A DNA stretch of 39,009 bases from positions 1 through 39,009 of the forward strand of contig JAGBVS010000023.1 in NCBI GenBank assembly GCA_017630195.1, written 5' to 3'. The notes beneath the pieces are model-generated. The model did not search any database and was not told where the DNA came from. It was given only the letters and a program-made list of their open reading frames with translations. Every line of letters begins with the position of its first letter. Position 1 is the first letter of the stretch. This document shows, piece by piece, positions 1 through 39,009 of the stretch. The position numbers were made by a program, and so were the translations under genes. The stretch comes from Bacteroidales bacterium. GTDB lineage: Bacteria > Bacteroidota > Bacteroidia > Bacteroidales > F082.

Positions 1-123
1 GAATCCAATTATACTATTGACAATCTGCGTCAATGGATTTTCCACTTTCGCCATTTTTTTGCCATAATAAACATATTCATCAAGACGGACTTCATCATGA
101 GGCTTGAAGGTGTTCCTTCTCAT
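1..123 (-). CDS. Unrecognised protein, N-terminal fragment (gene runs off the window)
   Basis: A minus-strand reading frame is open from an ATG at 121-123 to the first base of the window (41 codons), and its 3' end lies outside. The visible N-terminus begins MRRNTFKPHDEVRLDEYVYY and is charged, with no signal peptide. An in-frame GTG four codons upstream is an alternative start. The gene lies 21 bp downstream of the stop of the next gene on the same strand, so the two are probably co-transcribed. I do not recognise the family and too little is visible to propose a function. Confidence 0.5.
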   Translation of the reverse strand, partial: MRRNTFKPHDEVRLDEYVYYGKKMAKVENPLTQIVNSIIGF

Positions 124-144
124 TTCCCTTCTCACAACAACACT

Positions 145-495
145 TTAATTATATTCACTGTTAGCATTATGTAAAATATATTGTTCTGCATTTGCCTGAT
201 GATTGGTTATTCTCAATGATGCTTGTAAAAAAACATCATTACCAGACAGTATTGTCACTAATCCATATTTACTAGCTCCAGGTGTATCAGGAATATCTAA
301 AGCCATTCTCAAATCTGTAAGAAAACCTTGGGGATTTGTTATTCCTACATGTTTTTGTGCAATTTTCTGCAAATTAGCTATCGCCACCTCGACATTTATA
401 TTTATATTTGCAGGACCATTCGCTTGAGAAGGATTGTGAGATTGACTCCCCTTATGAAAGTTCAAGCGAGTGGCTTTTTTATTTTTATCATCCAT
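145..495 (-). CDS. Small hypothetical protein, 116 aa
   Basis: The product is a soluble 116-residue protein with no signal peptide or membrane segment. Its first 30 residues are polar and Asn/Gln/Ser-rich, suggesting a disordered tail. The rest (about 31-116) looks like a compact mixed domain. I do not recognise the family. A good Bacteroidetes-type promoter lies upstream on the same strand (543-573), and the next gene begins 21 bp after the stop, so this is probably the first gene of a small operon that continues off the left edge. Plus-strand frames over the same region have no promoter and look like shadows. Confidence 0.6.
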   Translation of the reverse strand: MDDKNKKATRLNFHKGSQSHNPSQANGPANININVEVAIANLQKIAQKHVGITNPQGFLTDLRMALDIPDTPGASKYGLVTILSGNDVFLQASLRITNHQANAEQYILHNANSEYN

Positions 496-542
496 ATAAA
501 TAATTTAGTTTCACAAATCATATTCATTGGTTTTTGATTCCG

Positions 543-573
543 CAAAGTTAAGACTTCGTCTTCAGATAAAAAA
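543..573 (-). promoter_or_regulatory. Bacteroidetes-type promoter for the 145-495 gene
   Basis: Read on the minus strand, a -7 element TAACTTTG (543-550) lies 19 bp downstream of a weak -33 element TTTT (570-573). The -7 box matches TAnnTTTG exactly and the spacing is right for the Bacteroidetes housekeeping sigma factor. The -33 box is one base off TTTG. Confidence 0.55.
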
Positions 574-595
574 GTTAAAAATTGTTAATTTTATT

Positions 596-643
596 TCCAC
601 GAATCCGTAAAGTCTCCACGTATCTCGAGTATCTGCACGTATC
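596..643. repeat. Degenerate tandem phrase, CACG(A/T)ATC type
   Basis: The spacer carries loosely repeated units of the form CCACGAATC, CCACGTATC and GCACGTATC. A related string (CCACGGATC, TCACGGATC, TTCACGAAG) occurs at 14121-14153, after another gene. At 647-660 a 14-mer follows whose reverse complement CAGAACCTCAGAAG recurs exactly at 37154-37167. There is no coding potential. The rest of the 496-756 spacer is AT-rich and empty apart from the promoter at 543-573 and the repeat at 716-750. Confidence 0.5.
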
Positions 644-715
644 TTTCTTCTGAGGTTCTGAATTTCTTAGTTTTAAAAACAATAAAAACCTCCCTTCAAC
701 GTTTCCTCCAAAAAA

Positions 716-750
716 CTTGTAGTCTTGTGGTCTTGTAGTCTTGTAGTCTT
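716..750 (+). repeat. 8-bp tandem repeat CTTGT(A/G)GT x4
   Basis: Four consecutive 8-bp units (CTTGTAGT, CTTGTGGT, CTTGTAGT, CTTGTAGT) plus a partial CTT end six bases before the ATG at 757. The same 8-bp family recurs at 6871-6894 (reverse orientation), 6946-6956 and 15782-15813. No other gene feature explains it. Confidence 0.8.
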
Positions 751-756
751 AAAAAA

Positions 757-1329
757 ATGAAACATCTTGTCATAATCGGAATAATCTTTTTAAGCTGTCT
801 TTCATTGAAAGCACAGAACAAATATTTCCCGATAAAAGGAAGCATCGTTTCTGCCGATAGCCTCTCTCCTATTCCTGATGCTCATATTTTAAGCGAAATC
901 TCATATTACGGAACGACATCCGACACAAATGGCAAATTCGCCATGCTCGTGAAAAAAATCGACACTTTAAGAATTAGCAGCGTTGGTTTCGTAACTAAAT
1001 TGATTCCTATTTATTACGATAGCATCGACGACAACAAATTCAATATCGTCATGCAAAGAGACACAGTCATGCTTCAAGAAATTGATGTTTTTCCTTATTT
1101 GGACAACCACACAGTTAAAGATATTATAAGTCAGATTCCTATAAAAGAGCCTATGATTATTAAAGGTGTGAATGAAAACATCGAAGCTGTCTTATATCAA
1201 AAGCCAAAGAAAATTCCAAACGACAAAGGCATCTTAAGCCCTGTTCAGACATTATACAATCGTTTCAACAAAAAGGAACGACTCAAGAGAAAATTAGAGA
1301 GAAACAGAAGAAAATATTTGATTGATTAG
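757..1329 (+). CDS. Exported CarboxypepD_reg-like domain protein
   Basis: A 190-residue exported protein. Residues 1-19 form a typical signal peptide (hydrophobic core IIGIIFLSCLSL, cleavage after KA). Residues about 25-100 form a CarboxypepD_reg-like beta-sandwich: the pattern IKGSIVSADSLSPIPDAHI, then GTTSDTNGKFAM, then RISSVGF is characteristic. This is the fold found at the N-terminus of SusC-type receptors, but no plug or barrel follows. The C-terminal 40 residues are very basic and end in a run of Lys/Arg. The role is unknown. It is probably a periplasmic or outer-membrane-associated protein. The start is fixed by the signal peptide. Confidence 0.8.
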   Translation: MKHLVIIGIIFLSCLSLKAQNKYFPIKGSIVSADSLSPIPDAHILSEISYYGTTSDTNGKFAMLVKKIDTLRISSVGFVTKLIPIYYDSIDDNKFNIVMQRDTVMLQEIDVFPYLDNHTVKDIISQIPIKEPMIIKGVNENIEAVLYQKPKKIPNDKGILSPVQTLYNRFNKKERLKRKLERNRRKYLID

Positions 1330-1384
1330 CTTGCTTAACATTCGTCTTGTTTCCACAATCCGTCTCCGTTTACACGAAAAGAAT

Positions 1385-1409
1385 CTGTCGCCTTAAAAAA
1401 AAGCGACAG
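1385..1409. terminator. Hairpin between convergent genes
   Basis: A perfect 7-bp stem CTGTCGC/GCGACAG encloses a loop that is mostly A. It is followed on the plus strand by TTGTTATTCTTAT and on the minus strand by ATTCTTTT. It lies between the converging 757-1329 gene and ptrB, so it may terminate both. Confidence 0.55.
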
Positions 1410-1421
1410 TTGTTATTCTTA

Positions 1422-3455
1422 TCAACGACAAAGGTCTATTATAAAGGCATATTCGAGTGCTATTTCTTTTATACCTTCAAAGCGGCCGGAGGCTCCGCCG
1501 TGTCCAAAATCCATATTTGTCTTCAGATACAATGGATTGCTGTCGGTTTTCATCTCTCTCAGTTTTGCCACCCATTTAGCCGGTTCCCAATATTGAACCT
1601 GGCTATCGTGCAATCCTGTCGTAACGAGCATCGCCGGATAATCTTTGCATTCCACATTATCGTAAGGAGAATAAGAGAGCATATAATCGTAATATTCTTT
1701 TTCATTAGGATTGCCCCATTCGTCGTATTCGCCTGTTGTCAGAGGTATTGTTTCATCGAGCATAGTCGTAACCACATCGACGAAAGGCACTTGAGCTATT
1801 ATTCCCCGCCACATTTCAGGAGCCATGTTAGCCACTGCTCCTACGAGCAGACCGCCAGCGCTTCCGCCCATGGCAAACATTTTCTCATTATTTGTAAAGC
1901 CTTCATCGACAAGATATTTACCGCAATATATAAAATCGAGGAAAGTATTTTTCTTCTTCATCAGTTTACCGTCTTCATACCATTGACGGCCCATTTCCTC
2001 GCCTCCTCTTATATGAGCGACGGCCCAGACGAAGCCTCTGTCTAAGAGCGACAGACGTGCCGTCGAGAAATATGCGTCCATGCTGCTTCCATACGAGCCA
2101 TAGCCATATAAAACTAAAGGATTATCGCCATCTTTCTTCATACCTTTTTTATATACTAAGGAAATAGGCACCATAACGCCATCGTGTGAAGGAGCGTAAT
2201 GACGTTCCGTGACATAATCGTCGGGATTATAACCGCCAATTATTTCCTGACGTTTCAAAAGCGTCGCCTCACGTTTTATCATATCATATTCATAAAGAGA
2301 AGCCGGTGTCGTCATGGAATTGTATCCATATCTCAAAAGATGAGAGTCGAAATCAGGATTTGCGGAAGAATACGCTGTATAAGTAGGTTCGCCAAAATCG
2401 ATATAATAATCCGTTGTTCCGTCCCAGGTCTTGATTCTTAATTTTATCAATCCTTCCTTACGTTCTTCTATGACTAAAAAATCGGAGAACAAGTCAAAGT
2501 CTTCAATCAAGACATCGTTGCGGTGAGCAAGCAATTCCGTCCAGTTTTCTTTTTCAGTCTTATCGACAGGAGTTTTCATAATTTTGAAGTTCTTGGCTCC
2601 GTCGGCATTAGTCAAGATATAGAAATCATTGCCATAATGACCTATTCCATAGAGATGGTCGTGTTCTCTTTTGTTAAAAACCTTAAACTCATCATAAGGA
2701 CTGTCGGCATCTACATAACGAACTTCCGACGACATGGTGCTGTCGGATATTATCATTATATATCTTCTCGATTTTGTTTTGCTCACATAGCAGCTAAAGG
2801 CTGTATCTTCCTCAAAATAAACTAATTCATCATTAGCGACATCATCATTAAGTTTATGGCGCATCACTTTGCAAGAACGTAGCGATTCGTCTTTTCTGCT
2901 ATAAAATAGAGTTTTATTATCGTTAGCCCAGACCATATTTCCCGTAGTATTTTCAATATCTTCGGCAAATATTTTTCCAGTTTCGATTTCCTTAACAAAA
3001 ATATGATACTGACGTCGGCTCACAGTATCAAGGCTGTAAGCAATCAGCTTATTATCAGGGCTGATGCTATAAGCTCCGAGGTCGAAATAATGATGACCTT
3101 CAGCCATTTTGTTACCATCGAGGAGAATCTCTTCCGGATTTTCCATATTATCTTTACGGCGGCAAAAGACAGGATATTCCTGACCTTCCTCGTAGCGAGA
3201 ATAGTAATAGTAGCCGTTTCTTTTTATAGGATAAGAGATGTCATCCTGCTTGATACGTCCAACTATTTCATCATAAATCTGCTTTTGCAGTTCTTCGGTA
3301 TCTTTCATCATCGTTTCCTGATAGCGATTCTCATGTTCGAGATAATCAATCACTTCAGGATTTTCGCGTTCATTAAGCCAGTAATAATTATCAATACGGA
3401 TTTCCCCATGAGCATTCAGTTCACGAGGACATTTTTTTGCTACAGGTTTTTCCAT
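1422..3455 (-). CDS. ptrB: Oligopeptidase B (S9A family serine peptidase)
   Basis: The 677-residue product is close in length to E. coli PtrB. The N-terminus carries the family block HGEIRIDNYYWL. Residues about 70-400 are the seven-bladed propeller that filters substrates, and the C-terminal third is the alpha/beta-hydrolase domain. The catalytic triad is visible: Ser532 in GGSAGG, Asp617 in GLHDSQV and His652 in FGHGG. The family cleaves short peptides after Arg/Lys. No signal peptide is seen, so it should act in the cytoplasm. It starts four bases after the stop of the TonB-dependent receptor gene, which suggests one transcript and possibly peptide uptake followed by digestion (inference). 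Plus-strand frames across it are shadows. Confidence 0.95.
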   Translation of the reverse strand: MEKPVAKKCPRELNAHGEIRIDNYYWLNERENPEVIDYLEHENRYQETMMKDTEELQKQIYDEIVGRIKQDDISYPIKRNGYYYYSRYEEGQEYPVFCRRKDNMENPEEILLDGNKMAEGHHYFDLGAYSISPDNKLIAYSLDTVSRRQYHIFVKEIETGKIFAEDIENTTGNMVWANDNKTLFYSRKDESLRSCKVMRHKLNDDVANDELVYFEEDTAFSCYVSKTKSRRYIMIISDSTMSSEVRYVDADSPYDEFKVFNKREHDHLYGIGHYGNDFYILTNADGAKNFKIMKTPVDKTEKENWTELLAHRNDVLIEDFDLFSDFLVIEERKEGLIKLRIKTWDGTTDYYIDFGEPTYTAYSSANPDFDSHLLRYGYNSMTTPASLYEYDMIKREATLLKRQEIIGGYNPDDYVTERHYAPSHDGVMVPISLVYKKGMKKDGDNPLVLYGYGSYGSSMDAYFSTARLSLLDRGFVWAVAHIRGGEEMGRQWYEDGKLMKKKNTFLDFIYCGKYLVDEGFTNNEKMFAMGGSAGGLLVGAVANMAPEMWRGIIAQVPFVDVVTTMLDETIPLTTGEYDEWGNPNEKEYYDYMLSYSPYDNVECKDYPAMLVTTGLHDSQVQYWEPAKWVAKLREMKTDSNPLYLKTNMDFGHGGASGRFEGIKEIALEYAFIIDLCR

Positions 3456-3459
3456 AATG

Positions 3460-5796
3460 TTAGAATGACAATGTTAATCCGAGGCTTGGCATCAACGGCA
3501 ATTGATATATTGTTTTAGCAGTCATGATGTCGATATAGAAGATATTGCTTCTATCATAGAGATTGGTAACGCTGAAGTTAGCTTCAAGTATCGTTGTTTC
3601 AGTAAAATAGAATTTACGTTTCAAGTCGAAATCGAGTCTGTGATAAGTAGGGAGCTGGCCTTTGTTAAGTTCGTCGTATATGATACCGACGTTACCTCCT
3701 TGAGTGTAAGGGTCGAAGTATATGTTATCGAAAGGCAGTTCTTCATAGAATCCGTTCACTTTAGTGAAAGGGAAACCTGTACCGAAGTTCCAGCGTGCGC
3801 TCAATTCCCATTGATTTTTAGCTCCTGCTGTATAGGTAGCGATAAGGTTCACATTATGGCGGCGGTCGTAGTGAGTGCGATAAGTAATTATTTCACCGGC
3901 AGCGTTTTCATAATCTTTTGTCACGTAAGCCAATGAATATGCGCCCCATAAATACCATCTTTTATCTTCATATTTCACGGAGAAATCGACACCGTAAGCA
4001 TCGCCGGTCTCAATCATAAAATCCTTTTTCTCTATTTGCGGAGTTCCTATAGGAGCATCACTTTCGCCATATATTTGGTTTCTATTCATACTTGTCAGCT
4101 GAGTGAAATCTTTATAATATCCTTCAACATTGAGTGTCACGTTGTTATACACGTCAAATTCTGTTCCGAGAATATAATGCAAAGCTTTTTGAAGTTTTGT
4201 TGTGACTTTTTCACCGTTGAATGTTGAAGGCAGATTCATCTGTCCGGACAAAAATCCGTAGAAAAGATTAACGACGTCGCGATCGCTATTGGCGGCGATA
4301 AGATTTTGAGAGTAAACGCCTCCGGCGGCTTTGATTCTGAACCACTCTGTCACATTATATTTGATTGCGACACGAGGTTCTGGCGACACTTCCGACATTG
4401 AAGCATAAGCTTGGACTCTAAAACTCGGCTCAAAAATCAAGTTGTTGAACTGAGCTTTATATTTGATGTAAGCTCCTAATTCTGTTGTGTTTTCCTCTTG
4501 GCTGATTCTAATTCCATTTGATTTTGTGTAATCGAACAACGTTTTAAATCCGAGCATTTCGATACCATATTTCAAGGTATTTTTACCGAGGAAATAAGTG
4601 AAGGCGAAACCTGCGTTGAAGCCATTTATAGAACTTTCTCTGTCAGGATTATTTTGTTCTTCGAGTATTGCTTTATAATCAGAGAATGCGATATTACCTT
4701 CGATGAGGACAGGAGATTTTCCTGGGATAACGACGAAGTTTGCACCTGCTCCGTACGAATCCCATCCGAACGAAGAAATTGATTTATAATTAGTCACATC
4801 GTCAGTAAAATTAAATCCGAAGAAATTGATTTTACTACCGTTAGTTGAATTAAGGGACACTTTGCCGTAGAGGTCTCTGTAGTTGTATGGCAATGTTTCA
4901 CCTTGGAGGATGCCTTTATATAAAGTTTGACTTGTTGCTTCGAGATACGAGTTTTTCGCCGACAAGATAAAAGAAGCGGTCATATCATCCTGGTCTTTAG
5001 CTTTTTTAATAGGGCCTTCGAGTGTTATTTTAGAACCGAATGTGCTAAGTCCGACTTTACCTGAAAGGCGTTTTTTATTACCGTCACGGGTTGTAATATC
5101 CATCACTGAGGAGATACGTCCACCATATTCAGCGCCGAAGCCACCGGTGTAAATTTCAGCATTTCTGATGATGTCGGTATCGAATACAGAGAAAAGTCCA
5201 ATAGAGTGGAAAGGATTATAAACCACCATTCCGTCGAGGAGCACCTTGTTCTGGATTGGCGAGCCGCCCCTGATATAAAGCTGTCCGCCTTGGTCGCCAG
5301 TGAATACCACACCAGGAAGGACCTGAAGATATTGTGCGAGGTCGGCCTGACCGCCCATTGAAGGAATCTTGGTAATGGTTTTTGGTGTGATGTTTACTAC
5401 AGATGTCTTTGTTTCAGTCTGAGCCTCGACCTTGTCGGCGGTAACGTTAACAGCGGCAAGCAGCACCGATGATTCTTCGAGATAATATTTCTTATTCAAG
5501 ACCTCATTCTTTTTGAGAGTGATATTTTCAGAAATAGTATCGTATCCGAGATTTGTGACGAGAAGCACATAATCGCCGTCAGGTATTCTTGTGATATTGA
5601 AAAAGCCATTGATATCTGTCGATGTACCGATAGTTGTTCCTTTCAAATACACATTACAAAACATCATTGGTTCGCCTGAGGATTTTTCATAAACGAAACC
5701 CTTGACATTATTATCGTTCTGAGCAAATAGTTGGATGTTAGAAAAAAGTAATATTACCGTGATTACAAAAGCTGTAAGACTGATTTTCGTTTGCAT
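3460..5796 (-). CDS. TonB-dependent receptor with CarboxypepD_reg domain
   Basis: An outer-membrane receptor of about 778 residues. I chose the ATG at 5796 because MQTKISLTAFVITVILLFSN begins a clean signal peptide ending at LFAQ. The frame is open further upstream to a TTG that lies inside the promoter -7 box. After the signal come a CarboxypepD_reg-like domain (VKGFVYEKSSGEPMMFCNVY, about residues 30-115), a TonB plug (about 130-240, with LPGVVFTGDQGGQLYIRGG and LLDGMVVYNPFH), and a 22-strand barrel with alternating aromatic strands to the C-terminal TLSF. The C-terminal Phe is typical of BAM substrates. No SusD partner is next to it, so it is not a standard polysaccharide-utilisation pair. 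The ligand cannot be read from sequence. The adjacent peptidase hints at peptides. Confidence 0.9.
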   Translation of the reverse strand: MQTKISLTAFVITVILLFSNIQLFAQNDNNVKGFVYEKSSGEPMMFCNVYLKGTTIGTSTDINGFFNITRIPDGDYVLLVTNLGYDTISENITLKKNEVLNKKYYLEESSVLLAAVNVTADKVEAQTETKTSVVNITPKTITKIPSMGGQADLAQYLQVLPGVVFTGDQGGQLYIRGGSPIQNKVLLDGMVVYNPFHSIGLFSVFDTDIIRNAEIYTGGFGAEYGGRISSVMDITTRDGNKKRLSGKVGLSTFGSKITLEGPIKKAKDQDDMTASFILSAKNSYLEATSQTLYKGILQGETLPYNYRDLYGKVSLNSTNGSKINFFGFNFTDDVTNYKSISSFGWDSYGAGANFVVIPGKSPVLIEGNIAFSDYKAILEEQNNPDRESSINGFNAGFAFTYFLGKNTLKYGIEMLGFKTLFDYTKSNGIRISQEENTTELGAYIKYKAQFNNLIFEPSFRVQAYASMSEVSPEPRVAIKYNVTEWFRIKAAGGVYSQNLIAANSDRDVVNLFYGFLSGQMNLPSTFNGEKVTTKLQKALHYILGTEFDVYNNVTLNVEGYYKDFTQLTSMNRNQIYGESDAPIGTPQIEKKDFMIETGDAYGVDFSVKYEDKRWYLWGAYSLAYVTKDYENAAGEIITYRTHYDRRHNVNLIATYTAGAKNQWELSARWNFGTGFPFTKVNGFYEELPFDNIYFDPYTQGGNVGIIYDELNKGQLPTYHRLDFDLKRKFYFTETTILEANFSVTNLYDRSNIFYIDIMTAKTIYQLPLMPSLGLTLSF

Positions 5797-5823
5797 TTCT
5801 GTGTTTATTAAAATAAAAAAAAC

Positions 5824-5861
5824 ATGCCTGCCAAGGCATTTTACAATTATGTGCAAAGTAA
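5824..5861 (-). promoter_or_regulatory. Probable promoter -7 box and 5' UTR hairpin of the TonB receptor gene
   Basis: On the minus strand TTACTTTG (5854-5861) resembles the -7 box TAnnTTTG with one mismatch. No clear -33 box is visible at the right distance. Downstream, in the presumed leader, a 6-bp stem ATGCCT/AGGCAT with a 4-base loop lies at 5824-5839, about 28 bases before the ATG. Confidence 0.4.
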
Positions 5862-5952
5862 CGAAAAAAAAGTCAAAAATAGAATGATTTTTTCAACAAA
5901 AAAGTAAAAAAATAAGCTTCGAGAACAACTCAAAGCTCATCATTACAATGTC

Positions 5953-6852
5953 TCATCGATTCATTGATTTCTCTTGCGCCTCTTTTATCAGTTCGAGTTC
6001 TTTAGCGGAGAAATGTTCTGGGAGCAGAATCTGCACTTTAAGCAGCAGAGCTCCAGCGCCTTCCTTGCCATAGTGTGGCATTCCGAGTCCTTTGAGTCGC
6101 AATGTGCTATTATTTTGTGTCTGAGGTTTTATAGGCACGTTGACATCGCCTTTAAGAGTATTTACGGTTATCTTTCCACCGAGTATTGCAGTATAGACAT
6201 CAATGTTAACATTTCGTATAAGGTCATCGCCATCACGTTGATAGACATGGTCGTTCATTATGACCACCTTGATAAGGAGATCGCCGTTTTCTCCACCGTT
6301 TCTTCCGGGATGGCCTTTACCTTTCAGGCGAAGAATCTGTCCGTCGCGCACGCCCTCTTTTATCGTAATTTTTATCGAGCTGCCGCCAACATCAATAAGA
6401 CGCTGTGAGCCTTGATAAGCTTCTAATAAAGTAAGGTTAATCGTAGCGTTGATGTCGCTGCCTTTTGCCGGACGAGTTGTGCGTCGTCCGCCCATTCCGC
6501 CGCCCATAAAGTCTCGGATGTCGAATCCGGCTGCACCGCCTTGTCCGCCAAAGAACATATCGAAGAAATCGGAGAAGCCGCTTGCATTGAAGCCATGAGC
6601 GCCGCCACCGAAACCAGCATTTTCATATTGCTTCCAGTTAGCGCCAAGCTCATCATATTTCTTGCGTGAATCCGCATTACCTATAACTTGATAAGCCTCA
6701 GATATTTCCTTAAACTTCTCCTCAGCCACCTTGTCGTCAGGATTCTTGTCGGGATGATATTTCACAGCTAACTTACGATACGCCTTCTTGATATCATCCT
6801 GCGAAGCAGAACGCTCAACTCCTAATATTTTGTAATAATCTTTGTATTCCAT
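5953..6852 (-). CDS. cbpA: DnaJ-family co-chaperone, CbpA type
   Basis: A 299-residue J-domain protein that stimulates the ATPase of DnaK. Residues 1-70 are the J domain with the essential HPD at 33-35 (KYHPDKNP). A Gly/Phe-rich linker follows (about 75-120, [23 protein letters not shown]). The C-terminal substrate-binding beta-sandwich domains start near [20 protein letters not shown] and contain [14 protein letters not shown] and [12 protein letters not shown]. The cysteine-rich zinc-finger region of full DnaJ is absent, so this is a type II (CbpA/DnaJ2) protein. The start is fixed by the family [12 protein letters not shown]. It may be DNA-associated as in E. coli, but this is not shown here. 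Confidence 0.92.
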
Positions 6853-6870
6853 TTTTTTATAGTCTAAACG

Positions 6871-6894
6871 TCAACAAGACAACAAGTCAACAAG
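6871..6894 (-). repeat. 8-bp tandem repeat CTTGTTG(A/T) x3
   Basis: On the minus strand the units CTTGTTGA, CTTGTTGT and CTTGTTGA lie in the leader of the J-protein gene, 19 bases before its ATG. A further single unit CTTGTTGTCTT is at 6946-6956 on the plus strand. They belong to the same family as 716-750 and 15782-15813. Confidence 0.75.
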
Positions 6895-6958
6895 TATTTA
6901 TGACGTTAACAAATCGCAAAATTTTCTATATGTTCAAAATCAAAGCTTGTTGTCTTAA

Positions 6959-7879
6959 TTAATATCTGTAAATTTCAAAATCGGATATTGCTCCTTCAAA
7001 TTGTATATTGATTTGTTTATCTGCAATGATATAATTTGAAGTTTCGTACAAACTTCCAGATTTTTTGTCAAATCCATCGAAGTTTTTATTACTCAACACC
7101 GACTCGCATTTTATCCTGCAACCTGATTTTTCAGGGATTCCAATTCTAATATCAGACACGCCTGTTGCAAGCACCACATCCGTAAATTCCGACAAATCGC
7201 CCAATTTAATATCTATGTTGCAAGCACCGCTATTAATTTCAAGATTCGACACTTTGTATGGAGAAAAATCGAAATTCATATCACAAGCGCCGAGATTCAC
7301 TTCAAAATCATATATTGGATTTTTATTTAATGCAATATTAAAATTATTAGATTTAAAATCATTTCCATTAATACTGACATCATTTCCACCTTCAAAATTT
7401 ATCTCAGCATTATTCCCATCATAAATGACAGAGAAATCCTGCATTATATAATTACTTGCATTTGTTGCTTTAACGAGATAATCTACTGGCGATGACAAAA
7501 ATAAACTTCCAGCTCCATAATTAATTTCTACATCGGCAGTTTTGACATTAATATTATAAGGTTCTGAGAACTCTTGCACATTAACATCATCATCTATCAT
7601 ATCATAGCTGAAAGAAGCCGGATGTTTAGTATTATCATTGATATTATTATAATACAATATACACGATAACAATATCAATATTATCACAAAAACTGACTTT
7701 AAAAATTTATTCAAAGGAAGGATTGATATACCGAAGATTATCACAAATACAGGCCAGAATTTTGCGAGTTCCGACCATACTATTTCCAAGTCAAAAAAGG
7801 TAACCATCAATGCAATGATTCCTATTGCGATAAGAATTATACCATTTACGAGACCATTATCTTTATTATCTTTACTCAT
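6959..7879 (-). CDS. LiaF-like membrane protein with toast-rack beta domain
   Basis: A 306-residue protein. After a short charged N-terminus there are about three hydrophobic segments in residues 10-80 (LVNGIILIAIGIIALMVTFF, then FWPVFVIIFGISILPL, then VFVIILILLSCILYY), matching the LiaI/LiaF-like transmembrane module. From about 100 on it is a beta-rich, periodically repeating domain (VEINYGAGSLFLSS, FEVNLGACDMNFDFS, LEINSGACNIDIKLG) of the toast-rack/LiaF C-terminal type. Proteins of this type sense or modulate envelope stress with PspC-domain partners. The gene overlaps the end of the PspC gene by 8 bp and has a strong Shine-Dalgarno, so the two are co-expressed. The exact signal is unknown. 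Confidence 0.8.
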   Translation of the reverse strand: MSKDNKDNGLVNGIILIAIGIIALMVTFFDLEIVWSELAKFWPVFVIIFGISILPLNKFLKSVFVIILILLSCILYYNNINDNTKHPASFSYDMIDDDVNVQEFSEPYNINVKTADVEINYGAGSLFLSSPVDYLVKATNASNYIMQDFSVIYDGNNAEINFEGGNDVSINGNDFKSNNFNIALNKNPIYDFEVNLGACDMNFDFSPYKVSNLEINSGACNIDIKLGDLSEFTDVVLATGVSDIRIGIPEKSGCRIKCESVLSNKNFDGFDKKSGSLYETSNYIIADKQINIQFEGAISDFEIYRY

Positions 7880-8312
7880 CGTTTCCTCCTTTCAAGCTTG
7901 CTTTATAAATCATGACAGCGCCTATAACGACAAGAATCAAAGGCCAGAGTTTCCAAATCCAACTAATTGGAATAAAATTATTTATCAAGAAAACAAAGCC
8001 TATAAGTATGACGATTACGCCCGACACTATTGATGTCAGTTTTTTATTTTCTTCAGTATGCTGGCCTTCATCCTGAGACTGTTCTCTTTCACGCTGAGTC
8101 TGTCCACCAAAGTCAAAGCTTACATTTTTTTCAGGAAGCACTACCCACAAAATTATGTAAAGCCAGAATCCGAAGCTTGCGAACATAAGAGCAATCACGA
8201 AAAGCACCCTTACGAGGGCGACATCTAAATTGAAGTAATCAGCCAATCCTGAACAAACGCCGCCAATGACTTTATTCATCGGGTTACGTTCAAGTTTTCC
8301 ATTTTCACGCAT
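7872..8312 (-). CDS. PspC-domain membrane protein
   Basis: A 146-residue protein. Residues about 8-62 are a PspC domain: NKVIGGVCSGLADYFNLD followed by the long hydrophobic stretch VLFVIALMFASFGFWLYIIL and LPEKN. A charged linker (about 63-95, rich in Gln and Glu) leads to two more hydrophobic segments (IVSGVIVILIGFVFLINNF and WPLILVVIGAVMIY), which resemble the LiaI-type module. PspC proteins act in phage-shock and envelope-stress responses at the inner membrane. The gene is directly followed by the LiaF-like gene with an overlap, forming a two-gene unit. A second PspC gene lies about 2 kb upstream. Confidence 0.88.
   Translation of the reverse strand: MRENGKLERNPMNKVIGGVCSGLADYFNLDVALVRVLFVIALMFASFGFWLYIILWVVLPEKNVSFDFGGQTQREREQSQDEGQHTEENKKLTSIVSGVIVILIGFVFLINNFIPISWIWKLWPLILVVIGAVMIYKASLKGGNDE
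7885..7892 (-). promoter_or_regulatory. Strong Shine-Dalgarno before the LiaF-like gene
   Basis: On the minus strand AAAGGAGG sits seven bases before the ATG (five nucleotides between GGAGG plus AAACG and ATG). Bacteroidetes genes usually lack a Shine-Dalgarno, so this one stands out. It lies within the 3' end of the upstream PspC gene and would allow independent initiation. Confidence 0.65.
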
Positions 8313-8405
8313 AACATTAAATTTTCAATTCAACAATTAATATCTTTTTTTATTCAAAAAAACGTAAAAAAGAATAAAATTGCTGCATGTTTTTTCGTTA
8401 AAATT

Positions 8406-10190
8406 CTATTTATTTAAAAATCTTTTCACCATCATTTCTTTTTCTTCTTCGCTATTATCTTTCATAAGCATAAGAAGTTCCGACTCTGGGACATCTTCAA
8501 ATTTAAGAAGAAGGAGTCCGTCGAGTGCATCATGAAAATCAGGGTCTATGTTAAAGCATAAAAACTTAGACTGCAATTTGAGATATTTCTTGAACAAAGT
8601 AGGAAGGCGATAGTCGCCATTGCTCAGCTTCATCAAATAACGGTCGAATTTTTCTACTGACGACATGTTATTCTCGAGCAATACATCCGAATCAACTCTC
8701 AAGAAATCCTTATTGAAAGGAGTGCGAGCCTCAACAAAGCCTTTCAACTCATCGCAAGAGAACTGCCTCGAAATATATTCGACCATCAAGCTCTTATAGA
8801 ATTTTGGATACCAATTACTTATACTAACAGGGCCTATAAAACATTCCACATCTTTCATTCTATAAGCCACCGTCATAAGACCTTTCAAGAGAAGCATAAG
8901 AGGAAGAATATCCTTTTGATAATCGACGGTAACGAAAGAACGTCCCAATTCTATTGACTTTCTCAACACCTCTTTAAATGGTTCCTGCAACTTAAACAGC
9001 GAACTGATATAAAAACCATTTATGCCTTTTTGTTCCACTATCTCACTACCTATTCCGAGACGATAGCCACCAACAAGGCGATTCTCATCTTTATCCCACA
9101 GAATCAGATGTTTATAATATGTATCATATTCATCTGTATCTAATTTCTTACCGCTACCTTCGCCTATAGCACGGAAAGCCTCTTCACGGCGAAGCCCCAT
9201 TTCGTACATAATATTAGGTATGTCATCATAATCTGCGAAGAAGCACTCATATTGAGCGCAGGTAAAGAGATACGATTTCTCACGAATCATTTCCAACTCG
9301 TCGTGCAAAACATCAGACTTCATCGGAGGAGGCAAAGACTCCAACTTAGAAGATGACATTTGAGACTCGCCATTGTTAACGTTAGCCTCAAGTGCATAGG
9401 TACGAGCACGCAGATAAGCAGCGATTTTTTTAGGATCGTCGTAATATGTCAACTCTGACGGCAATATAGGCTTGCCTATCCTCATGACAATATGCTTATT
9501 GCATTTATTGACGAGTTCGTTAGGCAGCATTGCTGTTCCTAACATTGAGTTAAGTTTTGCTCTCTTATAGAATTTCTTTGAATTTCTTCCGTCGAAGTAA
9601 AGCGGTATGACTGGCGCACCGGATTTCTTGGCGAGTTTGGCTATAGTTACCGACCATTCGATATCTTCCGGATAATCGTTACCGTTGTATCGCGACACCT
9701 CGCCAGCCGGGAAAACGCCGAGTCCATTACCTTTTGAAAGATGTTCCATGGCAGCTTTGATACCGCCCACGCTGCTTCCCCATTCCGGGTTGTTTGTGAA
9801 TGGGTTAACAGGTATAACCACATCTTTAAGGTTAGAGACGTAAGACAAGATAAAATTAACCATCACCTTAAAATCAGGACGAATCTTTGCAATAGCGTCA
9901 TAAAGGATGACACCTTCAATAGCGCCAAAAGGATGATTCGCGACAACTATAAAAGGGCCCTCTTTGGGAATGGCATTAAGTTCAGCAGTGATTTCATCGT
10001 ATGTCGTACCATACACATTCAACATGTGCTCTGTAAATGGCTGTCCCATCAACTCAGCCGAAGGAGCATACAATTCATTTACTTTATTTAGCTTCAACAC
10101 ACTCATCGCCACAGAAGCAAGTCCACGTGTAAATATATTATCCTTTCCGATAACCTTGACAAGGTCTTCTTTACTAACTAATTTTTTCAT
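8406..10190 (-). CDS. olsF: Fused O-/N-acyltransferase, OlsF-like (aminolipid synthesis)
   Basis: A 594-residue two-domain protein. The N-terminal half (about 60-270) is a PlsC/lysophospholipid acyltransferase domain with NHPFGAIEG at 85-93 (catalytic His86 and an acidic Glu92 in the HPxGxx(D/E) variant of the HX4D motif) and FPAGEVS at 160-166. The C-terminal half (about 290-520) is a GNAT-fold OlsB/hemolysin-like N-acyltransferase with ELGRSFVTVDYQ. The fusion order matches OlsF of Flavobacterium and Serratia, which makes ornithine lipids. In Bacteroides the equivalent glycine-lipid enzymes are two separate genes (glsB, glsA). The amino-acid head group cannot be read here. The start overlaps the stop of the upstream PspC gene (ATGA), so translation is coupled. 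Confidence 0.75.
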   Translation of the reverse strand: MKKLVSKEDLVKVIGKDNIFTRGLASVAMSVLKLNKVNELYAPSAELMGQPFTEHMLNVYGTTYDEITAELNAIPKEGPFIVVANHPFGAIEGVILYDAIAKIRPDFKVMVNFILSYVSNLKDVVIPVNPFTNNPEWGSSVGGIKAAMEHLSKGNGLGVFPAGEVSRYNGNDYPEDIEWSVTIAKLAKKSGAPVIPLYFDGRNSKKFYKRAKLNSMLGTAMLPNELVNKCNKHIVMRIGKPILPSELTYYDDPKKIAAYLRARTYALEANVNNGESQMSSSKLESLPPPMKSDVLHDELEMIREKSYLFTCAQYECFFADYDDIPNIMYEMGLRREEAFRAIGEGSGKKLDTDEYDTYYKHLILWDKDENRLVGGYRLGIGSEIVEQKGINGFYISSLFKLQEPFKEVLRKSIELGRSFVTVDYQKDILPLMLLLKGLMTVAYRMKDVECFIGPVSISNWYPKFYKSLMVEYISRQFSCDELKGFVEARTPFNKDFLRVDSDVLLENNMSSVEKFDRYLMKLSNGDYRLPTLFKKYLKLQSKFLCFNIDPDFHDALDGLLLLKFEDVPESELLMLMKDNSEEEKEMMVKRFLNK

Positions 10191-10378
10191 AATTCTTCAG
10201 GTAAAAAAAGCCACAGAATGATATACAAACCCAACCCTACACCAGCAAACAATATCGAAGATGCCACTATCGCTCTAACCAACACAACATCAATATCAAA
10301 ATAATCTGCCAACCCGGAACATACACCGCCCAAAATTTTATTTGCAACATTCCGTTTCAATCTTTTATCTTTTCTCAT
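10187..10378 (-). CDS. Short PspC-domain protein
   Basis: A 63-residue protein consisting of little more than one PspC domain: a basic N-terminus, NKILGGVCSGLADYFDID, a hydrophobic stretch (IVASSILFAGVGLGLYIILW) and LPEEL at the end. It is closely similar to the N-terminal domain of the 146-aa PspC protein at 7872-8312, so the two are paralogues. It is the first gene of an operon with the OlsF-like acyltransferase (4-bp ATGA overlap). This ties an envelope-stress-type protein to aminolipid synthesis. A promoter -7 box lies 23 bases upstream. Confidence 0.85.
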   Translation of the reverse strand: MRKDKRLKRNVANKILGGVCSGLADYFDIDVVLVRAIVASSILFAGVGLGLYIILWLFLPEEL

Positions 10379-10400
10379 AACAGATGTTTTTTTCGGGTTT

Positions 10401-10408
10401 CAAAGATA
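10401..10408 (-). promoter_or_regulatory. Promoter -7 box of the pspC-olsF operon
   Basis: On the minus strand TATCTTTG matches TAnnTTTG exactly, about 22 bases before the ATG. The -33 region is T-rich but has no exact TTTG at 19-21 bp. It diverges from the iorA promoter. Confidence 0.5.
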
Positions 10409-10474
10409 AAACTTTTTTAAAAACATAAAGCATTTTCCATCAAGTAATAGTTTTGTTTTTTTATTAAAATTCAT

Positions 10475-10505
10475 TTTGCAATACCAAAAACTTTTGTTAC
10501 ATTTG
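10475..10505 (+). promoter_or_regulatory. Textbook Bacteroidetes promoter of iorAB
   Basis: TTTG (10475-10478), 19 bp, then TACATTTG (10498-10505) matches the Bacteroidetes consensus in both boxes and spacing. Transcription should start near 10512, giving a leader of about 40 bases before the iorA ATG at 10551. This also rules out the longer reading frame that begins at 10476 inside the promoter. Confidence 0.8.
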
Positions 10506-10550
10506 CAAACCATAATAAAAGTAAATTTAACAACAAATCAAATAATAACA

Positions 10551-12152
10551 ATGAAGAAGATTTTATTACTTGGAGATGAAGCCATTGCACAAGGCGCTAT
10601 CGACGCTGGTCTTTCAGGTGTTTACGCTTATCCAGGCACACCTTCAACAGAGATCATGGAATTCATCCAAGGCTCAAAAGAAGCTAAAGAATTAGGCATC
10701 CGTGCCTTATGGTCAGCCAACGAAAAAACAGCGATGGAAAGCGCCATAGGCATGTCATACGCAGGCAAGCGTTCACTCGTGTGTATGAAACACGTTGGTG
10801 TTAACGTTGCAGCCGACCCATTCATCAACTCAGCAGTGACAGGCGTTAACGGCGGTATGGTTGTTTTGGCAGCCGATGACCCATCAATGCACTCATCACA
10901 AAACGAACAAGACTCACGTACCTACGCTAAGTTCGCTCTCATCCCATTGCTCGAGCCATCAAACCAACAAGAAGCTTACGACATGGCACGTTACGCTTTC
11001 GACCTCTCAGAAAAGATCGGAACTCCTGTCATGTTACGCGTCACTACACGTTTGGCTCACTCTCGCGCTGGTGTTGTATGTACAGAAAAACGCGCACAAA
11101 ATGAAGTAGCTCTTCCATCAAACTTACGTCAATTCGTTTTGCTTCCTGCTATCGCTAGAAGACAATACAAGCAATTGCTCGAAAAACAAGCTGTTATGGA
11201 ACAAGACAGCAACGAAAGCGGCTTCAATAAATATTTCGAAGGAACTGACAAGAAATTAGGTATCATCGCTTGCGGTTTAGCATACAACTATTTAAAAGAA
11301 AACTACAACAACGAAACCATTCCTTATCCAGTTCTCAAGATAAGCCAATATCCACTTCCAATCGCTATGATTCAAAAGATCTATGACGAATGCGACGAAA
11401 TCTTAGTCATGGAAGAAGGTTATCCAATCGTTGAAGAATTATTAAAAGGTCTCTTGGCAACAGGCAAGCCAATCCACGGTCGTTTAGACGGCACATTGCC
11501 ACGCGATGGAGAACTCAATCCTAACATCGCAGCTAAAGCTGTTGGCAGACCATTTGAAGTAGGCGCTCCTATTCCAGAATTAGTACAGGCTCGTCCTCCA
11601 AAATTGTGCGACGGATGTCCTCACTGGGATTCTTTCAGAGCTCTCAACGAAGCTATGTCAGGATATGAAAAAGGCAGAGTATTCGGCGACATCGGCTGCT
11701 ACACACTCAGCGCTACACCTCCACTCAATTCTATCAACAGTACTGTCGATATGGGCGCAAGTATCACAATGGCTATCGGCGCTTCTGAAGCAGGTCTCTA
11801 TCCAGCTGTAGCTTGTATCGGCGACTCAACATTCACACACTCAGGTATGACAGGCTTACTCGACGCTGTTAACAACAACAACAACATCGTCGTTATGATC
11901 CTCGACAACTCAACAACAGGTATGACAGGCGGTCAAAAATCTTCAGCAGAAGGTCGCCTCGAAAGCATCTGTAAAGGTTTAGGCGTTGACCCAGATCACG
12001 TAAGAGTTATCAAACCTCTTCCAAACCAACACGAAATCAATGTTCAAGTCATTAAAGAAGAGTTGGCTTACGAAGGCGTATCAGTCATCATCCCACGTCG
12101 TGAATGTATCCAGACATTAAGCAGAAAGATGCGTGCTAAGAAAGCAAATTAA
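10551..12152 (+). CDS. iorA: Indolepyruvate ferredoxin oxidoreductase, alpha subunit
   Basis: A thiamine-diphosphate enzyme subunit that oxidatively decarboxylates aryl 2-oxoacids to acyl-CoA and passes electrons to ferredoxin. With IorB it works in fermentation of aromatic amino acids. The 533-residue product starts MKKILLLGDEAIAQGAIDAG and contains the pyrimidine-binding domain (YAYPGTPSTEIMEF), the IorA signature PPKLCDGCPHWDSF, and the TPP-binding region (IGDSTFTHSGMTGLLDAVNN, then ILDNSTTGMTGGQ). I placed the start at 10551 from this conserved N-terminus and the promoter. It ends at IIPRRECIQTLSRKM and lacks the C-terminal CxxCxxCxxxCP ferredoxin domain of archaeal IorA. Its C-ending codons suggest high expression. 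Confidence 0.95.
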   Translation: MKKILLLGDEAIAQGAIDAGLSGVYAYPGTPSTEIMEFIQGSKEAKELGIRALWSANEKTAMESAIGMSYAGKRSLVCMKHVGVNVAADPFINSAVTGVNGGMVVLAADDPSMHSSQNEQDSRTYAKFALIPLLEPSNQQEAYDMARYAFDLSEKIGTPVMLRVTTRLAHSRAGVVCTEKRAQNEVALPSNLRQFVLLPAIARRQYKQLLEKQAVMEQDSNESGFNKYFEGTDKKLGIIACGLAYNYLKENYNNETIPYPVLKISQYPLPIAMIQKIYDECDEILVMEEGYPIVEELLKGLLATGKPIHGRLDGTLPRDGELNPNIAAKAVGRPFEVGAPIPELVQARPPKLCDGCPHWDSFRALNEAMSGYEKGRVFGDIGCYTLSATPPLNSINSTVDMGASITMAIGASEAGLYPAVACIGDSTFTHSGMTGLLDAVNNNNNIVVMILDNSTTGMTGGQKSSAEGRLESICKGLGVDPDHVRVIKPLPNQHEINVQVIKEELAYEGVSVIIPRRECIQTLSRKMRAKKAN

Positions 12153-12175
12153 TTAACTTTAAATAAAAGATAATC

Positions 12176-12751
12176 ATGAAAAAAGATATTATATTAGCAG
12201 GTGTTGGCGGTCAAGGTATCCTCAGTATCGCTTCATGTATAGGCATCGCTGCTGTAGAGAAAAACATGTATCTCAAACAAGCTGAAGTTCACGGCATGAG
12301 CCAAAGAGGCGGCGACGTTCAGTCACACCTCCGCATCTCTGACAACGAAATAGCTTCCGACTTGATTCCAGAAGGCAAAGCAGACCTCATCATCTCTGTA
12401 GAGCCAATGGAAGCCCTCCGTTACTTACCAATGCTCGCTAAAGACGGCGTTATCATCACAGCTAAAGCTCCTTTCATCAACATCGACAATTATCCAGAAG
12501 TTGAAACTGTTTACGCTGAATTAAATAAACATAACGCTATCATCATCGACGCTGACGAATTAGCAAAAGAATGTGGCAATGTACGCGCAGCTAACATGGT
12601 AATATTCGGCGCAGCTGTTCCTTTCCTCGGCTTCGAAATGGAAACAATAGAAAACAGTATCCGTGAACAATTCGGCAAAAAAGGTGAAGAAGTCGTTTCT
12701 CTCAACCTCAAAGCAGTTGAAGCAGGATACAAACAAGCATTAAATAAATAA
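12176..12751 (+). CDS. iorB: Indolepyruvate ferredoxin oxidoreductase, beta subunit
   Basis: The 191-residue gamma-type POR domain subunit that pairs with IorA. It has the family N-terminus DIILAGVGGQGILSIASCIG, the block AEVHGMSQRGGDVQSHLRI, and EPMEALRYLP. It follows iorA after 23 bp on the same strand with the same codon bias, and a strong terminator stands right after it, so iorAB form a complete two-gene operon. It is cytoplasmic. No ferredoxin or phenylacetate-CoA ligase gene is adjacent. Confidence 0.95.
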   Translation: MKKDIILAGVGGQGILSIASCIGIAAVEKNMYLKQAEVHGMSQRGGDVQSHLRISDNEIASDLIPEGKADLIISVEPMEALRYLPMLAKDGVIITAKAPFINIDNYPEVETVYAELNKHNAIIIDADELAKECGNVRAANMVIFGAAVPFLGFEMETIENSIREQFGKKGEEVVSLNLKAVEAGYKQALNK

Positions 12752-12765
12752 TGTAAAAACATATT

Positions 12766-12803
12766 AAGACAAGAGATGGAGAAATCTGTCTCTTGTCTTT
12801 TAT
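12766..12803 (+). terminator. Rho-independent terminator of iorAB
   Basis: A perfect 11-bp stem AAGACAAGAGA (12766-12776) / TCTCTTGTCTT (12789-12799) with a 12-base loop is followed by TTTATT. It starts 14 bp after the iorB stop. Confidence 0.88.
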
Positions 12804-12843
12804 TAATTCATAATGCATAGCATAATTCATAATGCATAATTAA
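12803..12843. repeat. Tandem phrase AATTCATAATGCATA x2
   Basis: Two near-identical copies of TAATTCATAATGCATA are followed by ATTAA. A 16-mer from it, AATTCATAATGCATAA, recurs exactly at 34357-34372, where it overlaps the start of dprA. A related string lies at 25574-25609. Confidence 0.7.
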
Positions 12844-12877
12844 ATGTAGAGGAGCAAATCTCTAAAAAATATTCAAG

Positions 12878-14107
12878 ATGAAATTCCGTGAAATAATCGC
12901 TCATTGCTCACAACTCACAGCTCACAGCTTATTGTTAATTGTTTTAAGCTTATTCTTATTTTCCTGCGGCAATAACGATAATGCCGAAAATAAAGAAAGT
13001 AAAAAGCATAAAGAACCAGAATTTCTTTACGGAATTTGCATTGACAACTACGATGTTCGTATTGACACAATTAGAAAGAATCAATTTCTTTCAAACATAA
13101 TGTTAAAACAGAATGTCGATTACAACACCATCACTCATATAGAGAAAAACCACAGAAAGACATTCGACATCAGAAAGATAAAACCAGGACAGAAGCACAC
13201 CTTTTTAATAAGTCGCGACAGCATCGCACAAGCTGTCTTCTGGATTTATGAAATCAATAAAATAGACTACGCAGTCTTCAGCCTCACCGACTCGCTCAAC
13301 GCTTGGATTGGACACAAAGAAGTTACGACGAAGATAGAAACCATAGAAGGCACCATCGAGTCTTCATTATGGAACGCTGTTGCAGCGACAGGAGGCGACC
13401 AAAACATAACAATGGAATTATCAGACATATACCAATGGACAGTGGATTTCTTCGGCATACAACCAGGCGATGCATTCAAAGTGGTATATGAAAACAGATA
13501 TATAAAAGACGAATGTATCGGCATGGGCAAAATTCTCGCCTCTTATCTTAACAACGCAGGCTCTGAACATTATGCCTATTATTTCGAACAAAACGGCAAA
13601 GGCGAATACTTCGACAAAGAAGGCGCTAACCTTCGCAAGGCTTTCTTGAAAGCTCCGCTCAACTATCGCCGCATCAGTTCAACATTCTCAAATGCAAGAA
13701 AACATCCAGTCACTAAAGTCGTACGACCACATCATGGAGTTGATTACGCTGCGCCTACAGGAACACCTGTCGTTACCATCGGCGACGGCACTGTCATCGA
13801 AAAAGGCTGGGACAAAAAAGGCGGAGGCAATTACATAAAAATCAAACATAACAGCACTTACACGACCACTTACATGCACCTCAACGGCTTTGCAAAAGGC
13901 ATACAAAAAGGAAGTAAAGTCAAACAAGGACAGCTCATCGGTTATGTTGGAAGCACCGGCATGTCAACAGGTCCACACTTGGATTTCAGATTAAACAAAA
14001 ATGGAAAATACATCAACCCATTAACTTTTGAATCGCCATCCTCTGAACCAGTGAGCGAAGAGAATAAAGTGGCATTTGAGGAAGTGATGAGCAAGTATGA
14101 GATTTGA
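12878..14107 (+). CDS. M23-family metallopeptidase lipoprotein
   Basis: A 409-residue cell-wall hydrolase-type protein. The N-terminus is a lipoprotein signal (hydrophobic LLLIVLSLFLFSC, acylated Cys30), so it is probably anchored in the membrane. Residues about 45-270 are a non-catalytic regulatory region. The C-terminal LytM/M23 domain carries His285 and Asp289 in HHGVD, His334 in YMHL and His367 in GPHLDF. The second His of the usual HxH pair is Asp369 here, a zinc-ligand change also recalled from other Bacteroidota M23 proteins. Residues 9-17 (HCSQLTAHS) are encoded by an intergenic-type repeat phrase, so the start region may have been extended by it. The family cuts peptidoglycan cross-bridges. 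Activity of this variant is not certain. Confidence 0.88.
   Translation: MKFREIIAHCSQLTAHSLLLIVLSLFLFSCGNNDNAENKESKKHKEPEFLYGICIDNYDVRIDTIRKNQFLSNIMLKQNVDYNTITHIEKNHRKTFDIRKIKPGQKHTFLISRDSIAQAVFWIYEINKIDYAVFSLTDSLNAWIGHKEVTTKIETIEGTIESSLWNAVAATGGDQNITMELSDIYQWTVDFFGIQPGDAFKVVYENRYIKDECIGMGKILASYLNNAGSEHYAYYFEQNGKGEYFDKEGANLRKAFLKAPLNYRRISSTFSNARKHPVTKVVRPHHGVDYAAPTGTPVVTIGDGTVIEKGWDKKGGGNYIKIKHNSTYTTTYMHLNGFAKGIQKGSKVKQGQLIGYVGSTGMSTGPHLDFRLNKNGKYINPLTFESPSSEPVSEENKVAFEEVMSKYEI
12911..12932. repeat. Repeat phrase inside the M23 signal-peptide coding region
   Basis: CAACTCACAGCTCACAGCTT is a short internal repeat of (A)CTCACAG. The 16-mer ACAGCTCACAGCTTAT (12917-12932) recurs exactly, inverted, in the non-coding spacer at 20599-20614. 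Confidence 0.65.
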
Positions 14108-14120
14108 TTGTTCCTCGAGA

Positions 14121-14153
14121 AATTCTCCACGGATCTCACGGATCTTCACGAAG
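14121..14153. repeat. Degenerate phrase CACGGATCT
   Basis: Units CCACGGATC, TCACGGATC and TTCACGAAG follow the M23 gene. They are related to the phrase at 596-643. No clear terminator hairpin is visible here. Confidence 0.45.
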
Positions 14154-14181
14154 TTTTTTGTGTCTATTTACAATTAATGAA

Positions 14182-14841
14182 TTAGATCTCTATTTCCCGT
14201 AATTCTGGATATAAATCCAAATACATATTTCGTAAAGGGAGACTTAACACAAAGCATACATCATTCATTGAAATAGAATAATCTTTTTCAACACCATCTA
14301 GGATAACCTTACGCGGAGAACTATTGTACACCCAATTTTTCATCCCAATAAACATATCATTATCAATGAGACTGACAATAACCTCAAGAGCAGATTCTTC
14401 AACGTCAAGTGCAGTCTTCGGTGCTTTATTATCAATACCTTGGATGAGTATATCTTTATTTTTATCTAAAAACTCCTTACCTTTAATATCTGCATATAAT
14501 TTTTCCCCAGCTTCATTAAGTTCCCTTGGACTATGTTTTTTAGAAAAAACATTCTCAACATCAGTATCCTTCACTGTAAGATAAGTTCGTATCGCAACTA
14601 ATTCTTGCTTAATCTCATTAATATCATACCTTAAACGAGGTAATTCTTTTACCGCTTCCTCTGTTTCCACAATACGATGATATAAATCGTCATGTTTTGA
14701 ACATGGTAATTCTTTTATTGTATCTTCAACTTTTTCAAAACGATGATACCATCTAGACAAAAGCCATACAACAACTGCTGTAATAACAATAATAATAAAC
14801 GCCGGCCACCTTTCCACCAAATAACTCAAAATAGCATCCAT
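14182..14841 (-). CDS. Hypothetical membrane-anchored coiled-coil protein
   Basis: A 219-residue protein. Residues about 13-33 form one transmembrane helix (AFIIIVITAVVVWLLSRW). Residues 35-90 are a heptad-like charged coiled coil with a repeated KVEDTIKELP / TEEAVKELP motif. The C-terminal half (about 100-219) is a soluble helical domain with LNEAGEKLYADIKG and a long hydrophobic stretch near VCFVLSLPLRNMYLDLYPE. Similar unnamed proteins are common in Bacteroidales, but I cannot assign a function. It has an unusually good Shine-Dalgarno. It is transcribed alone, divergent from the gene at 15122. Confidence 0.75.
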   Translation of the reverse strand: MDAILSYLVERWPAFIIIVITAVVVWLLSRWYHRFEKVEDTIKELPCSKHDDLYHRIVETEEAVKELPRLRYDINEIKQELVAIRTYLTVKDTDVENVFSKKHSPRELNEAGEKLYADIKGKEFLDKNKDILIQGIDNKAPKTALDVEESALEVIVSLIDNDMFIGMKNWVYNSSPRKVILDGVEKDYSISMNDVCFVLSLPLRNMYLDLYPELREIEI

Positions 14842-14848
14842 AATCTTT

Positions 14849-14853
14849 CCTCC
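14849..14853 (-). promoter_or_regulatory. Canonical Shine-Dalgarno before the coiled-coil gene
   Basis: On the minus strand AAGGAGGAAAG lies with GGAGG seven bases before the ATG at 14841. This is unusual in a genome where most starts have A-rich leaders and no Shine-Dalgarno. Confidence 0.6.
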
Positions 14854-15121
14854 TTCTTCTATTATAATCTAACATCCTTACAAAATTATATCTTATTTTG
14901 AATATCAGTATATATTTTTCATAAAAAGTTTTAAACAAAATCAAGAAAATCAAAAAACAAGACAATTTTTAAGATTATATGTTAATTTATTTTTTGAGTT
15001 TAAAAAAAGCAGAATCATTTCCGCCCAAAACAAAAAGAAAAAATTACAATAATAAATTTTCAACGACCTCGTTTATGTGTAAAAGAAACTTTAAAATTTT
15101 CATTAAATCATCATTATTATT

Positions 15122-15736
15122 ATGACATTCTTTTCAATATTAAAGTACACCTTTATTACATTACTCTCCTTATTTGTTATCTTCTTTTTTCTTGTTTTTT
15201 TACATATCGAATATTCTCACAGCATACAACTAAGAAACATGAAAAACAAACTTAATAATATTCCTAATGTTGAAGTCATAGACATTTGGGGTCATAAAGA
15301 CATTACTTTAGAAGAAATAACTGCAAGATTAAGAGTTTGTGATACAAATGAAATTGTCATGGCTAATCTTAGCAAAGACGTATTCAATTATCCTGAAGAT
15401 GTCTTTATTAATGAAATCAACGGATATTCTTTTATTGTTTATCAGGCTGATTGCGGATATTTTAACCTTGGAACAAAAAGTCCATTACATAAAGATTTCG
15501 GATTGACTTTTTACAGTCCTGAAGATGTTATCCAAAACATAGATTCTATATACAACTTCGTCAAAAGTTTGAAAGTTTATCCAGAAATAAATTATTTCTG
15601 CGACACTACCGCAAAAACAGAAATGTATCTACATGTAATAAATGAAAAATCAAAAGACGTTGACCCTTTATTTTCATTATTCAACATAAAGGAAAAAATA
15701 GAATTTGCTAATACTTTAGAATGGAAATATAGATAA
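15122..15736 (+). CDS. Hypothetical single-pass membrane protein
   Basis: A 204-residue protein with one N-terminal transmembrane segment (about residues 4-28, ITLLSLFVIFFFLVFL). A soluble domain of about 170 residues follows, with a LEEITARLRVCDTNEIV region and an aromatic-rich middle (YSFIVYQADCGYF). I do not recognise the family. The 14842-15121 spacer before it is very AT-rich and shows no clear promoter box. A long hairpin directly after the stop probably ends its transcript. Confidence 0.65.
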   Translation: MTFFSILKYTFITLLSLFVIFFFLVFLHIEYSHSIQLRNMKNKLNNIPNVEVIDIWGHKDITLEEITARLRVCDTNEIVMANLSKDVFNYPEDVFINEINGYSFIVYQADCGYFNLGTKSPLHKDFGLTFYSPEDVIQNIDSIYNFVKSLKVYPEINYFCDTTAKTEMYLHVINEKSKDVDPLFSLFNIKEKIEFANTLEWKYR

Positions 15737-15742
15737 AAAAAA

Positions 15743-15775
15743 CCTCAAAATTCCTGAATTCCAGAAATTTCGAGG
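15743..15775. terminator. Bidirectional terminator hairpin
   Basis: The arms CCTCAAAATTCCTG and CAGAAATTTCGAGG form a 14-bp stem with one mismatch and one wobble pair around a 5-base loop. An A-run precedes it and CTTTAA follows. It sits between convergent genes. Confidence 0.7.
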
Positions 15776-15781
15776 CTTTAA

Positions 15782-15813
15782 CTTGTTGTCTTGTTGTCTT
15801 GTAGTCTTGTTGT
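15782..15813 (+). repeat. 8-bp tandem repeat CTTGT(T/A)GT x4
   Basis: The units CTTGTTGT, CTTGTTGT, CTTGTAGT and CTTGTTGT stand in exact 8-bp register in the narrow spacer between a terminator and the stop of the kinase-like gene. Same family as 716-750 and 6871-6894. Confidence 0.8.
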
Positions 15814-15817
15814 CTTC

Positions 15818-16555
15818 TCACTCCACCATCTTCTTCACCGCAACAAGGTTCTTTCCTTCTTGCAATGCTGCTCTTACCTTAGCGATGCCTTTAACAACAT
15901 AGAACTTGCCATCTCTTTTTTCTATTTCAATGTCATCTGAAGCATCAGTTGCTGTTTCATTTTCAATGATGAGGTTCTTTGGAGAAAGCAATATTCTGTC
16001 GTATTCCTCACCTTGTTCAAAGGCTCTGAAATTGCTTAAAACAGCATCATTGACTTCATCTTTTGTAGCGTGACTTGTGTCAATAATGAAATCGTAATTG
16101 CTGTAGTTGTTGATATCGATATTATAGAAAGTCTTGTATCTCAACACTTCGCTTTCTCTTCTCTCGATGATTTCTTTCTTGGCGGTCGCCATATCGGAAT
16201 ATGATTCACTGACGCGACCTTTGTCGTTGAAGATACGTTCTGTTGCTGTATCGACATCGACGTACATATAGATTTTGAATGACTTAGGCACGAAATACCA
16301 AGCGAGGCGTGAATCGAAGATGATGTTTTCTTCTTTCTCGCCCATCTCCTTAATGGTATCATCGACCATATTGTCATACTTAGGATTACTTTCAATAAAC
16401 TGATTAAATTCTTTTGCCGACATTCCGTGTTGCTCAGCCAATCTCCTGAAAATCAATCCTGCTGATTCTATTCTATAGTTAATATTATTTATCAAATGAT
16501 TGGCGACAGTACTTTTGCCACTTCCCAAATCGCCGGCTATCGTAATATTAATCAT
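15818..16555 (-). CDS. Cytidylate-kinase-like P-loop protein
   Basis: A 245-residue protein whose first 185 residues form a small nucleoside-monophosphate-kinase fold: Walker A GDLGSGKST at 8-16, a lid-like region with RVSESYSDMATAKKEIIERR, and DFIIDTSHATKDEV near the end of the fold. This is the archaeal/bacterial cytidylate-kinase-like family (AAA/CMK2 type), not the main Cmk. A C-terminal extension (about 190-245) contains IEIEKRDGKFYVVKGIAKVR, a small beta domain of unknown role. The true substrate is uncertain. It follows two membrane-protein genes after 20 bp, so it may share their transcript. Confidence 0.78.
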   Translation of the reverse strand: MINITIAGDLGSGKSTVANHLINNINYRIESAGLIFRRLAEQHGMSAKEFNQFIESNPKYDNMVDDTIKEMGEKEENIIFDSRLAWYFVPKSFKIYMYVDVDTATERIFNDKGRVSESYSDMATAKKEIIERRESEVLRYKTFYNIDINNYSNYDFIIDTSHATKDEVNDAVLSNFRAFEQGEEYDRILLSPKNLIIENETATDASDDIEIEKRDGKFYVVKGIAKVRAALQEGKNLVAVKKMVE

Positions 16556-16575
16556 CTTTATTTTGTTTTTAAATT

Positions 16576-17037
16576 TTATTTTTCAACATTAGATATGTCT
16601 GTCACTTCGTCAATTAACTTTTTATTTAATGTGACAAACACTTTTAAAGGAGCCATGACAATTACCATCATCACTTCAAGAAAATATATCAACCATACAT
16701 GATCATTAGATGTAAAAAGTTGATACACAAGAAGTATTATTGTAAATATCATGAACATATACTTTCCGTATCTTTTTCGTCTGAAAAGGAAAATCAGACT
16801 CACGACTACCATCCCGACTATAAACCATAAAACAGCTGACATAAACATTGTTTTGAACAAGGTTTCTTCGGAATATGCCGGGTCATAAACGCTTCTGTAG
16901 AAGAAGCCAAAAACAGTAAGAAGCAAGAAATACAACGAATAAAACGTAATAGCGAATGTGCCGACAAGTTTGACACCTAATGTCAGCTTTCTTCCTCTAA
17001 TAAAAATATCCGGTAATTCTTGTTTCTTCTTTATCAT
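16576..17037 (-). CDS. Hypothetical four-helix membrane protein, 153 aa
   Basis: About four hydrophobic segments are visible: near 22-50 (VKLVGTFAITFYSLYFLLLT), 65-90 (MFMSAVLWFIVGMVVVSLIF), 95-112 (YMFMIFTIILLVYQLF) and 117-137 (WLIYFLEVMMVIVMAPL). It has no signal peptide and no recognised family. Its start overlaps the stop of the upstream membrane-protein gene by 4 bp (ATGA), so the two are translationally coupled and probably form a complex. Confidence 0.7.
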   Translation of the reverse strand: MIKKKQELPDIFIRGRKLTLGVKLVGTFAITFYSLYFLLLTVFGFFYRSVYDPAYSEETLFKTMFMSAVLWFIVGMVVVSLIFLFRRKRYGKYMFMIFTIILLVYQLFTSNDHVWLIYFLEVMMVIVMAPLKVFVTLNKKLIDEVTDISNVEK

Positions 17038-17537
17038 TTCATAACTTTTTTATAATGAGAGAAATACATCATTACAAACAAGGCTGTCCACAAAATAGGA
17101 CCGAATGGGAATCCACCTCCAATTTTACTTACTACACATATTGATGTCGCAATAAGCATCAAAATTTGAGCGATTGCATAGACATGGAAACCTCTTTTTT
17201 GTAATTTCCACATCATCAATACACCTACGAATGATGCGATAAATAAAACCATCTCGATGAAATAATAACCTCTGCCTACAGAGAATGCCAAGGCTGAAGC
17301 TTCTGCCATCGTTTCCCAACTATCGCCCATCTGTTCTGCCATATCTGCAAACATCCCTTCTCCATTTCTCATCTGTTCAAAAACATTTTGAAAAGTATCA
17401 TAAAATGCAAAAGAAATGAAATTAACTATACCATTATAAACAGCATTAATGAACGATAAAATACATATTACCGTTAACATCTCCGGTCTTTTAGCTGGTT
17501 CTTCCTGTTCTATATTGTAATCTTCTTGATATTCCAT
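17034..17537 (-). CDS. Hypothetical four-helix membrane protein, 167 aa
   Basis: The first 17 residues are acidic and polar. Four hydrophobic segments follow (near MLTVICILSFINAVYNGIV, YYFIEMVLFIASFVGVLMMW, YAIAQILMLIATSICVV and GPILWTALFVMMYF). Between the first two is a Met/Glu-rich loop (about residues 48-75). I do not recognise the family. It heads a likely three-gene unit with the 153-aa membrane protein and the kinase-like gene. A repeat phrase (GACTAAAGGCTAAAG) occupies its upstream region. Confidence 0.7.
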   Translation of the reverse strand: MEYQEDYNIEQEEPAKRPEMLTVICILSFINAVYNGIVNFISFAFYDTFQNVFEQMRNGEGMFADMAEQMGDSWETMAEASALAFSVGRGYYFIEMVLFIASFVGVLMMWKLQKRGFHVYAIAQILMLIATSICVVSKIGGGFPFGPILWTALFVMMYFSHYKKVMK

Positions 17538-17550
17538 ATTATTAAAGTTT

Positions 17551-17578
17551 AAAGGCTAATGACTAAAGGCTAAAGGTA
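17551..17578. repeat. Phrase repeat (A)CTAAAGG / GCTAATGA
   Basis: AAAGGCTAATGACTAAAGGC continues with TAAAGGTATG. The 15-mer GACTAAAGGCTAAAG at 17561-17575 recurs exactly at 20559-20573, upstream of hisS. Confidence 0.65.
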
Positions 17579-17611
17579 TGAGTCTTTGTTTATGTTTTTG
17601 TGTTAAAGTTA

Positions 17612-17657
17612 GGAATTGAAAGAAATTCCCTCAACTCCTAACTCCAAACTCCTAATT
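17612..17657. repeat. Short hairpin and phrase CTCCTAACTCC
   Basis: A 6-bp stem GGAATT/AATTCC (17612-17629) may be a weak terminator for hutH on the minus strand. Next to it is a degenerate repeat TCAACTCCTAACTCC then AAACTCCTAA, which runs to the stop codon of hutH. Confidence 0.4.
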
Positions 17658-19149
17658 ATATTTCAACATTGTATTGTTGTAAGAAGTTCACTGACTTAGC
17701 TATTTCTGTGTACATAACTTTGTCAGTCTTAACAAATTCAACGTGTTTGCGATATTCAGCCACGAATGCTTCGATTGCTTCTGATGACTTGAGAGGTCTT
17801 CTGAAGTCTAAAGCTTGTGCTGCGTTGAACAATTCGATAGCGAGAACTCTTTCCAAGTTGTCAGCTACACGTAATGCTTTTGTTGCAGCGTTAGCACCCA
17901 TACTTACGTGGTCTTCTTGACCTTGTGATGACTCGATGCTATCGACTGATGCTGGAGAACATAATTGTTTGCTTTGGCTTACAATTGAAGCTGCTGCATA
18001 TTGAGGAATCATGAAACCTGAGTTGAGACCTGGTTCTGCTACCAAGAATGAAGGAAGCTCGCGTTTGCCGCCGATGAGTTGATAAACTCTTCTTTCACTG
18101 ATGTTGCCGAGTTCTGCCATTGCTATTGCTAAGAAATCTAATGTGATAGCGAGTGGCTGACCATGGAAGTTACCTGCTGAGATAACTAAATCTTCATCTG
18201 GGAAAATTGTTGGGTTGTCGGTAACAGCATTGATTTCATTCATAAAGACAGAAGCTACATATTTGATAGCGTCTTTTGATGCACCGTGTACTTGTGGGAT
18301 GCAGCGGAATGAATAAGGATCTTGTACGTGTTTCTTTTCACGAGCAATCAATTCACTGCCTTTTAATAAGTTACGGAATCTTTCAGCTGTCTTGATTTGT
18401 CCTTCGTGATGACGGATTTGGTGTACTTGATCGAAGAATGGCTCGATACGGCCGTCGAAAGCGTCTAATGAAACAGCACCGATGAGGTCGGCGAGATATG
18501 AGAGACGGAAAGCCTTGAGCAATACGTAAGTACCGTATGAGCTCATGAATTGAGTACCGTTGAGAAGTGCCAAACCTTCTTTTGATTGGAGTGTGATAGG
18601 TTCCCAACCGAATTCTTTCATCACTACTTCAGCAGGAACGATTTCTCCTTTGTAATGTACTTCACCTAAACCGAGTAAAGGTAACATCAAGTTTGCCAAT
18701 GGTGCCAAGTCGCCTGATGCTCCGAGTGAACCTTGGTTATAAACAACTGGAAGAACGTCGTTATTAAAGAAATCGATGAGACGTTGAACTGTAATAACTT
18801 GAACGCCTGAGTTACCGTATGACAAGCTTTGGACTTTCAATAAAATCATGATGCGGATGATTTCTTTTGGTACAAATTCGCCTGTACCGCAAGCGTGTGA
18901 CATCACGAGGTTCTTTTGAAGAGTGCTGAGGTCTTCTTTAGAGATGTTGTGATTGCACAATGAACCGAAACCTGTTGTGATACCATAGATTGGAGTTGTC
19001 TGTGTCTCCATCTTCTTGTCTAAATAGTCACGGCATTTTTGAATGCGAGCCTTAGCGTCTTCTGACAAAGCGAGTTTATAACCTTTTGTGATAATTTCAT
19101 TAACTCTTTCAAATGTTAATGTTTCTGCTGAAATATAATGTGTGTTCAT
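17656..19149 (-). CDS. hutH: Histidine ammonia-lyase
   Basis: It converts L-histidine to urocanate and ammonia. The 497-residue length is normal for the family. The MIO cofactor triad is Ala144-Ser145-Gly146 in GSLGASGDLAPL, and the catalytic Tyr55 sits in IYGITTGFG. Ser84-His85 in VMSHACGTG is the pair expected of histidine rather than tyrosine or phenylalanine lyases. Further family blocks are VQDPYSFRCIPQVHGA, ISAGNFHGQP and SSQGQEDHVSMG. The gene starts 11 bp after hisS on the same strand. None of hutU, hutI or the formiminotransferase gene is in the window, so the rest of histidine breakdown must be elsewhere or absent. Confidence 0.95.
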   Translation of the reverse strand: MNTHYISAETLTFERVNEIITKGYKLALSEDAKARIQKCRDYLDKKMETQTTPIYGITTGFGSLCNHNISKEDLSTLQKNLVMSHACGTGEFVPKEIIRIMILLKVQSLSYGNSGVQVITVQRLIDFFNNDVLPVVYNQGSLGASGDLAPLANLMLPLLGLGEVHYKGEIVPAEVVMKEFGWEPITLQSKEGLALLNGTQFMSSYGTYVLLKAFRLSYLADLIGAVSLDAFDGRIEPFFDQVHQIRHHEGQIKTAERFRNLLKGSELIAREKKHVQDPYSFRCIPQVHGASKDAIKYVASVFMNEINAVTDNPTIFPDEDLVISAGNFHGQPLAITLDFLAIAMAELGNISERRVYQLIGGKRELPSFLVAEPGLNSGFMIPQYAAASIVSQSKQLCSPASVDSIESSQGQEDHVSMGANAATKALRVADNLERVLAIELFNAAQALDFRRPLKSSEAIEAFVAEYRKHVEFVKTDKVMYTEIAKSVNFLQQYNVEI

Positions 19150-19160
19150 TTGTGATATTA

Positions 19161-20519
19161 TTATTTGATTATTTCAATTAAATTTTCTGCTGATATTTTT
19201 TCCTGACGTCCTTCTTTCATGAATTTGACGGTGAATGTCTTGTTATTCATTTCGTCTTCACCTGCCATGACCACAACTGGTATTCCGCGTTGGTCGGCGT
19301 ATTTCATTTGTTTTTGAAGTTTTGCTGAGTCAGGATATATTTCTGCGTTGATGCCATTTCTTCTAAGTTGTTGGAGATATGGCAAGCAATAACGTTCTTC
19401 TTTTGGACCGAAGTTGAGGAATATGACTTCTGTGATGTCACCGTTCTTTTCTGGGAAGAGGTTCAACTCTGTGAGAACGTCGTAGATACGGTCAGCGCCG
19501 AAGCTGATGCCGACGCCAGAGACGCCTTGCAATCCGAAGATGCCGGTGAGGTTGTCGTAACGACCGCCGCCCGAGATACTGCCCATCGCCACGTCTTTAG
19601 CCTTAACCTCAAAGATAGCTCCTGTGTAATAATTCAATCCGCGAGCGAGAGTAAGGTCGAGTTCATATTCGATGCCGACGTTCATATCGTCGATATAGTC
19701 GAATAAAGTCTCGAGTTCTTCGATGCCCTTCTCTCCCACTTCGATGCCGCTCATCAACGATTTAAGCTGAGCGAATTTCTCGCGAGCGTCACCTTTCATG
19801 AAGAGTATTGGCTGCAACTTCTCTATCGCTGTCGCGTCCAATCCTTTTTGTGCAAGTTCTGCATTGACAGCGTCGATGCCGATTTTATCGAGCTTGTCGA
19901 TAGCGACAGTGATGTCAACAAGAGCGTCAGGCTTGCCGATATATTCCGCTATACCAGCGAGAACTTTACGATTATTTATTTTCAATACAACGTTAATCTT
20001 CAAAGCATTGAAAACCTCGTCAACTATCTGAACAAGTTCTGCCTCGTTGAGGATTGAGTTGCTTCCGACGATGTCAACGTCGCATTGATAGAACTCACGG
20101 TAGCGACCTTTCTGTGGACGGTCGGCACGCCATACCGGCTGAATCTGATAACGACGGAACGGGAATGCTATCTGGTCGCGATATTGAACCACGAAACGTG
20201 CGAATGGCACGGTGAGGTCATAACGGAGACCTTTCTCGCAAATCTTGCCTGCGATTTTTTCAGATTGAAGAACTTCGCCATTCTGTTCTACACCCGACAA
20301 GAAATCGCCCGAGTTGAGGATACGGAATAAAAGCTTGTCGCCTTCTTCTCCGTATTTTCCGAGAAGAGTTGAGAGATTCTCCATTGATGGAGTCTCAATA
20401 GGTTGAAAACCAAAACGTTTAAAAACGGTTTTTATAGTATCGAAAATATAATTACGACGGACCATGACTTCAGGCAAGAAGTCACGAGTTCCTTTCGGTA
20501 TTGAAGGTTTCTGAGCCAT
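19161..20519 (-). CDS. hisS: Histidyl-tRNA synthetase
   Basis: A class II aminoacyl-tRNA synthetase that charges tRNA-His. The 452-residue product starts [20 protein letters not shown]. It contains the class II motif 2 region ([13 protein letters not shown]), the histidine-specific [15 protein letters not shown] block and SGGGRYDNL (motif 3 area), then the C-terminal anticodon-binding domain from about 365. It has a promoter -7 box 24 bases upstream and shares a transcript with hutH. The start is clear from the family N-terminus. Confidence 0.96.
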
Positions 20520-20543
20520 TTGTTAAATTTTAATTAAAACGTA

Positions 20544-20551
20544 CAAAGATA
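20544..20551 (-). promoter_or_regulatory. Promoter -7 box of hisS-hutH
   Basis: On the minus strand TATCTTTG matches TAnnTTTG. The expected -33 position falls inside the repeat phrase CTTTAGCCTTTAGTC, so the repeat may supply the upstream promoter element. Confidence 0.55.
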
Positions 20552-20558
20552 ATAAAAA

Positions 20559-20614
20559 GACTAAAGGCTAAAGACGAATGACAAAAGATTTTTTTGCTAT
20601 AAGCTGTGAGCTGT
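20559..20614. repeat. Two repeat phrases upstream of hisS
   Basis: GACTAAAGGCTAAAG (20559-20573) duplicates 17561-17575. ATAAGCTGTGAGCTGT (20599-20614) is the exact inverse of 12917-12932, inside the M23 gene. CACTCATAACTCATAG follows at 20624-20639. Confidence 0.65.
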
Positions 20615-20702
20615 ATGCAAAAACACTCATAACTCATAGTTCGAAGCCAAGCAAAGAATCTTCAATGTTCAAAAGGCAACAGCTTTGGTTCTTAGTTCGG
20701 TA

Positions 20703-20815
20703 TTGCGTTAGGGATTGAAGCGGCATCCTTTTGGAGACGGAAGCTGGAGACGGAGGCGGAAGCGAAGGCGGAAAAAGATATAGCGGAAAGCCCGACGGCG
20801 GAGCCGGAACGCCCA
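20703..20815 (+). ncRNA. Probable structured RNA element of unknown function
   Basis: This G+C-rich island in an AT-rich spacer has two conserved-looking halves, GGGATTGAAGCGGCATCC (20711-20728) and AAAGATATAGCGGAAAGCCC (20774-20793). CTTTT (20728-20732) can pair with AAAAG (20773-20777) and GGG (20711-20713) with CCC (20791-20793), leaving a large symmetric internal loop in which both sides carry AGCGG. The apical part is a purine-rich stretch of GGAGACGGA and GGCGGAAGC repeats. A GC-rich hairpin CGGC/GCCG follows at 20796-20806. From memory, similar elements recur in Bacteroidota and especially Flavobacteria genomes. I cannot confirm an Rfam name (Flavo-1 is one candidate). It has no open frame of its own. 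Confidence 0.5.
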
Positions 20816-20855
20816 AGACAATAAAATTAAAAAATGCGATATGCATTGCCGATAG

Positions 20856-20972
20856 CAAGGATGTCAATTCTGTTCTTATATACACTCGACCAAAAAGCAA
20901 GGAACCCAATCCATTATGCTATATGAAAGCTGGCGGACTAAAGATGTTTTTCAAGTTAGGATTACGAAATAG
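20856..20972 (+). pseudogene. Remnant of an antibiotic-biosynthesis-monooxygenase-like gene
   Basis: Between an in-frame TAG (20853-20855) and a TAG at 20970-20972 about 38 codons read QGCQFCSYIHSTKKQGTQ followed by SIMLYESWRTKDVFQ. The pattern matches the second half of small ABM/YgiN-type quinol monooxygenases (CxSYxLH..., then MLYEsW.tkd.Fq). The N-terminal half is missing, replaced by the RNA-like element, and there is no start codon. A terminator hairpin follows, as after a real gene. I infer a decayed gene. The overlapping longer frame is a shadow. Confidence 0.5.
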
Positions 20973-20986
20973 CTAATATTTAATAA

Positions 20987-21013
20987 AAAAAGACATCGTC
21001 GTGATGTCTTTTT
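20987..21013. terminator. Bidirectional terminator
   Basis: A stem AGACATC/GATGTCT (20991-20997 with 21003-21009) around loop GTCGT extends through A- and T-runs on both sides. It serves the remnant on the plus strand and the lipoprotein gene on the minus strand. Confidence 0.85.
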
Positions 21014-21022
21014 ATTAAATTA

Positions 21023-22549
21023 TCATTTATGATCATGGTCTATTTCATCTGCTTTCTTTTTCAAGACCGGACGTATTGAACATCCATAATAACGATTGCC
21101 ATAATACGGGCACAATGTATAAGAGCTTTCAAAATGAAGCAACAGCGACTGATCATTCCATTCTGCAGGTGTTGAACTCCAATAGTGACCAAAAAAGTTA
21201 CCAGCCTGAATATCGCCATATTCTCCGTCGTGATAACCAGCTGCAGGTAAGAAAATATAATTACCATTTGGTCCAGTAATCAAATATCCGTTAGTTCCAT
21301 GTGAAGTCTTCATAGGTTCAAACTTACATTCATTAAACAACTCCATTTGTTCTGCGTAAGTTGGCATTCTCCATTCTGGTCCCCAAATTGCAGTAGCGGC
21401 ATCATAATTCTTATTACCAGAAATGTCTCCATTACTTTCAGGGAGGACTTCTTTCATATTCAAATAGAGTGTTGCACTATTATTAATTTTATAAGTATCT
21501 TTTGTTTTTATTTCGCCCCATGCGTAATATTCTCCATATTCGTATAATGTATCGGCACCAATGTTTTTAGTTGCCCACAAAGTACCTGATGTCAAGCCTA
21601 AGTCAACATAGTGATGGAAATGGCCATCATGTTCCACATCGCCACTTGACACGACAGACCATGGCAGAGCTAATTTTGTTTTACCATCTGGAGCTGTATG
21701 GTAATATAAGTTACTTGCTTTTATTTCATCATAGATAATGCACTCATAAACTTTATAATTTTTTGCATCATCATTAAGACTTGTCTTTTCCTCATACCTT
21801 ATTTCTGTATTTTCTTCAGCGTTAGGGAACACTGCCACATAAGATATTCCTTTTGCTCTTTCAACTTGTATTTTAGCATGAATGTCTTCTACAACATCTA
21901 TTTCAAATCTATCGCTATCTCCATTATATTCCAAAGAATATTCTGTACCAATTATAGCATCGCCATATAATTCATCAACGTTTTCCAAATCTAACATCAA
22001 TATAGCAATCTGGTTTTTCAAAGTACCAATAAGACCTAATGTAATATCACCGTTTCCGTTTGTCAATGTTGGGATAACGCTTGCTTTAGCGATATGGTTG
22101 TAACCAAAAGTTTCAAGGCGACCGCTTTGTTTTCCCATACTACCTTTTATACTGTTGTTTTCAAATTTATATGTCATATTGGAAGGGCTTTGATGTGAGT
22201 GTCCGAAATACCACACATCGTATTCTTCGCCATCATTGATGAGTCCGGCTGTTACTTCACCCTCGAATGTCAAAACAGCAGGATTACCTTGAGCAAAGTT
22301 TTCCAATCTTACCAGCTGTGGGTTGCTACCATGTATTGCCAAATAGACACATTCCGAACCATTACTCCAATTCACGCTGCCATCTTCAAGCAAATTAGTA
22401 AAATCGGAGCGACCACTTTTGTTAATAGGAATTTCACATGTCACCTTAACTATTCTTGTTTCATTACCATTGCCTCCATCTGGAGCCGGCTTGCATTGAG
22501 TAAAACCTAATACCATCAACGCAATAAAAATTATAAAGTACTTTTTCAT
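21023..22549 (-). CDS. FISUMP-domain lipoprotein
   Basis: A 508-residue surface-type lipoprotein. Residues 1-19 are a lipoprotein signal ending GFTQC (Cys19). The middle (about 30-310) is beta-rich with an N-terminal region like fimbrillin-type adhesins (VTCEIPINKSGRSD). The C-terminal 190 residues are a fibrobacter-succinogenes-major-paralog (FISUMP) domain: YVDLGLTSGTLWATKNIGA, YGEYYAWGEIKTK, EWRMPTYAEQMELFNEC, then GHYWSSTPAEWNDQ and SIRPVLK. Its function is not known. The start overlaps the stop of the upstream gene by one base (TAATG), so it is coupled to the tetrapeptide-repeat protein. Confidence 0.88.
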   Translation of the reverse strand: MKKYFIIFIALMVLGFTQCKPAPDGGNGNETRIVKVTCEIPINKSGRSDFTNLLEDGSVNWSNGSECVYLAIHGSNPQLVRLENFAQGNPAVLTFEGEVTAGLINDGEEYDVWYFGHSHQSPSNMTYKFENNSIKGSMGKQSGRLETFGYNHIAKASVIPTLTNGNGDITLGLIGTLKNQIAILMLDLENVDELYGDAIIGTEYSLEYNGDSDRFEIDVVEDIHAKIQVERAKGISYVAVFPNAEENTEIRYEEKTSLNDDAKNYKVYECIIYDEIKASNLYYHTAPDGKTKLALPWSVVSSGDVEHDGHFHHYVDLGLTSGTLWATKNIGADTLYEYGEYYAWGEIKTKDTYKINNSATLYLNMKEVLPESNGDISGNKNYDAATAIWGPEWRMPTYAEQMELFNECKFEPMKTSHGTNGYLITGPNGNYIFLPAAGYHDGEYGDIQAGNFFGHYWSSTPAEWNDQSLLLHFESSYTLCPYYGNRYYGCSIRPVLKKKADEIDHDHK

Positions 22550-22941
22550 TATTTATTTCCCTTTCTTTTTTTGTTAATCAAATAAAAAAATCCCGTGGCT
22601 GCCATCATTATAACGCCATTTCCAACACAGACATCATTGTTGCTGTTACCAGTAAAGCCTTGGAAATCCAAGCCTTTATAATTATTGAAACCCTGTCCAT
22701 AAAAGTCCATGAACGCCAATCCGCTCATATCTTCGCTTCTCTGGCTGAGTTCATAGGTAAAGAAAGCATCTGTCTGAGTTCCTACTTGAATATCTGTCGG
22801 AACATCTGTCGGAATACCTATCAAAACATTTGTTTGAATGTCAATTGGAATATCTGTATGAATATCTGTTTGGGCATTCATACTTATTCCCAAAAACAAC
22901 GTAAGATTTAACAATGTGACTAAAATTACTTTTCTTTTCAT
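22549..22941 (-). CDS. Exported protein with tetrapeptide repeats and C-terminal membrane anchor
   Basis: A 130-residue protein. Residues 1-24 are a signal peptide ending at MNAQ. Residues 26-57 are eight four-residue units of the form (D/N/G)(I/V/T)xT: DIHT, DIPI, DIQT, NVLI, GIPT, DVPT, DIQV, GTQT. The remainder has an aromatic Gly-rich part (MDFYGQGFNNYKGLDF) and a C-terminal hydrophobic segment followed by KKRKGNK, which looks like a membrane anchor with a positive tail. I do not recognise a family. It is translationally coupled to the FISUMP lipoprotein downstream and may be presented with it at the cell surface. Confidence 0.72.
   Translation of the reverse strand: MKRKVILVTLLNLTLFLGISMNAQTDIHTDIPIDIQTNVLIGIPTDVPTDIQVGTQTDAFFTYELSQRSEDMSGLAFMDFYGQGFNNYKGLDFQGFTGNSNNDVCVGNGVIMMAATGFFYLINKKRKGNK
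22771..22866 (-). repeat. Coding 12-bp tandem repeat, 8 units
   Basis: Eight imperfect 12-bp units (for example GATATTCAAACA-type on the coding strand) encode the tetrapeptide repeats of the 130-aa protein. The units differ mainly at third positions and at the first residue, so the array is old or under selection. It keeps the reading frame if units are gained or lost. Confidence 0.7.
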
Positions 22942-22952
22942 TTCTATAATTT

Positions 22953-23165
22953 TTATGCTAAAATACGATATGATACAATATCATTTAACAAAGTGAAATA
23001 GCACACTTTGTACATATTTTTCAAATAAAGCAAATCGGAAATAGTTTTTGGTCCTACACCATGTATTATTTTTCTAAGGTATGATAAAACAATAGATGTC
23101 AATATGTTAGCATTCAAACTAACATTATTTTTTTCTTCTTTAACTTGTATAATTTTACTTGACAT
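22953..23165 (-). CDS. Small ORF of 70 aa, or a leader with hairpins
   Basis: From the ATG at 23165 a 70-residue frame reads MSSKIIQVKEEKNNVSLNAN and continues through a GVGPKTISDLLYL motif, ending 11 bp before the tetrapeptide-repeat gene. A consensus promoter (23187-23218) places the transcript start about 15 bases before this ATG, which supports translation. The alternative is that this is a long 5' leader: two perfect hairpins (ATGTTAG/CTAACAT and ATGATA/TATCAT) lie in it. No family is recognised. Extending the frame to 23210 would run through the promoter, so I reject the longer start. Confidence 0.4.
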   Translation of the reverse strand: MSSKIIQVKEEKNNVSLNANILTSIVLSYLRKIIHGVGPKTISDLLYLKNMYKVCYFTLLNDIVSYRILA

Positions 23166-23186
23166 ACCACTGTTTAAAAAGAGCCG

Positions 23187-23218
23187 CAAAATTAAGTCTT
23201 TTTTCAACAAAATACAAA
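23187..23218 (-). promoter_or_regulatory. Consensus promoter upstream of the 22953-23165 ORF
   Basis: On the minus strand TTTG (23215-23218), 20 bp, TAATTTTG (23187-23194). Both boxes and spacing match the Bacteroidetes consensus. It probably drives the small ORF, the tetrapeptide-repeat gene and the FISUMP lipoprotein. The rest of the spacer up to 23370 is AT-rich and shows nothing else. Confidence 0.7.
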
Positions 23219-23373
23219 ACTAAAATCATAAAAAATCACATTAATATTTATGAGGTTTTCTACAAATTCTGCGTTTTAAATGAACTTAAACAATAACAAC
23301 AAAAACTTTTGCGTGTATCATGTTTTTTATTAGCATTTTTTGAAAAAAAATTATGCTTAAATAAGCAATAGTC

Positions 23374-23410
23374 GAAAAAAAAAGGCGCAAAGAATAAAAC
23401 TCTGCGCCTT
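23374..23410 (-). terminator. Rho-independent terminator of the T9SS cargo gene
   Basis: The stem AAGGCGCA/TGCGCCTT (23382-23389 with 23403-23410) has a 13-base loop and is followed on the minus strand by a run of T (complement of the A-run 23375-23382). It lies 25 bp after the stop. Confidence 0.88.
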
Positions 23411-23434
23411 CATGTCTTCTGTACTTATGTTTTT

Positions 23435-24229
23435 TTATTTCTTAACAAAACGTCTTGTTATCACTTCATTTCCCTTATTGACATTAACGAAATAAACACC
23501 TGCGTTTAATTCTGAAATATCAATTCCTACATTGCTATAAACACCTTCATAAACAACAACGCCATTCATTGCGACAACGCTTACTTTTTCAATTTTTTCA
23601 TCGCTTGAAATGACGAGCTGATTTTCTGCAGGATTAGGATAAACATCAAAAGAGACAGTATTTTCCGCAATTGAAACGCCATCTGATGTCAATTCAACAT
23701 TGTCGATTCTGATGCCATTAGCGGTAAAGCCATTACAATCGTAGTGGAGGAATCCGATATACATATTCTTACCGGCGAACTCGCTGAGGTCGATGTATTC
23801 TTCTCCCCACTTGCCGTCGGCATTAGGTTCTGTGTATCTCTTGCTCCACACCACGTAGAAATTTATTCCGTTTTCTGAGACAATCACGCCGAAGTTTTCT
23901 TCATAATAAACCAAGTCTGACTGACAATGAAAGAAATGCAGTTTTGATGTTTCAGTAATCAAATATGCCTTATCTGTATAAATATAATTTTCAGGTGTAA
24001 GTTCTCCGCTATTATAACATGAAGAATATATTCCGTAAGAGGCATCCATACCGCCAGATACTGTTGAATTATGCAATTCCCATTGATGACCGTCGCCGTC
24101 AGCGTCATAACCCATCCAACCGTCGAACGAGTTGTCGTTAAAATCGTAAGAGAATGTTGTTTCCTGTGCATTAGCTGTCATCATCAAGCCAAAGACGCAG
24201 CATAATGTGATAAGTAAAATTCTTTTCAT
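23435..24229 (-). CDS. Secreted protein with T9SS type A sorting domain
   Basis: A 264-residue cargo of the type IX secretion system. Residues 1-21 are a signal peptide (ITLCCVFGLMMTANAQ). Residues about 25-180 are a beta-sandwich of the choice-of-anchor-J / cleaved-adhesin type, starting YDFNDNSFDGWMGYDADGDG and ending IRIDNVEL. The last 75 residues are the sorting tail: FDVYPNPAENQLVISS, then VVYEG, IDISELNAGVYFVNV and the final ITRRFVKK. The tail is recognised by the secretion pore and removed or anchored on the surface. The target is unknown; carbohydrate or protein binding is likely for the front domain. Single gene with its own promoter and terminator. Confidence 0.92.
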   Translation of the reverse strand: MKRILLITLCCVFGLMMTANAQETTFSYDFNDNSFDGWMGYDADGDGHQWELHNSTVSGGMDASYGIYSSCYNSGELTPENYIYTDKAYLITETSKLHFFHCQSDLVYYEENFGVIVSENGINFYVVWSKRYTEPNADGKWGEEYIDLSEFAGKNMYIGFLHYDCNGFTANGIRIDNVELTSDGVSIAENTVSFDVYPNPAENQLVISSDEKIEKVSVVAMNGVVVYEGVYSNVGIDISELNAGVYFVNVNKGNEVITRRFVKK

Positions 24230-24263
24230 AGTATTAAATTTTAGTTAGTAATTTGAATCATGA

Positions 24264-24293
24264 CAAAGATATGATTTTTTTATAACTCACAAA
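24264..24293 (-). promoter_or_regulatory. Promoter of the T9SS cargo gene
   Basis: On the minus strand TTTG (24290-24293), 18 bp, TATCTTTG (24264-24271). Spacing is one base short of the usual 19-21. Confidence 0.7.
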
Positions 24294-24302
24294 CTTGTAA
24301 AT

Positions 24303-24334
24303 AAAAAAAAGCTAAAGATTTTTCAACCTTTAGC
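24303..24334 (-). terminator. Terminator of the ompH cluster
   Basis: The stem GCTAAAG/CTTTAGC (24311-24317 with 24328-24334) has a 10-base loop, followed on the minus strand by eight T. The stem sequence also belongs to the GGCTAAAGG phrase family. Confidence 0.85.
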
Positions 24335-24359
24335 CTTTTGTCTTTATTTTTTATTTTTA

Positions 24360-24875
24360 TTATAAACCTAATTTTGCTTTAACATCAGCTGTGATGTCTA
24401 TTGCGTTTTCGCCAATATAAACAACTACGCCAGCTGTTTTGTCCAAAATGTAAGTAAATCCTTTTTCTTGACCTACTGCATTAACAGCGTTTTGAACTTT
24501 TTCGATAATTGGGTTCAACAACTCGACTTGTTTAGCTTGCAATGCCATATCAGCGCTGCCTTGGAATTCTTGGATTCTTGTTTCGAGGTCGATTATTTCT
24601 TTCTCTTTTGATTGACGGATCAAGTTAGACATTGTAGCTTGATTAGCTTGGTAGTCTTGGAGTTTATTTTGATATTCAGCTGCCATTGCTTGTAATTCAG
24701 CTTGTAATTCAGCAGCGTAAGCTTGGAGGTCTTGTTCAACTTTTGCTGTTTCTGGCATGATTTGCATGATTGAGCCTGAGTCAACGTGACCGATTTTTAC
24801 TGATTGAGCATTAACGCCATAACCAATACCCATTGTTAATACAATAGCGAAAAATAACTTAACTAATTTTTTCAT
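24360..24875 (-). CDS. OmpH/Skp-family periplasmic chaperone (second copy)
   Basis: A 171-residue protein with a signal peptide (cleavage after NAQ) and a long central coiled coil (about 40-115, rich in Ala, Gln and Glu: LQAYAAELQAELQAMAAEYQ). This is the prong structure of Skp, which holds unfolded outer-membrane proteins in the periplasm. The C-terminal FTYILDKTAGVVVYIGENAI block is characteristic of the family. It is a paralogue of the gene directly upstream. A strong promoter of its own suggests separate, high expression. It lies at the end of the bamA cluster. Confidence 0.93.
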   Translation of the reverse strand: MKKLVKLFFAIVLTMGIGYGVNAQSVKIGHVDSGSIMQIMPETAKVEQDLQAYAAELQAELQAMAAEYQNKLQDYQANQATMSNLIRQSKEKEIIDLETRIQEFQGSADMALQAKQVELLNPIIEKVQNAVNAVGQEKGFTYILDKTAGVVVYIGENAIDITADVKAKLGL

Positions 24876-24908
24876 TTTTATAATTTTTTATTGTTCAATT
24901 TTCTTTTG

Positions 24909-24940
24909 CAAAGATACACAATTTAGTTTTAACACACAAA
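24909..24940 (-). promoter_or_regulatory. Consensus promoter of the second ompH gene
   Basis: On the minus strand TTTG (24937-24940), 20 bp, TATCTTTG (24909-24916). Both boxes and spacing match the consensus. It lies between the two ompH genes and gives the second one its own start of transcription. Confidence 0.8.
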
Positions 24941-24958
24941 TATTATGTAAGTCTTATA

Positions 24959-25531
24959 TCATTTACCGCCTTTTTTTCTATCTTCACGACGAACAGTTTG
25001 CATCACATTTCCTATTTCGTCGAGCACATCATCGCTGATGTCATTTTTTTCGTTACAATAAAGCATTGTTGTTCCGGAAGCTTTATCAAACACGAATGCG
25101 TAGTTTTTAGTAAGAGCTATCTGATTTATAGCGTTATACACTTTTTCTTGAATTGGCTGTACGAGTTCAGCACGTTTTGTATATAACTCACCTTCAGGTC
25201 CGTAATATTGCAGTCTAAGAGCTTCTGCTTCTTGGCGTTTTGCTGTTATAGCATCTTTTTTCTTTCTTTTTTGGTCTTCAGAAAGAAGCACAGATTCTGA
25301 TTGATATTCTCTGTCCATTTCTTGAGCTTCCTGGAAGAGTTCAGTGATTTCTTTTTCCCATTTTTTTGAGAGTTGATTTATCTCTTCTTGAGCGTCACCA
25401 TATTCAGGAATATTTTCTAAAATATAATCTGAATCGACGTATGCTATTCTTTGATTTTGTTGAGCATTAACAGATGTCATTCCTAAGAACATCATAAATG
25501 CAAATAATAAGATTGATGTTTTTGTTTTCAT
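24959..25531 (-). CDS. OmpH/Skp-family periplasmic chaperone (first copy)
   Basis: A 190-residue protein. The signal peptide ends at VNAQ. RIAYVDSDYILENIPEY and a charged coiled coil (about 45-115) follow, then YAFVFDKASGTTMLYCNEKN, the OmpH signature. Compared with its neighbour it is more charged and has a basic tail (RREDRKKGGK). It is immediately downstream of bamA (74 bp with a repeat phrase), which fits its role of delivering barrels to the BAM complex. Confidence 0.93.
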   Translation of the reverse strand: MKTKTSILLFAFMMFLGMTSVNAQQNQRIAYVDSDYILENIPEYGDAQEEINQLSKKWEKEITELFQEAQEMDREYQSESVLLSEDQKRKKKDAITAKRQEAEALRLQYYGPEGELYTKRAELVQPIQEKVYNAINQIALTKNYAFVFDKASGTTMLYCNEKNDISDDVLDEIGNVMQTVRREDRKKGGK

Positions 25532-25573
25532 ATTCTAATATTTTTAATGTTATACATTGTTAATTCTTAATTG

Positions 25574-25609
25574 TTCATTATGAATTATGAATTGTGAATT
25601 ATGAATTAG
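25574..25609. repeat. Phrase repeat ATGAATTATGAATTG
   Basis: Units of the form (A)TTATGAA and ATTGTGAA repeat about five times between bamA and the first ompH gene. The stop codon of bamA (25606-25608) lies in the last unit. Related to 12803-12843 and 34355-34388. Confidence 0.65.
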
Positions 25610-28269
25610 TCAATAGAGCCTCCGATTGAGAAGTGGAACTGGCTCTTGTTTGCTCCGCTTATGCCAGGAATATCGTCGAATCCATAACCCCAGTCGATGC
25701 CGAGCATACCGAACATCGGCAAGTAGATGCGGAGGCCAAGTCCTGCTGAACGATAGACATCAAAAGGATTGAAGTTTTGAACACCGAACCAGTCGTTACC
25801 AGCTTCCACGAAACCGAGTGCATAAATTGTAGCTGTCGGGTTAAGAGAAAGCGGATATCTCAATTCCATAGTATATTTTGTAAATATATTACCGCCGAAG
25901 TTTTCATCTATATAATAATAAGGTGTAAGTTTTTCGTTTCCATAACCACGCATACCTATGATTTCTCTACCGTCGAAGTTATAGTTAGACAATCCGTCGC
26001 CACCGAGATAGAATCTTTGGAATGGAGTGATTCCAATATTTTGGTTATAGCAGCCGAGGAATCCGAAACGGACTCTTGTCATAAGGACGAGTTTATCATA
26101 AACCTCAGTGTACCATGCAAGTTTGAATTTCCATTTATGGAATTCAACCCAACGATACATCATATCTTCTCTTTTGGCTCTGTTTTCTTCACCTGGATAG
26201 AGTTCGTTATAATCTTTATCAGAGAATGCTGAATAAGGAGGTGTCAATTCAAGAGAAAGCACCAATTCAGAACCATAACGAGGATAAATAGGCTGACTTA
26301 CTGAGTTACGTCCTACGCTTATGTTGTAACTAATAACATTGAAATGACCATTACCTGAACCGAAATTAAATATAGAAGAATAATTGTTCAATTTATAACG
26401 CATCAAGTTAATTCCATGATAAACAGTGAAATAATCATCAGGCCATGACAAGCGTTTACCGAGTCCGAAAGAGAGACCTGTTGTTTTAAATGTTCCATAA
26501 TTTACACTTTCTCTTTCGTATGGTGTTGCGTATGTTGAATGATATAATGAAGACGTGAATGAATTAGGTTTCTTTCCACCGAGCCAAGGTTCTGTGAAAG
26601 AAAGGCCGTAGTAGAGATATTGTGTTCCGTATGTCTGTACTCTCAAAGAAAGTTTTTGACCGTCACCGCCTGGTATTGGAGTCCAAGCGTCTTTGTTGAA
26701 CATTTTTTTAAATGAGAAGTTATTGAGTGTCAATCCGAGAGTAAGGATAAGGCTGTTATAGCCCCAACCTGCGGAAAGTTCTATTTGGTCTGAGCTTGTC
26801 TCTTCCACTACGTATTCAATATCTACTGTTCCGTCTGATGGATCAGGTTTAATATCAGGATTCAAAGTCTCAGCATTGAAATATCCCAAAGCTGCGAGTT
26901 CTCTTGTTGTTCTTATGACATCGCTTCTGCTGAAGAGCTGACCTGGTTTTGTGTACATCTCACGAATCACGACATGGTCATTGGTTTTTGTATTACCCTT
27001 AACCGATACTTTTCCGATTGTAGCCTGGTCTCCTTCAAACATTCTTATTTCCAAGTCGATGGAATCATTTTCTACTCTAACTTCAATAGGATTGACTTGG
27101 AAGAAGAGGTAACCATCGTCCATATAGATAGAGCTGATGTCATATCCACCTTCGTTATATTGAAGGTTTGTTTGGAGCAATTCTTTGTTATATACGTCGC
27201 CTTTGTGAATACCGAGCACTTTGTTAAGAAGTGTTGTGTCATATTTAGTATTTCCGACCCAGATGATGTCGCGGAAATAATATTTATTGCCTTCATCAAT
27301 ATTGATTGTGATACCGAGGTTTTTATCGTCTATTCTATAAACTGAATCGCTTATGATACGAGCGTCGCGGTAGCCATCTTGATTATATTTAGCGATGATA
27401 TTCAATTTATCATCTTCAAAGTTACTTTCAAGATATTTAGAGCCTTTGAAGATACGAGGGCGATAATTGTCAAAGAAATAATTTGTAATTTTTGTAAAAC
27501 CATCTTTTGGTTTAAGTCTGACAAAATCCCATGTAGCATCTATTACTGTTGGAGCGAGAGGGTTGAGAGGGTCGAAATTTCCTTTCACTTTCGTCTCTTT
27601 CATCGCCTTACGCAACTGATTGTCTGTAAGTTCCTCATTACCATTGATAACTATTTCAGAGATACGTACTTTGGGTCCTTTTTCTATATCAAGAATCAAG
27701 TTAACATAATTGTCACGAGTTGTATCGTTTTCAGCCTTGACATCTACCTCTACATTATGGAATCCTTTGTCAAAATAATAATCTTCAATGATTCTTCTTG
27801 TTTTGGTATAAGTATGTTCTGTAGCGACATCGCCTCTGGTGAGGTTAATTTTCTTTCTAAGTTCATCTGCTTCGGATTTTTTGACGCCTTTGAAAGAGAA
27901 TTTAGATATACGAGGACGTTCTTTCAGGTCGATATTAAGAAATATTTTTCTTCCTATTTTTGTTGTACAAGTTATTGAAACATCTTCAAACAGACCTTGT
28001 TCCCATAATTTTCTGATTGCATTGGTGATTTTATCGCCCGGCACATCAATCATCTCGCCAGGCTGAAGTCCTGAAATCATAACAAGGACCTGAGGATCCA
28101 AATACTTCACTCCTGTTACGGTAACACCACCTATCTCATATTCTCGAGGCAGGGAATAATCGATTTCAGACATATCATTACCCACCTGAATCTGAGCGTT
28201 GACATTGATGCTGAATGTCAAAAACAAACCCAACACGAGTAATAATTTGTTAATATTTTTATGTATCAT
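25606..28269 (-). CDS. bamA: Outer-membrane protein assembly factor BamA
   Basis: The core subunit of the BAM machine that inserts beta-barrels into the outer membrane. The 887-residue product has a signal peptide (LLLVLGLFLTFSINVNAQ), five POTRA domains (about 45-480; for example VTGVKYLDPQVLVMISGLQP and ISEIVINGNEELTDNQLRKA), and a C-terminal 16-strand barrel (about 510-887) with the GGDGLSNYNF and RGYGNEKL loop. Its ATG overlaps the stop of uppS by one base (TAATG). The long insertion after the third POTRA (about 235-285) is seen in Bacteroidota BamA. Confidence 0.96.
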   Translation of the reverse strand: MIHKNINKLLLVLGLFLTFSINVNAQIQVGNDMSEIDYSLPREYEIGGVTVTGVKYLDPQVLVMISGLQPGEMIDVPGDKITNAIRKLWEQGLFEDVSITCTTKIGRKIFLNIDLKERPRISKFSFKGVKKSEADELRKKINLTRGDVATEHTYTKTRRIIEDYYFDKGFHNVEVDVKAENDTTRDNYVNLILDIEKGPKVRISEIVINGNEELTDNQLRKAMKETKVKGNFDPLNPLAPTVIDATWDFVRLKPKDGFTKITNYFFDNYRPRIFKGSKYLESNFEDDKLNIIAKYNQDGYRDARIISDSVYRIDDKNLGITINIDEGNKYYFRDIIWVGNTKYDTTLLNKVLGIHKGDVYNKELLQTNLQYNEGGYDISSIYMDDGYLFFQVNPIEVRVENDSIDLEIRMFEGDQATIGKVSVKGNTKTNDHVVIREMYTKPGQLFSRSDVIRTTRELAALGYFNAETLNPDIKPDPSDGTVDIEYVVEETSSDQIELSAGWGYNSLILTLGLTLNNFSFKKMFNKDAWTPIPGGDGQKLSLRVQTYGTQYLYYGLSFTEPWLGGKKPNSFTSSLYHSTYATPYERESVNYGTFKTTGLSFGLGKRLSWPDDYFTVYHGINLMRYKLNNYSSIFNFGSGNGHFNVISYNISVGRNSVSQPIYPRYGSELVLSLELTPPYSAFSDKDYNELYPGEENRAKREDMMYRWVEFHKWKFKLAWYTEVYDKLVLMTRVRFGFLGCYNQNIGITPFQRFYLGGDGLSNYNFDGREIIGMRGYGNEKLTPYYYIDENFGGNIFTKYTMELRYPLSLNPTATIYALGFVEAGNDWFGVQNFNPFDVYRSAGLGLRIYLPMFGMLGIDWGYGFDDIPGISGANKSQFHFSIGGSID

Positions 28270-29027
28270 TACTTATTCTCTTTTAATTGTTCACTTGTTT
28301 TACCAAATCTACGTTCACGATTTTGATAATCGACGATAGCCGCATACAAATCTTCTTTGCCGAAGTCTGGCCAGAATTTTTCTGTAAAATAAAATTCAGA
28401 ATACGCAAGTTGCCATAACAAGAAATTACTTATTCTTTCTTCGCCGCTTGTTCTGATAAGCAATTCTGGGTCAGGCATATCATTAGTGCTCAAGAAATCA
28501 GAAAAACATTTCTCGTCAATTTGTTCAATATTGATTTCGCCAGATTTCACCTTTTCAGCTATTTTCTTAGCTGCTTGTGCAATTTCCCATCTGCCAGAAT
28601 AGCTAAGACATAGTGTCAAAGTCATTCTGTCATTGTTTTTGGTTTCATCGATGGTTTTCATCAAGGCTTCATAATTGCTCTTTGGAAGTCTTTCCAAATC
28701 GCCTATAGCATTAAGGCGTATGTTATTATTGTTCAAAGTTTTAAGCTCTTCCGACATTGTCTTTGACAACAATCTCATAAGAGCATCGACTTCAAATTGA
28801 GAACGGTTCCAGTTTTCGGTAGAGAATGCGTATAAGGTAAGATATTTAACTCCGAGTTCTGCGCAGGCCTCAGATGCAGCACGAACTGCACCTACACCAT
28901 TTTGATGTCCGAAGACTCTCAACTTACCTTGCTCTTTTGCCCAACGTCCATTGCCATCCATGATTATGGCAATATGCTGAGGCAGTCTCTCTATATTTAT
29001 TTTTTCTTTTAAACTATTCATCGTCAT
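28269..29027 (-). CDS. uppS: Undecaprenyl diphosphate synthase
   Basis: It makes the C55 lipid carrier used for peptidoglycan and O-antigen. The 252-residue product has the cis-prenyltransferase signature HIAIIMDGNGRWAKEQG with catalytic Asp24, then YLTLYAFSTENWNRS, and the C-terminal LLIRTSGEERISNFLLWQLA and FTEKFWPDF. It acts at the inner membrane. It starts three bases after the porG stop and overlaps bamA. Starting at Met3 is also possible. Confidence 0.97.
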   Translation of the reverse strand: MTMNSLKEKINIERLPQHIAIIMDGNGRWAKEQGKLRVFGHQNGVGAVRAASEACAELGVKYLTLYAFSTENWNRSQFEVDALMRLLSKTMSEELKTLNNNNIRLNAIGDLERLPKSNYEALMKTIDETKNNDRMTLTLCLSYSGRWEIAQAAKKIAEKVKSGEINIEQIDEKCFSDFLSTNDMPDPELLIRTSGEERISNFLLWQLAYSEFYFTEKFWPDFGKEDLYAAIVDYQNRERRFGKTSEQLKENK

Positions 29028-29030
29028 GAA

Positions 29031-29912
29031 TCAAATTTTTATACCTGAATGACAAATTTCTCTTCTTGGAAGATTAAATCTGTAAACTATTGAAAATTCT
29101 AATGTTCCAAACCAATCATTGTTATATCCGAATCCATGCCATTTTTTACCAGCGCCATTACCTCTCTGCATTCCAGGCTCATATGAGCCTGAAGGGTCGG
29201 TGTAATCCACGCCTTCCACAACGGCTGAAGTTTCTGGATATAATCCGCTTACATCATCAATATAATCTGTAAAAGTCTTATGCATTCTCCATTCCAAAGT
29301 CATTCCCAATCTGCTTGTCATGCTATATTTCAAGCCAACGCCAAAAGGAATAGAAACACTGTATAAGTCGTAATAATCCGGTATCTTATTACCATCATTA
29401 TCAAGCATATACTCGCCTTTATCATTCATTTGAAAATTACCTTCTGTATTCAAAGGCTGTAATTCATTTCCATTATAATCGCATGGATTAAAATTAAACA
29501 CAGAAATACCTGCAAAGATATAAGGAGTTATATAATCACGGTTGCTGCCTGTCCAATAGTCAAAAAAATTAAATTCAGCTAAGAAAGCGAAATCATTGAC
29601 TTTACTTGTGAAATTCAAGTCACGTTCCGGTCTAAAACCTATTGTTGCATCATCTGCTTTTAAATTTAAATGTGAATACTGCAATCTGAAAGCCCAACGA
29701 AAATTATCATAATATCTCACAACGACGGGGCTGAAGTCAATATCTGGCTGGCGAAAATGTCCACCTGGATTTATATCACCGATATAATAAGACAAACCTG
29801 CCGATGCTCCCACTTCAACTATCTGAGCTTTAGACTTTTGCGGCATTCCGCATAAAAACACTAACAAGAAAATTATCGTTAAAAAAATGCTTTTTTTCAT
29901 CAATTTATTCAC
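29031..29912 (-). CDS. porG: T9SS outer-membrane protein PorG (DUF6089 family)
   Basis: A 293-residue outer-membrane barrel-type protein of the type IX secretion system. The signal peptide (MKKSIFLTIIFLLVFLCG, Met5) is followed by EVGASAGLSYYIGDINPGG, the family start. The body is rich in alternating aromatic strands (VVVRYYDNFRWAFRLQYSHL, PYIFAGISVFNFNP, GLKYSMTSRLGMTLEWRMH). In Porphyromonas gingivalis the porG-uppS-bamA-ompH-ompH order is the same, which supports the call. PorG associates with the PorK/PorN ring and the Sov pore. The T9SS cargo gene about 5 kb downstream (24229) fits. Met1 and Met5 are both possible starts. Confidence 0.85.
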   Translation of the reverse strand: MNKLMKKSIFLTIIFLLVFLCGMPQKSKAQIVEVGASAGLSYYIGDINPGGHFRQPDIDFSPVVVRYYDNFRWAFRLQYSHLNLKADDATIGFRPERDLNFTSKVNDFAFLAEFNFFDYWTGSNRDYITPYIFAGISVFNFNPCDYNGNELQPLNTEGNFQMNDKGEYMLDNDGNKIPDYYDLYSVSIPFGVGLKYSMTSRLGMTLEWRMHKTFTDYIDDVSGLYPETSAVVEGVDYTDPSGSYEPGMQRGNGAGKKWHGFGYNNDWFGTLEFSIVYRFNLPRREICHSGIKI

Positions 29913-29961
29913 TTTTCCCCTTTATTTTTCAACACTAAAAAACTAATTCTTCAAGAATCTA

Positions 29962-29969
29962 CAAAATTA
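29962..29969 (-). promoter_or_regulatory. Probable -7 box of porG-uppS-bamA
   Basis: On the minus strand TAATTTTG matches TAnnTTTG about 50 bases before the porG start. No TTTG is present at the -33 position, so the evidence is partial. Confidence 0.4.
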
Positions 29970-30005
29970 CGATAAATTTGTTAATTTATTATATATAACA
30001 AGAAA

Positions 30006-30905
30006 TTAATTTCTCAAATCATTTCCCCAAAGTAATTTTTTTCTTATTGTCTCGAAAAAATTTTTACCTGGCATTTTCACCATGTTAAACGTGAAGTCTG
30101 TTTTTCTGATATCAATATTCATGGATTTGTCGGCCGGCACGATACGAGAATCCAAGCCGAGAGCAAAAGCATCACATCTTCCACCAACTTTTATCTTAAC
30201 CTTGCTTGTATCAGGAATAACGACAGGACGCACACTTAAATTATGCGCAGCGATAGGCGTTATCAAAAAGCTGTCGGCATTAGGAGTCATGATTGGTCCG
30301 CCTACGCTCATCGAATAAGCCGTAGAACCTGTTGGTGTCGCCAAAATTATTCCATCAGCCCAATATGTATTAAGCAACATATCATCGATATAAACCTCTA
30401 CAACTATCAGAGAACCATTATCTTTACGGCAAATGCTGATTTCATTCAAAGCATAATTAATTCCATTGAAAACATTTTCCGAATCATTGATTTGAATTAA
30501 TGAACGTTTTTCGATTTCATAATTTCCTGCAATGATATTTTTCACTGCTTCCGCCGACTCCTGCGGAGAGACGCTCGCCAAAAAGCCAAGCGTTCCGGTA
30601 TTGATTCCAAGCACCGGTATTCCACTGTCTTTGATTAAAGGAACTGAATCTAAAATAGTACCGTCGCCACCAAATGAAAACATCACATCAATCTGATTCT
30701 TAATATCTTCCGCCTTATTAAAAAAATGCACTTCATAAGTCTCATCAAAACAATGTTTTATATCATTCCAAAAAGGTTCATAAATCATTATGTCAATATC
30801 AGATTCTTTCAGAAGACACAAAACATCACGCATAAGATTATCATAATCAGAGCCAAAAGCTTTTCCGTATAATGCAATTTTCATGACTTTTCTTTTTAAA
30901 AACAT
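30006..30905 (-). CDS. nadK: NAD kinase
   Basis: It phosphorylates NAD to NADP. The 299-residue frame contains the GGDGT motif (MFSFGGDGTILDSVP), NTGTLGFLASVSPQE, LNEISICRK, and the GSTAYSMSVGGPIMTP block. The frame starts at 30905 in a TAATG overlap with the upstream Omp85 gene, so initiation may be coupled. The family N-terminus MKIALYGKAFG begins at Met8 (30884), which is the other likely start. The overlap is why I keep the longer form. Confidence 0.95.
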   Translation of the reverse strand: MFLKRKVMKIALYGKAFGSDYDNLMRDVLCLLKESDIDIMIYEPFWNDIKHCFDETYEVHFFNKAEDIKNQIDVMFSFGGDGTILDSVPLIKDSGIPVLGINTGTLGFLASVSPQESAEAVKNIIAGNYEIEKRSLIQINDSENVFNGINYALNEISICRKDNGSLIVVEVYIDDMLLNTYWADGIILATPTGSTAYSMSVGGPIMTPNADSFLITPIAAHNLSVRPVVIPDTSKVKIKVGGRCDAFALGLDSRIVPADKSMNIDIRKTDFTFNMVKMPGKNFFETIRKKLLWGNDLRN

Positions 30906-32299
30906 TAAATAGGGGCAACGAAATGTATAAACAAACCAGTTTCTCCCATATCATTTATTCCATATTCAAGGCGAAGCACCTTGTCGTAATATGTGACGAA
31001 ATCCAATCCAATTCCCGTTCCAAAAATGAATTTATTATCCAAGAAAGAAGTAGGATTTTCTGGCATTTTCCAAGAATATGCGCAATCGAAGAAAAGATTC
31101 GCATATAATGCAAAATGGATTTTTCCGAATTTTTCATTCTTAATCAAGGGCAAATACCTTGTCACTGGATTCAAGATAGCAAACTTCAAATTATTCTTTA
31201 CCAATGCAAAATTCATCGCATCAATGACATATAACTCATACGTTCTCACATAATCGTTTTTATAGCCTAAACATTGACTGAAGAAATAAGGAGCATCAGT
31301 ATCGTCTGACAATTTCATTGTAAGATTAGATGACCAATACCAACGTCCTTTTATCGGCTGATACCAGTCGGCTGTAATTTTTCCGTACAAGACATCAGGA
31401 CTTGTCTCAAAAACACCGAATCCGAATTTCTCAACAAGCAGCTCAAAATAATGACCGTCCAATGGATAATTCTGTTCATCACGATAATCGTTTTTATATG
31501 TAGCTGATAACGCAAAATATTGAAAACGAGTTCCATCGACATTAGCGAAATCATTATTCAAAGATGGCAAAGAATCGTGATACAAAGTATTGTTATAGCT
31601 TAAATTCAAGAAAAATTTGTTACGATGTCCGAAACGGCAATGAGGCTCAATGAAAACGAATGCCGACTGACGTGCGAATTGATTATCACCATTGAAATAA
31701 AGCGTTTTGTTATTTTCCGTCAGATACGACACTTCTTTATCTCTTTTATATCCGACACCAAATTCAACTCCAAAATATTGTTTGTCAGTAATATAAGGAA
31801 CATCATACGACAATGCGTAATTCTGATTATAGCCCGAAATAAAAGTAAAATTCAGATCATGTTTCTGTCCTAAGAAATTCTTACACTTCATTTCGACACC
31901 ATAACTGAAACGTGTGATGTCGTTGGCCTCATACCAAGCGTTGAGATTTCGGTCGGAATAAGCGACGTAAGGATAAAGCCAAAGATACCATCTTTCGGTG
32001 ACATCAATTTGCAGAATCACGCCGTTTTCATTTGTCTTGTCAGCTATTTCCTCGAAAGTCACGAAATTAAACAAAGTAGTATTCAAAATATTTTCACGAC
32101 TGATTTTCTTTTCCTCTTCCCATTGAGCAACACTCAGAGTGTCACCGACAGAGAAAGTAAGCTCTCGTAATATGATTGGCTCTTTCGTCACGTCATTACC
32201 TTTTAAAACCACGTCAGATACAACCACATAACCACTTGTATCTTGTTGTGCACCAAGCACAAAAGGCAATAACAACAAAAAAAGCAAAAGTCGTTTCAT
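30905..32299 (-). CDS. Omp85-family protein with a single POTRA domain
   Basis: A 464-residue outer-membrane protein. The signal peptide (LLLFLLLLPFVLGA) precedes one POTRA-like domain (about 22-105: VVVSDVVLKGNDVTKEPIIL, then ILNTTLFNFVTFEEI and VILQIDVTERWYLW). A barrel follows from about 110 with alternating strands (FSYGVEMKCKNFLGQKHDLN, YFGVEFGVGYKRD, FGTGIGLDFVTYYDKVLRLE). This is the BamA/TamA surface-antigen family, but with one POTRA instead of the five in BamA. It is a common Bacteroidota gene of unknown role. It follows rsgA after 7 bp and overlaps nadK. Confidence 0.85.
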   Translation of the reverse strand: MKRLLLFLLLLPFVLGAQQDTSGYVVVSDVVLKGNDVTKEPIILRELTFSVGDTLSVAQWEEEKKISRENILNTTLFNFVTFEEIADKTNENGVILQIDVTERWYLWLYPYVAYSDRNLNAWYEANDITRFSYGVEMKCKNFLGQKHDLNFTFISGYNQNYALSYDVPYITDKQYFGVEFGVGYKRDKEVSYLTENNKTLYFNGDNQFARQSAFVFIEPHCRFGHRNKFFLNLSYNNTLYHDSLPSLNNDFANVDGTRFQYFALSATYKNDYRDEQNYPLDGHYFELLVEKFGFGVFETSPDVLYGKITADWYQPIKGRWYWSSNLTMKLSDDTDAPYFFSQCLGYKNDYVRTYELYVIDAMNFALVKNNLKFAILNPVTRYLPLIKNEKFGKIHFALYANLFFDCAYSWKMPENPTSFLDNKFIFGTGIGLDFVTYYDKVLRLEYGINDMGETGLFIHFVAPI

Positions 32300-32306
32300 A
32301 CAACAA

Positions 32307-33215
32307 TCAATCTTCCATCATGTTACAATAATCGGTATAACGCCAATCAGCAATAAGATTCTGTTCTACTGCGTTTTTTATTGCGCAATGAGGTTCGTGG
32401 AGGTGAGTACAGTTAGAGAACTTGCATTCATGCATAAGATTACGCATTTCCGGAAAACGCTGCGCCAAAGTCTCTTTTTCCATATCGTACAAGCCGAACT
32501 CTTTAATTCCTGGAGAATCAATTATATAACCTCCAAAACAAAGAGGAAACATTTGTGAGAATGTTGTTGTATGTTTTCCTTTTTCGTGAACGTCAGAAAT
32601 ATCGCCAACTCTTACGTTAAGGTTTGGATCGAGTCGGTTTATGAGCGCCGATTTGCCAACGCCGGAATGGCCTGAAAAAAGATTGACTTTGTCTTTCATT
32701 ATCTCTTTCAGTTCCTCACAATTAAATCCTGTTTTCGCAGAAATCATAAAGGAATGATAGCCAATATTTTTAAATACAGAAATCAAATCTTCCGCTATCG
32801 CCATTTGCTCATCATCATACAAGTCACATTTGTTGAAAACTATTGTCACTGGAATATGATAAGCCTCGGCTGTGACTAAAAATCTATCTATGAAACCTGT
32901 TGAAGTTCTTGGCTGTGCGATTGTTGCGACCAGAATAGCCTGATCGATGTTAGAAGCGATGATATGAGACGCTTTTGAAAGATTCACCGACTTTCTAACG
33001 ATGACATTATAGCGTGGCAATATCTTGTTAATAACGCAGGTTTCTTTGTTATTTTCTTTTTCATAAATAACCTTATCGCCCACCGCTACTGGGTTAGTGG
33101 TTCTCAATCCGTCGAGACGTATTTTACCTCTCAAACGACACAAAACGACCTCGCCGGCATCATTTCTTACTTCATACCAACTTCCTGTTGATTTAATGAC
33201 AACTCCTTCTTGCAT
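32307..33215 (-). CDS. rsgA: Ribosome biogenesis GTPase RsgA
   Basis: A circularly permuted GTPase that helps mature the 30S ribosomal subunit. The 302-residue product begins with an OB-fold domain (SWYEVRNDAGEVVLCRLRGK). The G motifs are in permuted order: G4 NKCD, then G1 GHSGVGKSALIN, then G3 DSPGI. The C-terminal zinc-binding part has CKFSNCTHLHEPHC. It heads an operon with the Omp85 gene and nadK. A promoter lies just upstream. Confidence 0.97.
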   Translation of the reverse strand: MQEGVVIKSTGSWYEVRNDAGEVVLCRLRGKIRLDGLRTTNPVAVGDKVIYEKENNKETCVINKILPRYNVIVRKSVNLSKASHIIASNIDQAILVATIAQPRTSTGFIDRFLVTAEAYHIPVTIVFNKCDLYDDEQMAIAEDLISVFKNIGYHSFMISAKTGFNCEELKEIMKDKVNLFSGHSGVGKSALINRLDPNLNVRVGDISDVHEKGKHTTTFSQMFPLCFGGYIIDSPGIKEFGLYDMEKETLAQRFPEMRNLMHECKFSNCTHLHEPHCAIKNAVEQNLIADWRYTDYCNMMED

Positions 33216-33231
33216 TTATGCTTATTTTGCG

Positions 33232-33263
33232 CAAAGGTACATATTTTTATTTTATAAAACTAA
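33232..33263 (-). promoter_or_regulatory. Promoter of rsgA operon
   Basis: On the minus strand TTAG (33260-33263), 20 bp, TACCTTTG (33232-33239). The -7 box is exact and the -33 box has one mismatch. Confidence 0.6.
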
Positions 33264-33268
33264 GTCAT

Positions 33269-34369
33269 TCACAACTTTTGATAACGTTTTCCAGGCAATG
33301 CCGTCAGCACTCCGTCAAATTCGAGAGAAAGCAAAATCGAAGCTATCTTCGTAGGTGAGAGCATCGTCTCGGTTATGATTTTATCTAAATATACAACATT
33401 CTCATTACCAAATACATCCATCACCTTTTGTTCCTCATCGCTGAAATCACGGAACATTCGCATTTGTCTTGTCACCACTTTTTTCTCTTCGTTCCAACGC
33501 ATTACAGAGCGTAAATCCTCAACATCAGTCAAGATATTGGCTTTGTTTTCCTTTATTATCTTGTTACATCCTTCGCTATAGACATCGCCGATTTTTCCAG
33601 GAAACGCAAACACCTCTCTATCATAAAGATTCGCTATTTCTGCGGTAATGAGCGCTCCTCCCTTAGCAGCGCTCTCCACGACAATGAGACAATCTATCAT
33701 TCCTGCAACAATTCTGTTTCTTTTTGGAAAATTCTCCCTGTCAGGCTCCGTTCCACTGATATTTTCTGTCAGCAGACAGCCCCCTTTGTCAACCATCTTT
33801 CTCGCAAGATTTTTATTGACAGAAGGATAAATAGTCTGGAAGCCATGAGCCAAAACCGCTGCCGTTATGAGATTATTTTTCAAAGCCGCATGATGCGCGC
33901 ATGTATCGACGCCGTATGCCAAACCACTGACGACAAGTACATTATCATCGACAAGCTGTTCAACGATTCTCTCCGTGAGCATCTTACCATAATCGGTAAT
34001 ATTACGAGTCCCGACAACACCTACAATTTTCTCTACATTCAAATCGGTCGCACCTTTGCAATAAATGATTATCGGGCTGTCGTAGCAATGTTGTAGTCGT
34101 TTAGGATAATCAGGATTAAGATAATACAGAATCCTTATTCCGTTACGTTCCGCAAAAGCGAGTTCTTTCTCAGCTCTCGACAGAACTTTCTGCGACACAA
34201 TACTTTCCACGCTCTTCTCCCCTATTCCCGGAATATGAAAAAGATTCTTTTTCTTCTCTTTAAACACTGCCTCAGCGCCGCCACAGTACGCCACAAGTTT
34301 TTTACCGTTGACATCACCGATACCAGGAATCAAAGTCAAGGCAACCTCATATAACAATTCATAATGCAT
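33269..34369 (-). CDS. dprA: DNA-processing protein DprA
   Basis: It loads RecA onto incoming single-stranded DNA during transformation. The product of about 366 residues has an N-terminal helix-hairpin-helix-like part (LTLIPGIGDVNGKKLVAYCG), a Rossmann domain (GVVGTRNITDYGKML, VSGLAYGVDTCAHHAAL, FPKRNRIVAGMIDCLIVVES), and a C-terminal winged helix (about 305-366). I place the start at the ATG at 34369. The frame is open to a TTG at 34378. The first five codons (MHYEL) lie in a repeat phrase. A consensus promoter lies at 34409-34441. Confidence 0.95.
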   Translation of the reverse strand: MHYELLYEVALTLIPGIGDVNGKKLVAYCGGAEAVFKEKKKNLFHIPGIGEKSVESIVSQKVLSRAEKELAFAERNGIRILYYLNPDYPKRLQHCYDSPIIIYCKGATDLNVEKIVGVVGTRNITDYGKMLTERIVEQLVDDNVLVVSGLAYGVDTCAHHAALKNNLITAAVLAHGFQTIYPSVNKNLARKMVDKGGCLLTENISGTEPDRENFPKRNRIVAGMIDCLIVVESAAKGGALITAEIANLYDREVFAFPGKIGDVYSEGCNKIIKENKANILTDVEDLRSVMRWNEEKKVVTRQMRMFRDFSDEEQKVMDVFGNENVVYLDKIITETMLSPTKIASILLSLEFDGVLTALPGKRYQKL

Positions 34370-34388
34370 AACGCACAATTCATAATTT
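34355..34388. repeat. Phrase CAATTCATAATGCATAA overlapping the dprA start
   Basis: CAATTCATAATGCATAACGC is followed by ACAATTCATAATT. The 16-mer AATTCATAATGCATAA (34357-34372) is identical to one in 12803-12843. It contains the start codon of dprA and supplies its leader. Confidence 0.75.
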
Positions 34389-34408
34389 TTGATTTATAAT
34401 TCCAAGCA

Positions 34409-34441
34409 CAAAAATACAATTTTATTTTATTGAAAACCAAA
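34409..34441 (-). promoter_or_regulatory. Consensus promoter of dprA
   Basis: On the minus strand TTTG (34438-34441), 21 bp, TATTTTTG (34409-34416). Both boxes match the consensus. Confidence 0.75.
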
Positions 34442-34467
34442 CATTTATGTTAATTTTTATTAAGAAT

Positions 34468-34542
34468 TAGAGATGCAGAGGGACTAGAGATGCAGAGGGA
34501 CTAGAGATGCAGAGGGACTAGAGATGCAGAGGGACTAGAGAT
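34468..34542 (+). repeat. 17-bp perfect tandem repeat TAGAGATGCAGAGGGAC x4
   Basis: Four identical 17-bp units fill 34468-34535, and a partial fifth (TAGAGAT) follows. The perfect identity suggests a recent expansion or an active VNTR. It is not a CRISPR: there are no spacers. Confidence 0.95.
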
Positions 34543-34550
34543 TGTGACAC

Positions 34551-34636
34551 TCCTTCCCCTCTATCCCCTCTATTCCCTCTTATCCCTCCACACCCTCTAT
34601 TCCCTCTATTTCCTCTTATCCCTCTATTCCCTCTTA
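34551..34636. repeat. Degenerate CCCTCTATTCCCTCTTAT repeat, left of the IVP gene
   Basis: About nine units of CCCTCTATT and CCTCTTATC are packed in register. The right end overlaps the last codons and stop of the four-helix-bundle gene. The same phrase is on its other side at 35080-35168. Confidence 0.8.
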
Positions 34637-34974
34637 TAACCATTTATTATCTTAAGACAACCCGATGAGATATGTTTAATTTTGTTTTGAAGCTCAATTC
34701 GTGTTGCTTTATCGCACAAATTAAAATCTTCACACAAATACAACATCGAACTAACCTCAGCACAACTACCTCTAGAAACTTTTAAATGAAAAATAAACCT
34801 CGCCGTAGATCCTGAATCCAAGCCCTCTGCAATATTATTCATAACACTAATCACAGCCCTTTGAATCTGATCTTTGAACCCATAATCTTTACATACAGAC
34901 ATCATTTTATAAACATCATTCACAAGACTCCTCGACATCTGCCAAATGTACATTTCTTCAATACTTTTTATCAT
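34624..34974 (-). CDS. Four-helix-bundle protein (23S rRNA intervening-sequence protein family)
   Basis: A 116-residue helical protein of the S23/IVP family: IEEMYIWQMSRSLVNDVYKM, then QIQRAVISVMNNIAEGLDSG, FIFHLKVSRGSCAEVSSMLY, and a C-terminal helix. In some spirochaetes and others such genes lie in 23S rRNA intervening sequences, and a related fold is Avd of diversity-generating retroelements. Neither rRNA nor reverse transcriptase is here. The function of the free-standing form is unknown. The stop codon and last residues (YKRE) are encoded by a repeat unit, and the gene is flanked on both sides by the same repeat phrase. Confidence 0.88.
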   Translation of the reverse strand: MIKSIEEMYIWQMSRSLVNDVYKMMSVCKDYGFKDQIQRAVISVMNNIAEGLDSGSTARFIFHLKVSRGSCAEVSSMLYLCEDFNLCDKATRIELQNKIKHISSGCLKIINGYKRE

Positions 34975-35079
34975 AATTTTAATTTTTGCAGTTACTCAAT
35001 CATTATAACTAAATAATTATCAATTTATTATAGTTAAAAATAATTAACATTCATCTATACCAAACAACCCCATCACCTT

Positions 35080-35168
35080 CCCCTTTATTCCCTCTTATCC
35101 CTCTTATCCCTCTACTCCCTCTATTCCCTCTTATCCCCTCTATTCCCTCTACTCCCTCCACTCCCTCT
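35080..35168. repeat. Degenerate CCCTCTATT repeat, right of the IVP gene
   Basis: About ten 9-bp units such as CCCTCTTAT, CCCTCTACT, CCCTCTATT and CCCTCCACT end 20 bp before the promoter -7 box of the next gene. It matches 34551-34636 in sequence and orientation. Confidence 0.85.
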
Positions 35169-35188
35169 CAATCCTCAAAAAAAAATCG

Positions 35189-35196
35189 TATCTTTG
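35189..35196 (+). promoter_or_regulatory. Promoter -7 box of the glycosyltransferase gene
   Basis: TATCTTTG matches TAnnTTTG. The -33 position lies in the CCCTC repeat and has no TTTG. The expected transcript start (about 35203) lies about 16 bases before the TTG start. Confidence 0.55.
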
Positions 35197-35218
35197 CAGA
35201 AATTTTAACAACAACGTT

Positions 35219-36295
35219 TTGGGGAAGAATATATTAATATGTCCGTTAAACTGGGGATTAGGTCATGCCACGCGCTGCGTCCCTATCATCAAGGGACTCT
35301 TGGATTTAGGACAGAATCCTATCATAGCTGCCGATAAAGCTCCTTTGTCATTTCTACAGAAAGCTTTTCCTGATTTAGAGATAATAAAGCTTCCAGGTTT
35401 CGACCCTATTTACAGCAAAAGCAACTCTCAGGTTTTCAAATTATTAGCATCATTACCTACAGCTTTTTCCGATTTCAAGAAAGAACATCGCGACATTGAA
35501 ACAATCGTAAAAGACCATAACATCGACATCGTGATTTCAGACAACAGATTCGGCTGCTGGAGCGAAAACGCACATTCTGTTTTTATGACACACCAGCTTC
35601 ATATTCAGACTCCTAACTTATTCAAATGGACTTATCCTTTCATAAATAAAATAAACAACAATTACATTAAGCACTACAATGAACTATGGATTCCTGACAA
35701 TGAAAATGAACCTTCGTTATCTGGAATCTTAGCCCATCCAGCCGATGTTAAAATCAAAAGCAGCTACATCGGATTATTAAGCCGTTTTTCCACTGATATT
35801 CAAGAAGATGATAAAGACATCGATTATTTAGTCATTTTATCAGGACCAGAGCCACAACGTAGCATCTTCGAAAACATCATAGTAAAACAAGCGCATGAGG
35901 TCAGTGGCAGAATCGTGATTTTAAGAGCCAAGCCTAACCAAAACGATCTGCCTTATAACATACCAGAAAACATAACATTCTTCAATCATGCCGACGACGA
36001 TTTCTTTGTCGAGCTTATCGCTAAATCAAAGAACATCATTTGTCGCGGAGGCTATTCCTCTTTGATGGATTTAATACGCCTTAACAGAAGTGCACACCTC
36101 GTCCCTACTCCAGGACAGACAGAACAAGAATATCTCGCTGATTATCTTACAAAAAAAGGACTGTTCAGCAGTTGCAGACAGAAAAATTTCAAATTCAAGA
36201 ATGTCAAATGTCAACAGTCTTTTCCACAAAATCATTTCTCGAAAGTCAACGAACAGCTCACAGATTTTTTAGAGAATTGGTTGAACAGTTTTTAA
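35219..36295 (+). CDS. MurG-like glycosyltransferase family protein, TTG start
   Basis: A 358-residue protein of the GT-B fold. The N-terminus ILICPLNWGLGHATRCVPII is the family block and YSSLMDLIRLNRSAHLVPTP with GQTEQEYLADYL is the C-terminal nucleotide-sugar part, as in MurG-type and MJ1255-type enzymes. No donor or acceptor can be named. The start codon is TTG at 35219: the only nearby ATG (in TATGTCC) is out of frame, the promoter sits just upstream, and homologues begin at this point. The gene is read alone, with lgt following 33 bp later. Confidence 0.82.
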   Translation: MGKNILICPLNWGLGHATRCVPIIKGLLDLGQNPIIAADKAPLSFLQKAFPDLEIIKLPGFDPIYSKSNSQVFKLLASLPTAFSDFKKEHRDIETIVKDHNIDIVISDNRFGCWSENAHSVFMTHQLHIQTPNLFKWTYPFINKINNNYIKHYNELWIPDNENEPSLSGILAHPADVKIKSSYIGLLSRFSTDIQEDDKDIDYLVILSGPEPQRSIFENIIVKQAHEVSGRIVILRAKPNQNDLPYNIPENITFFNHADDDFFVELIAKSKNIICRGGYSSLMDLIRLNRSAHLVPTPGQTEQEYLADYLTKKGLFSSCRQKNFKFKNVKCQQSFPQNHFSKVNEQLTDFLENWLNSF

Positions 36296-36310
36296 AAAAA
36301 ATTATTTTTG
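36281..36310 (+). promoter_or_regulatory. Promoter of lgt
   Basis: TTG (36281-36283), 19 bp, TATTTTTG (36303-36310). It overlaps the 3' end of the glycosyltransferase gene and gives lgt its own start. Confidence 0.6.
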
Positions 36311-36328
36311 CAAAAAAATTAAAATATC

Positions 36329-37132
36329 ATGATACTTAATTATGTCGTTTGGGATGTAAATCCTTATATTTTCCACATAGGCGAACGTCCTATTGCATGG
36401 TACGGACTTTTATGGGCAATGGTTTTTCTTGTTGGTTATTACATCATGAAAAACATTTACAAGAGAGAGAACCTAAATGAAGAACAGCTCGACAAATTAT
36501 TGATGTACATGCTGGTTTCCACCATTGTAGGAGCTCGTTTAGGTCACTGTCTTTTCTATGAACCTGAATATTATTTTTCCAATCCAATAAAATTCTTATA
36601 TGTCTGGGAAGGCGGACTTGCCAGCCACGGAGGAGCGATAGGAATTTTGATTGGACTTTACATATACGCTAAAAAAGTCAACAAACCATATATCTGGATT
36701 TTAGACAGAATTGTGATTCCGACAGCCATTGGAGGCGCTTTCATCCGCATGGGAAACCTCATGAACTCAGAGATTTACGGACAGCCAACAACACTTCCAT
36801 GGGGTTTTAAATTTGTAAGAGATTATCCGATAGGAATGCCTATTGAGAACATACCGGCATGTCATCCTACACAGATTTATGAAGCACTTTTCTGCGTGGC
36901 AGTTTTCCTTTATCTTTTACACGCTTATTATAAACAAGACATGGGCGAAAAACGTCCTGGCTTCATGTTCGGAATATTTCTAATTGTTGTCTTTGGTTCA
37001 AGAATATTGATTGAATTCATTAAAAACCATCAAGTTGCATTTGAAGACAATATGGTTTTAGACATGGGACAATGGCTCAGCATCCCATTCGTCATCGTAG
37101 GCATCTGGTTAGTGTTTTTCAAGAGGAAATGA
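36329..37132 (+). CDS. lgt: Prolipoprotein diacylglyceryl transferase
   Basis: It adds diacylglycerol to the cysteine of prolipoproteins at the inner membrane. The 267-residue product has about seven membrane segments, the block ARLGHCLFYEPEYYFSNP, GGLASHGGAIGILIGLYIYA, GNLMNSEIYGQPT and HPTQIYEAL with the essential residues of the family. Lipoproteins predicted in this window (the M23 and FISUMP proteins) are its likely substrates. The start at 36329 follows a good promoter by 18 bases. Confidence 0.96.
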   Translation: MILNYVVWDVNPYIFHIGERPIAWYGLLWAMVFLVGYYIMKNIYKRENLNEEQLDKLLMYMLVSTIVGARLGHCLFYEPEYYFSNPIKFLYVWEGGLASHGGAIGILIGLYIYAKKVNKPYIWILDRIVIPTAIGGAFIRMGNLMNSEIYGQPTTLPWGFKFVRDYPIGMPIENIPACHPTQIYEALFCVAVFLYLLHAYYKQDMGEKRPGFMFGIFLIVVFGSRILIEFIKNHQVAFEDNMVLDMGQWLSIPFVIVGIWLVFFKRK

Positions 37133-37153
37133 GGAATTAGAAATTCAAAATCT

Positions 37154-37167
37154 CAGAACCTCAGAAG
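37154..37167. repeat. 14-mer shared with the 647-660 spacer
   Basis: CAGAACCTCAGAAG is the exact inverse of 647-660 and is preceded, as there, by an AAATTCA string. It follows the lgt stop by about 20 bases. Confidence 0.5.
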
Positions 37168-37206
37168 AACTTTGGCTGTTGAACTAAGGCTTTTGAACCT
37201 TTTTTA

Positions 37207-37254
37207 GTGATAAAGTGATGGAGTAATGAAGTAATGGAGTAATGGAGTGATATT
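37207..37254. repeat. 8-bp tandem repeat GTAATGGA x6
   Basis: Units GTGATAAA, GTGATGGA, GTAATGAA, GTAATGGA, GTAATGGA and GTGATATT stand in exact 8-bp register. After it comes TCCCTCAAA, TCCCTGAAA, TCCTGAAA (37262-37287), another phrase. This spacer between lgt and the IS holds no gene. Confidence 0.8.
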
Positions 37255-37296
37255 ATTACATTCCCTCAAATCCCTGAAATCCTGAAATCCTAAAAA

Positions 37297-37323
37297 AGAA
37301 CCCCAGAGTGTTTCTGAGGTTCT
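37297..37323 (-). terminator. Terminator hairpin directly beside the IS
   Basis: AGAACC (37297-37302) pairs with GGTTCT (37318-37323), with CAGA/TCTG as inner pairs. On the minus strand it is followed by TTTTTT, so it reads well as a minus-strand terminator. On the plus strand the expected T-run is missing, because the IS begins two bases after the stem. Confidence 0.65.
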
Positions 37324-37325
37324 GA

Positions 37326-37338
37326 CCTGACTTCGTCA
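37326..37338 (+). repeat. Left terminal inverted repeat of the IS
   Basis: CCTGACTTCGTCA, the exact inverse of the last 13 bases of the element. Confidence 0.85.
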
Positions 37339-37389
37339 CTAAATTTTAGTTAAGAATATAAATTATTGAAAAATAATATTTTAACTCTT

Positions 37390-37416
37390 TTGCGTACCCC
37401 ATTTTGGGGTACGCAA
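37390..37416 (+). promoter_or_regulatory. Perfect 12-bp hairpin in the IS leader
   Basis: TTGCGTACCCCA, loop TTT, TGGGGTACGCAA, then GTG and eight T. As a hairpin with a T-run it could stop transcripts entering from outside, protecting the element from read-through. It lies 25 bases before the transposase ATG. A possible -7 box (TATTTTTG, 37430-37437) follows it. Confidence 0.65.
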
Positions 37417-37441
37417 GTGTTTTTTTTACTATTTTTGTGAT

Positions 37442-38998
37442 ATGTATGTAAAGAAGAAAAAGAACAGGTCGCAGACTACAAGTGTTGTCGTCTGTGAGAA
37501 AATAAAAGGCAAATACAAGGAGCATATCACCATAGGCATCAGTTCTGACGAAAATGAGATAGAAAGACTTGTCGAACAAGGGAAAGAATGGATAAGAAAA
37601 TATCAGTCGAGGCATTCTCCCGAATTGGACTTATACGGTGAAGAAACCGAGGCGAAACGGCAGGAATCTGAGAATATGCTTGCGTTCCTTTCCAACATCG
37701 AGAACATACTCGTAAACGGCGACCAGCTGATATTGGACAGGATTTTCGACAAGGTAGGTTTTAACCAGATTGAAGATGCTGTGTTCAGAAAGTTGGTACA
37801 GTCCCGTTTGTCATGTCCGTCGAGCAAGGCTGCCACCGTGGAGTATCTCAAGAACCATTTCGACGAGGATGTGGATCTTTCCAAGATATACCGCTATCTC
37901 GACAAGCTCAACCATACACAGCAGGAGAAGGTTCAGGACATAAGCGTGCATCACACCAGGAAGCTGCTCGGCGGCAATATCGGAGTGATGTTCTATGACG
38001 TGACGACGCTTTACTTTGAGGCTGACAGGGAGGATGACCTGCGCAAGACGGGATTCTCCAAAGAAGGACGTCACAAGAACCCTCAAATCATTCTGGGACT
38101 GTTGGTGAGTCTCAACGGCTACCCGCTGGCATATTGCATACATGAGGGCAACAAGTATGAGGGGCATACCATGATGCCGGTAATTGAGGAGTTCGTCAGC
38201 AAATACGAACTTGATGATTTTGTCATCGTCGCCGATTCCGGTCTGATGAACGAACAGAACATCCTCGACATGGAGAAGAACGGATATAAATATATCATCG
38301 GAGCCAAGATAAAGAACGAGTCCAATGTGATAAAGCAGTGGATATTGGAACAGAAGAAGATAGACCGTCAGATGCACGAATACGACAAGGGTAACGGACG
38401 CAGACTTCTGGTGGGATATACATCTGACAGAGCGAAGAAGGACGCTTACAACAGGGAGAAAGGCATCAGGAGGTTGGAGAAGTCGTACAAGCGAGGGAAG
38501 CTCACCAAAGACAGCATCAACAAGCGTGGTTATAACAAGTTCCTTGACATGAAGAACGAGGTCGAAGTCACCATCAACTACGAAAAGATTGCAGAGGATG
38601 CCGCCTGGGACGGATTGAAGGGTTATCTCACGAACACGGAATTGTCGACCGACAAGATTTACGAGGCGTACCATAATCTGTGGACGGTAGAACTTGCGTT
38701 CAGGATAGCGAAATCGAAGATAGAGGTGCGTCCGATGTTCCACTTCACGAGAAAACGCATAGAGGCACATATCTGCATCTGCTTCGTCGCCCTGAAAGTT
38801 TACAAGGAACTTGACAGGATACTGAAGCTGAACAATATTAATATGAGTGTCGATAAGGTGCTTCGTATGGCAAAAACAATCACGACTTTACAGATAAGAC
38901 TGCCGTTGAACAATGAAGTCATCTCCAAAGTCATGATCATGAAACGCCACAAGGCAATCGAAAGATTATTCGATGAAGATTTTTGGGGTACGCAATGA
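37442..38998 (+). CDS. IS1634-family transposase
   Basis: A 518-residue DDE transposase of the IS4/IS1634 group. The probable catalytic residues are Asp186 in FYDVTTLYFE, Asp265 in IVADSGL and Glu417 in HNLWTVELAFRIAKSKIEVR. The N-terminus is basic (KKKKNR). It is full length without frameshift, so it may be active. The last residues (WGTQ) and the stop codon are encoded by the terminal sequences of the element. The minus-strand frame opposite it is a shadow. Confidence 0.93.
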   Translation: MYVKKKKNRSQTTSVVVCEKIKGKYKEHITIGISSDENEIERLVEQGKEWIRKYQSRHSPELDLYGEETEAKRQESENMLAFLSNIENILVNGDQLILDRIFDKVGFNQIEDAVFRKLVQSRLSCPSSKAATVEYLKNHFDEDVDLSKIYRYLDKLNHTQQEKVQDISVHHTRKLLGGNIGVMFYDVTTLYFEADREDDLRKTGFSKEGRHKNPQIILGLLVSLNGYPLAYCIHEGNKYEGHTMMPVIEEFVSKYELDDFVIVADSGLMNEQNILDMEKNGYKYIIGAKIKNESNVIKQWILEQKKIDRQMHEYDKGNGRRLLVGYTSDRAKKDAYNREKGIRRLEKSYKRGKLTKDSINKRGYNKFLDMKNEVEVTINYEKIAEDAAWDGLKGYLTNTELSTDKIYEAYHNLWTVELAFRIAKSKIEVRPMFHFTRKRIEAHICICFVALKVYKELDRILKLNNINMSVDKVLRMAKTITTLQIRLPLNNEVISKVMIMKRHKAIERLFDEDFWGTQ

Positions 38999-39008
38999 CG
39001 AAGTCAGG
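38996..39008 (-). repeat. Right terminal inverted repeat of the IS
   Basis: TGACGAAGTCAGG, whose first three bases are the stop codon of the transposase. Confidence 0.85.
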
Positions 39009-39009
39009 A

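Follow-up and report, generated by a model that had tools for sequence, protein, structure and literature searches.

The short repeats that lie across the window, by which we mean the whole 39,009-nt stretch of Bacteroidales DNA analysed here, may well represent a lineage-specific lexicon of 7, 8 and 9 bp words that form small tandem arrays, the commonest of them preferring four units, and that were either copied in from seeds or expanded, a reading that we favour tentatively. An earlier note on this DNA had proposed an STRR-like class, and the repeats indeed recur genome-wide, occur in both orientations and vary between relatives.

Abundance and form of the tandem words

CTTGTWGTCTTGTWGT occurs 87 + 93 times in the 2.74 Mb genome to which the window belongs, AATTCATAATKCATAATKCATAA 15 + 21 times and GRCTAAAGRCTAAAGRCTAAAG 8 + 0 times, far above the reversed words used as controls (0 + 0 for each); the remaining words were checked in samples only. 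For the words counted across the genome, the outcomes that would have spoken against the earlier note, chance-level counts or no recurrence beyond the window, did not occur, and the note if anything put the case too low. Within the window, all six words that had been named as recurring at distant loci were located at their recurrences, in both orientations as in the genome at large, and the reversed-word control was zero for all of them except the single octamer CTTGT.GT, which gave 18 matches against 7 reversed. Since its tandem form gave 7 against 0, the signal sits in the tandem form, and solitary octamers are rare in spacers (5 vs 98 in arrays in genome G000; 5 vs 92 in G009). Across the window and 20 further stretches, 27 12-mers recurred in at least eight distinct spacers, compared to 0, 0, 0, 0 and 1 in five order-4 Markov shuffles, and tandem words occupied 23–27% of the 3′ gene flanks in three species versus 0.2–0.4% in shuffles, densities that are biased upward because the sampled stretches came mostly from contigs with word matches, while polarity, unit number and period should suffer less.

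The earlier note had given units of 8, 9 and 12–17 bp. Short degenerate repeats are real, whereas the units are 7, 8 or 9 bp and most of the 14–17 bp ones are doublets. Nearly all tandem words have these periods or doublets of them, and the arrays, which also appear in the TRF output for the window, thus share with STRR- and heptamer-type repeats short tandem units of about 7 bp at many loci, mainly outside genes. Exactly four units were found in 97 of 155 CTTGT-family arrays, and CTT directly follows the array in 139 of the 155. This sharp four-unit mode without G-tracts is new; a run of three G or C is absent from the CTTGT, TTCATAA, GACTAAA and AAGTCTAT words. Some of the other words also peak at four units and others do not: two-unit runs outnumber four-unit ones for TAGGAAT, GTTTATA and CTCAGAAC, which speaks against the lexicon reading, and likewise for TTCATAA under a loose 5-of-7 match. 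Of the arrays in spacers 69 of 115, and of those within ORFs 22 of 27, have a unit number of the form 1 mod 3 (Fisher p=0.045), and as four units prevail in spacers too, selection for reading frame is not the whole cause.

Ordinary microsatellites, arising by replication slippage on chance seeds and retained in spacers as neutral, would likewise be tandem, mostly outside genes and changing between relatives, and Rehm et al. (2015, PMC4692102) mention a polymerase footprint as an idea put forward for heptamers. However, periods 4–6 are absent, the unit number is sharply peaked at four instead of decaying, the outward polarity is fixed, and one word stands at over 100 sites of a single genome but is nearly missing from 33 congeners. 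Slippage would also leave neighbouring units similar. In four-unit arrays the first two units are indeed mildly alike (0.47 vs 0.36 ± 0.04 in within-array shuffles), but over all neighbouring units there is no order effect (0.401 vs 0.399 ± 0.014), and we therefore consider slippage unlikely. Growth by doubling (1-2-4) was also rejected, as units 1/3 and 2/4 are no more alike than in shuffles.

Placement beside gene ends and outward polarity

In the window, CTTGTNGT arrays stand at 716–750 (+), 15782–15816 (+) and 6871–6895 (−). The first, made of four CTTGTWGT units and a final CTT (35 bp), lies shortly upstream of ORF 757–1329 (+) with ACTACAAG pointing away from the gene; the second, four CTTGTTGT/CTTGTAGT units again ending in CTT (35 bp), adjoins the stop codon of ORF 15818–16555 (−) and reads outward; the third, a three-unit CTTGTTGA/T array, reads outward on the 5′ side of ORF 5953–6852 (−), where the word in G009 is GTCTATAAG. 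A partial copy, CTTGTTGTCTT (6946–6956, +), adjoins the stop of ORF 6959–7879 (−), at the place where G009 carries a long CTTGTTGT/CTCGTTGT array. Between ORFs 12176–12751 and 12878–14107 lies a AATTCATAATGCATAA word array (12805–12842, +; the word is at 12824 and again at 34356), on the 5′ side of ORF 17034–17537 (−) a GACTAAA/GGCTAAA array (17550–17576, +), and immediately past the stop of the gene for the aromatic amino acid lyase (17656–19149, −) a TTAGGAG word array (17630–17655, −), nine relatives carrying other words there. The GACTAAAGGCTAAAG array at 20556–20588 (+; the word is at 20559 and also at 17561) is placed upstream of the −7-like box (TATCTTTG, − strand) of ORF 19161–20519 (−) and is conserved in G009, and a TTCATAA word array (25577–25608, −) is in register with the TAA stop of ORF 25606–28269 (−), this TAA being followed by TTCATAATTCACAATTCATAATTCATAAT.

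TRF further detected a 17-bp unit, TAGAGATGCAGAGGGAC, in 4.4 perfect copies (34468–34542, +), a AGTAATGG array of 4.4 units (37214–37248, +) and a TCCCTGAAA-type array of about 3.3 units (37262–37290, +), and together with word searches two 9-bp arrays, one CCCTCTATT-type with about 8.7 units (34557–34634, +) and one CCCTCTAAT-type with about 10 units (35081–35174, +). Copies of CCCTCTATT lie at 34566, 34593, 34602 and 34620, and also at 35117 and 35136, while CAGAACCTCAGAAG (37154–37167, +) has its second copy ending at 660 on the − strand. The claim that the repeats fill spacers stands insofar as the arrays are mostly outside genes; it does not hold for one copy of ACAGCTCACAGCTTAT, which is found at 20599–20614 (−) and, inside ORF 12878–14107, at 12917 (+).

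Mostly, the words adjoin gene ends and read outward, which is a new observation. Of the CTTGT-family arrays, all 53 of 53 that lie up to 20 bp from a stop codon and 27 of 28 that lie up to 60 bp from a start point outward; within 25 bp of stops in G000 and G009 the same holds for TTCATAA (20/20), GACTAAA (17/18) and TAGGART (10/10). At distances above 25 bp from the stop, several words show little or no polarity (e.g., AGTAATGG, 7 out and 7 in), and the TTCATAA arrays of G045, a genome from another family, lack the outward placement (4 out vs 6 in), an exception that counts against the lexicon reading. Of 114 arrays, 22% have the stop codon in register with their word, versus 2% at other phases. 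Neither of two simple causes was retained. TAnnTTTG follows within 60 bp downstream in 14 of 72 arrays, at 8–9 bp in seven, but words without TTG share the polarity, and a supply of −33 TTG elements is thus not the general cause; a provision of stop codons in all frames was rejected too, as the commonest word has none on the outward strand.

DNA uptake signals with species dialects occur in Neisseriaceae, and the dialects and gene-end positions seen here would suit such signals. Uptake signals are over-represented genome-wide as single copies; the single octamer is instead scarcer than its reversed form (14 vs 60 in G000, 19 vs 49 in G009), the opposite of an uptake signal, which leaves this explanation a next to negligible probability.

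Terminator arms would be expected as inverted word pairs able to form hairpins. Folding is indeed better than in shuffles for spacers that contain a 3′ end (median z in G000/G009: convergent −3.8/−5.4, tandem −2.0/−2.7, divergent −0.3/−1.0), and several relatives carry inverted word pairs in the spacer that follows the lyase gene. Yet both orientations of the CTTGT family share a spacer in only 0 of 22 (G000) and 6 of 27 (G009) of the spacers bearing it, and arrays also lie inside ORFs. Moreover, in 30 of 40 cases a hairpin beside a stop-adjacent array starts −14 to +4 nt from the array's end, indicating that the hairpin stands next to the array and is not made from it. We thus regard terminator arms as very improbable. 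Terminator-like hairpins accompany 16/44 and 24/50 3′ flanks with an array and, at about the same frequency, 31% of 225 and 37% of 213 without.

Arrays within proteins and word changes between relatives

Based on gene calls from our own codon-usage caller, 27 of the 155 CTTGT-family arrays lie within ORFs, 22 of these with four units and mostly in frame; 18 of the 27 occupy ORFs that are 200 aa or longer and keep a distance of 100 nt or more from the start and 90 nt or more from the stop, while at two loci (L044 and L051) the starts may be mis-called. The in-frame arrays encode DYKTTRLQDYK-type peptides in conserved proteins, which from their motifs we take to be TilS, TsaB, PolA, ManC and GH97-, nitrilase- and Fe-S-like proteins. 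That the same arrays occupy, in frame, loops of conserved proteins unrelated to one another is new. Three coding sites have a one-unit and a four-unit allele, and the 24 nt by which these differ within the array leave the frame intact; the change may have run from one to four or from four to one. All four units also differ in concert, being ACTACAAG in G009, TCAACAAG in G000 and ACAACAAG in G066.

A given spacer or protein loop holds different words in close species, and this word swapping, called by eye as same or different word, is likewise new. The CTTGTWGT word was also present in G064, G065 and G066, that is, beyond the two genus genomes of the first count. The bearers of four-copy DNA words are a group of ruminant gut bacteria. 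Block copying is suggested by spacers that are 79–89% alike over 284–331 nt and by a terminator module, in five of five copies of which an array stands in front. Identical four-unit haplotype pairs between loci numbered 39 against 29.6 ± 6.7 expected; such sharing, no greater than chance and unlike recent block copying, weighs against the lexicon reading.

An oligomeric RNA- or DNA-binding protein that recognises the word four times at gene ends, in termination, RNA decay or promoter access, would explain why unit number, polarity and position are fixed, why solitary units are rare, and why most unit positions are nearly invariant with variation chiefly at two; array presence at orthologous spacers also persists above chance (Fisher p=6e-4). 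Such functional binding arrays are nevertheless rather improbable, given the same arrays within conserved proteins, the wholesale word swaps between close relatives and the nearly equal hairpin frequencies with and without arrays. The same facts do not favour the suggestion that the repeats are landmarks for nucleoid or transcription functions, though the arrays may still serve some function.

Known repeats, possible origin and meaning

The STRRs of heterocystous cyanobacteria, reportedly described by Mazel et al. in 1990, are likewise heptameric tandem repeats in spacers. The G-rich heptamers of Xanthomonas (GGGAATC) and Nostoc (GGGGA(T/C)T) are tandem 7-bp units dispersed in spacers, read outward beside ORF ends with some overlapping the stop codon, and vary in length and sequence between species (Rehm et al., 2015, PMC4692102). 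As in that account, the CTTGT family reads outward, while TTCATAA in G045 does not; the majority of Xanthomonas repeats have four units, a preference tied there to G-quadruplexes, which is matched by the CTTGT family but not by TAGGAAT, GTTTATA or CTCAGAAC. In contrast to what is described there, our lineage has many unrelated words of 7, 8 and 9 bp without quadruplex-capable G-tracts, word swaps at the same locus, and in-frame protein inserts with one- and four-unit alleles.

The earlier note knew of no description for Bacteroidales; for the present clade our searches of open-licence PMC papers listed none, whereas TAACTGA direct repeats are reported from Beggiatoaceae, cyanobacteria and five Bacteroidetes, among them Paludibacter with two sets (MacGregor, 2015, PMC4679880). 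These too are short tandem words, mostly intergenic, oriented to genes and patchy among relatives, but in the data presented there they lie mostly upstream of start codons and have two units most commonly, with 819 singletons, while ours lie mostly after stop codons, with four units commonest and singletons rare. Rickettsia palindromic elements also stand in frame in unrelated housekeeping proteins, but as described are palindromic and about 150 bp long (PMC10969869, PMC2996958), whereas our arrays are tandem, not palindromic, about 28–35 bp long, and have alleles that differ by three units. The arrays resemble the Xanthomonas repeats in placement and the Rickettsia elements in protein entry, but are neither. 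In the sources drawn on, mechanism and function of the cyanobacterial and xanthomonad heptamer-type repeats are unsettled (PMC4692102, PMC4679880).

Searches with the RVT_1 and Y1_Tnp models in 14 genomes found no array-writing enzyme, a further point against the lexicon reading. MITE/REP elements with RAYT were rejected, as the commonest word has no palindrome and Y1_Tnp occurs in 11 of the 14 genomes, array-bearing and array-free alike; spread by phage was rejected as well, since three CTTGTWGT units had no match in IMG/VR. RVT_1 matched in nine of the 14, with none in G000 (84% complete), G027 and G011 and a single match in G009, presumably a diversity-generating retroelement in view of the HRDC-like and sulfatase-modifying-factor-like ORFs beside it. 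Going by this one model, we think it very improbable that the words are added by reverse transcription of an RNA template in the manner of telomerase, although the outward strand is the same at both kinds of gene end and DRT10 is reported to use a short RNA template for making DNA of tandem repeats (PMC12632851).

For the lexicon reading, we infer the following course. A 3′ end with an AAG- or TAA-type seed would prime on an array elsewhere and copy it, where seeds could be Lys/Arg codons, the stop codon together with the bases that follow it, or the −7 box of a promoter on its A-rich side; alternatively, a resident single unit may be expanded by three. Arrays would shrink to one unit, mutate, and then be re-expanded or overwritten, giving the word changes, and would survive where disturbance is small, namely after stop codons, upstream of −7 boxes and in protein loops, in which a gain of three units, 21 or 24 nt in all, would preserve the frame. 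No host function is assumed; on this reading the arrays are neutral or selfish repeats, with AAG/TAA seeds as the probable sites at which they are copied in. Whether an unrecognised DNA-writing activity lays down four-unit arrays of fixed strand polarity at such seeds, in spacers as well as in frame in proteins, and rewrites them per species, we consider possible but doubtful.

Since four-unit preference and outward placement are found here with words unable to form G-quadruplexes, another cause is needed, at least in this lineage, and the one- and four-unit alleles in conserved genes offer sites for measuring gain, loss and rewriting. Should a specific writing activity exist, it would be a new mutational agent that also inserts peptides in housekeeping proteins, the arrays would count with the smallest dispersing repeats known so far, and the heptamers of Xanthomonas, Nostoc and Beggiatoa might have a common cause.

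Abundance and distribution of the words

The earlier note had listed six short words recurring at distant loci of the window; all six recurrences were confirmed, and the arrays were also reported by TRF. The window corresponds to contig C159 in the 2.74-Mb genome G000 (84% complete, 213 contigs). With its aromatic amino acid lyase as query, 80 loci of Bacteroidales type were kept, most of them from metagenome-binned genomes of ruminant or other animal origin. The first part of the window shows synteny with genome G009 (DNA identity 84-87%), and G027 matches at 73-86%.

On the two strands, CTTGTWGTCTTGTWGT occurred 87+93 times in G000 and 94+96 times in G009, with 0 matches to a reversed-word control in each. 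Of the 58 other genomes in this 60-genome count, G027 and G055 had one copy each and the rest none, 33 of these being congeners and 23 members of other families. Since it was also present in G064, G065 and G066, which lie outside that count, CTTGTWGTCTTGTWGT is a mark of a clade and not of two species. AATTCATAATKCATAATKCATAA, absent from 54 of 60 genomes, was found in G000 (36), G009 (38), G027 (6) and G023 (1), and in other families in G045 (36) and G051 (3); GRCTAAAGRCTAAAGRCTAAAG was present in 6 of 40 genomes, every one belonging to this genus. In stretches taken mostly from contigs with word matches, which biases densities upward, tandem arrays with a score of at least 12 and periods of 6-10 made up 23.4, 27.0, 23.5 and 10.2% of 3' flanks in G000 (n=269), G009 (n=263), G027 (n=68) and G011 (n=49), compared to 0.4, 0.2, 0.3 and 0% after shuffling. 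In the same order, the shares were 10.9, 14.4, 10.3 and 1.4% of 5' flanks (shuffled: 1.0, 1.0, 2.1 and 0.3%) and 0.2, 0.7, 0 and 0% of coding pieces.

Unit number and placement at gene ends

When the best period was chosen among 3-20, spacer arrays of G000 and G009 had periods of 7 (24 and 39), 8 (63 and 52) or 9 (10 and 3), with 14 and 16 next; periods 4, 5 and 6 were never best and period 3 was best once. By a strict unit definition, the 155 CTTGTNGW arrays in the samples of both genomes had two (20), three (22), four (97), five (11) or at least six (5) units, and CTT followed 139 of them, thus giving a typical element of 35 bp. With looser matching, the mode was four for GACTAAA (31 of 60 runs of at least two units), AAGTCTAT (9/23) and AGTAATGG (5/11). 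For TTCATAA, four was commonest among runs of at least three units (25 of 43), yet there were 46 two-unit runs, and TAGGAAT, GTTTATA and CTCAGAAC had no peak at four. The approximately 1.2-kb spacer between called genes at window 34379-35583 carries a perfect 17-bp array of 4.4 units together with a pair of long CCCTCTATT arrays of 9-bp period, whose 8.7 and 10.2 units clearly exceed four.

Arrays mostly began 1-4 nt past the stop codon. CTTGT-family arrays within 20 bp of a stop had ACTACAAG reading outward, away from the gene, in 25/25 cases in G000 and 28/28 in G009 (54/56 within 25 bp under a slightly different word definition), and those within 60 bp of a start were outward in 10/10 and 17/18 cases. 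The near-stop counts of outward arrays were 20/20 for TTCATAA, 17/18 for GACTAAA and 10/10 for TAGGART, and polarity was weaker at greater distance from stops. The TTCATAA arrays of G045, which are longer, were not outward (4 out, 6 in), and this counts against the generality of the rule. In 22% of 114 arrays, compared to 2% in other phases, the stop codon was a full match to the array as extended backward, as in TAA before TTCATAATTCATAA, TAG before GAATTAGGAATTAG and TGA before GTCAATGAGTCAATGA. A terminator-like hairpin followed 40 of 94 stop-adjacent arrays, starting -14 to +4 nt from the array end in 30 of the 40. A separate hairpin element, GTAGAGACG...CGTCTC, lies in 3' flanks of G000, G009 and G027 and reads outward past stops (17/17 within 25 bp, G000 and G009 together).

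Turnover between species and arrays inside proteins

Among 47 spacers whose ortholog was present in the G009 sample (flanks 87% identical on average), arrays were found in both species in 10, in one in 10 and in neither in 27, a co-occurrence above chance (Fisher p=6e-4; longer spacers, 8e-4). The words differed in about five of the 10 shared-array spacers, as judged by eye. At the convergent spacer L041:16784-16899, the words on the two sides are AAGTCGAT and CTTATAGA in G000, and AAGACTAC and CTTTAGT in G009, placed around a hairpin in each genome. The post-lyase spacer (window 17538-17655) carried word runs or inverted word pairs of several vocabularies in all ten species with both flanks; seven further loci lacked one flank.

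Called ORFs contained 27 of the 155 CTTGT-family arrays, 22 of them with four units and 25 in a stop-free orientation, encoding DYKTTRLQDYK or a frame variant; where the ORF continues, codon usage past the array mostly fits an unchanged frame. Eight such sites were searched in ten genomes, and genomes with a match were compared. A GH97-like gene has four units in G000, G009 and G066, one in G065 and the sequence AAG ACA/ACG GAA/AAA AGC in three relatives. In the gene of an Fe-S protein, G009 carries a single unit where G000 carries four, a difference of 24 nt, and a third gene has four in L066 (G009) and one in L223 (G000), the array parts again being 24 nt apart. Three 7- or 8-bp units amount to 21 or 24 nt, so that a change between one and four keeps the frame. 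Unit numbers of 1 mod 3 were found in 22/27 ORF arrays compared to 69/115 spacer arrays (p=0.045). At another coding site all four units are alike within each genome: ACTACAAG in G009, TCAACAAG in G000 and ACAACAAG in G066. A TilS-like gene has two inserts each in G000 and G009, the first absent from 10 further congener loci. In other relatives the same loops carry other peptides, for example QQTTDNRQQ, QLSNSATQQLSNSAT and VQSSEFKVQS. That arrays are found within conserved, mutually unrelated proteins, and vary freely, speaks against a dedicated gene-end role. A non-tandem HVETYGRTS-type peptide also recurs across several relatives within loops of two distinct proteins (coding loci L274, L285, L286, L288, L289 and L297), as if another dispersed element had entered proteins in frame.

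Possible origin of the arrays

Neither slippage by itself nor block copying by itself accounts well for the arrays: solitary CTTGT-family octamers were scarce, unit order showed no overall neighbour effect and array haplotypes were common to several loci no more than by chance, although unit variants were biased by position (p=1.5e-6) and units 1 and 2 were mildly alike. Block copying does exist: three word-filled G000 spacers (L050:3583-3922, L226:7676-8014 and L209:19221-19580) are alike over 284-331 nt at 79-89% identity, just one pair having a similar flanking gene, and an array precedes one terminator module in 5/5 copies. We favour a reading in which a resident array would be copied to a new site, primed at an AAG/TAA-type seed, with contraction and re-expansion of arrays in addition. 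NAAG preceded the first unit in 104/115 spacer and 23/27 ORF arrays, which is weak evidence for AAG seeding because AAG is also the word's own end. No array-writing enzyme was found in searches of 14 genomes for RVT_1 and Y1_Tnp, or at a G009 reverse transcriptase locus. At this locus (C6, L182:1-2286) the reverse transcriptase ORF follows an HRDC-like and a sulfatase-modifying-factor-like ORF, an arrangement that suggests a diversity-generating retroelement. The window itself ends in a DDE_Tnp_1 transposase ORF (37442-38998, + strand). A dispersed, possibly REP-like repeat around GCGTTAGGGATTGRAGCGGCATCC ... GATATAGCGGAAAGCCCGACGGC lies at about 20690-20830 of the window and at other loci, its 12-mers having been counted in 5-6 spacers in the initial sample from G000 and being present also in L151 and in G009 spacers.

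The placement of the arrays is like that of the Xanthomonas heptamer repeats, whose GGGAATC words, according to Rehm et al. (PMC4692102), mostly come in four units, a preference which those authors connect with G-quadruplexes, whereas the present words have no G-tracts. Like Rickettsia palindromic elements the arrays enter proteins, but they lack a palindrome. Searches of open-licence PMC papers brought up no account of arrays of this kind for the clade, and we regard it as a rather unlikely, though real, prospect that they point to an unrecognised DNA-writing process.
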